From contig CAMAUC010000007.1 in assembly GCA_945861265.1 (NCBI GenBank), forward strand, positions 1-64,000: a stretch of DNA of 64,000 bases. Direction: 5' to 3'. Below the pieces are notes generated by a model, which worked only from the letters and a program-made list of their open reading frames with translations, ran no database searches and had not been told where the DNA came from. The position numbers and the translations under genes are program-made. This DNA comes from Rhizobium sp. Q54 (lineage in GTDB: Bacteria > Pseudomonadota > Alphaproteobacteria > Rhizobiales > Xanthobacteraceae). This document shows positions 1-64,000 of the stretch, piece by piece. How positions within the stretch are numbered: position 1 is the stretch's first letter; every line of letters starts with the position of its first letter.

Positions 1-672
1 CGCGAACATACGCGCGATGTTAAGGCGGTAACCTGACTCGGCGATGCGATAGGCGAGACCCGAGCCGGCGCCGGCGGAGCCGGCGGCGATTTCCGCCACC
101 ACCGCACCGATCAGCGATAGGCCGCCGGCGATGCGCAGGCCCGCCAATATTTGCGGCAGCGCCGCCGGCAACTTCAGGCGCAGCAGCACTTGCCAGCGCG
201 AGGCCCTGTAGAGCTGGAATAGCGCGACGAGATTGCGGTCGACCGAGTTCAGACCCAGCGTGGTATTGGCCAGCACCGGAAAGAACGCCACGATCCAGGC
301 GCAAGCGAGCACGGCCAAAGGTTGCGGCAGATAGATCAGCAGCAGCGGCGCGATGGCGACCACCGGCGTCACCTGCAAAATCACAGCGTAAGGATAGAGC
401 GCAAACTCGGCAACGCGCCATCGATTGAAGGCAACCGCCAGCGCCACGCCGCCGAGGGCTGCCAACAGAAAGCCCTCGGCAGTGATGGTCAGCGTCACCA
501 GTAGCGATTGCCACAGCAGTTCGCGATCGTCGATCAAAGTAGCGGCGACGATGCCAGGCCCCGGCAACACATAAGGCGGAATCGCGAAGATGCGCACCGC
601 CAGATGCCAGGTAAGCACACTCAGCGCCAACATCGCCAGCGGCAGAACAAGGCGGAGCGCCCGTTCGCTCAT
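1..672 (-). CDS. ABC transporter permease (SsuC/TauC-like), truncated by window start
   Basis: Minus-strand translation from ATG at 672: MSERALRLVLPLAMLALSVLTWHLAVRIFAIPPYVLPGPG...; overlaps ATPase stop by 4 bp; the listed ORF 20..784 is in the wrong frame. Confidence 0.85.
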   Translation of the reverse strand, partial: MSERALRLVLPLAMLALSVLTWHLAVRIFAIPPYVLPGPGIVAATLIDDRELLWQSLLVTLTITAEGFLLAALGGVALAVAFNRWRVAEFALYPYAVILQVTPVVAIAPLLLIYLPQPLAVLACAWIVAFFPVLANTTLGLNSVDRNLVALFQLYRASRWQVLLRLKLPAALPQILAGLRIAGGLSLIGAVVAEIAAGSAGAGSGLAYRIAESGYRLNIARMFA

Positions 673-1436
673 GACTCGGCTCCGATCGCTTGCGCCAGCG
701 CTTCCGAAACCTGCCGGCAGTAACCCGCATATTCCGCCGAGGTCCGAAACCGCTCGTCGCGCGGATAGGATACCGGGATATCAATTTCCGCGAACACCCG
801 GCCGGGCCGCGACGTCATCACAAGAATGCGTTGCGAGAGAAAGACCGATTCGAATATCGAATGGGTAACGAAGATGACGGTGCGGCGCCGTTGTTGCCAC
901 AATGCCAATAGCTCATTGTTAAGCTTGAAGCGCGTGATCTCATCGAGCGCGGCGAACGGCTCATCCATCAGCAGCAAGGCCGGCTCGGTGACCAGCGCAC
1001 GGGCGATCGAGACGCGCATGCGCATGCCTCCGGACAATTGGCGCGGATAGGCTTGCGCGAATTCGCTCAATCCGACCTGCGCCAATGCGCGCGTCACTGA
1101 TCCGTGCGAGGCCGCACTGGCGGTGGCGCTCAGCTTGAACGGCAGCGACACATTCGCCGCGACCGTCGCCCACGGCATCAATGTCGGGTCCTGAAACACG
1201 AAACCGGTCTGGCCGGCGGATGCGGCACCGGAGCGCTCGACGGCGCCGATGCTCGCTTCACTCAAGCCCGCGACGATGCGTAGCGCAGTCGATTTGCCGC
1301 AGCCGGAAGGCCCGAGCAGCGACACGAACTCGCCGGCGCCGACGTCGAAAGTCAGCCCGGCCAACGCCGCGGTGCCATTGTCGAACGTCTTGCCGACATC
1401 ACGAAGCCGGACGTTTGTCTCGCCCTGCATGGTCAT
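669..1436 (-). CDS. ABC transporter ATP-binding protein (nitrate/sulfonate/taurine type)
   Basis: Walker A GPSGCGKST, signature LSGGMRMRVSIARAL, Walker B LLLMDEPF. Confidence 0.95.
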   Translation of the reverse strand: MTMQGETNVRLRDVGKTFDNGTAALAGLTFDVGAGEFVSLLGPSGCGKSTALRIVAGLSEASIGAVERSGAASAGQTGFVFQDPTLMPWATVAANVSLPFKLSATASAASHGSVTRALAQVGLSEFAQAYPRQLSGGMRMRVSIARALVTEPALLLMDEPFAALDEITRFKLNNELLALWQQRRRTVIFVTHSIFESVFLSQRILVMTSRPGRVFAEIDIPVSYPRDERFRTSAEYAGYCRQVSEALAQAIGAES

Positions 1437-2458
1437 TTAGGCCGCAAGTCGACGCCGACGCCTTTGTTGACGAACTGCAGCGTGAAAGCCTTGCGATAAT
1501 CGATTGCTTTATTGACAACCCCGGCGCGCACCATCTTGTCGAAGAAACTTTTCATGCGCGCGTCGGTCATGGCGCCGATGCCGAGCTTCTCCGCATCGCC
1601 GGAATCGACAATGCCGTATTCCTTCATCTTGGCGATGGAATAGGCCAGCAGCGCGTCGGTCATTTCCGGATTTTGCTTCTTGATGAGCTCGTTGCCGGGC
1701 CGGCTGTCACCATAAAGATAATTGTACCAGCCGATCGCCGAGGCATCGACAAATCGTTGCACCAATGCCGGATTCTTCTCGACCAGATCACGCCGCGTCT
1801 CGATCAAGGTCGAGTAGCTGTTGAAGCCATGATCGGCGAGCAGAAATATAGCCGGCTTGAAATGCCCTTGCGTCTCGATCGCATAGGGCTCGGACGTGAC
1901 ATAGCCCTGCATCGCCGTATTCTCGTCGGCGAGGAAGGGCTGCGGATTGAAGGTGTAAGGCTTCACCCTGGCTTCGTCGAAACCGTAATCGGCCTTCAGC
2001 CACTGAAAATAACTGGCGATGCCCTCCTTGGACACCAGCAGCGTCAGTCTCTTCAGGTCTTCGAGTTTTCTGGCCTTGCCGGGATGCGCCAGCAGAACCT
2101 GCGGATCCTTCTGAAAGCTTGCCGCCACGGCGATGGTGGGGACATTTTGCTCGACCGCGTCGAAGCTTTGCAGCGAATTGGCACTCATGAAAAAGTCGAG
2201 CTTGCCGACCGGCAGCAGCAGGCGGTTGTTCACATTCGGTCCGCCCGGGACGATCGTGACGTCCAGCCCGTATTTCTTGTAGGTGCCGTCGGCGAGCGCC
2301 TGGTAATAGCCGCCATGCTCGGCCTCGGCCACCCAGTTGGTGCCGAAACGCACCTTGTCGAGGGTCTGTGCTGGCGCGGCCGGCGTCAGGACCGCGCTGA
2401 AGGCGCCGGCCAAGGCGGCGGCAAGAGTGGCGTTCCGCGCCATTCGGTTGACTTGCAT
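1433..2458 (-). CDS. ABC transporter substrate-binding protein (NMT1/THI5-SsuA family)
   Basis: Signal peptide MQVNRMARNATLAAALAGAFSAVLTPAAPAQ; ...VRFGTNWVAEAEHGGYYQALADGTYKKYGLDVTIVPGGP; start chosen inside the longer ORF. Confidence 0.9.
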   Translation of the reverse strand: MQVNRMARNATLAAALAGAFSAVLTPAAPAQTLDKVRFGTNWVAEAEHGGYYQALADGTYKKYGLDVTIVPGGPNVNNRLLLPVGKLDFFMSANSLQSFDAVEQNVPTIAVAASFQKDPQVLLAHPGKARKLEDLKRLTLLVSKEGIASYFQWLKADYGFDEARVKPYTFNPQPFLADENTAMQGYVTSEPYAIETQGHFKPAIFLLADHGFNSYSTLIETRRDLVEKNPALVQRFVDASAIGWYNYLYGDSRPGNELIKKQNPEMTDALLAYSIAKMKEYGIVDSGDAEKLGIGAMTDARMKSFFDKMVRAGVVNKAIDYRKAFTLQFVNKGVGVDLRPK

Positions 2459-2573
2459 GATTCGATCCTTGCCCGGCGGCTGTGAATTATAGCCAATAAG
2501 AAACGCCGAAGCAGCGGCAATTTCGCGCAATCCGGCTACAGTCCTGCCTGCGCAAACAGACCCGGGGGACAGA

Positions 2574-3146
2574 ATGGACGCGGACATCAAGACTGAAAGC
2601 AGCAACAAGCGCCTGAACGACCTGGTGGCCGTCACCGTCGTGATCCTGTCGGTGCTCATGGCGGTGTCGAACATCAAGGATGGCAATATCGGGCAGGCCA
2701 TGCAGAAAGCGAAGGCGGATTCGGTCGACGCCTGGAGTGAATATCAGGCCTCGCGGCTCAAGCTGCATGTCGACGAAAACGGATTGGCGCAGCTCCGGCT
2801 GCTGGAAACCGCCGGCAATTTCGACCGGGCTTTGGCGGCCAAACAGGCGGCCGAATACGAGTCCGACATCAAGAAGTACGAGGCTCGCTCGAAAGAAACC
2901 CGCGCCAAGGCCGAGCGCCTTGAGAAGGAATACGACCAGCTCAATTTCCGAGACGATCAGTTCGACATGGCGGATGCCTTTATGTCGATCGCAGTTGCCG
3001 TCGCCGCGGTGGCGGCGTTGGTCGACAATATCATGCTGCTCTATTTTGCCTGGGGATCCGGTGCCTTCGGCATCGCCTTCTGGATCGCCGGCTTTGCCGG
3101 GCTCAATTTCCGGCCGGAATGGCTGGCGCAGTTGCTGGGGACATAA
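2574..3146 (+). CDS. DUF4337-like membrane protein
   Basis: N-terminal TM, coiled middle, two C-terminal TM segments; resembles DUF4337. Confidence 0.75.
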   Translation: MDADIKTESSNKRLNDLVAVTVVILSVLMAVSNIKDGNIGQAMQKAKADSVDAWSEYQASRLKLHVDENGLAQLRLLETAGNFDRALAAKQAAEYESDIKKYEARSKETRAKAERLEKEYDQLNFRDDQFDMADAFMSIAVAVAAVAALVDNIMLLYFAWGSGAFGIAFWIAGFAGLNFRPEWLAQLLGT

Positions 3147-3189
3147 GCGCCGCCATCCAGTTTTTCCGTACTTTACGGGGATCGCTCGG

Positions 3190-3222
3190 GCCGGCGGTAC
3201 CCGCGTGCGGACCGCCGGCTTT
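3190..3222 (+). terminator. Hairpin terminator after DUF4337 gene
   Basis: GCCGGCGGT...ACCGCCGGC followed by TTTCTGT. Confidence 0.5.
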
Positions 3223-3328
3223 CTGTATTGATCGTTCGATAATTAGTTTTTATTGATTCTAAGGTGGAGACTTCCTGCCGAGGCAATGCTATTTTCGGCA
3301 CAACAGACGGACGGGGCAACGTGATTTC

Positions 3329-4072
3329 ATGACTTCGCAATTTCAGCTGCGTTTAAGCGCAGCGGTTTTGGCGTGTGGGCTTGCGCTCACGCCGACTTAC
3401 GCAACCGCCGCCGGCGGTGCTTTCGCGGTGGACGATTCCGAAATCGGCAAGCCGGGCGAATGCAAGGTCGAATCCTGGGCGTCGTTTGCCGGCAATCACG
3501 ATCTGATCGCCGCGACCTCGCCGGCCTGCGTCGTCAAGCTCGGCATCCCTTTCGAACTTGGCGGACAATTACAGCGCGCGCGCAGCGACAGCGCCTGGAG
3601 CACCAGCGGCACGCTGAAGGCCAAGACCAATATCATTCCGGCTGAAAACCACCCGTTCGGGATTGCCATTTCCGGCGGGAGCAGCTGGAATCTCATCAAC
3701 GGCGCCAATACCGGCGGCTTCATCAATGTGCCGGTCACGTTTCAGCTGCGCGACGACTTCAAGATCAACATCAACGGCGGCTGGATGTACGACAGCACGA
3801 CCAAGATCAACTACGCCACCTGGGGCGGCGGCTTCGAATGGAATTTCGTTAAACCGTTGACCTTGATCGGCGAAGTCTACGGCCAGAGCGGCCGCCTGGT
3901 CACGCCCGAGCCCGATGCCGCGCCGTCGAACAACAGCGTGCGCGAACCGCGCAGCCAGTTGGGCCTGCGCTACACGCCGAAGGAAAACATCGACTTCGAT
4001 GTGATCTGGGGCCGCAACATCACCGGCGAGAATTCCAACTGGGTGACGCTCGGCGTCAACCTGCGCTTCTAG
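3329..4072 (+). CDS. Secreted/outer-membrane beta-barrel-like hypothetical protein
   Basis: Signal peptide ending ATAA, amphipathic repeats, C-terminal aromatic (NLRF). Confidence 0.7.
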   Translation: MTSQFQLRLSAAVLACGLALTPTYATAAGGAFAVDDSEIGKPGECKVESWASFAGNHDLIAATSPACVVKLGIPFELGGQLQRARSDSAWSTSGTLKAKTNIIPAENHPFGIAISGGSSWNLINGANTGGFINVPVTFQLRDDFKININGGWMYDSTTKINYATWGGGFEWNFVKPLTLIGEVYGQSGRLVTPEPDAAPSNNSVREPRSQLGLRYTPKENIDFDVIWGRNITGENSNWVTLGVNLRF

Positions 4073-4077
4073 GAGCG

Positions 4078-7017
4078 TCAGGCTTTAGCCGCAAGGCTCA
4101 TTTCAAGCACCCGCGCGACATGCAGCGCATCGCGCGCCGTGCCATCGTGAATCTGGTGGCGGCATGACGTGCCATCGGCGACGATCATCGTATCACTGGC
4201 GCTCTTTCGGACCGCCGGCAGCAACGACAGTTCGCCCATCTTGAGCGAGACGTCGATCGTATCCTTGTTGTAGCCGAACGACCCGGCCATGCCGCAGCAG
4301 CTCGATTCAATCGTCTCGACGCTGAGTTCGGGAACGAGCTTCAGAACGCTTTCGACCGCGCCCATCGCGGCGAAGGACTTCTGATGGCAGTGGCCATGCA
4401 GCAAGGCCTTCCGCGGCAGCGCACCGAGCCGCAATTCGAGATTGCCCGCTTCATGTTCGCGGGCGAGGAATTCCTCCAACAGCAACGCCTGCGCCGCGAC
4501 CTTATTGGCGACTTCGCCTTTCAACAAAGCCGGCAGTTCATCGCGCAATGTCAGCAGGCAACTTGGTTCCAACCCAACGATGGGGATGCCGCGCATAGCG
4601 AAGGGCGCCAAAGCCGCCAAAGTGCGGCGCATTTCGGCGCGCGCCGCGTCGACCTTGCCGACCGACAGGAACGTGCGGCCGCAGCATAAAGGCCGTGCTT
4701 TGCCGTCAATCGGCAGCGCCGCATGCACTCTGTAGCCACCGGCGACCAGCACCGATAAAGCAGCGTCGAGATTTTCGCGCTCGAAATAGCGATTGAAGGT
4801 GTCGGCGAACAGCACGACTTCGCGCATCGGCGTTTCGCCGATGGAGCGGTCGCGGAAAATATCGGTTCGCCAACGCGGCAGGCTGCGCCGCGCCGAGAAG
4901 CCGGCGAAAGCTTCCGAGGCCCAGCGCAGCAACGGCACGCGGTCACGCAGATTGAACAAAGCGGCAAAGCGCGCGGCGATCGGCGCATAGCGCGGCAAAT
5001 AGCCGACCAGCCGGTTATGTAGCGAAAGACCATGCTTGGCGGCGCGCGCCGCCAGTACCTCAATCTTCATGCGCGCCATGTCGACGCCGGTCGGGCATTC
5101 GCTGCGGCAGGCTTTGCAGGAGACGCACAGCGATAAGGTTTCCGCCATCTCATCCGAGGCCAAGGCGTCCGGACCAAGTTGTCCCGTGATCGCCAGCCGA
5201 AGCGAATTTGCGCGGCCGCGGGTGACATCGCGCTCGTCGCGCGTGACGCGATAACTTGGGCACATGGCGCCGCCGGCGAGCTTGCGGCAGGCGCCATTGT
5301 TGTTGCACATCTCGATGGCGCCTTGCAGGCCTCCGCCGACGCCCGGATAGGCCGACCAGTGCAGTTCGGTCTTGATGTCAACGCCCGCGTAATCCGACTT
5401 GTAGCGGAACAGCGAGCGGTCATCGAATTTCGGCGCGCGCACGATCTTGCCGGGATTGTAGAGGCCGTTCGGGTCGAATCGATCCTTCACTTCCTCGAAG
5501 GCGCGAGCGAGCTTCGACCCGAACATCGGCTCGTTGAACTCCGAGCGAACCAGCCCGTCGCCATGTTCGCCGGAATGCGAACCCTTGTATTCGCGCACCA
5601 TGGCGAAGGCCTCTTCGGCGATCGCGCGCATCGCGAGGACGTCCTTCTCCAGTCGCAGATTGAGCACCGGCCGCACATGCAGGCAGCCGTTTCCGGCATG
5701 CGCGTACCAGGTGCCGCGCGTACCGTTCTTATCGAAAATCTCCGTCAGCCGCGTCGTGTAGTCGGCGAGATGCTCGAGCGGCACGGCGCAATCCTCGACG
5801 AAGGACACCGGCTTGCCGCTCTCCTTCATCGACATCATGATGTTGAGTCCGGAGGTACGCACGTCGGTGATCGCCGCCTGCAAGCCGGCGTCGAGGATAT
5901 CGACCACGCCACCCCATTTGGCGCCGCTGTTGCTCCAGGCAAAGCCGAGATCGCCGATCAATTCATTGAGCTGGCGCAGCCGCGCCAGATTCTCGTTCTG
6001 ATCGTCCTCACCAAATTCGACCAGCAGGATCGCGGCGGGCAGATCGCGCACGAAGCGATCGAGCGTCGGCTTGAACATGGCAATGGCGCCGGCCAGTTCG
6101 ATCATGGTCTGGTCGATGAGTTCGACCGCGATGGGTTTGAGCTTGACGATATGCTGCGCGCAGTTCATCGCCTCGTAGAAGCTGCCGAAATGCACGGCGC
6201 CGACCGCGCGCTTGCCGAGCAAGGGCGACAGCTTCAATTCGATGCGCGTCGAATAGCCGAGTGTCCCTTCCGAGCCGACAAGAATATGCGACAGGTTAAT
6301 GTCGTTCCTGCCGGAGTATTTGCCAGGCACCAGCGCATCGAGATTGTAGCCGCCGACGCGGCGCTGCACTTTGGGGAAGCGCGCGGCGATCTCGCTGGCC
6401 TCGCGCGCGCCGATGTCGAGCAGATCTTGCGCCAGCGGCCGTATCGCCGCAGGCACGTCGTCGAGGCTGCCGCCCATCGGCCCGAAATGGGCTTTGGTGC
6501 CGTCGGCAAGCAACGCGTCGATCGACAGCACATTGTCGCGCATGGTGCCGTAGCGCAGCGAACGGCCGCCGCAGGAATTGTTGCCGGCCATGCCGCCAAT
6601 GGTGGCGCGGGAGGCGGTCGAGATATCGACCGGGAACCACAGGCCGTGCGGCTTCAACTGGCGGTTCAACTCGTCGAGGACGATGCCCGGCTCGACTGAG
6701 ACGCGCGCGTTCTTGACGTCGAGATCGAGGATCCGGGTGAGGTATTTGGAGCCGTCGACGACCAATGATTCGCCGACCGTCTGGCCGCATTGGGAGGTGC
6801 CGCCGCCGCGGGGGAGGACGGTAACGCCTTCCTGCCGGGCGATCCGAATCGCCCGTTCGGCCTCCTCGACCGTTCGGGGGGCCACCACGCCGACCGGGGT
6901 GATCTGGTAATGCGAGGCGTCGGTCGCGTAGCGGCCGCGGGTATAGCGGTCGAACTGGACATCCCCGGTCAATTCGGCCTTCAGACGCCTTTCCAGGCCG
7001 GGTAGGACAACCGTCAA
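4078..7017 (-). CDS. FAD-binding and (Fe-S)-binding oxidoreductase (D-lactate dehydrogenase/GlcD-like fused to Fe-S domain)
   Basis: FAD_binding_4 motif PRGGGTSQCGQTVG, Fe-S motif CVSCKACRSECP, CCG motif SSCCGMAGSFGY. Confidence 0.93.
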   Translation of the reverse strand: MTVVLPGLERRLKAELTGDVQFDRYTRGRYATDASHYQITPVGVVAPRTVEEAERAIRIARQEGVTVLPRGGGTSQCGQTVGESLVVDGSKYLTRILDLDVKNARVSVEPGIVLDELNRQLKPHGLWFPVDISTASRATIGGMAGNNSCGGRSLRYGTMRDNVLSIDALLADGTKAHFGPMGGSLDDVPAAIRPLAQDLLDIGAREASEIAARFPKVQRRVGGYNLDALVPGKYSGRNDINLSHILVGSEGTLGYSTRIELKLSPLLGKRAVGAVHFGSFYEAMNCAQHIVKLKPIAVELIDQTMIELAGAIAMFKPTLDRFVRDLPAAILLVEFGEDDQNENLARLRQLNELIGDLGFAWSNSGAKWGGVVDILDAGLQAAITDVRTSGLNIMMSMKESGKPVSFVEDCAVPLEHLADYTTRLTEIFDKNGTRGTWYAHAGNGCLHVRPVLNLRLEKDVLAMRAIAEEAFAMVREYKGSHSGEHGDGLVRSEFNEPMFGSKLARAFEEVKDRFDPNGLYNPGKIVRAPKFDDRSLFRYKSDYAGVDIKTELHWSAYPGVGGGLQGAIEMCNNNGACRKLAGGAMCPSYRVTRDERDVTRGRANSLRLAITGQLGPDALASDEMAETLSLCVSCKACRSECPTGVDMARMKIEVLAARAAKHGLSLHNRLVGYLPRYAPIAARFAALFNLRDRVPLLRWASEAFAGFSARRSLPRWRTDIFRDRSIGETPMREVVLFADTFNRYFERENLDAALSVLVAGGYRVHAALPIDGKARPLCCGRTFLSVGKVDAARAEMRRTLAALAPFAMRGIPIVGLEPSCLLTLRDELPALLKGEVANKVAAQALLLEEFLAREHEAGNLELRLGALPRKALLHGHCHQKSFAAMGAVESVLKLVPELSVETIESSCCGMAGSFGYNKDTIDVSLKMGELSLLPAVRKSASDTMIVADGTSCRHQIHDGTARDALHVARVLEMSLAAKA

Positions 7018-7035
7018 ACCGCCGATCCTCTCATT

Positions 7036-7087
7036 GTGTATGGGTTTATTGCATGAGCCGAGTGTATGGGTTTATTGCATGAGCCGA
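7036..7087. repeat. 26-bp perfect tandem duplication upstream of aminotransferase gene
   Basis: gtgtatgggtttattgcatgagccga repeated twice (7036-7061, 7062-7087). Confidence 0.9.
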
Positions 7088-7231
7088 TTGCGGAAAACCG
7101 CTTGACCGCAATGTTGCATTCATAGTTCAACGCCACAAGCACCGCTCCCAAATCGCGATCTTGCCGGGACGGGCTGGGGACTACCCCCACGCACTTACTC
7201 ATAAAGCTGCCGTTTTAGGAGCGGATTTCCA

Positions 7232-8440
7232 ATGGCTCAGAATTCCTCACGTATGGCCGGGCGTCACTTCCTGCACATCCCGGGACCGACACCGGTGCCC
7301 GACCGCGTCCTGCGCGCCATGGACACGCCGATGATCGATCATCGCGGTCCGGAATTTTCCAAGCTGGCCAAGAAGTGCCTCGACGGCATCAAGACCATTT
7401 TCAAGACCACCAACCCGGTGATCATCTATACCGCGACCGGCACCGGCGCCTGGGAAGGCGCGCTGGTCAACACACTGTCGCCCGGCGACAAGGTGCTGAT
7501 GGTCGAGACCGGCCAGTTCGCCACCTTGTGGAAGAAGATGGCCGAGAAGCTCGGCCTCGTCGCCGAACTGATCCCGACCAACTGGCGCGTCGGCACCGAT
7601 CCGAAGCTGATCGAAGCGCGGCTGCGCGACGACAAGGCGCATGAGATCAAGGCGGTGTGCGTGCTGCACAACGAGACCTCGACCGGCTGCCAGACCGATA
7701 TCGCCGCGATCCGCAAGGCGATCGACGCCGCAGGCCACCCGGCGCTGCTGATGGTAGACACCATTTCGTCGCTGGCGTCGATGGACTACCGCCATGACGA
7801 ATGGGGCGTCGACGTCTCGGTCGGTGGCGCGCAGAAGGGCCTGATGCTGCCGCCCGGCATGTCGTTCAACGCGATCAGCGACAAGGCGCTTGCCGCCAAC
7901 AAGACCTCCAAGCTCACCAAGTCGTTCTGGGCCTGGGACGAAATGCTGGCCATGAACAAGGTCGGCTTCTTCCCCTACACGCCCGGCACGCAGATGCTGC
8001 ATGGCCTCGCCGAAGGCATTGCCATGCTGCACGAGGAAGGCCTCGACAACGTCTTCGCGCGGCATGACCGCCTCGCCGAAGCGACCCGCCGCGCCGTCAA
8101 GGCCTGGGGCCTCGACACCGTATGCAGCGACGCCAAGTATCAATCGTCGACGCTGACCGCGGTGCTGCTGCCGGAAGGCCACAACGCCGACGCCTTCCGC
8201 GGGCTGGCGCTCGACACCTTCAACATCTCCTACGGCGCCAGCTTCGGGCCTTTCGCCGGCAAGTATTTCCGCATCGGCCATCTCGGCGACATCAATGACG
8301 CGATGCTGATGGGCGGCCTGGCCTCGACCGAAATGGCGCTGGCCTTGGCCGGCGTGCCGTTCAAGAAGGGCGGCGTGCAGGCGGCGATGGATTATCTGGT
8401 CACCGCGCATGGCGGCGGCAAGAAGCAGGCGGCGGAGTAA
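7232..8440 (+). CDS. Serine--glyoxylate aminotransferase (class V PLP aminotransferase)
   Basis: FLHIPGPTPVPDRVLRAM, GAQKGLMLPPGMSF PLP-lysine region; SgaA/AGXT family. Confidence 0.9.
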   Translation: MAQNSSRMAGRHFLHIPGPTPVPDRVLRAMDTPMIDHRGPEFSKLAKKCLDGIKTIFKTTNPVIIYTATGTGAWEGALVNTLSPGDKVLMVETGQFATLWKKMAEKLGLVAELIPTNWRVGTDPKLIEARLRDDKAHEIKAVCVLHNETSTGCQTDIAAIRKAIDAAGHPALLMVDTISSLASMDYRHDEWGVDVSVGGAQKGLMLPPGMSFNAISDKALAANKTSKLTKSFWAWDEMLAMNKVGFFPYTPGTQMLHGLAEGIAMLHEEGLDNVFARHDRLAEATRRAVKAWGLDTVCSDAKYQSSTLTAVLLPEGHNADAFRGLALDTFNISYGASFGPFAGKYFRIGHLGDINDAMLMGGLASTEMALALAGVPFKKGGVQAAMDYLVTAHGGGKKQAAE

Positions 8441-8463
8441 GTTTGCTCTCTGCGATGATTTGA

Positions 8464-8494
8464 AATGGCCGGGCCAAAAGCCCGGCCATTTTTT
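8464..8494 (+). terminator. Rho-independent terminator
   Basis: AATGGCCGGGC caaaa GCCCGGCCATT TTTT. Confidence 0.85.
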
Positions 8495-9284
8495 ATGCGA
8501 GAGCGCGTTTTGCAAAATCCGCGATCGCCCTCACCGTCACCTCCGGCGCTTCGCGTTGCGGCGAATGTTTGACGCCGGGCAATAGTGCGACTTCGACGGG
8601 GCAATAGCATTCCTGTTCGGCGATCTCGATCTGCGCGACCGTGCCGTATTGATCGTCCGCGCCCTGCACGATCAGGATCGGCACGCGGATGTAATCGAGT
8701 TGTTCGGTGATATCCCATTTGCGGAAATCCGGATCGAGCCAGGCGCCGTTCCAGCCGTGGAAAGCGTTGTCGGGGTCCTTGTGCCAGCGTGCGAGCTTTT
8801 GTTTGAGGTCCGTTGTCTCGTAAGCTTTCTTCGCCTCGACGATGGCGGCGATGCCCGTATCCTCGGTAAAGAAATGCGGCGCCATCAGTACAAGGCCGCC
8901 GACGCGGTGATCCTGATGCGTGCCGGCATAAATCGCGGCAATGGAGGCGCCATCGCTGTGGCCGATCAGCAGGCCGCGCTGAAAGCCGATTTGATCGAGG
9001 AGTGCGGGCAAGACATCGCGCGCCTCGTCGTGCATATAAGTGAGCGGCCGCGGCAAGGCCACAGGCGACGATTGTCCGTAACCTGCGCGCGAATAAACGA
9101 ACACACCGCAGCCGGTCGCCTGCGCAAGCTTCTCCGGAAAATCGCCCCACAGGCCGATGCAGCCGAGGCCTTCGTGCAGCAGCACCAGCGTCGGCGCGTC
9201 GGCGGGCTTTGGGCCGATGAAGCGGTATTCGAGGCTGTGAGAGCCGATGGAGAGAAAGCCGGAGTCGGAAAGTGCCATTTCCAT
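8493..9284 (-). CDS. Alpha/beta hydrolase
   Basis: LLHEGLGCIGLW, nucleophile GHSDGAS, C-terminal PGVKHSPQREAP. Confidence 0.92.
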   Translation of the reverse strand: MEMALSDSGFLSIGSHSLEYRFIGPKPADAPTLVLLHEGLGCIGLWGDFPEKLAQATGCGVFVYSRAGYGQSSPVALPRPLTYMHDEARDVLPALLDQIGFQRGLLIGHSDGASIAAIYAGTHQDHRVGGLVLMAPHFFTEDTGIAAIVEAKKAYETTDLKQKLARWHKDPDNAFHGWNGAWLDPDFRKWDITEQLDYIRVPILIVQGADDQYGTVAQIEIAEQECYCPVEVALLPGVKHSPQREAPEVTVRAIADFAKRALA

Positions 9285-9290
9285 TCGTGG

Positions 9291-10859
9291 CTACTGCTCC
9301 GCCCGCAGCTTGAACCGCTGAATTTTTCCCGTCGCTGTCTTCGGCAATTCGCTGCGGAATTCAATCCAGCGCGGATATTTGAACGGCGCCAGCTTTGCCT
9401 TGACGTGATCCTGTAACAGCTGCGCCAGCGCGTCGCTGGCTTTGTCAGGCTGTTTCAGCACCACGAAGGCGCGCGGCTTGATCAGCTTCTGCTCGTCGTT
9501 CCAGCCGACCACCGCGGCCTCCAGCACATCCGGGTGCGACGACAGAGCTGCCTCGACCTCGAAGGGCGAGACATACATGCCGGACACTTTCAGCATGTCG
9601 TCGGCGCGGCCGCAGCAAATATAAAAGCCGTCGGCGTCCTCGATATATTTGTCGCCGCAGCGGGTCCATTCGCCGCGAAACGTATCGCGCGATTTCTCGC
9701 GGTTGTTCCAGTACATCAGCGCCGATGTCGGCCCGCGCACATGCAGTTCGCCCATCTCGCCCTGCTTCACGGGCTCGCCGTCTTCACCGATCAGCTTGAT
9801 CTCGTAGCCGGGCACGCATTTGCCGGTAGTGCCGTATTTATTAGTGCCCGGCCAGTTGGTCAGGAAGATGTGCAGCATCTCGGTGGTGCCAAGGCCGTCG
9901 GAGATTTCGACGCCGTAGCGGGCAAAGAAATTCTTGGCGACTTCCTCGGGCAGCGCTTCGCCGGCGGATTGGCAACGGCGCAATTTCAATTCCGACTTCT
10001 GCGGCGCGCTCGGGCTGTTGAGAAACGCGGCATAGAATGTCGGCACGCCGAAGAACACCGTGATCGGATGGTTGCGCAGCAGCGCGGCGACGCCGTCCGG
10101 CGTCGGCCGTTCCGGATTGAGCACCGTCGTCGCGCCGACGCTCAAGGGAAATGTCATGGCGTTGCCGAGCCCATAGGCGAAGAACAACTTCGCCACCGAA
10201 TGCACGATATCGGTGTCCTTCAGGCCGACGACCGGGGTGCCATAGAGATCGGCGGTCAGCTTCAGACTGGCATGACAATGCACCGCGCCTTTCGGCTTGC
10301 CGGTGGAGCCCGAGGTGTAGAGCCAAAACGCCATATCGTCGGCGACGGTCGGCGCGGTGTAAGGCTCCGGCTCGTCGGCGCCGATGAGGTCCTCGAACAA
10401 CCGGTAGCCTTTAGCGTCAAGTTTTTGCGGCACCTCGCCGGAGACGACGACATGATCGAGGTCGGGGCTTTCCGCGATCAGTTTCTCGAATTTCGGAAAC
10501 AGCACTTCCGACACCACCAGACATTTGGCGCGGCTGTCGGCGAGCATGAAGCGATAGTCTTCCTCGGTCAGCAGCGTGTTGACCGGAACCGCGATGACGC
10601 CGGCCTTGAGGCAGCCGAGGAACGCGGTCGGCCAGTCGATCGTGTCGGTGAGCGCGATCAGCACCCGCTCCTCGCGCCGGACGCCGAGACCGCGCAACGC
10701 TGCCGAAAAACGCGCCACCCGGTCGGCGAGCTGGCCATAGGTGAGAACGCCGCGCGAATCGATATAGGCCGGCTTGTCCTTGCGGCCGGCCGCGAGGTTG
10801 CGCGCCAGCACATCGGCGGCGAAATTATAGGCCCGCGCGTCCCCTTCGACGGCTGTCAT
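9291..10859 (-). CDS. Benzoate-CoA ligase family protein
   Basis: AMP-binding motif YTSGSTGKPKGAVH, benzoate-CoA ligase-like length and C-terminal GKIQRFKLR; start chosen at MTAVEGDARAYNFA. Confidence 0.88.
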   Translation of the reverse strand: MTAVEGDARAYNFAADVLARNLAAGRKDKPAYIDSRGVLTYGQLADRVARFSAALRGLGVRREERVLIALTDTIDWPTAFLGCLKAGVIAVPVNTLLTEEDYRFMLADSRAKCLVVSEVLFPKFEKLIAESPDLDHVVVSGEVPQKLDAKGYRLFEDLIGADEPEPYTAPTVADDMAFWLYTSGSTGKPKGAVHCHASLKLTADLYGTPVVGLKDTDIVHSVAKLFFAYGLGNAMTFPLSVGATTVLNPERPTPDGVAALLRNHPITVFFGVPTFYAAFLNSPSAPQKSELKLRRCQSAGEALPEEVAKNFFARYGVEISDGLGTTEMLHIFLTNWPGTNKYGTTGKCVPGYEIKLIGEDGEPVKQGEMGELHVRGPTSALMYWNNREKSRDTFRGEWTRCGDKYIEDADGFYICCGRADDMLKVSGMYVSPFEVEAALSSHPDVLEAAVVGWNDEQKLIKPRAFVVLKQPDKASDALAQLLQDHVKAKLAPFKYPRWIEFRSELPKTATGKIQRFKLRAEQ

Positions 10860-11028
10860 CGCGTCTTCCTCCCAGGATTTTTGCCCATTATGCCGGGCAC
10901 GGCCTGAACTGCCTAGCGCAGCATAATTCCAGGCGTATGCGCGCGGACGTGATTCATCGCCCCTGTTGTTGATACGGCGCGGGGGCGCCGGCCTTCCCAC
11001 TCTTGCCCCGGACAATATCCGAGGGGAC

Positions 11029-11280
11029 GGAGCGCCGCGTGGCGCCACATCTCAGTCACGCTCGGCGGAGCGTGCGCGTCCTCTGGCGAAGGACGCTGCG
11101 CCCCGCGGCGCTCCATCGCGGTGTCTTTTCGGCGCACGGGCCGCGCTTCTGGCGGCTAGCCCGTTTTACAGGGCTGCTTCGCACCATCAGCGAGCTCCTC
11201 GCGGCAGGTCTTATTGCCTGCGGGCGGAGCCCCGTCGCCGCCCGGGAGCCAAGGGTGCGTTTCCCTTAAAGCCCGCAGGC
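11029..11280. other. Highly structured noncoding element (multibranch inverted repeats)
   Basis: GGAGCGCCGCG(11029-11039)/CGCGGCGCTCC(11104-11114) enclosing CACGCTC-GGCG-GAGCGTG and GCGTCC...GGACGC; then GCCTGCGGGC(11216-11225)/GCCCGCAGGC(11271-11280). Confidence 0.6.
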
Positions 11281-11575
11281 ACCGCATCCTCTCCCACGTT
11301 CATGACGCCTCATGACAGCGCCCTCGGCGGATCGGACGGCAATAGGATATCTATCTTAGGACTTAAGTCAATAGGCCGCGATCCTATTTTTTGCCGGCTG
11401 AAATTTCGTCTAGGCGCGGCCCACACCGCCGCGCGGCCCCGCATGGGTGAAATGCCGGAGCGAATCTGCCCGTGACCGGCGGACGCGCGCGTGTTAATGC
11501 CCGGCGGGAACGCCTATAATGCTGGAAACCAGAGCCGGTATCCCCGGCCGAACAATAACCTTCGAGGAGAGACCC

Positions 11576-12868
11576 ATGGACAAGGCCGTCCGTCAGATCA
11601 GCGCCGAGGACATCAACCCGCGCCACAACTGGGGCCGCGCGCTGCCCTCGCTCGGCATCATGGGCGTCGACTTCGAGGAGCGCGTCGATTTCCGCCGGCT
11701 GCACCGCTACCGCCTCGGCCGCGCCAAGCAGGCGCTGGAAAAGTCCGAACTCGGCGCACTGCTGGTGTTCGACGTCAACAACATTCGTTATCTCACCTCG
11801 ACCAAGATCGGCGAGTGGGAGCGCGACAAGCTGGCGCGCTGGGCGCTGCTGACCCGCACCGGCGAACCGATCCTGTGGGACTTCGGCTCCGCCGCCGTGC
11901 ATCACAAGCTCTATGCGCCGTGGCTCGATCCGCAGAACTGCAAAGCCGGCCTGATCGGCCTGCGCGGCACCGTGCAGCCCTCCTTCGGCTTGATGAAGAA
12001 GCACGCCGAGGAACTCGCCTCGATCCTGCGCGAACATGGCGTCGCCGACATGCCAATCGGCGTCGATATCGTCGAGCCGCCGATGATGTTCGAACTGCAG
12101 AAGGCCGGTCTTACGATCGCCGACGGCCAGCAGGTCATGCTGGAAGCGCGCGAGATCAAGTCGCAGGACGAGATCGCGCTGTTGAACCACGCCGCCTGCA
12201 TGGTCGACGGCGCCTATGACCTCGTCAACAGGGAATTGAAGCCGGGCGTGCGCGAGAACGACATCGTCGCCATGGTCAACGACTTCCTCTATCGCAACGG
12301 CTCCGACGACGTCGAAGCGGTCAACGCGGTGTCCGGCGAGCGCGGCAATCCGCATCCGCACAACTTCACCGACCGCATGATCCGTCCCGGCGACATGGCC
12401 TATTTCGACATCCTGCAGGCCTTCGTCGGCTATCGCACCTGCTACTACCGCACCTTCGCCGTCGGCCGCGCCACGCCGATGCAACACGACGCCTACAAGC
12501 TGGCGCGCGAATGGCTGGACAATGCGATGATGCGCATCAAGCCCGGCGCCTCGACCGCGCATATCGCCGAAGCCTTCCCGACCGCGGGCGAATTCGGCTT
12601 CCCTGACGAACTGTCGGCTTTCGGCCTGCAGTTCGCGCATGGCCTCGGCCTGGCGCTGCACGAACGGCCGATCATCTCGCGCGTGATCTCGATGGATCAT
12701 CCGACCGAGATCAAGGAAGGCATGGTGTTCGCCATCGAAACCTTCTGCCCGTCGGCGGACGGTTTCTCCGGCGCCCGCATCGAGGAAGAAGTCGTGGTCA
12801 CCGACAAGGGCTGCAAGGTGATCTCGCTGTTCCCGGCGGAAGAACTGCCGATCTCGAACAAGTATTAG
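11576..12868 (+). CDS. M24-family (aminopeptidase P/DddP-like fold) protein with altered metal ligands
   Basis: Creatinase-like N domain and pita-bread C domain (HGLGLALHERP, VFAIETFC, RIEEEVVVT). Confidence 0.85.
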   Translation: MDKAVRQISAEDINPRHNWGRALPSLGIMGVDFEERVDFRRLHRYRLGRAKQALEKSELGALLVFDVNNIRYLTSTKIGEWERDKLARWALLTRTGEPILWDFGSAAVHHKLYAPWLDPQNCKAGLIGLRGTVQPSFGLMKKHAEELASILREHGVADMPIGVDIVEPPMMFELQKAGLTIADGQQVMLEAREIKSQDEIALLNHAACMVDGAYDLVNRELKPGVRENDIVAMVNDFLYRNGSDDVEAVNAVSGERGNPHPHNFTDRMIRPGDMAYFDILQAFVGYRTCYYRTFAVGRATPMQHDAYKLAREWLDNAMMRIKPGASTAHIAEAFPTAGEFGFPDELSAFGLQFAHGLGLALHERPIISRVISMDHPTEIKEGMVFAIETFCPSADGFSGARIEEEVVVTDKGCKVISLFPAEELPISNKY

Positions 12869-12876
12869 ATCCGACA

Positions 12877-12904
12877 AGGGGGCGCGCCGCGATGTGCGCC
12901 CCCT
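12877..12904 (+). terminator. Hairpin downstream of M24 gene (no clear T tract)
   Basis: AGGGGGCGC ... GCGCCCCCT. Confidence 0.5.
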
Positions 12905-12918
12905 AACGGCTCACGCCC

Positions 12919-13152
12919 ATGCCCGCGCCAAACGCCCCACATTACATCTCGCCCAAGGAACGCGCCGAGAACCGCGCGCGCTGGCTACGCTTCGCCTATC
13001 TGACCGCTGTCGCGATCCCGCTCGCCGTGTTGGTGATGATGTTCGGCTACAGCGACCAGGCACCGGCATGGCTGCGGAGTTTCACCGCCGATCTGGACGC
13101 AGGCTTCGGTTTTCCGGTGCTGTGGCTGATCAAATTGATCGCGGCACGGTGA
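12919..13152 (+). CDS. Small single/dual-TM hypothetical protein (77 aa)
   Basis: Hydrophobic segment FAYLTAVAIPLAVLVMMFGY; stop overlaps GTG start of DUF983 gene. Confidence 0.7.
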   Translation: MPAPNAPHYISPKERAENRARWLRFAYLTAVAIPLAVLVMMFGYSDQAPAWLRSFTADLDAGFGFPVLWLIKLIAAR

Positions 13153-13589
13153 ACGAAGAAGCCACGCCAGCGTTCGCACCTGTGGCGCTTCCCTCAGGCT
13201 TCGGCCAGGCGGTGTGGCGCGGCTTTCGCGGCCGCTGTCCGGCCTGCGGCGAGGGCCGCATGTTTCATAAATTCCTGAAGGTGAGCGACGCCTGTCCGCG
13301 GTGCGGCGAGGAATTGCACCATCACCGCGCCGACGACTTCCCCGCTTATCTGGTGATCGCCATTGTCGGTCACATTCTGGTGCCGATCGTGCTGTCGGTG
13401 GAAACGCATATTGCGCCGCCGGTCGTCGTGAGCATGGCATTGTGGCCGTCGATTGCGCTGGTGATGGCGCTTGGTCTTCTACAGCCGGTCAAAGGCGCCG
13501 TGATCGCCATCCAATGGTACGGCGGCATGCACGGCTTCGACGGCGCCAAGAAGGCGCGCACACTGGCCGCGGCCGCCAAACCGATCTGA
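13149..13589 (+). CDS. DUF983 family membrane protein
   Basis: RGRCPACGEGRMFHKFLKVSDACPRCGEEL zinc-ribbon and two TM segments; GTG start overlapping upstream stop. Confidence 0.88.
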   Translation: MNEEATPAFAPVALPSGFGQAVWRGFRGRCPACGEGRMFHKFLKVSDACPRCGEELHHHRADDFPAYLVIAIVGHILVPIVLSVETHIAPPVVVSMALWPSIALVMALGLLQPVKGAVIAIQWYGGMHGFDGAKKARTLAAAAKPI

Positions 13590-13607
13590 AGCGCCGATTC
13601 CCCGCGA

Positions 13608-14249
13608 TCAGCTTTTCAGCGGCTGTTTCGCCCAGTAATCCTCTGCCGACTTGGTCGCCTTGAGCGCGGCCATGTCCTTGTAGCCCGGCGCCATCGACGC
13701 ATCGGTGCCGGCGAGCACCTGATGATGCTCGATGTTGAGAAGCCGCAGCCAGCTTTGCTGGCCGAGCGTCAGGCCGATCATGCAGCCGATCTCGACCAGT
13801 TCGGCTTCGGTGAAATTCGCGTGCAGGCGGTCCCAGAAGGCGTCGTCGGTGTTGAGATGCCAGACGATGGCTTCGGCGTAGGACAGAGCCGCCTTCTGGC
13901 GCTCGGTGTAGCGCGTCGATTTTTCGAAATTCAAAAGATCGAGAACGTGATCCTCGATCAGCGCGCCGCTCGATGTCGATTTCACCGAGCGCTGGTTGCC
14001 GCAATATTCGCACTGCACCGAGCGCGACACGTAAAGCCGGCACAGCTCTTTCAGCGGATGATCAGCGATGCCGTTGCGGAACAGGTTGTTCCAGCTGTCG
14101 GCGAAGAACCAGAACGCCGCCGGGACATGCGCGCGGATCGCCGAGCTTTCCGGCCGCGGCGTGCCCTCGCGCTGGCAGCGCTCCATCTCGGCGCGCATTT
14201 TGGCGTCCATTTTGTCCAGCGGAACGTAGCTGATGCGTTGCCTGGCCAT
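13608..14249 (-). CDS. Carboxymuconolactone decarboxylase (AhpD-like) family protein
   Basis: YVSRSVQCEYCGNQRS, ALSYAEAIVWH. Confidence 0.85.
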   Translation of the reverse strand: MARQRISYVPLDKMDAKMRAEMERCQREGTPRPESSAIRAHVPAAFWFFADSWNNLFRNGIADHPLKELCRLYVSRSVQCEYCGNQRSVKSTSSGALIEDHVLDLLNFEKSTRYTERQKAALSYAEAIVWHLNTDDAFWDRLHANFTEAELVEIGCMIGLTLGQQSWLRLLNIEHHQVLAGTDASMAPGYKDMAALKATKSAEDYWAKQPLKS

Positions 14250-14346
14250 GATGTTTCTCGGGGTGGTCGGTTGCGGTTTCAGCAGCCTAGGCGCCCAGCC
14301 GGCCGCATGGTATCGTGAATATCAAATACGGGTATCGGTTATTACG

Positions 14347-15306
14347 ATGGCCAAGGCGCGCTGGGACTGGGAGACCCGAATCGGCCGGCGGCTGAAGCTG
14401 CGCGACCTGCACATCCTGTCCGTCGTCGTGCGCTGGGGCAGCATGGCCAAAGCCGCCACGCATCTCGATACCTCGCAATCGGTCGTCTCCGAGGCGATCG
14501 CCAGCCTGGAAAGCGCGCTCGGCGTCAGCCTGCTCGACCGCAGCCCGCGCGGCATCGCGCCGACGATCTATGCGACCGCACTCCTGAAGCGCGGTCATGT
14601 CGTGTTCGACGAACTGCGCGAAGGCATCAAGGAGATCGAGACGCTATCCGGCCAGGCGACCGGCGATATTCGGATCGCCTGCCCCGAATTTCTCGCCGCC
14701 GGTCTGATGACCGACGCGGTCGACGGATTTTCAAAGCGCTATCCCGACATCGTCTGCCACGTCGTAGAGGCCGACGTCAGCACGTTGGATTTCCGCCAGT
14801 TGCAGGAGCGCGCCGTCGACCTGATGGTGACGCGCGTACCGAACGCCTTTGCCGACGACGATCTCGATGTCGACGTGCTGTTCGACGATCCGCATCTGGT
14901 GGTGGCCGGCGAGAAGAGCCCGTGGGCGGGCAAGCGTTCGGTCAAACTGGCCGAACTGGTGGACGAGCCGTGGATCATCCCGCCGTCGCCGATCGTCAAC
15001 GCAATTCTGAAGGAGGCCTTCGAAGCGCAAGGGCTGAAGCCGCCGGCGGAGAAAGTCGTCACCTCGTTCATATTGATGCGCAACCACCTGCTAGCGAGCG
15101 GGCGCTTCGTCACGGTGCTGCCGGAGTCAGTGCTGCGCTACAATGCCAAGCAATGGGCGCTGCGCGCGCTGCCGGTCAAACTGCGCGCCACGCCGCAGCC
15201 GATCGCCATCGTCAAACTGAAAAACCGCAGCGTCAGCCCGGCGATTGCGCTGTTCATCGCGCATTTGCGAACGGTGACCAAGGCCTATGCCGGCCGCCGC
15301 GATTAA
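14347..15306 (+). CDS. LysR family transcriptional regulator
   Basis: LysR HTH LKLRDLHILSVVVRWGSMAKAATHLDTSQSVVSEAIASLE. Confidence 0.93.
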   Translation: MAKARWDWETRIGRRLKLRDLHILSVVVRWGSMAKAATHLDTSQSVVSEAIASLESALGVSLLDRSPRGIAPTIYATALLKRGHVVFDELREGIKEIETLSGQATGDIRIACPEFLAAGLMTDAVDGFSKRYPDIVCHVVEADVSTLDFRQLQERAVDLMVTRVPNAFADDDLDVDVLFDDPHLVVAGEKSPWAGKRSVKLAELVDEPWIIPPSPIVNAILKEAFEAQGLKPPAEKVVTSFILMRNHLLASGRFVTVLPESVLRYNAKQWALRALPVKLRATPQPIAIVKLKNRSVSPAIALFIAHLRTVTKAYAGRRD

Positions 15307-15374
15307 GGATCGACGGCAGGGAACAATTGCGTGTGCTGGAACTTAGCCTGCGACATCAACAAGGAGTGTCGGAA

Positions 15375-15545
15375 ATGGCTGAAGGCAGCAGCGGTGGAAT
15401 CGGCGTGCTCGGCGTCCTGATCGGCGCGCTTATCGTGATCGTCGTGGGCGGCGGCCTGTTGTTTGCCACCGGCAAGATCGGCGGCGGCGGCAACACAACG
15501 ACACTCAAGGTCGAAATGCCGAAAGTCGGCGCGCCGGCAAAATAG
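15375..15545 (+). CDS. Small single-TM protein (56 aa)
   Basis: MAEGSSGGIGVLGVLIGALIVIVVGGGLLFATGK; aaggag RBS just upstream. Confidence 0.6.
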   Translation: MAEGSSGGIGVLGVLIGALIVIVVGGGLLFATGKIGGGGNTTTLKVEMPKVGAPAK

Positions 15546-15614
15546 CGCCCGCTTGGCAACATCGCAGGCTTTGACGCCGGTGGGCCTAGCCCGCCGGCGT
15601 TTCCGCGCGGAATG

Positions 15615-17309
15615 TCAGGCGGCGCGCACGCGGGCGACGAAGTTCTGCGCTTCGTCCTGCAACGCCGCTGCCTGGCGGTTCAAATCGGCGACGGCCTGCG
15701 AGATCTGCCGCGCGCCGGTGTGGGTGCGGGCAGCGAATTCGTTGACGCCGGCGATGGCGTCGGACACCTGGCGCGAGCGCGCTGCTGCGCCCTCGACGCT
15801 TTCGGCGATTCGTTGCGTCGCCTGATTTTGCAGCTTGACGGAGCCGGTGATGGCGCGCGCGACGGTTTCGATCTGCGCGATCACCGACGACATCGACTGG
15901 GTGGCGGTGCGCACGCCGTCGATGATCTGGCCCATCGAGCCGGTGCGGTCCTGGATATGACCGAGCGCCCGGGTGGTTTGCGCGGCCAAAGTCTTGACCT
16001 CCTGCGCCACCACGGCGAAGCCGCGGCCGGCCTCGCCGGCGCGCGCCGCTTCGATCGTGGCATTGAGCGCCAGCAGATTGGTCTGGCCGGCGATGGCGTG
16101 GATCATGCCGGCCACCTTCTCGATGTCGTCGACGGCAGGACTGAGGCCATCGGCGTTGGCGACCGCGATATCGGCGCGGCGAGTGGCCTCGGCGACGACG
16201 CCGGAGGCATTGGCGAGCTGGGCGTCGATGTCGTTCATCGCCATCGATAGCTCGTCGATGGCGTGCGATACCGTGCCGGCGACGGTCGTGCTGGCGTCGG
16301 CCGCGCCGGTGGCGGCCTGCGCATTGCGCCCGGACTCGTCGGCCATCTCGCTCATCGCATGGGCGGATTGATCGAGTTCGGCGGCGGCCTGCGCCAGCGC
16401 CGCCGCGACGCTGAGAATCTTGCTTTCAAAATTGCGGGCGAACTGTTCGAGCGCTTGCCGCTTTTCAGCCTCGGCCTGGGCGCGGGCGCGCTTGCGCTGC
16501 TCCTGCCCTTCGCCGAGCGCGACGGCGTTGTCGCGGAATACAAGGACGGCACGCGCCATCGTGCCGACTTCGTCGCCGCGCTTGAGCCCTTCGATGCGCC
16601 CCTCGAAGCGGCCGAGCGCGATCTCGCGCATGACGGCGGCCAGCCTCTGCAGCGGCCGCGCCACCGTACGATGGGCCAGCGCCATCGCCAGCAGGATAGT
16701 GAAAAGCGTGCCGCCGATCAACATGGCCGACAGCAACTCGTGCGTCCGCGCCTTGCGCACGGCGGCGGCTTCGGTCGTCTCTTTCATCTGCCCGCCGAGA
16801 ATGCCGATCAGCCGGTTCATGCTGGTGGTGGCGTCGACCAATGCCGGGTCGAATTTCAATTCGAGCAGTTCGCGCGCCTGCTCGCGCTGATTGTTCACAG
16901 TCAACAGCCGCACCTGTCCGGCAATGGCGTCAACCAGATTCAGACGCCGGAACATGCCGTTCACATCGTCACGATGCCGCGGCAACGTCTCGATAACGCT
17001 GTTGAGCCAGGATTTGGCGGCCGCGTATTGTCCCGCGCGTTCCTCGGTCGCTTCGCGAATGGTGTCGGGATCGGTCGCAGCCGCCATTTTGTACGTTGCA
17101 AGCCCCAAAGACTGCACCGCGCTCTTGGCTTCGGTGAGGACCAGCCGGGTCGGCATGACTTCGTTGGTGACAATCTCGTTGATGCGGTCGATCTCGTGCA
17201 GGCTGCGCAGGCTGTACCAGTTGGCCGCCGCCGACAGAATTCCGAGGGTGCCGATCAGCAGCATCGCCTTGGCGGCGATCGGCAGGCGAATCGATTTCAG
17301 TCGCAACAT
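15615..17309 (-). CDS. Methyl-accepting chemotaxis protein
   Basis: HAMP region and signalling hairpin [37 protein letters not shown]; start at [16 protein letters not shown] preferred. Confidence 0.93.
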
Positions 17310-17463
17310 CAAGATACCTGGAAGTGTGGTGGCGATGCTTTGTCTAGCGGTCAAATGGTTTGTGATCGCTTAACCGCGCGGTCATACCTCCGTCGCCTTT
17401 GTCATAAATTGAGTCGACGGCGTGCGAGCGTTCGCGCACTGTCACAAATCACAGCCGTGCGAA

Positions 17464-17491
17464 ACCCATGGCGGACTTTTCCGCCATGGGT
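17464..17491 (-). terminator. 12-bp perfect hairpin downstream of GST gene
   Basis: ACCCATGGCGGA cttt TCCGCCATGGGT. Confidence 0.5.
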
Positions 17492-17519
17492 CGCAGCATT
17501 CCACGAAGTGCAAAAGTGG

Positions 17520-18284
17520 TTATGCCCGCGCGGCGAGCGTTTCCTTCAGATGTGGGAAACGTTCGGTCAACAGCGAGCCGTGATAATAGGTCGGCACGAA
17601 AGACGGATGCGCGCGGATATTGTCGAACCATGTGACGACGCGCGGCAGGTCCTGCCAGTCGGCATAATTGAGATCGTACATCCGCACCAGAGCCGGCATC
17701 GCCGCGACGTCGGCAAGCGAAATGTCCTTGCCCAGCAGCCATGGGCCGCCGCTCAACTCGATCTCGCGATCCATCCGCTCGTAGGAACGGCGCAGGCGGG
17801 CGAGCGCCGCGTCCATCTCGGCCTTGGGAAAACCGGTCTGGCCCATGGCCAGCATGAATTCCTTGCGCAGCGGCTTGCTCACCGCCATGGCGACGAAGTC
17901 CTCGCGGCTCATCGCCTGGAACTTCGGCAGGAAGGCAAGATTGAAAGTCGGCACCCGCACCGAAGCGGCCGGCATCTCATCCATGAAATGCATCAACGCG
18001 CGCATGCGGGCGCGCGTCACCGGATTTTCCGGGGTGAAGCTGTTCTGCGGCACGACCTCATCGAGATATTCGGTAATGACGGTGGAATCGGTGACGATCG
18101 CGCCGTCGTGATCGAGCGTCGGCACCACGCCGTTCGGATTGAGCTTGAGATAATCCGGCTTGAGCTGATCGCCTTCGAGCAGATTGAGTTTCACTTCGTC
18201 GAACGGCAGCTTCTTGGCATTGAGCACGAAGCGCACCCGCTGGCTGCAGGTCGATTGCGGCGCGTTGTAAAGTTTGAAGGCCAT
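17520..18284 (-). CDS. Glutathione S-transferase family protein
   Basis: N-term MAFKLYNAPQSTCSQRVRFVLNAKKLPFDEVKLNL, ESxx-like DSTVITEYLDE. Confidence 0.92.
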   Translation of the reverse strand: MAFKLYNAPQSTCSQRVRFVLNAKKLPFDEVKLNLLEGDQLKPDYLKLNPNGVVPTLDHDGAIVTDSTVITEYLDEVVPQNSFTPENPVTRARMRALMHFMDEMPAASVRVPTFNLAFLPKFQAMSREDFVAMAVSKPLRKEFMLAMGQTGFPKAEMDAALARLRRSYERMDREIELSGGPWLLGKDISLADVAAMPALVRMYDLNYADWQDLPRVVTWFDNIRAHPSFVPTYYHGSLLTERFPHLKETLAARA

Positions 18285-18368
18285 CGCTCGTTATCCCCCG
18301 ATCGTTTCTTCTACTCTGCATTTTTGCCGGCAGGCGTGCAATCTCCGGCCGCGACAGCAAAGCTTGCA

Positions 18369-18956
18369 TCACTCAGCTTTGATCAGCCCCTTGCGCAGCT
18401 CTTCCAGCCGCTGCTGGTAACCCTCACCATTGCCGTAATCGTCGAACAGCGCATAGCGGGCATGCGTGCCGATGACGCGGCGCGCGTGCTTGATCGGACA
18501 CCAGTATTGCTCGGTGCGGGCCGCGATCTCGCACGCATAAGCGATGACCCCGTTGGCATAGGAGCAATAGGCGCAGTTGAGTTTCTCAAGCGCGTTGAGA
18601 TAGGCCAGATGGTGGCGGTCGAACACGAAATAATCGGCGCGTTTGATTTTCGCGATGCCGTAAATCGGGAAGCACACCGCCTGAAAGACGCTGACGAACA
18701 GGTCGAGCAGCAGGAACGGCACAATGCCGGCATAGATGACCGGCGAGGTCAGCATGACCAGCGGATGAGCGCCGAACACATAAGGCAGGAGCTTGCTGCG
18801 CAACTGACGATGCCGGCGCAGCAACTCTTCCTCGAAGGCGACGCGGCCATGCTCGATCCCGATCTTCAGCTCGGCGCTGCGCTTGGCCAGTTCGGCGTCG
18901 AGTTCCCCTTCGAGGGTGCTGATCCTGTCAATCAGCGCCGCGATCTGTGGGTTCAT
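18369..18956 (-). CDS. Conserved hypothetical membrane protein with Cys/His motif
   Basis: LNCAYCSYANGVIAYACEIAARTEQYWCPIKHARR; central hydrophobic segment. Confidence 0.75.
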   Translation of the reverse strand: MNPQIAALIDRISTLEGELDAELAKRSAELKIGIEHGRVAFEEELLRRHRQLRSKLLPYVFGAHPLVMLTSPVIYAGIVPFLLLDLFVSVFQAVCFPIYGIAKIKRADYFVFDRHHLAYLNALEKLNCAYCSYANGVIAYACEIAARTEQYWCPIKHARRVIGTHARYALFDDYGNGEGYQQRLEELRKGLIKAE

Positions 18957-19069
18957 GGGTCCGTTTCCCTCGGGGTGATACGATACTGGGTTGTGGGCCA
19001 ACATGGGCCGGCGCGGCGGAAATTTACAGGCAATTTACTTGTCGCGGCCGCCTGCGCTCGATTGACTGA

Positions 19070-19171
19070 CATTGTGCGCGGCCGTCGTTTCTTCTCCCTT
19101 GGGAACCAGACGACGGCCAGAATCCTCCACTTCTTGCACAAAGGGCCCCTGCGAAGGGGCCCTCTTTTTTT
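19070..19171 (+). ncRNA. Candidate trans-acting small RNA with intrinsic terminator
   Basis: TTGTGC/GCACAA closing stem, internal GGCCGTCG/CGACGGCC hairpin with TTCTTCTCCC loop, unpaired AATCCTCC, then AGGGCCCC-TGCGAA-GGGGCCCT-C-T7 terminator; no + strand CDS upstream. Confidence 0.6.
19142..19171 (+). terminator. Rho-independent terminator (orphan on + strand)
   Basis: AGGGCCCC tgcgaa GGGGCCCT C TTTTTTT. Confidence 0.85.
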
Positions 19172-19195
19172 GCCTGCATTCCCGGCGCGAAGCGA

Positions 19196-20155
19196 CTATT
19201 CCAGCCCGCTCGGCACTTTCTTGTTTTCCGAGGTCAGCTTCATGCCGGCGAGTTCTGCCATGGTCTCCGCCATCTTGGCGAAATCCTCGGCGAGGATTTC
19301 CTTGGCGTTCGGCTGCGACAGCGCCTTGCCGATGTGCTGCTGGATGACCTCGCGGGTCGCCGCCGTCACCGGCATCGGCACGTCATATTCGCGGCCGAGA
19401 TCGAGGCCGAGATCGAGATCCTTGCGCAGCAGTTCCGGCGTGAAGGTCGTGGTCCAGTCGAGATTGACCAGCGCCGACGTCTTGTAGGCGGTGAACATCG
19501 AGCCCATGACGCCATTGTTCATGAAGGCGAGGAAGGCGTGGCGCGGCACGCCCATCTTGTTGGCGAGCAGCGTGATCTCGATCAGGTTCTCGATGACGAC
19601 GCCGAGCATGACGTTGTGCGCGATCTTGCAGATGCGCGCCAATTCGCCGTCGCCGACATAGGACACGCCGCGCGGCGCGAAGACTTCGATCACCGGCATT
19701 GCCGCTTTCGCCGCCGCTTCCGGACCGGATACGACCGACGACAGCTTGCCGGCGCTGATGACCCGGGCATTGCCCGACACCGGCGCGCAGACGAATTCGA
19801 CATTGTGCTCCTTGAGACGAGCGCGAATGCGGACCGAATCCTCGACCGAAATCGACGAGCAGTCGACGAAGGTCTTCGGCAGTTTGCCTTTTGCATTGGT
19901 GACGATGCCGTTGGCGCCGAAATAGACTTCTTCGAGGTCCTTGCCCTCCGACACGATGGCAAACAGCATATCGACGCCGGCCAGATCGACAGGCTTGTCG
20001 ACCACCTTGGCGCCGAGCTTGGTCAGCGGTTCGGCCTTGGACTTGGTGCGGTTCCAGATGGAGATGTCGTAACCCGCCGTCGCGAGCCGTTCCGCCATCT
20101 GGTAACCCATGCGGCCGACGCCGATCCAGCCGATTTTTTGAGCATTCTTCGACAT
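19196..20155 (-). CDS. NAD(P)-dependent oxidoreductase, 3-hydroxyisobutyrate dehydrogenase family
   Basis: IGWIGVGRMGYQMAERLATAGYDISIWNRT; FVDCSSIS; substrate motif VSGN. Confidence 0.92.
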   Translation of the reverse strand: MSKNAQKIGWIGVGRMGYQMAERLATAGYDISIWNRTKSKAEPLTKLGAKVVDKPVDLAGVDMLFAIVSEGKDLEEVYFGANGIVTNAKGKLPKTFVDCSSISVEDSVRIRARLKEHNVEFVCAPVSGNARVISAGKLSSVVSGPEAAAKAAMPVIEVFAPRGVSYVGDGELARICKIAHNVMLGVVIENLIEITLLANKMGVPRHAFLAFMNNGVMGSMFTAYKTSALVNLDWTTTFTPELLRKDLDLGLDLGREYDVPMPVTAATREVIQQHIGKALSQPNAKEILAEDFAKMAETMAELAGMKLTSENKKVPSGLE

Positions 20156-20394
20156 CACGAAACTCTCCCGTTCTGGCGTGTTGCGCGCGTCGCGCGCGGC
20201 GGCGCCCATCATGATCTTGGCTGACGCTTTAGCCGTTCCGCCACAAAATCGCCAGAGGGTTTCCCGGAAGGGCCGACATGCTTGTAGTGCCCGATCAAAA
20301 AGCATTATCCTCGTGCTGCCGGTCGAAATGACCGGCGCAATGGCCCACTCAAACGAGGCCAGTCGAAGAAATCGCGGGAGGAGTACCAGCACCG

Positions 20395-21228
20395 ATGCAG
20401 GACGCGGCCTCGACCATTTCCGCTCGCGAAGCGCCCGGCCATTCGCCGGGCCGCGCTGCGAGCCGCTTGCGCAGCATCTGGCGCAATATTTTTCCGTTCA
20501 TTGTCGTCGGCGTGTTGTGGGAGATCGTCGCTATTTCCGGCATATTTCCGGCGCGGCTGTTTCCGACCATCGAGACGGTAGGGCGCACTTTCTTCGCGCT
20601 CACCGCCAACGGCATTTTGCCGCATCATGCCATCGAGACATTGATCCGGCTGTTGTCGGGCTTCGCACTGGCCGGCGTGTTCGGCGTCACCATCGGCATT
20701 CTGATGGGCCGCTCGCGGCTGGCGGAAGATATTTTCCTGCCGCTGGTGTCGATCTGCGCGCCGATTCCCGGCCTCGCTTACACGCCGCTGTTTCTCTTGT
20801 GGTTCGGGCTCGGCAGTTTCTCTTCGATCCTTTTGGTCGGCTTCGTCTCGGCGTTTCCGGTGATCTTCAACAGCTGGACCGGCGTCAAGGCAGTGAAGGA
20901 GATCTGGGTGCGCTCGGCGCATTCGATGGGCGCCGACGACCGCCGCATGTTCACGCATGTGATCCTGCCGGGCGCGCTGCCCTATATTCTCACGGGCTTA
21001 AGGCTCGGACTGGCGCAGGCCTGGCGCGTGCTGGTCGCGGTCGAGATGCTGGCCGCCGTGCCGTGGGGATTGGGCTGGCTGATTTTTGGCGCGCGCAAGT
21101 TTCTCAATACAGATGCGATGCTGGCGGGCATCGTCGTCATCGCGCTGATCGGCCTGCTTCTGGAAAAACTGGTGTTCCAGAAAATCGAGAACTACACCGT
21201 GGTGCGCTGGGGCATGGTGGCGGCATGA
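20395..21228 (+). CDS. ABC transporter permease (SsuC/NMT1-system type)
   Basis: EAA-like loop HSMGADDRRMFTHVILPGALPYILTGLRLGLAQAWRVLVAVEML. Confidence 0.93.
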   Translation: MQDAASTISAREAPGHSPGRAASRLRSIWRNIFPFIVVGVLWEIVAISGIFPARLFPTIETVGRTFFALTANGILPHHAIETLIRLLSGFALAGVFGVTIGILMGRSRLAEDIFLPLVSICAPIPGLAYTPLFLLWFGLGSFSSILLVGFVSAFPVIFNSWTGVKAVKEIWVRSAHSMGADDRRMFTHVILPGALPYILTGLRLGLAQAWRVLVAVEMLAAVPWGLGWLIFGARKFLNTDAMLAGIVVIALIGLLLEKLVFQKIENYTVVRWGMVAA

Positions 21229-22076
21229 CCGAAACGACAATCAACACCGCAGCGACGGCTGGAAAGACCACCAGCGGCGCGGCGATGACCGAGCAGCGCA
21301 AGAGCCGGCGCTCGCTGTGGCGCGCGGCGGTCGTGCTGATCATCGCCGCCTGCTGCTACGAGGCGGTGGCGCGCAGCGGTTATTTCGCGCCGGCCCTGAT
21401 GCCGAAGCTGTCGCTGGTCGCGCAGACACTCGTGACCATGCTGGCCGACGGCACCATGATCGAGCATTCGGTCTTCACGCTGTACCGCGTGATGTTCGGT
21501 TTCCTGCTGGCGGTGCTGGTCGGCCTGCCGCTTGGCATATTGATGGCGCGCTTTGCCGCGGTCGAAGGATTTTTCCTGCCGCTGGTCTCGGCCTTGATGC
21601 CGATCCCGTCTTTCGCGCTGGTGCCATTGTTCATGCTGTGGTTCGGCATCGGCAACCTGACCACGATCCTGATCGTGTTCTACGCCGCGACGTTCCCGAT
21701 GATGTTCAACACCTGGTCGGGCGTGCGCTCGGTCAATCCGTTGTGGCTGCGCGCGGCCGGTGCGATGGGCGCCGACGAGAACGCGTTGTTCTGGAAGGTC
21801 ATCATTCCCGGCGCCTCGCCTTTCATCATCACCGGCCTGCGCCAGGCTTTCTTGCGCGCCTGGATCGCCGTGGTCGGCGCCGAAATGATCGCGGCCTCCG
21901 ACTGGGGGCTCGGCTGGGTCATCTTCGACGCCAAGGAATTTCTCAACACCGACGTCATGCTGGCGGCGCTGGTGGTGATCGGCGGCATCGGCTTCGTGTT
22001 CGAGAAGATGGTTTTCGGCTCGCTCGAGAAGTCGACGATCCAGCGCTGGGGCATGTCGCGCGTAGCCAAAGGCTAA
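21225..22076 (+). CDS. ABC transporter permease (second, paralogous)
   Basis: GAMGADENALFWKVIIPGASPFIITGLRQAFLRAWIAVVGAEMIA; ATGA overlap with upstream gene; listed ORF 20178.. is over-extended. Confidence 0.93.
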   Translation: MTETTINTAATAGKTTSGAAMTEQRKSRRSLWRAAVVLIIAACCYEAVARSGYFAPALMPKLSLVAQTLVTMLADGTMIEHSVFTLYRVMFGFLLAVLVGLPLGILMARFAAVEGFFLPLVSALMPIPSFALVPLFMLWFGIGNLTTILIVFYAATFPMMFNTWSGVRSVNPLWLRAAGAMGADENALFWKVIIPGASPFIITGLRQAFLRAWIAVVGAEMIAASDWGLGWVIFDAKEFLNTDVMLAALVVIGGIGFVFEKMVFGSLEKSTIQRWGMSRVAKG

Positions 22077-22098
22077 AGACAGGAAGGCGAAGAGAGCT

Positions 22099-22872
22099 AT
22101 GGTTCCGATTGCGATCGACAATGTGACGCTCGAATACGACACGCCGGCCGGCAAGGTCACCGGCGTCAAGGATGTCTCGTTCGACATCGGCGCATCGGAA
22201 TTCGTCTGCATTGTCGGGCCGTCCGGCTGCGGCAAATCGACCCTGCTCAATGTCATCGCCGGCTTCCTGGCGCCGGCCGCCGGCGAAATCCGCATAGACG
22301 GCAAGACCGTGAAAGGCCACGGCATGGACCGCGGCGTCGTGTTCCAGGATTTCGCGCAGCTGTTTCCGTGGCGCACCGCGCTCGGCAATGTCTCGTTCGG
22401 GCTGGAGATGAAGGGCATCCCCAAGGCCGAGCGCGACAGAATCGCGCGCGAGCAATTGCGGCTGGTCAAGCTGGAGAAATTCGTCGATTCGTTTCCGCAT
22501 CATCTGTCGGGCGGCATGCAGCAGCGCGTCGCCATTGCCCGCGCGCTGGCCTATGATCCGTCGGTGCTCTTGATGGACGAGCCGTTCGCGGCGCTCGATG
22601 CGATGACGCGCGACGACATGCAATCGCTGCTCGCCGATGTCTGGCGCGCGACGCGCAAGACCGTCATTTACGTCACGCATAATGTCGCGGAAGCGGTCTA
22701 TCTCGCCGACCGCGTCATCGTGATGTCGGCGCATCCCGGCACCGTGCAGGCCGATATCAAAATCGACCTGCCGCGGCCGCGCGATCCGCTCAGCGTCGAA
22801 TTCGTCGAATGCCAGAAGCAACTGATGCGGCACCTCGGCCACAAGGTGAGCGGCAATGGTGTGGGCCATTAA
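22099..22872 (+). CDS. ABC transporter ATP-binding protein
   Basis: GPSGCGKST, LSGGMQQRVAIARAL, LLMDEPFAALD. Confidence 0.95.
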   Translation: MVPIAIDNVTLEYDTPAGKVTGVKDVSFDIGASEFVCIVGPSGCGKSTLLNVIAGFLAPAAGEIRIDGKTVKGHGMDRGVVFQDFAQLFPWRTALGNVSFGLEMKGIPKAERDRIAREQLRLVKLEKFVDSFPHHLSGGMQQRVAIARALAYDPSVLLMDEPFAALDAMTRDDMQSLLADVWRATRKTVIYVTHNVAEAVYLADRVIVMSAHPGTVQADIKIDLPRPRDPLSVEFVECQKQLMRHLGHKVSGNGVGH

Positions 22873-22908
22873 GAAACGCGATTGAACCGACAACAGGGAG
22901 GATCTGCG

Positions 22909-23910
22909 ATGACCACGAACAAGGGCAAGAACTCGGGACTGACACGGCGGCACACGCTGGCGATGGCAGGTGCCGGCGCTCTCGCCGCAGGTTTAGGCAT
23001 GCGGCCGGCCAACGCCGCGCTCGCCACCGTGCGGCAGGGCTATCAGACCAATATGTGGGGCATGCCGACCTATTATCTGCTGCGCTCCGGCCTCTTGGAG
23101 AAGCACGGCGTCAAGTTCGAGGAATTCGCCGTGCCGTCCGGCAACCTCACCATGCAGCAGCAGGTGGCGCGCCAGGTCGATCTCGGCACCTATGCCGGGC
23201 CGTCTTTGTGCCTTGGCCATGACAAAGGCGGGCTGATCGCCATCGCCTATATCGAGAATGTCGGCAAGACGGCGCGCGTGATGGCGCGCAAGGAACTCGG
23301 CTTCACCAAGGTCGAGCAGCTCAAAGGCCTGAAAGTCGCCAACCAGACCGGCTCATCGACCGGCAATATTTTCTCCGACCAGATCGCCACCAAGGCCGGC
23401 TTGAAGAAAAGCGACTGGCAGGAAGTGCGCATGAACACCGACGACATGGCGGCGGCGCTCGCCGCCAAGACCGTCGATGCCATGGTCACGGTCGAGCCCT
23501 ATAACCAGATCGCCGAGGATGACGGCTACGCCAACACGCTGGCGGAGTTCTACGACTTCGACAAGATGCCGGTGTTCATGGCAGCGACGCCGGACTTCGC
23601 GGAGAAGAACCCGGATACGATCGTCGCCTATCTGAAAGCCTGGATCGACGTGTCCAAGGATTTCAAGAACAGCCCCGGCAAGGTCGCCGACCTGATCTTC
23701 GCCTATTACGCATCGAAGGGCTACACGATGTCGAAGGCGACCTTCACCAAGGCGCTCGCCCGCGTCGAGGTCAATCCCGGCTCGCCGGCCGAGTTCGGCC
23801 CCTATATGCAGAAGCAGGCCGAAATCTTGCTGGGTGAAAAGAAGATCAAGGCGATCCCGGACTGGAAGACCGTGCTGCGCGGCGATTTCTTCAAGCAAGC
23901 GAGCGCGTGA
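22909..23910 (+). CDS. ABC transporter substrate-binding protein (NMT1-like, Tat/Sec signal)
   Basis: LTRRHTLAMAGAGALAAGLGMRPANAALATVRQGYQTNMWGMPTYYLLRSGLLEKHGVKFEEF. Confidence 0.92.
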   Translation: MTTNKGKNSGLTRRHTLAMAGAGALAAGLGMRPANAALATVRQGYQTNMWGMPTYYLLRSGLLEKHGVKFEEFAVPSGNLTMQQQVARQVDLGTYAGPSLCLGHDKGGLIAIAYIENVGKTARVMARKELGFTKVEQLKGLKVANQTGSSTGNIFSDQIATKAGLKKSDWQEVRMNTDDMAAALAAKTVDAMVTVEPYNQIAEDDGYANTLAEFYDFDKMPVFMAATPDFAEKNPDTIVAYLKAWIDVSKDFKNSPGKVADLIFAYYASKGYTMSKATFTKALARVEVNPGSPAEFGPYMQKQAEILLGEKKIKAIPDWKTVLRGDFFKQASA

Positions 23911-23948
23911 CCCCCGGTGACGGCGGCACCTATAATGGTCTAAACCTC

Positions 23949-23975
23949 AAGCCGGCGCATTCGCGCCGGCTTTTT
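23949..23975 (+). terminator. Rho-independent terminator
   Basis: AAGCCGGCGC attc GCGCCGGC TTTTT. Confidence 0.85.
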
Positions 23976-24007
23976 CCTTACCGCAATCGCGATCCACGGA
24001 GACGTCA

Positions 24008-25249
24008 ATGTCTGCTGCCCACAATCCGCTCAATCAAAAAACCGAGTCGGTCAGCTGGAATTTCAACCTGCTGTCGCAAAACAATCTCGGCGGCTTCGGC
24101 GGCATGGGCGAAGGCATCGCGATCCAGCTCGCCAAGGATGGCCGCCGCATCGCCTGGCTGGCGCATGAAAGTGCGCCGAAGAATTTCACCGGCGTCGACG
24201 TCTCCGATCCGCGCAATCCGAAAGTGATCGTGCAGACCGACCTGCCCAACATGCAGATGCGCTCGAACTCGCTCGATCTGTCCGGCGATATCCTCGCCGT
24301 CGCCTACCAGACGCAGAAAACCGGCATGAAGCCCGCCGGCCTCGAACTGTTCGACGTGTCGGTGCCGGAAAAGCCGCGCTCGATCTCGTTCTTCGACTGC
24401 TCGGGCCCGCATTCGCGCGGCGTGCACCAATTGTGGTTCTGCGACGGCGAATATGTCCACATGGCGGCGGGCGCGCCCGACTTCAATCCGAGCCACCCGA
24501 ACGACGACCAGTTCTACCGCTGCATTGACGTGCGCGATCCGTCGAAGCCGAAGGAAGTCGGCCGCTGGTGGATGCCCGGCACCTCAGTGACCGACAACAT
24601 CGCGCCGCCGCCGCGCCACCCGCTCGACAAGGGCTATCGCGCGCACAACACCAATGTCTATCCGCAGCGGCCGGACCGGCTGTATCTCTGCTACATCGAC
24701 GGCGGCATGTTCGTCATGGACATCGCCGACAAGGCCAATCCGAAAGTGATCTCGCACTGGACCAACTCGCCACCTTACACCGGCTTCATGCACACGGCGG
24801 TGCCGCTGTTCGACCGCAACCTGATGCTGGTCACCGACGAGTCGACCGAGGACAATGCGCTCGACTGGCCGAAGCTGATCTGGATGTTGGACGCGCGCGA
24901 CGAGCAGCATCTGGTGCCGATCGCCACCTGCCCGCTGCCGCCGGTCGACGCCTACAAGGATCGCGGCGGCCGCTTCGGCGCGCACAATATTCACGAGAAT
25001 GTGCCGGTGCCGTCGTCGTTTCAGTCCGACCAGATCGTGTTCGGCACGTTCTTCAACGGCGGCTTGCGCGCTTACGACATTTCAAATGCGTATCAGCCGA
25101 AGGAAATCGCAGCCTTCGTGCCGCCAGCGCCGAACGGCTCCAAGATCGGCTCGATCCAGCTCAACGACGTCTATGTCGACGAGAACCAGATCGTCTATAC
25201 GGTCGACCGGTTTTCCGGCGGTTTGTATATTTTGGAATGTGATTTCTAA
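24008..25249 (+). CDS. LVIVD repeat-like beta-propeller protein
   Basis: Repeated FDVSVPEKPRSIS / IDVRDPSKPKEVG / MDIADKANPKVIS / YDISNAYQPKEIA motifs. Confidence 0.82.
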   Translation: MSAAHNPLNQKTESVSWNFNLLSQNNLGGFGGMGEGIAIQLAKDGRRIAWLAHESAPKNFTGVDVSDPRNPKVIVQTDLPNMQMRSNSLDLSGDILAVAYQTQKTGMKPAGLELFDVSVPEKPRSISFFDCSGPHSRGVHQLWFCDGEYVHMAAGAPDFNPSHPNDDQFYRCIDVRDPSKPKEVGRWWMPGTSVTDNIAPPPRHPLDKGYRAHNTNVYPQRPDRLYLCYIDGGMFVMDIADKANPKVISHWTNSPPYTGFMHTAVPLFDRNLMLVTDESTEDNALDWPKLIWMLDARDEQHLVPIATCPLPPVDAYKDRGGRFGAHNIHENVPVPSSFQSDQIVFGTFFNGGLRAYDISNAYQPKEIAAFVPPAPNGSKIGSIQLNDVYVDENQIVYTVDRFSGGLYILECDF

Positions 25250-25320
25250 TCACCCTCGTTCGCGCAACAAACTCCGTTCGTTCCCGAGCAAGCGGGGATG
25301 AACGGTGATATAGTGCGTGC

Positions 25321-26325
25321 ATGAACCAGGTATTTCCTTCAGCAAGCACCGGCCCGTTCGGCCGCAGGCTCAAGCGCGCGCGCGGCGCCAAGGTGCCGGC
25401 GACGGTACTGACCGGCTTTCTCGGCGCCGGGAAAACCACGCTGCTGAAGCGATTTCTGGAATCCCCGGAGGGCGCCGGCACCGCCGTCGTCATCAATGAA
25501 TTCGGCGAAACCGGAATCGACGACGCGCTGGTGCGCGGCAGCGCCGACGAGACCGTGCTGATCGGCAATGGCTGCCTGTGCTGCATCGCCCGCACCGATC
25601 TGCAGGAAACGTTGCGCGGGCTTCTGGTCGAGCGCGAGCGCGGCGAACTGCCCGACTTCAAGCGCATCGTCATCGAGACCTCGGGGCTGGCCGATCCGTC
25701 GCCGATCCTGCAGACCTTCGCCACCGACCGCGCACTGGGCGAGGCTTTCTATCTCGAACTGGTGGTGACGGTCGCTGATGCGGCGACCGGCGCGGCGACG
25801 CTCGAATGGTCATCGGAAGCCCGCAAGCAGGCGATCCTCGCCGACCGTATCATTGTCAGCAAATCCGACATCGCCAATGCCGAACCCTTGCGGGCGCGCC
25901 TGCGCGCACTCAATGCCGGCGCGGAAATTATCGAAGCGAGCAACGGCGCGGTCGATCCGAAAAGCTTTACCGAGCCGGGCGACGGTCAACGCAATTTATT
26001 TGTCGCCGAGGCCGAGCACAGTGACGGCATATCGAGTTTCACGCTCACTTTCGACGCGCCGATGCTCTGGACCGTGTGGCTGCGCGCGATGGACACCTTG
26101 ATGGCGATGCGCGGCAGCGATCTATTGCGCGTGAAAGGCTTTCTTGCCGTCGAAGGCTGCGCCGGGCCCGTCGTCGTGCAGTTCGTGCAGCATCTGGCGC
26201 ATCCGCCAGTGGAATTGCAGGCCTGGCCCGATGACAACCGGCAAAGCCGCGTTGTGTTTATTACGCGCGGGGTCGGCGAAAACCAGGTCCGGGATTTGTT
26301 CGCGGCGGTAAAGGCCTTAGCCTAA
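25321..26325 (+). CDS. CobW/COG0523 family GTP-binding protein
   Basis: GFLGAGKTTLLKRFL, GCLCC metal motif, SKSD, CobW_C domain. Confidence 0.93.
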   Translation: MNQVFPSASTGPFGRRLKRARGAKVPATVLTGFLGAGKTTLLKRFLESPEGAGTAVVINEFGETGIDDALVRGSADETVLIGNGCLCCIARTDLQETLRGLLVERERGELPDFKRIVIETSGLADPSPILQTFATDRALGEAFYLELVVTVADAATGAATLEWSSEARKQAILADRIIVSKSDIANAEPLRARLRALNAGAEIIEASNGAVDPKSFTEPGDGQRNLFVAEAEHSDGISSFTLTFDAPMLWTVWLRAMDTLMAMRGSDLLRVKGFLAVEGCAGPVVVQFVQHLAHPPVELQAWPDDNRQSRVVFITRGVGENQVRDLFAAVKALA

Positions 26326-27225
26326 CCGCGCCACGCTCGCCCGCACTTCGCGGATCACATCTGGCACGGCAGCGTCGTTGTTCGGTGCCATGATGTGCAC
26401 GCCGGCGACGCCGGGTATATCGGCGAGCGCGGTTATCGTCTCGACACAGATGGCGCGGCCCTCAGCGAGCGGATCGCTGGCGGCTTCCATGCGCGCGACC
26501 AGCGCATCGGGAATGATCGTGCCGAACAATTTTTCCTTCATCCACATCGCCGACCTGGCCGAACGCAGCGGCGCAATGCCGATAATGATCGAAAGATCCT
26601 TGATGTTGTGTTCGGCGAGCCGCGCCAAATAGCGCCGCACCACATCCGTATCCATACAAAACTGCGTCTGCACGAATTGCGCGCCGGCGGCGATCTTGGC
26701 GGCGAGGCCCTTCGGCTCCCAGCCGGCGGGCGGATCGATCGGGCTGTCGGCGCCGCCCAGCAGGAATTCGGCGCGGCCGGCGACCTTGCGGCCGCTCGGC
26801 AGTTCGCCTTTGTCGCGCAGGTTTCGCGCGGTCTCCAGCAATTGCCGCGCGTCGAGATCGAACACCGGCTTGGCCTCGGGCTGGTCGCCGGCCGACGGAT
26901 CGTCGCCGCGCAGGATCAGCAAATTGCGGATGCCACTCGCCGCCGCCGCGATCAGATCGCTCTGCAAGGCGATGCGATTGCGGTCGCGGCAGGTGAATTG
27001 CAGGATCGGCTCGATGCCCTCTTGCACCAATATCGCCGCCGCCGTGACGCTGCCTAAATGCGGCCGCGCGCCCGCGCCGTCGGTGATATTCACCGCGTCG
27101 GCCATTCCCTTGAGCGGCAGTGCCTTGGCGATCAGCTCGGCGCGGTCGAAGGAGACCGGCGGCGTCACTTCGGCGGTGATGACAAAACGCTTGGCGGCGA
27201 GCTTGGCTTGCAAGGTCATTTCCAT
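26317..27225 (-). CDS. Methylenetetrahydrofolate reductase family protein
   Basis: FVITAEVTPPVSFDRAELIAKAL, FVQTQFCMDTDVVRRYL. Confidence 0.88.
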   Translation of the reverse strand: MEMTLQAKLAAKRFVITAEVTPPVSFDRAELIAKALPLKGMADAVNITDGAGARPHLGSVTAAAILVQEGIEPILQFTCRDRNRIALQSDLIAAAASGIRNLLILRGDDPSAGDQPEAKPVFDLDARQLLETARNLRDKGELPSGRKVAGRAEFLLGGADSPIDPPAGWEPKGLAAKIAAGAQFVQTQFCMDTDVVRRYLARLAEHNIKDLSIIIGIAPLRSARSAMWMKEKLFGTIIPDALVARMEAASDPLAEGRAICVETITALADIPGVAGVHIMAPNNDAAVPDVIREVRASVARLG

Positions 27226-27288
27226 GCCCCCGAAGTCGCAAAATTATGTGGACCTGGCAAGCGCGAATACACTTAACTGTCGGTCCGG

Positions 27289-27311
27289 GCCGCCCACTGA
27301 AGGTGGGCGGC
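27289..27311 (+). promoter_or_regulatory. Leader hairpin upstream of CoA-transferase-fold alpha subunit
   Basis: GCCGCCCAC tgaag GTGGGCGGC ending ~27 nt before ATG. Confidence 0.35.
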
Positions 27312-27337
27312 AGCGGTGTTGTGGCGAGAGGATGGGC

Positions 27338-28156
27338 ATGTCTCAAATCGCGAAATCGCTCGATGAGGCGCTCGACGTCATCGCCGACGGCTGCATGCTG
27401 GTGGTGCCGCGTGAGGTCTCCGGCGTGCCGATGGACGCGACGCGCGCGCTGATAAGGCGCGGCATCCGGCGGCTGCACCTGGTGGCGCTGCCGACGTCGA
27501 GCCTGCAAGCCGACCTGTTGATCGGCGCCGGCTGTGTCGAGACCTTGGAGACCAGCGCGGTCTCGCTCGGCGAATACGGCCCGGCGCCGCGCTTCACCGC
27601 CGCCATTCTCGCCGGCTCGATCAAGATGAAAGACGCCACCTGCCCGGCGCTGCATGCCGCGTTGCAGGCCGCGGAAAAGGGCGTGCCGTTCATGCCGCTG
27701 CGCGGGTTGATCGGCTCCGACGTGTTGAAATACCGCGACGACTGGAAGGTCATCGACAGCCCCTTCGGAGACAACGACCCGATCGTGCTGCTGCCGGCGA
27801 TCAGACCGGACGTGGCGCTGTTTCACGCGGCGATGGCCGACGTCTTTGGCAACATCTGGATCGGCCGTCAGCGCGAACTCGCCACCATGGCGCACGCAGC
27901 GGAAAAGACTGTGGTCACGGTCGATCGTATTCATCCCGGCAATCTGCTCGACAATCCGACATTCGCCGCCGGTACGCTGCCCGGCTTCTATGTCGATCGC
28001 ATCGCGCTGACCGAGCGCGGCGCCTGGCCGCTGCCGCTGCCGGATTACTACGCCGCTGACGCCGCCCATCTGGCCGAATACGCCAGGATGGCGGCGACGG
28101 AGGAAGGCTTTGGCGAGTATCTGGAGAAGTATGTCTATGAGAAGCAGGCGGCCTAA
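27338..28156 (+). CDS. CoA-transferase fold alpha subunit, IpdA-like
   Basis: VPREVSGVPMDATRALIRRGIRRLHLVALPTSS...VPFMPLRGLIGSDVL...; similar layout to IpdA. Confidence 0.8.
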   Translation: MSQIAKSLDEALDVIADGCMLVVPREVSGVPMDATRALIRRGIRRLHLVALPTSSLQADLLIGAGCVETLETSAVSLGEYGPAPRFTAAILAGSIKMKDATCPALHAALQAAEKGVPFMPLRGLIGSDVLKYRDDWKVIDSPFGDNDPIVLLPAIRPDVALFHAAMADVFGNIWIGRQRELATMAHAAEKTVVTVDRIHPGNLLDNPTFAAGTLPGFYVDRIALTERGAWPLPLPDYYAADAAHLAEYARMAATEEGFGEYLEKYVYEKQAA

Positions 28157-28891
28157 GTGAATTTCCGCCCCGAAGAACTGCTCGCCGACCAGATCGCGCA
28201 ACTCATCGGCGGCGTGCGCCATGTCGCGGTCGGCAATGCCTCGCCGATCCCGGCGACGGCGGCGCTGCTGGCGCGCGAGCGCGGCAACGGCAGGCCCTAT
28301 GTCTCGCTGCTCGGCTCGCCGAAGAACACGTTCTGGACCGACGGCGCGCGCGAACTGTTCGACTGCGCCGGCCAGGGCCGCATCGACGTGTTCTTTCTGT
28401 CCGGCGGGCAGATCGACGGCCACGGCAATATCAATCTGGTCGAGATCGGCGAGCACGCCCATCCGAAGGTGCGCTTTCCCGGGTCGTTCGGTTCGGCCTA
28501 TCTTTATTACGTCGTGCCGAAAGTGATCCTGTTCCGCACCGAGCATTCGCGCCGGACCCTGGTGCCGCGCGTCGATTACATCAGCGCGCCGGGGGCCAAT
28601 GAGCCGAACGTGTTCCGCACCGGCGGGCCGGTCGCGCTGATCACCAATCGTTGCCTGTTCTCCTTTTCCAATGGACGTTTCATGCTGCAAAGCGTGCATC
28701 CCGGCCATACGGTCGAGGAAGTGATCGAGCATACCGGCTTCGACTTCGATCGCCCGGCGCATGTGCCGGAGACGCCGCCGCCGTCGGCCGAGACGCTCAA
28801 GCTGATGCGCGAGACGGTGGCGCCGCAACTGGCCGAGCTGTATCCGCAATTCGCGGCGCAGGTGTTCGGCGTCGGCGTTCCGCCAGCATGA
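28157..28891 (+). CDS. CoA-transferase fold beta subunit, IpdB-like (GTG start)
   Basis: IDVFFLSGGQIDGHGNINLVEIG...; SENG-type Glu motif absent; directly abuts alpha subunit. Confidence 0.8.
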   Translation: MNFRPEELLADQIAQLIGGVRHVAVGNASPIPATAALLARERGNGRPYVSLLGSPKNTFWTDGARELFDCAGQGRIDVFFLSGGQIDGHGNINLVEIGEHAHPKVRFPGSFGSAYLYYVVPKVILFRTEHSRRTLVPRVDYISAPGANEPNVFRTGGPVALITNRCLFSFSNGRFMLQSVHPGHTVEEVIEHTGFDFDRPAHVPETPPPSAETLKLMRETVAPQLAELYPQFAAQVFGVGVPPA

Positions 28892-28927
28892 CTAGCGCTG
28901 GCGCGCGCGCTGCATTAAATTCGCCGG

Positions 28928-29824
28928 ATGACCGATTCATCAATCGCCACCGCGCCATCGGCGCTTCGCACCGCGATTGCCTGGACCGCCTGGCCGGGCC
29001 TGCTGGCGATCTGCATCGCTATCTCGGCCTACGGCTTCGCTGTCGATCATCCGGCGCTGTTCTTCAACGTCGCCTACGCCTTCCTCGCCGTCTGCCTATT
29101 CACGCTGGAACAGACCATGCCGCACGAGCGGGCCTGGAACGAGAACGACGGGCAGACCTTCGCCAATATCGCGCATACGCTTACCAGCAAGGGCGTGGTG
29201 CAGTCGCTGGTCGTGTTCAGCGCCGTGATCGGGCTCACCGTTTACATCACCCCGGTGACCGAGCCGGGCTACGGCATATGGCCGCGCTCATGGCCGATGA
29301 CGGCGCAAGTATTGCTCGCGGTCGTGGTCGCCGAATTCGGCTTCTACTGGGCGCACCGCGTCGCCCATGAATGGCCATGGCTGTGGCGCTTCCACGCCGT
29401 GCATCACAGCGTGACGCGGCTATGGATCGTCAATACCGGCCGATTTCATTTCGTCGACAGCTTCAAGAGCATCCTGATCGGCATGGCCATCCTGCTGGCG
29501 CTCGGCGCGCCGATGGAAGTGCTGACCTGGCTCTCGGCGATCACCGCCTTCATCGGCATGATGACGCATTGCAATGTCGACATGCGCTTCGGGGCGCTGT
29601 CATGGTGGTTCAACACGCCAGAGCTGCACCGCTGGCATCACAGCAAGGACCTGCGTGAGGGCAACAAGAACTATTCCGAGAACATCATGCTTTGGGACCA
29701 TGTGTTCGGCACTTATTACAACTCGCGCGACTACCGGCCGCCGGCCGACATCGGCATTCATGAGGCAATGCCGCCGGGCTTCGTGCAGCAGCTGGTGTGG
29801 CCGTTCAAGGCGGCGCGGGATTAG
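28928..29824 (+). CDS. Sterol desaturase/fatty acid hydroxylase family protein
   Basis: Histidine boxes HRVAHEW, HAVHHS, HRWHHSKD. Confidence 0.92.
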   Translation: MTDSSIATAPSALRTAIAWTAWPGLLAICIAISAYGFAVDHPALFFNVAYAFLAVCLFTLEQTMPHERAWNENDGQTFANIAHTLTSKGVVQSLVVFSAVIGLTVYITPVTEPGYGIWPRSWPMTAQVLLAVVVAEFGFYWAHRVAHEWPWLWRFHAVHHSVTRLWIVNTGRFHFVDSFKSILIGMAILLALGAPMEVLTWLSAITAFIGMMTHCNVDMRFGALSWWFNTPELHRWHHSKDLREGNKNYSENIMLWDHVFGTYYNSRDYRPPADIGIHEAMPPGFVQQLVWPFKAARD

Positions 29825-29927
29825 GCCCGCTGCCGGATAATTTCGCAGCTTGAAACCCGCAGCCCCTGTCGACTTGCCCGGATTAAGCTATAAAAGCCGT
29901 CCCTTCGCGTTTCGACAGGATGCCCTC

Positions 29928-32255
29928 ATGACATCAGCGACCGCCGCCCCCGCCCGCAACAAAAGCGAACCGCGCGTCGAGGACGATGCGCTGGTGCGCG
30001 GCCAGGGGCGCTTCGCCGACGATCCGCGCCTGCCGAACCAGGCCTATGCCGTGTTCGTGCGCTCGCCGCACGCGCATGCCCGCATCAAATCGGTCAAGAC
30101 CGACGAGGCACTGCGCGCCAAGGGCGTGCTGGCGGTCGTCACCGCGGAGGATCTGAAGGCACTGAATATCGGCAGCATCTCACGTCACCCGCCGGTCATC
30201 GGCCGCGGCGGCGCCAAGATGCCGATGCCGTTCCGCCCGGCGCTATGCGGCGACAAGGTCATGCACGGCGGCGACCCGGTGGCGATGGTGGTGGCCGAGA
30301 CGACCGCGCAGGCGCAGGACGCCGCCGACCTCGTGCAGGTCGGCTACGAGGAATTGCCGGCGGTGGTCGATCTCGACACCGCGATGAAAGCCAAGACCCA
30401 GCTTTATGCCGACGCGCCCGGCAATCTCTGCGTCGATTGGGCCGGCCCGGTGCCGAGCGACGATAATGAGCGCGAGGTCGCTTCCCTGATCGCCAAGGCG
30501 GCGCATGTCGCCAAAGTGTCTGTCACGAACCAGCGCATGGTGGTGGCGTCGATGGAAACGCGCGGCTCGACCGGCGTCTATGACAAGGCGACCGACAGCT
30601 ACACACTCTATGCCTGCTCGCAGGGCGCTGACTCGCTGCGCAACATGGCGGCGTCCGTTATGGGCGTACCGAATGAGAAGTTGCGCGTCATCACTGAGGA
30701 TGTCGGTGGCGCCTTCGGCATGAAGACGCCGGTCTATCCGGAATATATCGCCGTGCTGGTCGGCGCGAAGAAGCTCGGCCGGCCGGTGCACTGGCAATCG
30801 ACGCGCGCAGAAGCCTTCGTCACCGACACGCAAGCGCGCGACACCGTCACCCATGTCGAACTGGCCTGCGACGACAAGGGCAAGTTCGTCGCGCTGCGCG
30901 TGCGCCATCTGTGCAACCAGGGCGCCTATGTCTCGACCGCCGGCGTCAACATCAACACCAACAACTTCGCCCGTTGCCTGCCCGGCATGTACAATATTCC
31001 GAAGATCGATGTCGGCGCCGCCTGCTATTTCTCCAACACCGTCGCCATCGGCCCTTATCGCGGCGCCGGCCGCCCCGAGGCGAATTACGCGCTGGAGCGC
31101 GCGGTTGAGCAAGCAGCGCGCCTTCTGAAGATGGATCCGGTGCGGCTGCGCAAGAAGAACCTGATCCCCGCCTCACGCATGCCGTTCAAGACGCCGATCA
31201 ACACTTATGACTCGGGCGACTTCCCCGGCATTGTCGACAAGGCGCTCAAGCTCGCCGACTACGACAATTTCGCCAAGCGCAAGCGCGAGGCGGCGAAGCG
31301 CAAGAAGCTGCGCGGCATCGGCGTCTCCTGCATGCTGGAGCATGCCGGCGCGATGCCGATGGAAACCGCGTCGATCGGCTTTCCCGGCGGCGAGAAGTTG
31401 ATCCTCGGCTGCAACGTGCAATCGACCGGGCAGAGCCACGCCACCGTGTTCGGCCGCATGCTGGCGCACAGACTCGGCATCGATGCAAAGACGATCGAGC
31501 ATAGACATGGCGATACCAATATGGGCCTGACCGGATTTGCCTCGGTCGGCTCGCGCTCGGCGATGTGCGCGGGCTCGGCCATCGTCGTCACCGCCGACGC
31601 GATGCTGGCCAAGGGCAAGAAGATCGCCGCGGCGGCGCTGGAGACCTCCGAGTCCGACATTCAATACAAGAATGGCGGCTTTGAAGTGGTCGGCACCGAC
31701 CGCAGGATTTCGCTGTTCGACACCGCACGCCGCGCCAAGGAGACGGGCGAAACGCTCGACACTAAAGACAAGGTGGAAGCGCCGCTGACGTTTCCGAACG
31801 GCTGCCACATTGCCGAGATCGAGATCGATCCCGACACGGGCAAGTTCGACATCGTCACTTATACGGCGGTCGACGACTGCGGTAACATGCTCGACAAGAT
31901 TGTCGTCGAAGGCCAGGTGCAAGGCTCGATCGCCAACGGTCTCGGCCAGGCGCTGACCGAGAACGCGGTGTATGATTCGGTGAGTGGGCAATTGGTGACC
32001 GGCTCGTTCATGGACTACGGCATGCCGCGCGCCCACGACATGCCGGTCGAATTGCGCGAGGCGACGCACATCACGCCGGCAACGACCAATCCGCTCGGCG
32101 TCAAGGGCACCGGCGAGGCCGGCACCACCGCGGCGATCGCGGCGGTGATGAATGCGATCGCCAATGCGATCCCGAACGGCGCGGCGGATCACATGGAAAT
32201 GCCCGCGACACCGTCGAAGGTGTGGGACGCAGTGCGCAAGGGGATGGCGCTATAG
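29928..32255 (+). CDS. Xanthine dehydrogenase family Mo-binding subunit, form II CoxL-like
   Basis: RVEDDALVRGQGRFADD, active-site-loop PYRGAGRPEANYALER; no adjacent small or FAD subunit. Confidence 0.92.
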   Translation: MTSATAAPARNKSEPRVEDDALVRGQGRFADDPRLPNQAYAVFVRSPHAHARIKSVKTDEALRAKGVLAVVTAEDLKALNIGSISRHPPVIGRGGAKMPMPFRPALCGDKVMHGGDPVAMVVAETTAQAQDAADLVQVGYEELPAVVDLDTAMKAKTQLYADAPGNLCVDWAGPVPSDDNEREVASLIAKAAHVAKVSVTNQRMVVASMETRGSTGVYDKATDSYTLYACSQGADSLRNMAASVMGVPNEKLRVITEDVGGAFGMKTPVYPEYIAVLVGAKKLGRPVHWQSTRAEAFVTDTQARDTVTHVELACDDKGKFVALRVRHLCNQGAYVSTAGVNINTNNFARCLPGMYNIPKIDVGAACYFSNTVAIGPYRGAGRPEANYALERAVEQAARLLKMDPVRLRKKNLIPASRMPFKTPINTYDSGDFPGIVDKALKLADYDNFAKRKREAAKRKKLRGIGVSCMLEHAGAMPMETASIGFPGGEKLILGCNVQSTGQSHATVFGRMLAHRLGIDAKTIEHRHGDTNMGLTGFASVGSRSAMCAGSAIVVTADAMLAKGKKIAAAALETSESDIQYKNGGFEVVGTDRRISLFDTARRAKETGETLDTKDKVEAPLTFPNGCHIAEIEIDPDTGKFDIVTYTAVDDCGNMLDKIVVEGQVQGSIANGLGQALTENAVYDSVSGQLVTGSFMDYGMPRAHDMPVELREATHITPATTNPLGVKGTGEAGTTAAIAAVMNAIANAIPNGAADHMEMPATPSKVWDAVRKGMAL

Positions 32256-32275
32256 CTGTCGTCCCGACTTCCCTA

Positions 32276-32400
32276 GTGTCGTCCCCGCGAAGGCGGGGAC
32301 CCAGCACTCCACGCATCGATAATAAAAAAATGGCCGGGAATTTTCCCGGCCATTCTAATTCGTAAGCGCTGGATTCCCGCCTTCGCGGGAATGACGGACT
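32276..32400. repeat. REP/BIME-like pair of inverted palindromes flanking a terminator
   Basis: GTCCCCGCgaagGCGGGGAC (32281-32300) and ATTCCCGCcttcGCGGGAAT (32373-32392) in opposite orientation. Confidence 0.65.
32323..32354 (-). terminator. Terminator for minus-strand aldehyde dehydrogenase gene
   Basis: AATGGCCGGGAA tt TTCCCGGCCATT with A-tract on + strand (T-tract on - strand). Confidence 0.8.
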
Positions 32401-32401
32401 T

Positions 32402-33829
32402 CTACGCCTGACTGATGAACTTGGTGTTCATATAGGCCTGCAAACCTTCGATGCCGCCTTCGGAGCCGTAGCCGGACTCCTTGATGCCGCCGAACGGCGT
32501 TTCCGGCGTCGAGATGGCGACCGAATTGACGCCGACCATGCCGGACTGAATCGCATCGCCGATGGCGATGGCCTGCGAACTGGAGTTAGTGAAAGTGTAG
32601 GCGGCCAGACCGAACTGTAGCGAGTTGGCGCGCTGCACGACTTCGTCGAAGGTCTTGAACGGCACGATCGGCGCCACCGGCCCGAACGGCTCCTCGGTCA
32701 TGATCTTCGAATCGTCCGGCACGTCGGTAATGACGGTCGGCTCGAAGAAAAAGCCCTGGTTGCCGTGCCGGTTGCCGCCGGTCTGGATCTTGCCGCCGCG
32801 CGCCTTGGCGTCGTTGACGAAGGATTCCATGGCGTCGAGCCGGCGCGGATTGGCCAATGGCCCGAGCGTCGTGCCTTTTTCGAGGCCGTCGCCGAGCTTG
32901 AGGTTCTTGGCGTATTCGGTGAAGCGGGCGACAAACTTGTTGTAGCCCTTCTCTTGCACATAGAAGCGCGTCGGCGAAATGCAGACCTGGCCGGCGTTGC
33001 GATACTTGAACGCGGAAATGATGTCGGCGGCCTTTTCCGGATCGTAATCGTCGAACACGACGACCGGAGAGTGACCACCCAGCTCCATCGTCGCGCGCTT
33101 CATGCCCTTGGCGGCGAGACCGGCAAGATGCTTGCCGACCGGGATCGAGCCGGTGAAGGAAATCTTGCGCACAATGTCGGAGGCGACGAGGTGCTCCGAA
33201 ATCTGCGCCGGCACGCCGAACACCAGATTGAGAACGCCGGCCGGCAGGCCGGCATCGGCGAAGCACTTGACCAGTTCATAACAGCCGGCCGGGGTTTCTT
33301 CCGACGCCTTGATGATGATCGAGCAGCCGGCAGCGAGTGCGCCGGCGATCTTGCGCACCGGTGTCAGCGTCGGGAAATTCCACGGTGTGAACGCGGCGAC
33401 GACGCCGACCGGCTCCTGCAATACGATCTGGCGCACGCCCTTGCCGCGGCCCGGCACGATGCGGCCATAGGCGCGGCGGCCTTCCTCGGCATACCAGTCG
33501 ATGATGTCGGCCGAGGTCATGACTTCGATGCGCGATTCGTTGATCGACTTGCCCTGCTCCATGGTTTGCGCGGTGGCGACATGCTCGACGCGCTCACGCA
33601 ACAGATCGGCGGCCTTGCGCATTATCTTGCCGCGCTCATAGGCCGAGGTGTTCTTCCAGAGCTGGAAGCCCTTCTGGGCGGCGCCGAGCGCGCTGTCGAG
33701 ATCGGACGCGCTGGCGTGCGGCAATTGGCCGAGCACCTTGCCGGTCGCCGGATTGATGACGTCTTCGCCCTTGCGGCCATGGCCGTCGAGCCATTGGCCG
33801 TCGATATAAAGTTTCAGATCGGAATACAT
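32402..33829 (-). CDS. NAD(P)-dependent succinate-semialdehyde dehydrogenase family aldehyde dehydrogenase
   Basis: TMELGGHSPVVVFDD, RNAGQVCISPTRFYV; start at MYSDLKLYIDGQW. Confidence 0.92.
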   Translation of the reverse strand: MYSDLKLYIDGQWLDGHGRKGEDVINPATGKVLGQLPHASASDLDSALGAAQKGFQLWKNTSAYERGKIMRKAADLLRERVEHVATAQTMEQGKSINESRIEVMTSADIIDWYAEEGRRAYGRIVPGRGKGVRQIVLQEPVGVVAAFTPWNFPTLTPVRKIAGALAAGCSIIIKASEETPAGCYELVKCFADAGLPAGVLNLVFGVPAQISEHLVASDIVRKISFTGSIPVGKHLAGLAAKGMKRATMELGGHSPVVVFDDYDPEKAADIISAFKYRNAGQVCISPTRFYVQEKGYNKFVARFTEYAKNLKLGDGLEKGTTLGPLANPRRLDAMESFVNDAKARGGKIQTGGNRHGNQGFFFEPTVITDVPDDSKIMTEEPFGPVAPIVPFKTFDEVVQRANSLQFGLAAYTFTNSSSQAIAIGDAIQSGMVGVNSVAISTPETPFGGIKESGYGSEGGIEGLQAYMNTKFISQA

Positions 33830-33946
33830 GGGGGACCTCGTGGTTACCCGGGACAACGATAATTATGGCGGTCAGATAGCACTTTCAGCCGTGAGCGGCC
33901 ACCCCGAGGGGCGGACCGCGCCATGCAGTGCAGCAATGTGGCGGCG

Positions 33947-34747
33947 TCAGGAACCGGTGAACTTCGGTTTGCGCTTTTCCATGAAGGCGGTGCGGCCCTC
34001 CCTGAAATCATTGGACGCAAAGCAGGCCTGCACCATCTCCTCGGCCTTGGCGAGATCGCGCTTGCTCTCGTCGGCGAGGATTTGACCGACGATGAATTTG
34101 ACCGAATCGACGCTGAGCGGCGCATTGCCGGCAATGGTCTCGGCATAATCCTTGACGTAGGCTTCGAACTCGCCGTCCGGCAGCACGCGGTTGACCAGAC
34201 CCATCATCAACGCCTCTTGCGCGGTAAACTGCCGCGCGGTGTAGAAGATTTCCTTGGCGAAGGCCGGGCCGACAACGTCGACAAGTTTTTTCAGGCCGGC
34301 ATAGCGGTAACCGATGGAGAGCTTGGCCGCGGGCACCGCGAATTTCGAACCCTCGGTGCAGATACGCAAGTCGCAGCTCAGCGCCAGACCGACGCCGCCG
34401 CCGATGCAATAGCCGCGGATCATGGCAATGGTCGGCTTCGGAAAACTGTAGAAGGCGCCATAGGCGCGATCCACCGCCTCGTTGTAGCGGTCGGAGGTTT
34501 CCTTGTCGGAGCGCTCCTTTTCAAATTTGGAAATGTCGGCGCCCGACACGAAGGCCTTGCCGCCGGCGCCGTTGACCACCACGACGCGGATGTTCTTGTC
34601 GTTTTTGAATTCGTCGAGAAAGCCTTCGGCGGCTTCCCACATTTCCAGCGACACAGCGTTGTGCTTTTCCGGATTGTTGAAGGTCAGGTAGCCGACCTGC
34701 CCCTCCTTGCGGGACAGCATCTTGTCGGTCTTTACGGGCGCGTTCAT
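33947..34747 (-). CDS. Enoyl-CoA hydratase/isomerase family protein
   Basis: VSGADISKFEKERS, IRGYCIGGGVGLALSCDLRIC; start at MNAPVKTDKMLSRKEG. Confidence 0.93.
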   Translation of the reverse strand: MNAPVKTDKMLSRKEGQVGYLTFNNPEKHNAVSLEMWEAAEGFLDEFKNDKNIRVVVVNGAGGKAFVSGADISKFEKERSDKETSDRYNEAVDRAYGAFYSFPKPTIAMIRGYCIGGGVGLALSCDLRICTEGSKFAVPAAKLSIGYRYAGLKKLVDVVGPAFAKEIFYTARQFTAQEALMMGLVNRVLPDGEFEAYVKDYAETIAGNAPLSVDSVKFIVGQILADESKRDLAKAEEMVQACFASNDFREGRTAFMEKRKPKFTGS

Positions 34748-34775
34748 TGCTTCATTCCTTCGCTGACTTGAGCCG

Positions 34776-35969
34776 TCAAACTGCCTTCGCAGCATGCAGC
34801 GCTGCGATTTCATCGTCGGCAAATCCGAATTCCTTGAACACCTCATCGGTGTGCTGGCCCTGTTCCGGCGGCGTGGCGACGATTCTGCTCGGTGTGCGCG
34901 ACAGCGCGAAGGGCTGGCCGACGAAAGTCTGCGATTCGCCGTTCGGTTTCTTCGCATCCTGCGCGATTCCAAGGTGTTTCACCTGCTCGTCGGCGAAAAC
35001 CTGATCGATATTATAGATCGGTCCCGACGGCACGCCGGCCTGCTCGAACAAATCGATCCATTCGGCGCTGGTCCGGGCGACAGTCTTGGCTTCAAGCGCC
35101 GCATTGATGGCGTCGCGGTTCTTCGAGCGCAGCGCGCCGGTCTTGTAGTCGGGATGGTCGATCAGTTCGGGTAGTCCGATCGATTTGCACAGCCGCTCCC
35201 ACATCACCTGGCCGGTCGAGGCGATGTTGATGTGGCCGTCTTTGGTCTTGAACACGCCGGTCGGGATCGAGGTCGGATGATTGTTGCCAGCCTGCTTGGC
35301 GACCTCGCCCATTTGCAGCCAGCGCGCCGCCTGGAAGTCGAGCATGAAGATCTGCGCCTGCAACAATGAGGTATTGACCCACTGGCCCTCGCCGGAAACT
35401 TCGCGCTCCAAAAGCGCGGTCTGGATGCCGAGCGCGGCGAACAGGCCGGCGCACAGATCGGCGACCGGAATACCGACGCGCATCGGCCCGCGGCCCGGCT
35501 CGCCGGTGATCGACATCAGCCCGCCCATGCCTTGTGCGATCTGATCGAAGCCCGGACGGCCGGCATAAGGCCCGTCCTGTCCGAAGCCGGAAATGCTGGC
35601 GAGGACGATGCGCTTGTTGACCTTCTTGAGGTCCTCATAGGCGATGCCGAGACGGTCCTTCACGTCGGGACGGAAGTTCTCGACGACGACGTCGGCCTTC
35701 GCGACCAGCCGCTTGAACGCCGCGAGGCCCTGCGGCGACTTCAGATCGAGCGTAATGCTGCGCTTGTTGCGGTGCAGGTTCTGGAAGTCGGCATTGTTGC
35801 GCGGCCCGCCCGGCCCCTCGCCTTTTTCCAGATGCGCCGGCGTCTCGATCTTGATGACGTTGGCGCCCCAATCGGCAAGCTGGCGCACGCAGGTCGGCCC
35901 GGAGCGAACGCGGGTCAGGTCGAGGACAGTGAAGCGGGAAAGGGCCTGGGAGGCCCGGGGAAACGTCAT
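34776..35969 (-). CDS. CaiB/BaiF family CoA-transferase
   Basis: VLDLTRVRSGPTCVRQLADWGANVIKIE; NRNKRSITLDLKSPQG-type motif. Confidence 0.95.
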   Translation of the reverse strand: MTFPRASQALSRFTVLDLTRVRSGPTCVRQLADWGANVIKIETPAHLEKGEGPGGPRNNADFQNLHRNKRSITLDLKSPQGLAAFKRLVAKADVVVENFRPDVKDRLGIAYEDLKKVNKRIVLASISGFGQDGPYAGRPGFDQIAQGMGGLMSITGEPGRGPMRVGIPVADLCAGLFAALGIQTALLEREVSGEGQWVNTSLLQAQIFMLDFQAARWLQMGEVAKQAGNNHPTSIPTGVFKTKDGHINIASTGQVMWERLCKSIGLPELIDHPDYKTGALRSKNRDAINAALEAKTVARTSAEWIDLFEQAGVPSGPIYNIDQVFADEQVKHLGIAQDAKKPNGESQTFVGQPFALSRTPSRIVATPPEQGQHTDEVFKEFGFADDEIAALHAAKAV

Positions 35970-36336
35970 AATGGCAGCTCCGGCTCTCGATTAATTCGGT
36001 GCGGGGGCAGACATTCCCCGATTGGCCGAGGCTTGTCCATCAGGGGGAAAGAGCGGTCTCCGAGTGCCTCGCGGGGTATTTAGGGGATCAAGAGCCGACT
36101 TTATTCATTAAACCGCGCAATAAAAGCAGCCCCTGCCTTGAAAAGACCACTGACCCCTGTCATATCAGCCTTGCGAATGAACGACCCGAGTCTTCGGGTT
36201 TGCGGGCTGCGTGCACGAACTTCTAAATACGAATTTCGCCCCGCCCATTCGATTTCCTGAATAAGCGACAGCCCTGGCAACGCGGGATGTCAAAAAACCG
36301 CGCGATACCGCCGGTCGCATCAGCGATTCGGCCGTC

Positions 36337-37761
36337 TTGCCATATAGAAAGTTACCTTTGACCTCATTTAACGACTTCGGCCTCGCAGAGCCGATCCTTC
36401 GCGCCCTTGTCGAAGAGAATTACACCACCCCCACTCCGATTCAGGCCCAGACCGTTCCGATCGTCCTCACCGGACGCGACGTTATCGGCATCGCGCAAAC
36501 TGGCACCGGCAAGACCGCGGCCTTCGCCCTGCCGATCCTGAACCACCTCTACACCAAGCGCATGCGCCCGGAACGCAAGTCCTGCCGCGTGCTGGTTCTG
36601 TCGCCGACGCGCGAACTGTCCGGACAGATCGCCGATTCATTCCGCGCCTATGGCCGGCACATGAAGCCGCTGGCGATCGAACTCGCCATCGGCGGCGTGC
36701 CGATCAACCGGCAGATCCGCGGCCTCGCGCACGGCGTCGAAGTTCTCGTCGCCACGCCCGGCCGTCTGCTCGATCTCGTGCATCAGCGCGCGATCACGCT
36801 CAATCAGGTCGAAATCCTCGTCCTCGACGAAGCCGACCGCATGCTCGACATGGGCTTCATCAACGACATCCGGAAGGTTGTCGCGATGCTGCGCAAGGAG
36901 CGCCAGACCTTGTTCTTCTCGGCGACCATGCCGGGCGAGATCACCAAGCTGGCCGATTCGATGCTGACCAATCCTGAGCGCGTCGCCGTGACGCCGCAGG
37001 CCTCGACCGTCGACCGCATCGCCCAGCGCGTCATCCTGACCGAGAAATCGGCCAAGAACGATCTGCTGGTCGAGACGCTCAAGACCGAGACCACCGACCG
37101 CGTGCTGGTGTTCACTCGCACCAAGCATGGCGCCGACAAGGTCGTCCGCCATTTGCAGAAGTCCGGCTTCGGCGCCGAGGCGATCCACGGCAACAAGTCG
37201 CAGAACCAGCGCGAGCGCGTGCTCGCCGACTTCCGTAACGGCAAACTGCGTATCCTGGTCGCCACCGACATCGCTGCCCGCGGCATCGACGTCGACGGCG
37301 TCAGCCACGTGGTCAATTACGACCTGCCGAACATTCCGGAATCCTATGTCCACCGCATCGGCCGCACCGCGCGCGCCGGCGCCGACGGCATCGCGATTTC
37401 GTTCTGCGATCACGAGGAAGCAGCGTTCCTGCGCGATATCCAGCGCATGATCCGCATCACCATCCCATCGATCGACAAGCGGACCGGCGTCCGTCCGGCG
37501 CAGCGCCCGGCCGATCATCACCAGGCCTCGAACCGTCCGAACCGGGGCCGCTTTGCCGGCAATGGCGGCGGCAACGGTAGCAACGGCGGCAATCGCAACG
37601 GCGGCGGCGGCAACCGTAATGGCGGCAACCAGGGCCGCCCGAGCCGGGGCAGCCAGGGTAATAACCCGGCGATTCCGCGCGCGGAAGCCTCGCCGGGCGA
37701 GCCAAACAGCATTGGAACTGTTAGCTTTCTGCAGCGTGGCGGCAATCGGACGCCGCGCTAG
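36337..37761 (+). CDS. rhlE: DEAD/DEAH-box RNA helicase, RhlE-like
   Basis: AQTGTGKT, DEAD (VLDEADRMLDMGF), SAT, HRIGRTARAG; low-complexity Gly/Asn/Arg tail; exact start uncertain. Confidence 0.92.
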   Translation: MPYRKLPLTSFNDFGLAEPILRALVEENYTTPTPIQAQTVPIVLTGRDVIGIAQTGTGKTAAFALPILNHLYTKRMRPERKSCRVLVLSPTRELSGQIADSFRAYGRHMKPLAIELAIGGVPINRQIRGLAHGVEVLVATPGRLLDLVHQRAITLNQVEILVLDEADRMLDMGFINDIRKVVAMLRKERQTLFFSATMPGEITKLADSMLTNPERVAVTPQASTVDRIAQRVILTEKSAKNDLLVETLKTETTDRVLVFTRTKHGADKVVRHLQKSGFGAEAIHGNKSQNQRERVLADFRNGKLRILVATDIAARGIDVDGVSHVVNYDLPNIPESYVHRIGRTARAGADGIAISFCDHEEAAFLRDIQRMIRITIPSIDKRTGVRPAQRPADHHQASNRPNRGRFAGNGGGNGSNGGNRNGGGGNRNGGNQGRPSRGSQGNNPAIPRAEASPGEPNSIGTVSFLQRGGNRTPR

Positions 37762-37878
37762 CGAATTCCGGAAAAAAGCCCGCCCTTTTGCCCTGGCTTT
37801 GGGCCTTGGCACTGGGGCGGGAGCATTTTTTCGGATATAGAGCGGGCCGAACGGATAGCTGACCGGGAGAGAAATTGG

Positions 37879-38151
37879 ATGGCGAAGGAAGAATTGCTGG
37901 AATTCGACGGGACGGTGACCGAAGTGTTGCCGGACGGCAATTTCCGGGTGAAGCTCGATAACGAGCACGAAGTGCTGGCCTACACCGCCGGCAAGATGCG
38001 TAAATTCCGCATCCGCACCGGCGTCGGTGACCGCGTGATCGTTGAAATGTCGCCTTACGATTTGCAGCGCGGCCGCATCAGCTTCCGCCACAAGGGCGAC
38101 GCTCCCTCGCCCTCGCCGCAGAGCCGGCGGCCGAATTTCCGGCGGCGGTAG
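37879..38151 (+). CDS. infA: Translation initiation factor IF-1
   Basis: [72 protein letters not shown]. Confidence 0.95.
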
Positions 38152-38171
38152 CGACCAAAGAATTCAGAAGA

Positions 38172-38202
38172 AAAATGCCGGCCGTCGCGCCGGCATTTTT
38201 TA
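38172..38202 (+). terminator. Terminator after infA
   Basis: AAAATGCCGGC cgtcgc GCCGGCATTTT TT. Confidence 0.85.
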
Positions 38203-39030
38203 TGCGTACGCCCGTGCCGCCCGATCCACGACCTCGTCGGTGATGACCCTGAATCCGGAGAGTGTGCAGGGACCGAACGAGGTGACGATGGCGACGTCGG
38301 TGGCGTCGCGCCCGCGCGCCATCAGGATGCGGCCGATGCGCGGGACATTGTGGCGAGCATCGAAGGTGTACCAGCGGCCGCCGAGAAAGACCTCGAACCA
38401 GGCGCTGAAATCCATCGGCGCCGGATCGCGCGGCACGCCGATATCGCCGAGATAGCCGGTGCAGTAGCGCGCCGGAATATTCATGCAGCGGCACAGCGCG
38501 ATGGCAAGATGCGCGAAGTCGCGGCAGACACCGCGCCGTTCTTCATTGGCGTCCCATGCCGTCTTCATTGGATTGGCGTGCTGATAGCCGAAAGCGATGC
38601 GCTCGTGCGTGTAGTCGACAATGGCCTGAACCAGCGGCCAGCCTTTTTGCACGCCGCCGAACAGCGACCAGGCCGTGTTCGACAATTTATCGGTTTCGCA
38701 ATAGCGGCTGCCGAGCAGGTAGACCAGCACATCGACCGGCAGATCCTGCAACGCATGCTGTTCGGCATGCGGCGCGACAATGTCGTGCTCGCCCGAATCC
38801 CAGACGGTGAAATCGGCGGAGAACGTCGTGCGGCCGGCTGGCGCGGTGATGACGTGGCAGAAGTTTCCGAACGTGTCGTGATAGGTGTTGACCGGAATGG
38901 TCGGGTCCATCGCGATACGATCCTGGGTCACCAGGTCGCCGACACGCGACGAATGCACACTCAGTTGCAGGATCATCGGCGTCGGTTGCGGACACTCGTA
39001 GGAAATTTCATAGCCGGCGCGGATATGCAT
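38200..39030 (-). CDS. Transglutaminase-like family protein (TG-1)
   Basis: RRGVCRDFAHLAIALCRCMNIPARYCTGYLGDIG...FSAWFEVFLGGRWYTFDARHN. Confidence 0.92.
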   Translation of the reverse strand: MHIRAGYEISYECPQPTPMILQLSVHSSRVGDLVTQDRIAMDPTIPVNTYHDTFGNFCHVITAPAGRTTFSADFTVWDSGEHDIVAPHAEQHALQDLPVDVLVYLLGSRYCETDKLSNTAWSLFGGVQKGWPLVQAIVDYTHERIAFGYQHANPMKTAWDANEERRGVCRDFAHLAIALCRCMNIPARYCTGYLGDIGVPRDPAPMDFSAWFEVFLGGRWYTFDARHNVPRIGRILMARGRDATDVAIVTSFGPCTLSGFRVITDEVVDRAARAYA

Positions 39031-39186
39031 CGAAACTCTTGCCCCACGTTCTGGAGGTTACCGAAGGCTGGATAAGAGTCTTTCGGCGACAAAGTTCCGG
39101 CAAATTATTGTACGCATGGCAAGGCCGCTTGCGAAGCCGCCAAGTATGTCAATTGCTGCATTATTAAACGGCAGATGCCCTTAAAA

Positions 39187-40011
39187 TCAGGCAGCGTCCG
39201 GCGGTGCATCGGCGTCGTCGGTGATGACCTTGAAACCGGTCATGGTGTTGGGACCGAACGAGGTGACGATAGCGACGTCGGTGGCGTCGCGTCCCCGCGC
39301 CATCAGGATGCGGCCAAGCCGCGGCACGTTATTGCGCGGGTCGAAGATGTGCCAGGCGTCGCCGAGATAGACTTCCATCCAGGCGGCGAAATCGCCGGCC
39401 GCCCAGGGCTTCGGCGTGCCCATGTCGCCGAGATAGCCGGTGCAATAGCGCGCCGGAATATTCAGGCAACGGCACAACGTGATGGCCAGATGGGCGAAGT
39501 CGCGGCAAACGCCCTTGCGCTTCTTGTGGACCTCATAGGCGCTCATCGTTGCATCGGCGTCGTTGTAGCCGAAGGTGATGTGATTGTGCGCGTAGTCGCA
39601 GATCGCCTGCACCAGGCTCCAGCCGGCCGGCAAATGTCCGAACTGCGCCCAGGCGAATTCCGACAGGCGGTCTGTTTCGCAATAGCGGCTGCCGAGCAGA
39701 TAGATCAGCACATCCGGCGGGAGATCCTGCAAAGCGTGCTGCCGCGCGTGCGGCACCACCGGATCGACCTTGCCACTGTCCTGAATCAGGAAATCGGTGG
39801 TGATGCTCAATTGGCCTTTCGGCGCGGTGATGACGTGACAGAAATTGCCAAAGCCGTCGTGATAGGTGCGCGCCGGAATCGGCGGCGAAAACTTGATCTG
39901 GTCCCAGCTCAGGAGATCCGGCGTGCGCGACGGGTGCACGCTCAATTCCAGGATCATCGGGGTTGGTTGCGGGCAGTCATAGGTGATCTCGAAGCCCGCG
40001 CGGATTTTCAT
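39187..40011 (-). CDS. Transglutaminase-like family protein (TG-2, tandem paralog of TG-1)
   Basis: KGVCRDFAHLAITLCRCLNIPARYCTGYLGDMG...FAAWMEVYLGDAWHIFDPRNN. Confidence 0.92.
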   Translation of the reverse strand: MKIRAGFEITYDCPQPTPMILELSVHPSRTPDLLSWDQIKFSPPIPARTYHDGFGNFCHVITAPKGQLSITTDFLIQDSGKVDPVVPHARQHALQDLPPDVLIYLLGSRYCETDRLSEFAWAQFGHLPAGWSLVQAICDYAHNHITFGYNDADATMSAYEVHKKRKGVCRDFAHLAITLCRCLNIPARYCTGYLGDMGTPKPWAAGDFAAWMEVYLGDAWHIFDPRNNVPRLGRILMARGRDATDVAIVTSFGPNTMTGFKVITDDADAPPDAA

Positions 40012-40120
40012 ACAAACTCCATTACCCGCGCTAGCGATAAGCCAGCCGGGTGCATGTTAAGGGAACTTAAGGGTATAAAGTTCCATCGTAGCGGAGAATT
40101 CTGAAAATTGCGCGGTATTC

Positions 40121-40987
40121 TTATGCGCTTGCCGCGGCCACGCGAACCGCGACCTTCATGGCAATCTGGTCGGCCGAACGGCCAAACCAGCTGCCCGACA
40201 AGGGGATCGCGTGACGCGGGTCGTTGACCACAGCGACGCGGACCAGATTCTGGTTGCCGACCGTGCCGCTCGCCGGATCGAAGTCGACCCAGCCCGGACC
40301 GGGTACATAGACCTGCGCCCAAGCGTGCGTGTTGCCGCCATCGAGCACGGCCTCTTCGCCGTCGTCGTCACTCGGCAAATAGAGATAGCCGGAGACAAAC
40401 CGCGCCGCGAAACCGAGATGGCTCAAGGCCGCGATCATCAGCAGCGCGTGATCGCGGCAAGAACCGCTGGCGACCTTCAAGGTGTACTCGGGCGTCTGGA
40501 TGCCCTTCTGGTGGCGCGCGGCGTGTTTGAATTTGGTCTTGATGGTCTGTGTCATGCCGACCAAAAGCCCGTAGGTATCGGTGGTGCCGTCGGCGCGCAG
40601 GAAACCTTCGGCCCAGCTCTGCACACGCGGATGCGCCGGCGCGGGCGGCGCGACCGGTGGATGGTCGGTATCGCACGCAAAGGGAAAGACGCGGGCATGA
40701 TCGGCGATGTCGGCGGCGGCGAAATTCATCGCCGCATGATCGAGGCGGATGGTGCTTTCGAAGCGCAGCTCGGCGGCGCGATTGTCGAACTCGGCGGTGG
40801 CGACGTGATTGCCGAGATCGTCGCGGGTCCAGGACAGCCTGCAAGGAGTCGGCGCGATGGCCAGCTCGGTATCGAGAACGATCTGGTCGCCGTCGTCGCG
40901 GGGCCGCAGCATCATGCGATGTTCGCCAAAGGCGACCGGCTGACGGTAGTGGTAGGTGGTGACGTGCTTAATGACGAAAATCGGCAT
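40121..40987 (-). CDS. Transglutaminase-like family protein (TG-3)
   Basis: [52 protein letters not shown]...THAWAQVYVPGPGWVDFDPASG. Confidence 0.93.
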   Translation of the reverse strand: MPIFVIKHVTTYHYRQPVAFGEHRMMLRPRDDGDQIVLDTELAIAPTPCRLSWTRDDLGNHVATAEFDNRAAELRFESTIRLDHAAMNFAAADIADHARVFPFACDTDHPPVAPPAPAHPRVQSWAEGFLRADGTTDTYGLLVGMTQTIKTKFKHAARHQKGIQTPEYTLKVASGSCRDHALLMIAALSHLGFAARFVSGYLYLPSDDDGEEAVLDGGNTHAWAQVYVPGPGWVDFDPASGTVGNQNLVRVAVVNDPRHAIPLSGSWFGRSADQIAMKVAVRVAAASA

Positions 40988-41087
40988 TGCGGTCCCAAAT
41001 CGAGGTATTGTTATAGAAGCATATTCCATTCCACTGAAAGCTCGGCGTGCGCCGCTTCCGGACATTTGAACAGCAAAGAATTAACCA

Positions 41088-41915
41088 ATGGGTACGATTG
41101 AGCATAATCTACATCGCAACCCGGCCGGGCGGCTTCTGGCCGCCGACGAGCCAAAGCCGGTCACGGTCCACAATGCCGGCGGACGATCGCCGTTGCTGAT
41201 TGTCGCCGACCACGCCGGCAACCGAATTCCGCGCGCGCTCGGCACGCTCGGCGTGTCGGACAGCGAACGCGCCCGCCACATCGGTTGGGACATCGGCATC
41301 GCGCCTGTCTGCCGCCTCTTGGCCGATGCGCTCGACGCCTGCCTGATCCAGCAGAACTATTCGCGACTGGTGATCGACTGCAACCGGCCCCCGGGCTCGG
41401 AAACGTCAATGCCGGTCATCAGCGAACTGACGCCGATCCCCGGCAATATCGGCTTGAGCGAAGCGGACAAAGCCGCGCGCATCAGCGAAGTTTTCCAGCC
41501 CTACCATGATGCGATCGCCATCGAGTTGGACCGCCGCAAGCTAAGCGGCCTACCGGTGGCGCTGATTGCGATGCACAGCTTCACGCCCCTCTACAAAGGT
41601 GTGGCGCGGCCTTGGCATGCCGGCGTGCTGTACAATCGCGATGCGCGTTTCGCGCAACGGCTGCGGCTGCTGCTGGAGCAGGAGACGCATCTCGTGGTCG
41701 GCGACAACGAGCCGTACAGCGTCGATGACTTCACCGACCACACCATCCCGGTGCATGGCGAGCGGCGTGCGCTGCACCATATCGCCATCGAAATCCGCCA
41801 GGATCTCATCGGCGCGGAAGCCGGCCAGATCGAATGGGCCGAACGCCTGGCCCGGCTGCTGCCTGTCGCCTATCGGGAAAGCCTGGCTGCCGAGAATGCC
41901 GCACCCGGCCGCTGA
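41088..41915 (+). CDS. N-formylglutamate amidohydrolase family protein
   Basis: LIVADHAGNRIPRALGTLG, HIGWDIGIAPVCRLLAD, IAMHSFTP, HIAIEIRQDLI. Confidence 0.9.
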   Translation: MGTIEHNLHRNPAGRLLAADEPKPVTVHNAGGRSPLLIVADHAGNRIPRALGTLGVSDSERARHIGWDIGIAPVCRLLADALDACLIQQNYSRLVIDCNRPPGSETSMPVISELTPIPGNIGLSEADKAARISEVFQPYHDAIAIELDRRKLSGLPVALIAMHSFTPLYKGVARPWHAGVLYNRDARFAQRLRLLLEQETHLVVGDNEPYSVDDFTDHTIPVHGERRALHHIAIEIRQDLIGAEAGQIEWAERLARLLPVAYRESLAAENAAPGR

Positions 41916-41992
41916 TCGGCCGCCCCACAAAGCCCACATTGCCACCGGCTAGATTGGCGCTAGCATTGAGCGCCGAACAATCCGGGTGGGCC

Positions 41993-43486
41993 ATGAAAAC
42001 CGCTTCGCTGCTGCATGTCGTATTTGCCTTGCTGCTCACCGCCGGCACGGCGCTGGCGCAGGAGAAAGCTCCGGACAAGCCACCGGAGAAAGCTCAAGAG
42101 CAAAAGCGCGAGCCGGCGCAGAACATCCTGCGCCTGCTGCCCGCCGACGCGGTGAGCGAGCATTCGATCACGACCGCGCAAGGCAAGCTCACTTATACCG
42201 CGACCGCCGGCACTTTGGCGTTCTACGACCAATCCGGCAATCAGAGCGCCTCGGTGTTTTACACCGCCTACACCGTGAAGGGCGCCAACCGGCCGCTGAC
42301 GTTCGCGTTCAATGGCGGGCCGGGCGCGGCCTCGGCCTATCTGCATCTTGGTCTGGTCGGTCCGCGCATTCTCGATCTCGGACCGGATGGCCACGACGCA
42401 ACGCGCGCGACCTTGCGCGACAATCCGGAGACCTGGCTGCGCTTTACGGATTTAGTGCTGATCGATCCAATCGGCACCGGCTGGAGCCGCGCCGCGAGCG
42501 ACGCCAAGGGATTCTGGAGCGTGCAAAGCGACGCCAACGCCATGGCCAAGGCGATCTCGCTCTATGTCACGCACAATAACCGAAGCGGCGCGCCGAAATT
42601 CCTGCTCGGCGAAAGCTATGGTGGCTTGCGCGCGGTGAAGACGGCGCGCGCGTTGCTGCGCGATCAGGGCGTGGCCATCTCCGGTATCGTCATGCTGTCG
42701 CCGCTCCTGGAAGGCTGGCTCACCTTCGGCGACGACGGTTCGGCGTTGCGCGCGGCGCTGCAACTGCCGTCGCTGGCGGCGGCCGAACTCGAACGCAAGA
42801 AGACATTCTCGCTGGAGGCGCAACTCGCGGCGGAGAAATTCGCCATGAGCGAATACCTGACCACGCTCGCGGTGCGGCCGCCGCAAGGCGCCGCCGCCAA
42901 AGCCTTCTACCAGCGCGTCGCGCAGATGACCGGCCTGTCCGAGGACAACATCGCGCAATCGCGCGGCTTCGTGAACGACTTCGTAAAAAGCCTGCGCGTC
43001 GGCAAGGTCGTCAGCCGCTACGACGCCGACTTCGCCATCGACGACCCGTTTCCGGAACGGCGTTCATCGCGCGGCGGCGGCGACCCGATTCTCGACGGCG
43101 TCTCGCGCGCCTATGGCGGCGCCTTCGCCGACTATGCCCGCAACGAAATCGGCTTCAAGACCGAGATGACCTACGTCCTGCTCGCCAACGATATCAACGG
43201 CGCCTGGGACTGGCACGGCGGCCGCTTCCAGGTCAGCGCCGAAGACGACATCCGCACATTGCTGGCGTTCAGCCCGTCGTTCAAACTGATGATCGCGCAC
43301 GGCTACAGCGACATGGTCACGCCCTACGGCATGACGCGCTATGTGCTCGATCATCTGCCGCAAATCGGCGCGGCCGGCCGCACAAGGCTTAATCTCTATC
43401 GCGGCGGACATATGTTCTACATCGACGCCCAGTCGCGCAAAGCCTTCAGCGCCGACGCGGCGGCGTTCTTCCGCGGCGGCGAGTGA
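41993..43486 (+). CDS. S10-family serine carboxypeptidase-like secreted protein
   Basis: Signal peptide; FAFNGGPGAASAYLHLG, GESYGG nucleophile, C-terminal YRGGHMFYI. Confidence 0.9.
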   Translation: MKTASLLHVVFALLLTAGTALAQEKAPDKPPEKAQEQKREPAQNILRLLPADAVSEHSITTAQGKLTYTATAGTLAFYDQSGNQSASVFYTAYTVKGANRPLTFAFNGGPGAASAYLHLGLVGPRILDLGPDGHDATRATLRDNPETWLRFTDLVLIDPIGTGWSRAASDAKGFWSVQSDANAMAKAISLYVTHNNRSGAPKFLLGESYGGLRAVKTARALLRDQGVAISGIVMLSPLLEGWLTFGDDGSALRAALQLPSLAAAELERKKTFSLEAQLAAEKFAMSEYLTTLAVRPPQGAAAKAFYQRVAQMTGLSEDNIAQSRGFVNDFVKSLRVGKVVSRYDADFAIDDPFPERRSSRGGGDPILDGVSRAYGGAFADYARNEIGFKTEMTYVLLANDINGAWDWHGGRFQVSAEDDIRTLLAFSPSFKLMIAHGYSDMVTPYGMTRYVLDHLPQIGAAGRTRLNLYRGGHMFYIDAQSRKAFSADAAAFFRGGE

Positions 43487-43602
43487 GCCAAAGCCAACGG
43501 GCTATGGCCACAGGGCATGAAAATTGCTCTAACCTCACTTGAATAGCCCGGCGGCGATCTGCCATGCTGATCGCGCCGGCGCTCAATGTGGGGTAATTCG
43601 CC

Positions 43603-44799
43603 TTGGATCTCGTCTTGACCGAGTGGCTGAGCGCCACTATCCGCTGGCTGCACGTCATTGCCGGCGTCGCCTGGATCGGCTCGTCGTTCTATTTCATTCA
43701 CCTCGATCTCAGCCTGAAGCCGCGCGACGGGTTGCCGTCCGGCGTCAAGGGCGAGGCCTGGCAGGTGCATGGCGGCGGCTTCTACCAGATGATCAAGTTT
43801 ATGCTGGCACCGGCCAAGATGCCGGACGAACTGACCTGGTTCAAATGGGAAGCCTATACGACCTGGCTGTCCGGCTTCGCGCTGCTGGTCGTGGTCTATT
43901 ATTTCAATGCCGAGCTGTTTCTGATCGACAAGTCGGTTCTCGACATGAGCGCGCCGGCGGCGGCGGGCATCGCCTTCGTCAGTCTGGCGGCGGCCTGGAT
44001 AGCCTATGAGGTGCTATGCCGCTCGCCGCTCGGCAAGCACGAAGTGCCGCTGGCGCTGGTCGGCTATGTGTTCCTGATCGCGCTGACCTACGGTTTCACG
44101 CAGGTGTTCAGCGGCCGCGGCGCCTTCACCCAGATCGGCGCGCTGATCGGCACGATCATGGTGGCGAATGTTTTCGTCATCATCATTCCGTACCAGAAGA
44201 AGACCGTGGCGGCGTTGATCGCCGCCAAGGACCCCGACCCCTATTGGGGCGCGATCGGCAAACAGCGGTCGGTGCATAACAACTACCTGACCTTGCCGGT
44301 CATCTTCCTGATGCTGAGCAACCACTATCCGCTTTTCTTCGCGACAAAATACAATTGGCTTATCGTCGCCATCGTGTTGCTGATCGGCCCGGTGATCCGG
44401 CATTTCTTCAATTCGCAACACGCCGGCAAGGGCAATCCGTGGTGGACCTGGGGCGTCGCCGCCGCCGGCATGATCGCGATCGCGCTGCTGTCGGGCGCCG
44501 GCCCGCGTACCACCAAGACCGGCGCGCTACCGGCCACTGTGAAATTCGCCGACGTGCAGAACATCGTCGCCGGCCGCTGCGGCATGTGCCATGCCAGCGA
44601 GCCGTTCTGGCCCGGCATCGCCACCGCGCCGAACGGCGTCAAATTCGACGATCCGGCCGAGATCAAGCGCCATGCCCGCATGATCGCGGTCAACGCGGTG
44701 ATGTCGAGCGCGATGCCACCGGGCAATGTCTCGGAAATATCGCCCGAGGAACGCCAGGTGCTGGCGGCCTGGATCGCCGCCGGCGCGCCGGATAAATGA
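43603..44799 (+). CDS. puuD: Urate hydroxylase PuuD (membrane urate oxidase with C-terminal cytochrome c), TTG start
   Basis: N-term TM domain WLHVIAGVAWIGSSFYFIHLD; C-term CxxCH motif RCGMCHA. Confidence 0.9.
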   Translation: MDLVLTEWLSATIRWLHVIAGVAWIGSSFYFIHLDLSLKPRDGLPSGVKGEAWQVHGGGFYQMIKFMLAPAKMPDELTWFKWEAYTTWLSGFALLVVVYYFNAELFLIDKSVLDMSAPAAAGIAFVSLAAAWIAYEVLCRSPLGKHEVPLALVGYVFLIALTYGFTQVFSGRGAFTQIGALIGTIMVANVFVIIIPYQKKTVAALIAAKDPDPYWGAIGKQRSVHNNYLTLPVIFLMLSNHYPLFFATKYNWLIVAIVLLIGPVIRHFFNSQHAGKGNPWWTWGVAAAGMIAIALLSGAGPRTTKTGALPATVKFADVQNIVAGRCGMCHASEPFWPGIATAPNGVKFDDPAEIKRHARMIAVNAVMSSAMPPGNVSEISPEERQVLAAWIAAGAPDK

Positions 44800-45683
44800 C
44801 CACGATCTCGCTCGACCAACTCAATGCCCTTAGCAAAGCCGACTTCACGGCGGCGCTGGGCGACATCTTCGAGCATTCGCCCTGGGTCGCTGAGGCGACC
44901 GCCGGCAAGCGGCCGTTCGCGACGTTGGCGGCGCTCCATGAGGCGATGACGGCGGCGGTGTACGCGGCGACCGATGCGGCGAAACTGGCTTTGGTAAAGG
45001 CGCATCCCGATCTTGCCGGCAAGGCGGCGCGCGCTGGCGCTCTGACCGCGGATTCGACCAACGAGCAGGCCAGCGTCGGCCTCGACCGCCTGAGCGAGGC
45101 GGAGTTTGCCCGCTTCACCACGCTCAACGACAGCTATCAGGCCAAATTCGGCATCCCCTTCATCGTCTGCGTCCGGCGGCATACCAAGGATTCAATCCTG
45201 AACGAATTCGAACGGCGTTTGGCGCAGGACAAAGCCGGCGCCATCGATACCGCGCTTGACGAAATTTTCCGCATCGCCGCGCTACGCCTCGACCAGCGGG
45301 TAACCGCGCCGGTTCGTCTGCCTTTGCACGGCCGTCTGTCGACGCATGTACTCGACACCCATGGCGGCCTGCCGGGCGAGAACATACCGATCGAATTGTG
45401 GGAATTGTCGCGCGACGCGCCTGCGCGTTTGTTGTTGCGCACCGTGACCAACAAAGACGGCCGTACCGACACGCCGCTTATAGCCGGACGCCCGGTGCCG
45501 ATCGGCGCCTATGAACTGCGCTTCGCGGTCGCCGGCTATTTCAAAAGCCGGGGCGCCACGTTGGCCGAGCCGCCGTTTCTCGACATCGTGCCGATCCGCT
45601 TTGCCGTTGCTGAGGCGGAAGGCCATTACCATGTGCCGCTGGTGATGACGCCGTGGAGCTACGCCACCTATCGCGGCAGTTAG
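44796..45683 (+). CDS. Bifunctional OHCU decarboxylase / 5-hydroxyisourate hydrolase
   Basis: N-term LNALSKADFTAALGDIFEHSPWVAE (OHCU decarboxylase); C-term LSTHVLDTHGGLPG...YHVPLVMTPWSYATYRGS (HIU hydrolase signatures); overlaps puuD by 4 bp. Confidence 0.92.
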   Translation: MTTISLDQLNALSKADFTAALGDIFEHSPWVAEATAGKRPFATLAALHEAMTAAVYAATDAAKLALVKAHPDLAGKAARAGALTADSTNEQASVGLDRLSEAEFARFTTLNDSYQAKFGIPFIVCVRRHTKDSILNEFERRLAQDKAGAIDTALDEIFRIAALRLDQRVTAPVRLPLHGRLSTHVLDTHGGLPGENIPIELWELSRDAPARLLLRTVTNKDGRTDTPLIAGRPVPIGAYELRFAVAGYFKSRGATLAEPPFLDIVPIRFAVAEAEGHYHVPLVMTPWSYATYRGS

Positions 45684-45745
45684 ACACGCCGGAAAAGGAA
45701 TAGCCTGCGGCAGCCAACAGCTACCGCAGGCCGTATTGTCAGCGC

Positions 45746-46669
45746 TTAGAAAGCCTGGGTGATACCGAGAACCCACGAGCTTTCCACGGTGCAGCAGGTG
45801 CCTGCGCCGGCGGTCGGATCGATGCCGAACTTGTTCTTCCAGTAACGGTACGCGCCGTAGACCGACGTCATGCCGGAGCGATAGCCGGCCACCTTGCCGA
45901 CATCGAGCGCCAGCTTCGGTGAGACGAAGTATTCGGTCTTGGTGTCGAAGGCGTTCACCGACGGATTGCCAGCGCCCTTCGGGCCCTGGATGCCATACAG
46001 GGTGCTGAAGGTCAGCGGCAGCGGAACGATGGCGTCAAGCGGCTGGGTGTACATGCCCTCGAGGCGCCAGGTAGTCCTGAAGTCGGTGTCGCCGCCATTC
46101 AGCACATAGAAAGCGTTATGGCTGTATTCCTTGTAGGCTTCGACTGCCAGCGAGAACGTGCCCTTATAGGGCAACGCGAAATCGAAATTCAGACCGGCGA
46201 CCATGCTCTTCTTCGCTGGCTGAAGCGCGTTGTTCTCGGTGTTCAGGTCGGCGCCGACAATGAACGACACATTGGTGAGCGGTCCGACGGTAAAGGCTCG
46301 GGTGTTGAACAGCTGATTGAAGCCGAGCGTGCTGCGGAACAGACCATAGATTTCGGTCGCCCCCTGGCTGCCCGCGGTGCCGCCAACCGGATCGCGGCTG
46401 TCGGACTTCAGCCAATCGACGGTGAAGAAGTTGGTGCCATAGGCCCACACGTCGAAGTGGGTGAAGTTGAGAACGTTCTTGGCGGTCTGCGACACGCCCG
46501 GATCGGTGGCGGTGAAGTAATACGAATAGCCGATCGAGTTTTCGTTGACGAAGAAGAACGGCGCCGGCGCGACCGGCTTCAAGGCCTTCACCGGCATATC
46601 GGCAGCCGAAGCGGCGCCGCTTGCCGTGACCGCGAGCAGCGCGGCGAGCGAAAGAAATCTTGCGAACAT
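45746..46669 (-). CDS. Outer membrane channel, Tsx-like nucleoside-channel family (tentative)
   Basis: Signal peptide; GYSYYF...NFTHFDVWAYGTNFFTVDWLKSD; C-terminal ITQAF beta-signal. Confidence 0.65.
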   Translation of the reverse strand: MFARFLSLAALLAVTASGAASAADMPVKALKPVAPAPFFFVNENSIGYSYYFTATDPGVSQTAKNVLNFTHFDVWAYGTNFFTVDWLKSDSRDPVGGTAGSQGATEIYGLFRSTLGFNQLFNTRAFTVGPLTNVSFIVGADLNTENNALQPAKKSMVAGLNFDFALPYKGTFSLAVEAYKEYSHNAFYVLNGGDTDFRTTWRLEGMYTQPLDAIVPLPLTFSTLYGIQGPKGAGNPSVNAFDTKTEYFVSPKLALDVGKVAGYRSGMTSVYGAYRYWKNKFGIDPTAGAGTCCTVESSWVLGITQAF

Positions 46670-46840
46670 TTTTTATCCCCCAAATGGTGACGACCAGACA
46701 GATGCAGTCGTCACAAATCTTTCGCAGCTTTTGCGACGCGGCAAAGCCTTAAGATTCCTCCCATTTTGGGATTGTTTTTGGCGTCGGCGCTAAAAATGCG
46801 TCATTTCGACCGAAGCGGACGTTGGCGCACAGCCAACCAG

Positions 46841-46881
46841 AAATATTGAAACCGCCCGTGTCACCGACAGATTCAATATTT
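46841..46881. promoter_or_regulatory. 10-bp perfect inverted repeat in divergent intergenic region (possible operator)
   Basis: AAATATTGAA (46841-46850) / TTCAATATTT (46872-46881). Confidence 0.4.
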
Positions 46882-47257
46882 TTCCATTGAAAACAGCGGC
46901 CCCGTCTTTCACCGATCCGCTGACAAATGCCGACTATTGCTTGGGCATGGCCGATTTCGGCCAACGCCGAATCCGTTTTCGCTGTCACATTCCGGCAACG
47001 CACCTTTGGTCGTGACCCGCGATGCGGAAGAGAATTTACGCCACGCGACTCGTTCGCTAACTGCACGACATTAAAGAGTTTTTCTGGCTGGCCCGGCGCG
47101 TGGCGCGACAAGAGGCAGTGCCTGCTAATAATTCATGGCTTCAATTGGCGGGCGATTTGGCACACTATTGGCTTGTCATATTGGGGCGACATCGCTTGCG
47201 GGACAAACGTCAGGGCAAGCCTGTCAGCCGCCGTCAATCGTTTGAGGCAGCGTATCT

Positions 47258-48847
47258 ATGGTGAATCCCGCGTCTGCCAGCAGCCCTTCCGCGCGCGAAC
47301 CGCTGCTGCAGGCGATAGGCCTCAGCAAGCGCTACGGCACCTTCCTCGCCAACGATTCGATCGATCTCGATCTTTACACCGGCGAAATCCACGCGTTCCT
47401 GGGCGAGAACGGCGCCGGCAAATCGACTTTGGTCAAGACCATGTATGGCCTGATCCAGCCGAGCGCCGGCGAATTGCGTTTTCTGGGCGAAAAGCTCGAA
47501 CTAACCGGCCCGTCGGATGCGCGCTCACGCGGCATCGCCATGGTGTTCCAGCATTTCTCGCTGTTCGACAACCTGACGGTGGCCGAGAATGTCGCGCTTG
47601 GCCTCGACGGCGTCGAAAGCTTCGCCGCCATGTCGGCGCGGCTGGCGCAGGTGTCGCGTGATTACGGCCTGCCGCTCGATCCCAACCGCGAAGTGTGGCG
47701 GCTGTCGGTCGGCGAACGCCAGCGCATCGAGATCGTGCGCGCGTTGATGCAGAATCCGAAGCTCTTGATCCTCGACGAGCCGACCGCGGTGCTCACCCCG
47801 CAGGAGGCCGACCAGCTGTTCACCGTTTTGTTCCGGCTCAAAAGCGAGGGCCGCGCGCTTTTGTACATCAGCCACAAGCTGGATGAGGTGAAGCGGCTGT
47901 GCGACACCGCCACCATCCTGCGCGGCGGCAAGAAGATATCGACCTGCGATCCGCGCCAGGAAACCGCCGCATCGCTGGCGCGCATGATGGTCGGCGCCGA
48001 GATCGGCGAGGTGAAGGCCACCAGTGCCCGCGCGACCACAGTGCCGCGCCTGCTGATCAACGATTTGTCGCTTGAGCCGGACGATCCGCACGGCGTCTAT
48101 CTCAAAGGCATTTCAGTAGAGGTCAAAGGCGGCGAAATCCTCGGCATCGCCGGCGTTGCCGGCAACGGCCAGGATGAATTGTTCTCGGCGCTGTCGGGTG
48201 AGCGCCAGGCGCCCAAGGATGACAACGTCATCATCGACGGCCATGCCGCCGGCCACCTCTCGGTCACCGACCGGCGCAAGCTGGGCGCTGCCTTCGTGCC
48301 GGAGGAGCGCCTCGGCCACGGCACCGCGCCGCGCATGAAGCTGTCGGAGAATGCGCTGCTGACCGGACATGCCGCCAGCGACATGGTGCATCACGGTTTC
48401 GTCGACAAGCCGAAGACACTGGAGACGGTCGACAAGACCACAAAGACCTTCGACGTGCGCAAGGCCAAGCGCGACCCGGAGGCGGCCAGCCTGTCCGGCG
48501 GCAACTTGCAGAAGTTCATCGTCGGCCGCGAAATCCTGCGCGAGCCCGGCGTGCTGATCGTCAGCCAGCCGACCTGGGGCGTCGATGCCGGCGCCGCCGC
48601 TGTGATCCGTCAGGCGCTGCTCGATCTGTCCGGGCGCGGCAGCGCGGTACTGGTGATCAGCCAGGACCTCGACGAACTGGCCGAAATCGCCGACCGCATC
48701 GCCGTGATGTTTCATGGCCATCTGTCGGAGCCGATCGCCGCCGCCGACGCGACGCGCGAGAAGCTCGGCCTGCTGATGGGCGGCGCTTCGCCCGCGCAGG
48801 CGGAAGCCGGCGTAAGTAAGGAGGCGGTCCATGCAATTGGTGCTTGA
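47258..48847 (+). CDS. Nucleoside/purine-type ABC transporter ATP-binding protein (duplicated ATPase)
   Basis: Two ATPase domains, GENGAGKSTLVKTMYGL and second LSGGNLQKFIVGREI; RbsA/YufO-like. Confidence 0.93.
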   Translation: MVNPASASSPSAREPLLQAIGLSKRYGTFLANDSIDLDLYTGEIHAFLGENGAGKSTLVKTMYGLIQPSAGELRFLGEKLELTGPSDARSRGIAMVFQHFSLFDNLTVAENVALGLDGVESFAAMSARLAQVSRDYGLPLDPNREVWRLSVGERQRIEIVRALMQNPKLLILDEPTAVLTPQEADQLFTVLFRLKSEGRALLYISHKLDEVKRLCDTATILRGGKKISTCDPRQETAASLARMMVGAEIGEVKATSARATTVPRLLINDLSLEPDDPHGVYLKGISVEVKGGEILGIAGVAGNGQDELFSALSGERQAPKDDNVIIDGHAAGHLSVTDRRKLGAAFVPEERLGHGTAPRMKLSENALLTGHAASDMVHHGFVDKPKTLETVDKTTKTFDVRKAKRDPEAASLSGGNLQKFIVGREILREPGVLIVSQPTWGVDAGAAAVIRQALLDLSGRGSAVLVISQDLDELAEIADRIAVMFHGHLSEPIAAADATREKLGLLMGGASPAQAEAGVSKEAVHAIGA

Positions 48848-49922
48848 GAAACGCGCCGAGCGCTCGACCAAAATCGCCATCCTGTCGCCACTGCTGGCGA
48901 TCGCGCTGACTTTGGTGACGATGTCGATCCTGTTCGCCATTCTCGGCAAGAATCCGGTCGCGGCGCTGATCGTCTATTTCGTCGAGCCGCTGACCGACTC
49001 GTTCACGCTGATGGAAATCGCCGTCAAGGCGACACCGCTGGTGATGATCGCGATCGGCCTGTCGCTTTGCTATCTCGCCAATGTCTGGAATATCGGCGCC
49101 GAAGGCCAGTTCATCATGGGTGCCGTATGCGGCAGTTGGCTCGCTGTCGTCACCAACGGCACCGGCGCCGGGCCCTGGGTGCTGCCGGCGATGCTGGTGA
49201 TGGGCGCGGCCGGCGGCGCACTGTGGGCGCTGATCCCGGCTTTATGCAAAGTGAAATTCGGCGCTAACGAAATTCTTACGTCGCTCATGTTGGTCTATGT
49301 CGCCGACCTGATCATGGACTATCTGGTGCGCGGGCCGTGGCGCGACCCCAAGGGCATGAACTTCCCGACCACCGCCTCGTTCGACCCCGTCGCCACGGTG
49401 CCTGCCTTGTTCGAGACCGGCCGCATCCACTGGGGGGCGCTGGCGGCCTTGATCGTCGTGGCGCTGGCCACCGTGATGTTAGGTCGCACCATCAAGGGTT
49501 TTGAAATTCGCGTGGTCGGCGCGGCGCCACGCGCGGCGCGTTTCGCCGGCTTCAGCTCGAGCCGGCTGGTGCTGTTCACCTTCGCGGTGTCCGGCGCGCT
49601 CGCGGGATTAGCCGGCATCATCGAAGTCGCCGGCCCGGTCGGCGTTTTGCAGCCGGGCATTTCGCCGGGCTACGGATTTACCGCCATCATCGTCGCCTTT
49701 CTCGGCCGCCTGAATCCGGTCGGCATCCTGATCGCCGGGTTGTTTCTCGCGCTCACCTTCATCGGCGGCGAAGGCGCGCAGATCTCGATGAAGATCCCGC
49801 TCGATCTCACCAAGGTATTCCAGGGCATTTTGCTGTTCTACGTATTGGCCTGCGATTCCCTGATCCTCTATCGCATCCGATTGATCGCCACGCAGAAAAA
49901 GGCATCGCATGGGACTGCTTGA
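48831..49922 (+). CDS. ABC transporter permease (BMP-type system)
   Basis: NVWNIGAEGQFIMGAVCGSW, GANEILTSLMLVYVADLIMDYLVRGPWRDP. Confidence 0.93.
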   Translation: MQLVLEKRAERSTKIAILSPLLAIALTLVTMSILFAILGKNPVAALIVYFVEPLTDSFTLMEIAVKATPLVMIAIGLSLCYLANVWNIGAEGQFIMGAVCGSWLAVVTNGTGAGPWVLPAMLVMGAAGGALWALIPALCKVKFGANEILTSLMLVYVADLIMDYLVRGPWRDPKGMNFPTTASFDPVATVPALFETGRIHWGALAALIVVALATVMLGRTIKGFEIRVVGAAPRAARFAGFSSSRLVLFTFAVSGALAGLAGIIEVAGPVGVLQPGISPGYGFTAIIVAFLGRLNPVGILIAGLFLALTFIGGEGAQISMKIPLDLTKVFQGILLFYVLACDSLILYRIRLIATQKKASHGTA

Positions 49923-50829
49923 AGCCATCATCATTTCGGTGATCGCCGCCTCGACGCCGCTGTTGCTGGCGGCGGCTGGCGAACTCGTCGTCGAACGCTC
50001 GGGCGTGCTCAATCTCGGCAGCGAGGGCATGATGATCATGGGCGCAGCCTGCGGCTTTGCCGGCGCCTGGCTCACCGGCTCGACCTTCATCGGCGCGCTG
50101 TTCGGCATCGCCGCCGGCTGCGCGTTGTCGCTGGTGTTCGCGACGCTGACGCTCGGCCTTGCGGTCAATCAGGTGGCGGCGGGACTGGCGCTGACCATTC
50201 TCGGCGTCGGCCTGTCCGGCCTGATCGGCGCCGGCTTCGTCGGCGAGAAGATTGTCCCGGCGCCGCATCTCTATCTGCCGGTGCTGACCGACCTGCCGGT
50301 GGTCGGCAAGATTCTGTTCGGCCAGGACGGCTTTGTCTATTTTTCGGTCGCGCTGGTGGCGGCGATCTGGTGGTTTCTCTACCACACCCGCGCCGGACTG
50401 GTGCTGCGCGCGGTCGGCGACAGCCACACCTCGGCGCATGCGCTCGGTTATCCGGTCTTGAAAATCCGCCTGCTCGCCGTGCTGTTCGGCGGCGGCTGCG
50501 CCGGACTCGGCGGCGCGTTCCTGCCGCTCGCCTATACGCCGTTCTTCATTCCCGGCATGACCGCCGGCCGCGGCTGGATCGCGCTGGCCTTGGTCGTGTT
50601 CTCCTCATGGATGCCGGGACGGCTGGCCGCCGGCGCGTACCTCTTCGGCGCGGTGACCATCCTCCAACTGCATGCGCAGGCCTTCGGCCTCGGCATCCCA
50701 TCGCAATTGATGACGGCGCTGCCTTATCTCGCGACCGTTATCGTACTTGTTCTGATTTCGCGCGCGCGCGGCAGCGCCGGATCGGTGGCGCCCGCCTCAC
50801 TCGGTATCGTGTTCGTTCCCGATCGCTAA
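49909..50829 (+). CDS. ABC transporter permease (BMP-type system)
   Basis: LLAAAGELVVERSGVLNLGSEGMMIMGA, LAVNQVAAGLALTILGVGLSG. Confidence 0.93.
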   Translation: MGLLEAIIISVIAASTPLLLAAAGELVVERSGVLNLGSEGMMIMGAACGFAGAWLTGSTFIGALFGIAAGCALSLVFATLTLGLAVNQVAAGLALTILGVGLSGLIGAGFVGEKIVPAPHLYLPVLTDLPVVGKILFGQDGFVYFSVALVAAIWWFLYHTRAGLVLRAVGDSHTSAHALGYPVLKIRLLAVLFGGGCAGLGGAFLPLAYTPFFIPGMTAGRGWIALALVVFSSWMPGRLAAGAYLFGAVTILQLHAQAFGLGIPSQLMTALPYLATVIVLVLISRARGSAGSVAPASLGIVFVPDR

Positions 50830-50865
50830 TCTTCCCCCCTCGTTCTGATAAACGGAGTTGAAACG

Positions 50866-51945
50866 ATGAAAAAACTGATGATGACCGCCGCGGCCGCCGC
50901 CGTGGCTATTGTGGCGACCGGCTTTAGCGCCACAGCCGCTGAAAAGCTGAAAGTCGGCTTTATCTATCTCGGCCCGGTCGGCGATCTCGGCTGGACCTAC
51001 ATGCACGAGGTCGGCCGCCAGGCGCTGGTCAAGGAACTGGGCGACAAAATCGAGACAACCTATCTCGAGAATGTCAGCGAAGGTCCGGATAGCGAGCGCT
51101 CGATTGAGCAGCTCGCGCGCACCGGCCACCAGCTGATCTTCACGACTTCGTTCGGCTACATGGACCCGACGCTCAAGGTCGCCAAGAAATATCCGAAGAT
51201 CAAGTTCGAGCACGCCACCGGGTTCAAGAGCGCGCCGAACATGGGCACCTATTCGGGCCGCTTCTACGAAGGCCGCTATATCCAGGGCGTGATCGCCGGC
51301 AAAATGTCGAAGAAAGGCGTGCTCGGCTACATCGCCTCGTTCCCGATTCCGGAAGTCATCTCCGGCATCAATGCGACGATCCTCGGCGCGCAGACGGTCA
51401 ATCCTGACATCAAATTGAAAGTCATCTGGGTCAACACCTGGTTCGACCCGGGCAAGGAAGCCGACGCCGCCAAGGCGCTGGCCGACCAGGGCGCCGACGT
51501 GATCATGCAGCACACCGACTCGCCGGCGGCGATGCAGGTTGCCGCGCAGCGCGGCATCTACGCCTTCGGCCAGGACTCGGACATGATCAAGTTCGGTCCG
51601 AAGACCCAGCTCACCGCGATCGTCAACAACTGGGGCCCGTATTATATCCGCGCCACCAAGGCCGCGCTCGACGGCTCGTGGAAGGCCGGCGACACCTGGG
51701 ACGGTCTGAAAGAGAAGATGGTGCTGATGGCGCCCTACACCAACATGCCCGACGACGTGAAAGCGCTGGCGCAGAAGACCGAAGCTGCGATCGTTGGCGG
51801 CACGCTGCATCCGTTCAAATGTCCGGTGCTCGGACAGGACGGCAAGGCCGTGGAATGCAAAGGCGGGGCGAACCTCGATCCGGGCCAGATCCTCGGCATG
51901 AACTTCTACGTCAAGGGCGTCGACGACAAGATCCCGGGGAAGTAA
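50866..51945 (+). CDS. BMP/PNRA family ABC transporter substrate-binding protein
   Basis: KVGFIYLGPVGDLGWTYMHEVGRQALVKELG; GADVIMQHTDSPAAM. Confidence 0.93.
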   Translation: MKKLMMTAAAAAVAIVATGFSATAAEKLKVGFIYLGPVGDLGWTYMHEVGRQALVKELGDKIETTYLENVSEGPDSERSIEQLARTGHQLIFTTSFGYMDPTLKVAKKYPKIKFEHATGFKSAPNMGTYSGRFYEGRYIQGVIAGKMSKKGVLGYIASFPIPEVISGINATILGAQTVNPDIKLKVIWVNTWFDPGKEADAAKALADQGADVIMQHTDSPAAMQVAAQRGIYAFGQDSDMIKFGPKTQLTAIVNNWGPYYIRATKAALDGSWKAGDTWDGLKEKMVLMAPYTNMPDDVKALAQKTEAAIVGGTLHPFKCPVLGQDGKAVECKGGANLDPGQILGMNFYVKGVDDKIPGK

Positions 51946-51999
51946 TGGGAAATGCGCGGGGGGCTGGCGACGCGCCTCCCGCGCTCCTTCTCAATGCAC

Positions 52000-53343
52000 T
52001 TATGCTTGAAGTTTTCGCGCCGCTGCCTGATGGCGGCGCATGAGACCCGCGATATCGAGCCCGGGAATAGCGCCGTCTTGAACCGTCCACTTGCCATTCA
52101 CCATGACCCGGTCGGCGCGATGCGCGCCGCACAGCACCAAAGCCGCGAGCGGATCGCCGTGACCGGAAAACCGCAATTCGTCGAGCTTGAACAGCGCCAG
52201 GTCGGCGCGCTTGCCGACGGCCATTTCGCCCAGCTCAGGACGGCCGACGCAAGCAGCGGACCCCTTGGTCGCCCAGCGCAAAGCGTCCTTGTGACTGACC
52301 TTGAGCACGCCATAGCGTCCGCGTTGCAACAGAAATGCCGCGCGCACTTCCTGCATCAGATTGGATTCATCGTTCGAGGCCGAGCCATCGACGCCAAGAC
52401 CGATCGACACGCCGGCGGCTTCGAGATCGCACACCGGGCAAGCGCCGGAGCCGAGCGTCTGATTGCTGCAGGCACAATGCGAAATGCTGACGCCGCCTTT
52501 GGCGAGCCGCGGCATTTCATCGGCGCTGAAATGCACGCCGTGCGCCAGCCAGGTGCGGCTGTTGAGCCAGCCGCAGTCTTCCAGATAATCGAGCGGCCGC
52601 ACGCCATAAAGCTGCTCGCAGAATTTGTTTTCGTCCTCGGTCTCGGCCAGATGCGTGTGCAGGCGGACATCGAGCTTGGCGGCAAGCGCCGCGGTGGATT
52701 TCATCAGCGACGTCGTCACGGAAAACGGCGAACACGGCGCCAGCGCGATCTGCGTCATCGCCGCATCGCCGCGCTCGTGATAGCGGTCGACCAGCCTTTG
52801 ACTGTCGGCGAGGATGGTATCCTCGTCTTGCACGACCGAATCCGGCGGCAGGCCGCCATCGCGTTCGGACAGGTTCATCGAGCCGCGCGTCAGCAAAGTA
52901 CGGATGCCGAGACGTTTTGCCGCCGCGATCTCGATATCGATGCCGTCTTCAAGTCCTTTCGGAAAGACGTAATGATGGTCGGTGGTCGTGGTGCAGCCGG
53001 ACAGCATCAGTTCGGCCATCGCCACCGTGACGGCGGCGTCGAGCGCGTCCGGCGTCATCCTGGCCCAGATCGGGTAGAGCGCCTTGAGCCAGGGAAACAG
53101 TTCGCGGTCGAGCGCGGCTGGCACGGCTCTTGTAAGCGTCTGATAGAAGTGATGATGGGTATTGATCAGGCCGGGAATGACGACATGGTCGCGCGCCTCG
53201 AAGGGCGCGGCGGCGATCGCAGGCGCTTTGCCCTTCGGCACAAGCTCGACAATCGCGCCATCGGCGACCACAATGCCGCGCTCGGCGCCGTCGGCCAGAA
53301 TGGCCATCGGGTCCTTGATCCAGATCGATTCAGTCATCGTCAT
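52000..53343 (-). CDS. 8-oxoguanine deaminase (amidohydrolase)
   Basis: VIPGLINTHHHFYQTLTRAVPAALDRELFPWLKALYPIW; FSADEMPRLAKGGVSISHCACSN; LGVDGSASND. Confidence 0.88.
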   Translation of the reverse strand: MTMTESIWIKDPMAILADGAERGIVVADGAIVELVPKGKAPAIAAAPFEARDHVVIPGLINTHHHFYQTLTRAVPAALDRELFPWLKALYPIWARMTPDALDAAVTVAMAELMLSGCTTTTDHHYVFPKGLEDGIDIEIAAAKRLGIRTLLTRGSMNLSERDGGLPPDSVVQDEDTILADSQRLVDRYHERGDAAMTQIALAPCSPFSVTTSLMKSTAALAAKLDVRLHTHLAETEDENKFCEQLYGVRPLDYLEDCGWLNSRTWLAHGVHFSADEMPRLAKGGVSISHCACSNQTLGSGACPVCDLEAAGVSIGLGVDGSASNDESNLMQEVRAAFLLQRGRYGVLKVSHKDALRWATKGSAACVGRPELGEMAVGKRADLALFKLDELRFSGHGDPLAALVLCGAHRADRVMVNGKWTVQDGAIPGLDIAGLMRRHQAAARKLQA

Positions 53344-53399
53344 CCTCTTGCTCTCCGACAAGACTATAGTGCCTTGCAAGCACAGGGCCAGAGCGCGTC

Positions 53400-54218
53400 A
53401 TGGATCTGAACACGATCAAACAGGTGATGCGGCCGAAGGCGCGCGGCGAGCTGACCGGCTGGCGCGAAGGCGACGCCTTTCTTGCCGGCGGCACCTGGCT
53501 GTTTTCCGAGCCGCAACCGAAGCTGACGCGACTCGTCGATTTATCGACATTGGGCTGGCAGCCGCTGACGGCCGGCGTGAAGGGTCTGGAAATCGCCGCC
53601 ACCTGCACCGTCGCGCAACTGGATGCGCTGACGCCGCCGGTGGAATGGACCGCCGCGCCCTTGATCGGCCAGTGCTGCCGCGCCTTTCTGGCTTCGTTCA
53701 AGATCTGGAATACGGCCACCGTCGGCGGCAATATCTGCATGTCGCTGCCCGCGGGGCCGATGATTTCGTTGACTGCCGCGCTCGACGGCGAACTGTTGAT
53801 CTGGACCTCGGACGGTAGCGAGCGGCGGGTTGCCGTCGCCGATTTCGTCAAAGGCCCGCTCGACAACGATCTGAAGCCGGGCGAAGTCGTGCGCAGCATT
53901 TTCCTGCCCGCCGCCGCGTTGACCGCGCGCACAGCGTTCCGGCAAGTGTCGCTCGCCAATCACGGCCGCTCCGGCGCGCTGGTGATCGGTACGCTCAGCG
54001 GCAACGGCGCCTTCGCGCTGACCATCACTGCCTCGACGCCGCGCCCGGTCAAACTTGAATTCGCCACCCTCCCCTCGCTTGAATTATTGCATGCGCGTAT
54101 CGAAGCGTCGGTCGACGCCTGGTACGACGACATTCACGGTCTGCCGGCGTGGCGGCGGCACATGACACTACATTTCGCGCAAGAAATTCTCGGCGAACTC
54201 GGCGAGGGCGCGCGATGA
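53400..54218 (+). CDS. FAD-binding subunit of xanthine dehydrogenase
   Basis: AFLAGGTWLFSEPQPKLTRLVDLSTLGW; ATVGGNICMSLPAGPMI. Confidence 0.9.
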   Translation: MDLNTIKQVMRPKARGELTGWREGDAFLAGGTWLFSEPQPKLTRLVDLSTLGWQPLTAGVKGLEIAATCTVAQLDALTPPVEWTAAPLIGQCCRAFLASFKIWNTATVGGNICMSLPAGPMISLTAALDGELLIWTSDGSERRVAVADFVKGPLDNDLKPGEVVRSIFLPAAALTARTAFRQVSLANHGRSGALVIGTLSGNGAFALTITASTPRPVKLEFATLPSLELLHARIEASVDAWYDDIHGLPAWRRHMTLHFAQEILGELGEGAR

Positions 54219-56935
54219 CATACATCGTCAACGGCAAGCCCTTCGCTCAACAGCCCGCCGCCGGGCAATGCCTGCGCACGTTCCTGCGCGCGCTCGGTCA
54301 TTTCGGCGTCAAGAAAGGTTGCGACGCCGGCGACTGCGGCGCCTGCACCGTCTATCTCGACGGCGAGCCGGTGCATTCATGCCTGATGCCGGCCTTCCGC
54401 GCCGAAGGCCGTGAGGTCACAACCATCGAGGGCCTCGCCAAAGGCAACGAACTGCATCCGATGCAACGCGCCTTCCTCGACGCGCAAGGTTTCCAATGCG
54501 GCTTCTGCACCGCCGGCATGATCATGACCGCGGCGTCGCTCAACCAAGCGCAGCGCGCCGATCTGCCGCGCGCGCTCAAGGGCAATCTGTGCCGCTGCAC
54601 CGGCTATCGCGCCATCGAGGATGCGATCACCGGCAAGCGCAACGCCGAGGATGGACACGCCGGCTGCGGCGTCGGCCATAACGTACCGGCACCGGCAGGT
54701 CCGGATGTCGTCACCGGCAAAGCGCGCTTCACCCTCGACGTCGCGGTCGAGGGTTTGCAGCACATCAAACTGTTGCGTTCGCCACATGCACATGCGCGCA
54801 TCCGGTCGATCGACAAAACGGAAGCGCTGAAAGTGCCAGGCGTCGTTGCGGTGCTGACACATGAGGACGCGCCGAAGGTCGGCTTTTCCACCGCGCGCCA
54901 CGAAGTGCGCGAGATCGACGCCGACGACACCATGGTGCTCGATACGGTCGTGCGCTACATCGGCCAGCGCGTCGCCGCCGTGGTGGCCGATAGCGAGGCG
55001 GCGGCCGAGGAAGCCTGCCGCCGGCTGAAGGTCGATTACGACATTCTGCCCGCGGTGTTCGACCCCGAACAGGCGATGCAGCCCGGCGCGCCGCTCCTGC
55101 ACGGTGACAAGGGACCGGAAGCGCGCATCTACGATGCTAAGCGCAATCTCATTCATGCGGTCAACAGCTCATTCGGCGACGTCGAATCGGGCTTTGCGAA
55201 GGCCGACGCTATCCATGAGGGCACCTATTTCGTGCCGCGCGTGCAGCACGCGCATCTCGAGACATTGTGCGCCATCGCCTGGCTCGACGCCGGCGGGCGG
55301 CTGAACATTCGCTCCAGCACGCAGGTGCCGTTCCTGACCCGGCAGGAGATCGCGCGTGTGTTCGGACTTGCCGAAGAAAAAGTGCGGGTGTTCTGCGAGC
55401 GCGTCGGCGGTGGTTTCGGTGCCAAACAGGAAATGATGGTCGAGGATATCGCCGCGCTGGCGGCGCTGAAAACCGGCAGGCCGGTGAAGATCGAATTCAC
55501 CCGCGAGGAGCAGTTCATCGCCGCGACGACGCGCCATCCGATGAAAGTGCATGTCAAGATCGGCGCAACGCGTGACGGCACGCTCAACGCGATGCAGATG
55601 CACGTCGTGTCGAACACCGGCGCCTATGGCAATCATGGCGCGCCCGTTCTGGAACATGCCTGCTCGGAATCGATCAGCGTCTATCGCTGCCCGAACAAGA
55701 AAGTCGACGGCTACGCCGTCTACACCAACACGGTGCCGGCCGGCGCATTTCGCGGCTACGGTCTGCCGCAGACTTCGTTCGCGGTGGAATCGGCGATCGA
55801 CGAAGTCGCCCGCGCCATCGGCATGGACGCGCTCGAATTCCGCCGCCGCAACGTGGTCAAGCGCGGCGAGCCGATGATCGGCGCGCATGTCTCGCCTGAC
55901 GACGTGATCTACGGCAGCTATGGGCTAGACCAATGCCTCGATCTGGTTGAGGCGGCGATGCAAAGCGATTCACCGGGCGCCACGCTGCCGCCGGATTGGC
56001 TGATCGGTCAGGGCACGGCGCTGACCATGATCGACACGGTGCCACCGGGCGGACACTACTCCGACACTTATATCTGGCTCGAGGCCGACGGCACTTATGC
56101 GATGACCATCGGCACCGCCGAATTCGGCAATGGCACCACGACCGTGCATCAGCAGATCGCCGCCACCGTACTCGGCGCGACGCCGTCGCGGATCAGGCTA
56201 ACGCAATCGGACACCGATTACGGCGGCCATGACACCGGCGCCTATGGCTCGACCGGCACTGTGATTGCTGGCCGGGCGACGCAGAAGGCGGCCGAGGCGC
56301 TACGTGACACGCTGCTCGACTTCGCCGCGAAGCACAGCGGAGCGGCGCGGACCGACTGCACGCTCACCGACGGCGCCATCGTCTGCGGCGGCAAACCGAT
56401 CGCGCTCGCCGACTTGCGGGAAGCCGCGAATGTCGCCGGCGTGGTTCTGTCCGCGCACGGCACGACCAACGGCATTCCGCGCTCGGTCGCCTTCAACGTG
56501 CAGGGCTTCCGCGTGGCGGTGAACCGCGTCAGCGGCGAAATCAAGATATTGAAAAGCGTCCAAGCCGCCGACGCCGGCACCGTCATCAACCCGATGCAAT
56601 GCCGAGCCCAGGTCGAAGGCGGCGTGGCGCAGGCACTGGGTGCTGCTCTGTTCGAGGAAATCGTCATCGACGAGAACGGCCGCGTCAGCAATCCGAGTTT
56701 CCGCCACTACCGCATTCCGGGATTTGCCGACATTCCGCGCACCGAGGTGCTGTTCGCCGAGACGTCCGACACGCTCGGTCCGTTCGGCGCCAAATCGATG
56801 AGCGAGAGCCCGTATAATCCGGTCGCCGCGGCACTCGGCAACGCCATCCGCGACGCCACCGGCGTGCGCTGCTATCGGCTGCCGTTCAAGCCGGACCGCG
56901 TTTACGCGGCTTTGACGGCCGCTATAACCGGCTAA
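54215..56935 (+). CDS. Xanthine dehydrogenase, fused [2Fe-2S] small subunit and molybdopterin large subunit
   Basis: [42 protein letters not shown] fused to Mo domain with [14 protein letters not shown] overlap. Confidence 0.92.
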
Positions 56936-57095
56936 CCAAACAGGCAGGAACGGCTGGCTAATCACGATTTTGCGCGGCTAAATGGCTGCGCGGCCCGGAA
57001 CTTGCATGATTATTGGGCAGCGATTTGGCGGTAACGGCGGTACACTCGCAGCCGGTCAATCGAGCGCTGCCACGGTCAACAGAGTAATGTAACCA

Positions 57096-60000
57096 ATGTC
57101 GATCCTCGCCGGCCTGCACCACGTCACCCGCTATATCTATGACAAGCCGATCGCCCTCGGGCCGCAGATCGTGCGACTGCGGCCGGCGCCGCATGGCCGT
57201 ACGCGAATTCCGAGCTATTCGCTCAAGGTGAAGCCCGAACAGCATTTCGTGAACTGGCAGCAGGACCCGCACGGCAACTGGCTGGCGCGTTTCGTCTTCC
57301 CGGAAAAGACCAGCGAATTTTCGGTGACGGTCGATTTCCTCGCCGATCTCGAAGTCGTCAATCCGTTCGACTTTTTCGTTGAACCGTTTGCCGAACAGTG
57401 GCCGTTCGAGATGCCGGCCGACATCAAGGAAGATTTGCTGGCCTATGTCGATCCGGAACCGGCAGGTCCCCTGCTGCGGACGCTGATCGATTCGATTTCG
57501 CGCGAGAAGCGCAACACCGTCGACTTCCTGGTCGAGCTCAACCAGCGCATCCAGTCGATCGTCAAATATATCGTGCGTCTCGAACCGGGCGTGCAGACGC
57601 CGGAGGAGACGCTCGTCTCCGGCTACGGTTCATGCCGCGACTCGGCCTGGCTGCTGACGCAGCTGTTGCGCCATATCGGTCTGCCGGCGCGTTTCGTCTC
57701 CGGCTATCTCATTCAGCTGAAGCCGGACATCAAATCGCTCGACGGCCCGAGCGGCACCGATCACGACTTCACCGATCTGCACGCCTGGACCGAAGTCTAT
57801 CTGCCCGGCGCCGGCTGGATCGGTTTCGATCCGACGTCGGGCCTGTTGTGCGGCGAAGGTCATCTGCCGGTGGCGGCGACGCCGCATTACCGTTCCGCCG
57901 CGCCGATCACCGGCATGGTCGAACCGAGCGGCGTCGATTTCGAATTCGAAATGAAGATCGAGCGCATCGCCGAACGGCCGCGCGTCACCGCGCCGTTTTC
58001 GGACGACGCCTGGGCCGCGCTCGACGCGCTCGGCGAGAAGGTCGATGCCGATCTCATCGCCGGCGACGTGCGCCTGACCATGGGCGGCGAGCCGACCTTC
58101 GTGTCGATCGACGATTATCAATCGGCGGAATGGAACACCTCGGCGCTCGGACCGCAGAAACTCATCCGCGCCAACGATCTGATCAAGCGCCTACACGATC
58201 GCTTCGCGCCCGGCGCGCTGGTGCATTACGGCCAGGGCAAATGGTATCCCGGCGAGGAACTGCCGCGCTGGGCCTACTCATTATACTGGCGGCGCGACGG
58301 TCAGCCGGTCTGGCAGAATCTCGAATTGATCGCGCGCGGCCGAACCACGCCGGAGCCGACCTCGCTCGACGCGCAGAACTTCGCTGAAGGCGTCGCCGCG
58401 CGGCTCGGGCTGAAAGGCGAATTCGTGCAGCCGCTTTATGAAGACCCGGCCGACCGTCTGCTCAAGGAAGGCGCGCTGCCGCCGAATATCGATCCGGGCA
58501 ATCCGAAGCTCGACGATGCTGCCGAGCGCGGCCGCATCCTGCGTACCTTCGAGCGTCACCTCACCCATCCGACCGGCTTCGTCTTGCCGGTGCAGCACTG
58601 GAACGCTTCGGCGAAAGCCGGCTGGCTCAGCGAGCTGTGGCAGACGCGGCGCGGCCGGCTGTTCCTGATCGCCGGCGATTCGCCGGCCGGCTTCCGCCTG
58701 CCCTTGAGCCAACTGCCCTATTTCGTCGCCGCCGATTATCCGCACCTGGTGCCGGGCGATCCGATGGACGAGCATCCGCCATTGCCGGCGGCCGCCATGG
58801 TCGCAGCCCCGCCGCGCGCCGACAAACAGCCCGCCGCCGAAACTCTGGTCGCGCAGGCTGGTCCGCGCACGCTGGCAGGGTTACAGGCCTCCGGCATTCC
58901 GGTGCGCACCGCGCTGACTTTGGAAGTGCGCGACGGCCGTCTGTGCATCTTCATGCCGCCGACCGAGCGGCTGGAGGATTACCTCGAACTGCTGGCGGCG
59001 GTCGAAGCGACCGCGGCGGCGATGAAGCTGCCGGTCCATATCGAAGGCTATACGCCGCCGGTCGATCCGCGTATCGACGTCATCCGCGTCACGCCCGATC
59101 CCGGCGTCATCGAAGTCAATGTGCAACCGGCCTCGAGCTGGCGCGAAGCGGTCACCATCACGCGCGGCCTCTACGAAGACGCGCATCACTCGCGGCTCGG
59201 CACCGACAAATTCATGATTGACGGCCGTCACACCGGCACCGGCGGCGGCAATCACGTCGTGCTCGGCGGCCGCAATGCCGCCGACAGTCCGTTCCTGCGC
59301 CGGCCCGATCTGCTCAAGAGCCTGCTGATCTATTGGCAGCGCCATCCGTCATTGTCCTACCTGTTCTCCGGCCTGTTCATCGGTCCGACCAGCCAGGCGC
59401 CGCGCATGGATGAAGCGCGCACCGACATGTTGTACGAACTCGAAATCGCCTTCGCAAAAGTGCCGGCGCCGGATAAAGGCGAAGCACCGCCGCCGTGGCT
59501 GGTCGATCGTCTGTTCCGCAACATTCTGGTCGATGTCACCGGCAATACGCACCGCACTGAAATCTCCATCGACAAATTGTTCTCGCCGGACAGCGCCACC
59601 GGGCGCCTCGGCCTCGTCGAGTTCCGCGCTTTTGAAATGCCGCCCGATGCGCGCATGTCGCTGGCGCAGCAATTGCTGTTGCGCGCGCTGGTCGCCAAAT
59701 TCTGGCGCGCACCGCTCCACGGCCCGCTGGTGCGCTGGCAGACCGCGCTGCATGACAAATTCATGCTCGAGCATTTCGTCTGGGAAGATTTCCAGGACGT
59801 GCTGCGCGATCTCAAAAGCTCAGGCTACGACTTCGACCCGGTCTGGTTCGACGCGCAGCGCCAGTTCCGCTTCCCGCGCTACGGCGCGGTCGAGCATGCC
59901 GGCGTCAAGATGGAAATCCGCCACGCGCTGGAGCCGTGGCATGTGCTCGGCGAGGAAAACACCGCCGGCGGCACCTCGCGCTTTGTCGACTCCTCGGTCG

Positions 60001-60413
60001 AGCGCTTGCAGATCAAGGTCGAGGGCTTCGTCGAAGGCCGTCACCGCGTCACCTGCAACGGCCGCACGCTGCCATTGCGTTCGACCGGGCGCTCCGGCGA
60101 ATTCGTCGCCGGCGTCCGCTTCAAGGCGTGGAAGCTCGCCTCGGCGCTGCACCCGACGCTCGAAGTCGATGCGCCCCTCACCTTCGATATCGTCGATACC
60201 TGGAGCCGGCGCTCGCTGGGCGGTTGCGTCTATCACGTCGCGCATCCTGGCGGCCGCAATTACGAGACATTCCCTGTGAACTCCTACGAAGCGGAGGCCA
60301 GACGGCGGGCGCGCTTCGAGGATATCGGCCATACTCCCGGCCGCTTCGATCCGCCCGAATCGGCGCGCTCGCTCGAATATCCGACGACGCTCGACCTGCG
60401 GCGCGCGCCGTAA
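57096..60413 (+). CDS. Transglutaminase-DUF2126 protein (1105 aa)
   Basis: N-term transglutaminase [30 protein letters not shown]...[25 protein letters not shown]2126 [35 protein letters not shown]. Confidence 0.93.
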
Positions 60414-60453
60414 CCGCCCTTCAACCGTATAGATCCCGGCAGCCGCACCGATA

Positions 60454-62940
60454 ATGCCAGCTCAACCCGACAGCCCCCGTGAATTCGACACCGGCGGCCT
60501 GGATCAGTTCGTGTCCGGCTACCGGACGCTGCCGGGCATTGTCGACGAGATGATGGACGGCGACGGCCGCGTGCGCGCGCACTGGAAGCCGCTGCTGTCG
60601 ATGCTGGCCGATCTCGGTCCTGAGGAAATCAACCGGCGCTTTGCCTCGGCCAACCGTTACTTGCGCGACTCGGGTGTGTTCTATCGCGTCTATGAGGACC
60701 CGGCCGGCGTCGAGCGGCCCTGGCCGCTCAGCCACATTCCGCTGCTGATCGATCCTTCCGAATGGAAGCAGCTTGAAGCCGGACTTATTCAACGTGCCGC
60801 GCTGCTCGAAGCCGTTTTGGCCGATGCCTATGGCCCCGGCCAATTGATCAAAGACGGCCGCCTGCCCGCCGCTTTGGTCGCTGGCAATCCCGAATATCTA
60901 AGACCGCTGGCCGGGGTCGAACCGCCGGGCGGATCGCATTTGCGATTTTACGCGGTCGATGTCGGCCGCGGGCCGGACGGGCGCTGGTGGGTGCTTGGCG
61001 ATCGCGCGCAGGCGCCAAGCGGCGCCGGCTACGCGATCGAGAACCGGCTGGCGCTGTCGCGCGCCATCCCGGACATCTACGGCAAGGCACGCGTCAAGCG
61101 CGTCGCGCCGTTCTTTCAGGCGTTTCAGGCCGAACTGTTTGAATACAACCGGCAGGACGATGCCCGCGTCTGCTTGCTGACGCCCGGGCCGATGAACGAA
61201 ACTTATTTCGAGCACGCTTATCTGGCGCGCTATCTCGGCCTGCTGCTGGTCGAAGGCGAAGACCTGATCGTGCGCAATGACGGCGTCTTCATCCGCACCA
61301 TATCGGGGCTGCGCCGCACCGAGGTGCTGTTGCGCCGCATCGACGCCGATTTCGCCGACCCGCTCGAACTCAATGCCGCTTCGCGTCTTGGCGTTGCCGG
61401 TCTGGTGCAGGCGGTGCGAGACGGCAAGGTGGTGATCGCCAACGCGCTCGGCGCCGGACTTGTCGAGGCCCGCGCCATGCTCGCTTTCCTACCGGCACTG
61501 GCGCCGCATGTGCTCGGCCAGGAACTGCTGTTGCCGAATGTCGCGACCTGGTGGCTCGGCCGCGCCGATGTGCGCGACGAGATTCTCGCCAAGCTCGACA
61601 GCATGGTAATCGCACCGGCTTTTGGCCCGGCTGGCGGCAGCCTCGGTTCCGAGCTGGACGACGTCCAACGCCGCGATCTGCTGCAAGCGATCCATGACCG
61701 TCGCATCGACTATGTCGCGCAGGAAGCGGTTACGTTATCGAGCACGCCGGTCTGGCGCGAGGGCAGATTGCAGCCGCGCCCATTCTCGCTGCGGCTTTTT
61801 CTCGCCAAGGTCGGCGACGGCTGGCAGGTGATGCCGGGCGGCTTCGTGCGCATCGCCGATAATCCGGACGCGCGCGCCATCAGCCTGCAAGGCGGCGACG
61901 CCACCGCCGATGCCTGGGTGCTGTCGGAAGGACCCGTGTCCGCCGTTACATTGTTGCCGGCGCCGGAACGGGTGACGATCCAGCGCGCGACCGGCATGTT
62001 GCCGAGTAGGGCCGCCGACAATCTCTTTTGGGTCGGCCGCTATGTCGAACGCGCCGAGGCGACATTGCGTCTGACGCGCGCACTGCTCAACCGCGTCGCC
62101 GATGCCGGCGACACCGCCGCGCCGATCGTCGCGGCGATTACCGACCTACTGCGGAGCTGGAGCGCCGCGCCGATCGATACCGGCGGCACGACGCCGGCCC
62201 TGGTGGCGCGTTCAGTGCTGACCGGCCGCGAATTCGACGGTTCGCTGCCGCGCCTGGTGTATTTCGCCCGCGCCGCCGCTTCCGTCATTCGCGAGCGCTT
62301 CTCGCCCGATGCCTGGCGCGCCATCGACGATCTGGTGGCGCTGATTGAGCTATCGCTGGCGCCCGGCCCGGTCGAGCGCGCCATGGTCGAGCGCGTCGAG
62401 GCGGCGCTGCGGATCATCTCGTCCTTCTCAGGCCTGGCGCAAGAGAATATGACGCAGCTGGCCGGCTGGCGCTTTCTCGAACTCGGCCGCCGCATCGAGC
62501 GCGCCTTGCAGACCTGTCGCTTCGTGCGCTGCTTCGCCGACGGCAGCGCGCCATCTGGCGGACTCGATGTGCTGCTGGAGCTTGCCGACAGCCAGCTCAC
62601 CTACCGGCAGCGTTATGTAATGATCGCCGCCAAGGCGCCGGTGATCGATCTGGTGATGCTGGACCCGAACAACCCGCGCTCGGTCGCCTTTCAGGTCGAC
62701 CGCATCGAGACGCATCTGGCGGCTCTGCCGAAAGGCCCGACGCCGGCCGGGCGCTTGACGCCGGTGCAGCAGATCGCCGCCTCGATCGCCACGCGCTTCC
62801 GCACCGCCGACGCCGGCAACATGACCGATGCGCAGATCATCGACGTCGAAGACGATCTGATGAAATTGTCGGAGGCGATTGCCTCGAGCTATCTAACCCA
62901 TATCGAGCGCTCGCAAACCGCGTGGGATGCGCAGTCATGA
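60454..62940 (+). CDS. Circularly permuted ATP-grasp (COG2308) fused to alpha-E domain (COG2307)
   Basis: N-term CP-ATP-grasp (PLSHIPLLIDPSEWKQLEAGLIQRAALLEAVLADAYGPG; MPGGFVRIAD); alpha-E start MLPSRAADNLFWVGRYVERAEATLRL near 61996. Confidence 0.93.
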   Translation: MPAQPDSPREFDTGGLDQFVSGYRTLPGIVDEMMDGDGRVRAHWKPLLSMLADLGPEEINRRFASANRYLRDSGVFYRVYEDPAGVERPWPLSHIPLLIDPSEWKQLEAGLIQRAALLEAVLADAYGPGQLIKDGRLPAALVAGNPEYLRPLAGVEPPGGSHLRFYAVDVGRGPDGRWWVLGDRAQAPSGAGYAIENRLALSRAIPDIYGKARVKRVAPFFQAFQAELFEYNRQDDARVCLLTPGPMNETYFEHAYLARYLGLLLVEGEDLIVRNDGVFIRTISGLRRTEVLLRRIDADFADPLELNAASRLGVAGLVQAVRDGKVVIANALGAGLVEARAMLAFLPALAPHVLGQELLLPNVATWWLGRADVRDEILAKLDSMVIAPAFGPAGGSLGSELDDVQRRDLLQAIHDRRIDYVAQEAVTLSSTPVWREGRLQPRPFSLRLFLAKVGDGWQVMPGGFVRIADNPDARAISLQGGDATADAWVLSEGPVSAVTLLPAPERVTIQRATGMLPSRAADNLFWVGRYVERAEATLRLTRALLNRVADAGDTAAPIVAAITDLLRSWSAAPIDTGGTTPALVARSVLTGREFDGSLPRLVYFARAAASVIRERFSPDAWRAIDDLVALIELSLAPGPVERAMVERVEAALRIISSFSGLAQENMTQLAGWRFLELGRRIERALQTCRFVRCFADGSAPSGGLDVLLELADSQLTYRQRYVMIAAKAPVIDLVMLDPNNPRSVAFQVDRIETHLAALPKGPTPAGRLTPVQQIAASIATRFRTADAGNMTDAQIIDVEDDLMKLSEAIASSYLTHIERSQTAWDAQS

Positions 62941-63809
62941 TCTACGACATTCGCCAGACCACAGCTTGCACTTATGCCTCGCCGGTGACGAACGCCTTTC
63001 ATGTGTTGCGCCAGACGCCGGTCAACCGTCCGGGGCAGCGCGTTCAGGTCTCGTCGTTGCAGATCGAGCCGGCGCCGGTGAGCCGGCGCGAGGGCCAGGA
63101 CTTCTTCGGCAACAGGCTGACCTGGATCGCGCTTGAAGACGCGCATGATACGCTGACGGTGAAAGTGTCGGCGCGGATTGCCATCGATGCCTTTGCGCTG
63201 CCGGCAAGCGCCCCCGCCTGGGAAGCGGTGCAGGAACAAGTGTTCGCTTCCGCCGACATTGGGCCGAGCGCGCCCGCGCATTTTCTGTTCGCCAGCCGCA
63301 TGGTCTCGCTCGATCCCGAAATCCGCGACTACGCACGCCAGAGCTTCCCGCCCGGCCGCGATATGCTGAAAGCCGCGAGCGAATTGATGCATCGGATCAA
63401 GACCGACATGGTCTACGAGATCGGCGCCACGTCGGTGACGACGACGCCGCCGATGTCGTTCGCCTTGCGGCGCGGCGTTTGCCAGGATTTCGCGCACATC
63501 ATGATTTCCGGCCTGCGCGGCATCGGCCTGCCGGCGGCTTATGTGAGCGGCTATCTGCGCACTATCCGCCCCGCCGGCGCGGCGCGTCTGCAGGGCGCCG
63601 ATGCGATGCACGCATGGGTGCTGGTCTGGTGCGGGTCCGATACCGGTTGGGTCGGCTTCGATCCAACCAACGACATGATCGCGTCGGATGAACACATCGT
63701 GCTGGCGATCGGCCGCGACTACACCGACGTTGCGCCGATGGATGGCGTGATCGTCGTCGCCGGCGGGCAGCACATCGACGTGTCGGTCAACGTCATTCCG
63801 GTCAGTTAG
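62937..63809 (+). CDS. Transglutaminase-like family protein (TG-5)
   Basis: RRGVCQDFAHIMISGLRGIGLPAAYVSGYL...MHAWVLVWCGSDTGWVGFDPTND; ATGA overlap with upstream gene. Confidence 0.93.
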   Translation: MIYDIRQTTACTYASPVTNAFHVLRQTPVNRPGQRVQVSSLQIEPAPVSRREGQDFFGNRLTWIALEDAHDTLTVKVSARIAIDAFALPASAPAWEAVQEQVFASADIGPSAPAHFLFASRMVSLDPEIRDYARQSFPPGRDMLKAASELMHRIKTDMVYEIGATSVTTTPPMSFALRRGVCQDFAHIMISGLRGIGLPAAYVSGYLRTIRPAGAARLQGADAMHAWVLVWCGSDTGWVGFDPTNDMIASDEHIVLAIGRDYTDVAPMDGVIVVAGGQHIDVSVNVIPVS

Positions 63810-64000
63810 CGGTTCGCCTTCGCATTGAGGGATTGACGGCGAGTTGAAACATTCGCCGCTGCATCTCGCCATAATTGCCGCATCGCGAAAATTTGAATTG
63901 GAAACCGGACGACGTTGGTCATTCGGTGGGCAAGGCGGCGTGACGCAACCGGCATGTTTCGCCAAACCGCTTGACTTAAGTCCCTTGTGGGGCAGAACTG

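Follow-up and report, generated by a model that had tools for sequence, protein, structure and literature searches.

A possible nitrogen-limitation-responsive extension of the CP-ATP-grasp/alpha-E/DUF2126/transglutaminase systems in Rhizobium sp. Q54

Introduction

Operons combining a circularly permuted (CP) ATP-grasp protein, an alpha-E protein and DUF2126 are widespread in bacteria, and to our knowledge their product has never been identified since they were predicted. Iyer et al. (2009) are said to have predicted an amidoligase or peptide-synthesis role for such CP-ATP-grasp/alpha-E/transglutaminase/DUF2126 systems, and Rv2566-Rv2569c of Mycobacterium may be among their relatives. We know of no enzyme activity shown to date for DUF2126, while known transglutaminases require the His of their Cys-His-Asp triad. 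In gamma-glutamylation pathways of the PuuA type, which serve here as an analogy only, an amide is formed at the expense of ATP and then hydrolysed in the use of amine nitrogen.

PMC5666114 and PMC6376114 treat the CP-ATP-grasp/alpha-E/transglutaminase/DUF2126 combination as predicted amidoligase systems; the former reports induction of the Anbu operon under nitrogen limitation, and in the latter the only activity reported for the ATP-grasp family is phosphate release from ATP. In Burkholderia cenocepacia, operon I35_5080-83 is NtrC- and sigma54-dependent under nitrogen starvation, a dependence shared by the xanthine dehydrogenase, urate oxidase and urease genes (PMC5491218). In RloABC of Pseudomonas aeruginosa, an ATP-grasp protein acts together with an inactive transglutaminase-domain protein (PMC12239564).

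Results

The window analysed here is a 64,000-nt stretch of Rhizobium sp. Q54 (Xanthobacteraceae; positions 1-64,000, forward strand, of contig CAMAUC010000007.1, assembly GCA_945861265.1), in which purine genes separate two gene groups, arms A and B (Table 1). All genes named in a first-pass annotation (five transglutaminase-fold domains, DUF2126, CP-ATP-grasp/alpha-E, an FGase-family protein and an S10-like protein) were recovered by Pfam at the positions it had given, with five PF01841 matches across the two arms, each above cut-off, and its family assignments proved correct.

Table 1. Features of the module, the purine island and candidate sigma54-like sites in the window.
Feature	Position	Strand	Evidence or location
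TG1, transglutaminase-fold, Cys-Ser-Asp	38200..39030	-	PF01841 69 bits
TG2, transglutaminase-fold, Cys169-Ala209-Asp224	39187..40011	-	PF01841 73 bits
TG3, Bact_transglu_N + Transglut_core, Cys-His-Asp	40121..41065	-	PF01841 above cut-off
FGase-family amidohydrolase, divergent from TG3	41088..41915	+	PF05013 169 bits
S10-like alpha/beta hydrolase	41834..43486	+	PF00450 (Peptidase_S10) 55 bits
Purine island between arms A and B	43603..56935	.	profile matches
Membrane urate oxidase	43603-44799		profile match
OHCU decarboxylase/HIU hydrolase	44796-45683		profile match
sigma54-like site TGGCACACTATTGGCT	47158..47173	+	100 bp upstream of ABC transporter gene
BMP-type ABC transporter	47258-51945		profile match
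Amidohydrolase	52000-53379	-	profile match
FAD + Mo/Fe-S subunits, xanthine-dehydrogenase-type enzyme	53400-56935		profile match
Candidate sigma54-like site CGGCCCGGAACTTGCA	56991..57006	+	105 bp upstream of DUF2126
Transglutaminase fused to DUF2126	57096..60413	+	PF09899 1310 bits, PF01841 68, PF08379 89
Circularly permuted ATP-grasp fused to alpha-E	60454..62940	+	PF14403 (CP_ATPgrasp_2) 460 bits, PF04168 (Alpha-E) 226
TG5, Bact_transglu_N + Transglut_core, Cys-His-Asp	62937..63809	+	PF01841 above cut-off

The CP-ATP-grasp and alpha-E domains of arm B are both present, and a transglutaminase (TG5) lies within the operon. Arm B is an established predicted amidoligase system, with the same families and the same kind of operon as the systems attributed to Iyer et al. 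Compared with the latter, as described in PMC5666114 and PMC6376114, the module is extended by a pair of His-less transglutaminase-fold proteins (TG1 and TG2, the TG-A clade), by TG3 and by the FGase-family protein. The reported overlap of the last two genes of arm B is real (ATG 62937-62939 and TGA 62938-62940 form an ATGA junction from the ATP-grasp/alpha-E gene into TG5), and the TG5 start is better placed at ATG 62937 than at GTG 62922. The DUF2126 part matches PF09899 over its full length (positions 3-826 of 826), and complete Cys-His-Asp triads are found in the N-terminal transglutaminase of the DUF2126 protein and in TG5. DUF2126 itself is a putative amidoligase. In tests of this fold, hhalign gave a weak match to GCS2, a profile search against the PDB returned no match to a glutamine-synthetase-type fold, and an AlphaFold model from four usable sequences reached a pLDDT of 39.8. 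The ATP-grasp/alpha-E protein has a PDB relative in 3n6x; the structure model of alpha-E was of low confidence (62.8) and yielded no PDB match.

Arm B was rejected as an Anbu operon, since no Anbu gene was found at arm B or in the 25 kb of partly annotated contig beyond position 64000, where a search had been proposed. The genome does have a canonical Anbu operon at another location, with Anbu on contig C16. The genome search with PF00227 gave a single match (on C10) and missed the C16 Anbu, which falls just below the Pfam cut-off yet matches solved Anbu structures. This operon shares homologous ATP-grasp, alpha-E and transglutaminase genes with arm B, whereas in arm B the ATP-grasp and alpha-E domains are fused, DUF2126 is added and Anbu is missing.

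In arm A, TG1 and TG2 are paralogues (66% identical) that carry Ser and Ala209, respectively, at the position of the catalytic His, and thus lack the Cys-His-Asp triad of an active transglutaminase-fold enzyme. The His was missing from all 86 members of the TG-A clade examined (86/86), in which Cys169 and Asp224 are invariant, whereas it was kept by 19/19 more distant relatives (29-43% identity). It is likewise retained by the nearest solved relative of TG2, a Cytophaga transglutaminase-like protein (PDB 3isr, E 6e-41). Clade-specific conserved residues (H26, R226, R231, R234 and W211) arose alongside the loss of the His. Both TG1 and TG2 are under purifying selection, with dN/dS well below 1 (S10 in L003/L004, DUF2126, and TG1 in L004/L010 were left out of the dN/dS analysis as misaligned or paralogous matches). 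Because the catalytic His is missing throughout the clade, a role of TG1/TG2 as ordinary transferases or hydrolases is not supported; such roles had earlier been proposed for all the transglutaminase-fold proteins. TG3, like TG5 and the DUF2126 N-terminus, has a complete triad. The TG3 start is probably an internal ATG near 40981, judging from the alignment. An ATP-grasp protein paired with an inactive transglutaminase-domain protein recalls RloABC; however, RloB is a membrane protein, RloC is RimK-like, and the families differ from those found here.

The protein divergent from TG3, first described as N-formylglutamate-amidohydrolase-like, passed the broad PF05013 profile (169 bits) but scored 46.3 bits against the HutG cut-off of 278.75 (TIGR02017), and is therefore a member of the FGase family that does not pass as an N-formylglutamate deformylase, or true HutG. 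Its PDB relative is 2odf, and its gene adjoins TG-A/TG3 again in other genomes. The S10-like hydrolase, by contrast, is a neighbour outside the conserved module. Its true start is probably Met 54, 53 codons into the ORF, where a signal-peptide-like sequence begins (judged by eye from the translation), and the protein is probably secreted. Its gene lies beside arm A in near relatives only and did not turn up around the paired FGase and TG-A genes in L011, L015 and L017. S10 was accordingly rejected as a part of the module, and its suggested function as a trimming enzyme is unsupported.

The purine island, within which a plus-strand ORF (51952-53409) was discarded as spurious, had been regarded as a bystander; the way in which an orthologous operon is regulated, however, points to nitrogen limitation as a link (PMC5491218). 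This operon, I35_5080-83, encodes DUF404/407, DUF403, a transglutaminase and a second, large transglutaminase protein corresponding to DUF2126, as in arm B. The comparison locus of B. cenocepacia (L217) has the same gene order as I35_5080-83 and carries an NtrC-like box and, 138 bp upstream, a strong sigma54 site; TG-A was not found in it. The co-regulated purine genes of B. cenocepacia are located elsewhere, whereas here they lie between the arms. They are not adjacent to the module in L013, L057 and L187 either, so that the link between purine genes and module rests on regulation in another organism together with local synteny. In the window, TGGCACACTATTGGCT is a strong match (6/7 scored positions) and is kept in all four syntenic genomes. 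CGGCCCGGAACTTGCA is a poor consensus match, of which CGGCCC-N5-TTGC is present in 6/6 loci compared. Over all DUF2126 operons of the class, enrichment of sigma54-like sites was marginal (p = 0.045). A further site upstream of the urate oxidase gene was kept in 1/3 relatives only and is therefore not relied on. The published data on the matching operon suggest, by analogy, NtrC/sigma54 control of the module.

The two arms had been connected by proximity and family only, and co-occurrence across genomes had been named beforehand as the comparison that could undo the connection. When this was run, TG-A and DUF2126 occurred together in 17 genomes of the class versus 8.7 expected (size-stratified), a number reached in 0/20,000 permutations, with shared ancestry not factored in. 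Moreover, alpha-E accompanied TG-A in 25/26 genomes, and the arm A - purine genes - arm B synteny was kept in L207, L208 and L209. In the distant genomes L013, L057, L144 and L187, TG-A and arm B families are contiguous. The link thus survived, and the two arms are parts of a single, widely distributed system. It is very improbable that they are separate systems lying by chance near the same purine genes. Most TG-A loci examined are without DUF2126 within 10 kb, and the two families are apart in most class genomes, as separate systems would be; against this, their co-occurrence exceeds the effect of genome size, DUF2126 is present in 17/18 of the genomes yielding TG-A loci, and TG-A directly adjoins DUF2126 in L013, L057 and L187 and the alpha-E operon in L144.

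Discussion

Our preferred reading, held tentatively and at somewhat short of even chances, is that arms A and B together make up an extended CP-ATP-grasp/alpha-E/DUF2126/transglutaminase system responsive to nitrogen limitation, which in this lineage surrounds genes for purine uptake and catabolism that belong to the same nitrogen-scavenging programme. Substrate, direction of the reaction and the role of TG1/TG2 we infer as follows. The ATP-grasp/alpha-E and DUF2126 proteins would act in the cytosol, using ATP to couple an amine with an amino acid or peptide. TG3, TG5 and the DUF2126 N-terminus, with their full triads, and the FGase-family amidohydrolase would transfer or cleave this amide, by which nitrogen could be trapped for later release. 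TG1 and TG2, which share the fold but not the catalytic His, would most likely have an accessory role in binding the substrate or conjugate. PuuA-type pathways differ in using other ligase and hydrolase families, and the module here is without amine oxidation genes.

Alternatively, in line with the first-pass annotation and the reading attributed to Iyer et al., the two ligases might build a peptide or link one to proteins, and transglutaminase-fold enzymes would transfer or remove it, whatever the nitrogen supply. The families are identical to those of predicted peptide-synthesis systems, and one conserved cluster holds two ligase-like and several transglutaminase-fold proteins; yet neither a tag nor a target protein is known, TG1/TG2 are without the catalytic His, and tagging alone does not predict that the matching operon is controlled by nitrogen starvation (PMC5491218), which leaves this explanation rather unlikely. 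A different question is whether TG1/TG2 might still be enzymes, in which a residue gained by the clade (e.g. H26 or R226) activates Cys169 for a changed Cys-based reaction instead of binding. The invariance of Cys169 and Asp224 (86/86), the clade-specific residues that accompany the loss of the His and the low dN/dS would all agree with this, but the need of known transglutaminases for the triad His, which is established knowledge, makes us regard it as doubtful. Returning to the extended nitrogen-responsive system, we consider quite unlikely its fullest form, a nitrogen-starvation pathway for an amide conjugate in which the His-less clade that keeps Cys and Asp is a conjugate carrier or performs new Cys-based chemistry.

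For these widespread operons, nitrogen limitation is a condition under which to seek the product of the system, co-occurrence and linkage lengthen its parts list by TG-A, TG3 and FGase, and the conserved transglutaminase clade lacking the catalytic His poses a biochemical puzzle. With this condition, the longer parts list and the puzzle in hand, a long-standing question therefore becomes directly testable.

Gene content of the two arms

All genes named in the first-pass annotation were found, each above the Pfam cut-offs. The genome (3.75 Mb, 133 contigs) is closest to Hyphomicrobiales of the Pseudolabrys type, and its TG2 shares 98% identity with the TG2 of an uncultured Rhizobiales MAG. The five transglutaminase-fold domains were borne out, with PF01841 present in TG1, TG2, TG3, the N-terminus of the DUF2126 protein and TG5, as was the tight operon structure of arm B, the last junction of which is the ATGA at 62937-62940. 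The purine genes between the arms encode a membrane urate oxidase, an OHCU decarboxylase/HIU hydrolase fusion, a BMP-type ABC transporter and a xanthine-dehydrogenase-type enzyme. The Amidohydro_1 protein is possibly a purine deaminase of this island (a plus-strand ORF at 51952-53409 is spurious, overlapping the real minus-strand gene). The 307-aa protein, which is kept in some relatives and had no match in Pfam or NCBIfam, could be an outer-membrane channel.

Features of the two arms and the genes between them
Feature	Position	Strand	Remark
TG1	38200-39030	minus	arm A
TG2	39187-40011	minus	arm A
TG3	40121-41065	minus	arm A
FGase-family gene	41088-41915	plus	arm A
S10 gene	41834-43486	plus	
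Purine genes	43603-56935		between the arms
307-aa protein	45746-46669	minus	signal-peptide-like start; between urate and transporter genes
Amidohydrolase	52000-53379	minus	Amidohydro_1, 196 bits; among genes between the arms
TG + DUF2126	57096-60413	plus	arm B
CP-ATP-grasp/alpha-E	60454-62940	plus	arm B
TG5	62937-63809	plus	arm B

Arms A and B belong together

Co-occurrence was counted across an even sample of 192 genomes of the class, in which members of TG-A (the clade of TG1 and TG2) were defined by at least 49% identity to TG2. DUF2126 was present in 29 of these genomes and TG-A in 26, and the two occurred jointly in 17, spread over 12 family labels. Size-stratified over the 177 genomes with a listed size, 8.7 joint genomes were expected, and none of 20,000 permutations (kinship ignored) matched the 17 observed. 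Alpha-E occurred in 25 of the 26 TG-A genomes (18.7 expected; 4/20,000 permutations, kinship again ignored). Moreover, DUF2126 was found in 17 of the 18 genomes that yielded TG-A loci, two of these 17 being labelled Acidobacteria or Bryobacter. On a contig labelled Dehalococcoidia (L012, JAGQHB010000043), TG1 is 72% identical to that of the window, which probably reflects mis-binning or a recent transfer.

Loci from other genomes or contigs (L-numbers) also contain genes of both arms in contiguous order: FGase, TG3, TG1, TG3-like, DUF2126, CP-ATP-grasp/alpha-E and TG5 in L013; TG-A, DUF2126, CP-ATP-grasp/alpha-E and TG5 in L057; TG-A, CP-ATP-grasp, alpha-E and TG3-like in L144; and DUF2126, TG-A-like, CP-ATP-grasp, alpha-E and TG5 in L187, which belongs to a different class of the same phylum. 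FGase adjoins TG-A, with or without TG3, in L014, L016, L018, L019, L036 and L148. Synteny across both arms and the purine genes is kept in L207, in L208 (where TG1 and TG3 are missing) and, within the reach of the stretch, in L209 with L007. Because co-occurrence, DUF2126 in the genomes with TG-A loci, contiguous clusters and synteny agree, the link between the arms, earlier drawn from proximity and family only, holds and is strengthened by four tests. The S10 carboxypeptidase, previously counted as part of the module, lost ground: as far as observed, both its gene and the purine genes adjoin the arms only within this lineage.

A transglutaminase clade without the catalytic His

The Cys-His-Asp triad is present in TG3, TG5 and the DUF2126 N-terminus, and the corresponding positions read Cys-Ser-Asp in TG1 and Cys-Ala-Asp in TG2, whose Cys is Cys169. 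Cys and Asp are kept in all 86 TG-A sequences from related loci and His in none (75 Ala, 10 Ser, 1 Cys), and 31 matches from a phylum-wide search show the same pattern, this set sharing with the 86 the window's own proteins and probably a few others. His is kept in 19 more distant relatives (29-43% identity) and in PDB 3isr; one relative at 44% identity has Asn. This weakens the view of TG1 and TG2 as ordinary enzymes. Since both are under purifying selection (dN/dS of 0.05-0.20 between orthologues) and the clade has conserved residues of its own (including H26, R226, R231, R234 and W211), the loss of His looks like remodelling rather than decay.

Possible links to nitrogen limitation

When Burkholderia cenocepacia H111 is starved of nitrogen, its cluster I35_5080-83 (DUF404/407, DUF403, a transglutaminase and a large transglutaminase protein) shows a strong dependence on NtrC and sigma54; the regulon to which it belongs also includes urease and xanthine dehydrogenase as well as a urate oxidase cluster (PMC5491218). 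The gene order of I35_5080-83 recurs in L217, from another B. cenocepacia strain, where it is followed by further CP-ATP-grasp, alpha-E and TG5 genes and where the large protein is a DUF2126 protein 56-61% identical to that of the window. The sole strong sigma54 site in 20.5 kb of L217 (AGGCACGTTCCTTGCA) precedes the first match by 138 bp, and an NtrC-like box (GCACC-N5-GGTGC) is found 79 bp before this site. Strong sites also precede the operon on Enterobacter (L218) and Caballeronia (L219) plasmids. In L218 (Enterobacter roggenkampii, NZ_CP116251.1), the complete CP-ATP-grasp, alpha-E, DUF2126, CP-ATP-grasp and transglutaminase set adjoins an arsenate reductase gene on a 91 kb IncFII plasmid, indicating that the system can travel on plasmids. 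A putative zinc metallopeptidase with its own upstream sigma54-like site lies within the Caballeronia operon (L219:5972-7033, minus).

In the window, TGGCAC-N5-TGGCW precedes the ABC transporter gene by 100 bp (in 4/4 syntenic genomes) and CGGCCC-N5-TTGC precedes DUF2126 by 105 bp (in each of the six loci compared; L013 keeps it although its upstream gene differs). The latter site matches the sigma54 consensus weakly, and sites of this kind before DUF2126 operons show only marginal enrichment across the class, so that the case for sigma54 control here is suggestive. Other pointers from the literature agree with a nitrogen link: nitrogen limitation upregulates Anbu (PMC5666114) and raises PP2685-2687, one of them a transglutaminase-like protein (PMC3325844), in Pseudomonas putida, and DUF403/404/407 tracked urea genes in marine metagenomes (PMC3597751).

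A second, Anbu-type system

Anbu, for which a search had been suggested earlier, was not found at arm B but turned up elsewhere in the genome, on contig C16, where a transglutaminase gene is followed by one for a 248-aa protein matching solved Anbu structures (E 8.7e-80). Free-standing CP-ATP-grasp and alpha-E genes lie on contig C109, the start of which shares ~140 bases with the end of C16, with a few mismatches and in the right orientation, so that the two contigs most likely hold one canonical CP-ATP-grasp, alpha-E, transglutaminase and Anbu operon split by the assembly. The genome thus holds both Anbu-type and DUF2126-type systems. Contig C63 encodes another transglutaminase-like protein, a BTLCP-type (Peptidase_C93) cysteine proteinase (L142:7960-8781, minus) that is separate from the module and unrelated to it.

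A candidate amide-conjugate system

The original observation is borne out, and the earlier interpretation holds in part: its link between the arms gained support, and its S10 protein and its view of TG1/TG2 as ordinary enzymes lost support. The best-supported reading is a cytosolic, nitrogen-limitation-responsive amide-conjugate system with predicted ligases. According to family predictions of their chemistry, the two ligases would join partners into an amide conjugate in the cytosol, which the transglutaminase-fold and FGase-family proteins may transfer or cleave; TG1 and TG2 would be His-less accessory proteins, and the whole would respond to nitrogen limitation. The system of the window is a variant of an already known kind, and its His-less clade and nitrogen link are reasons to follow it further.
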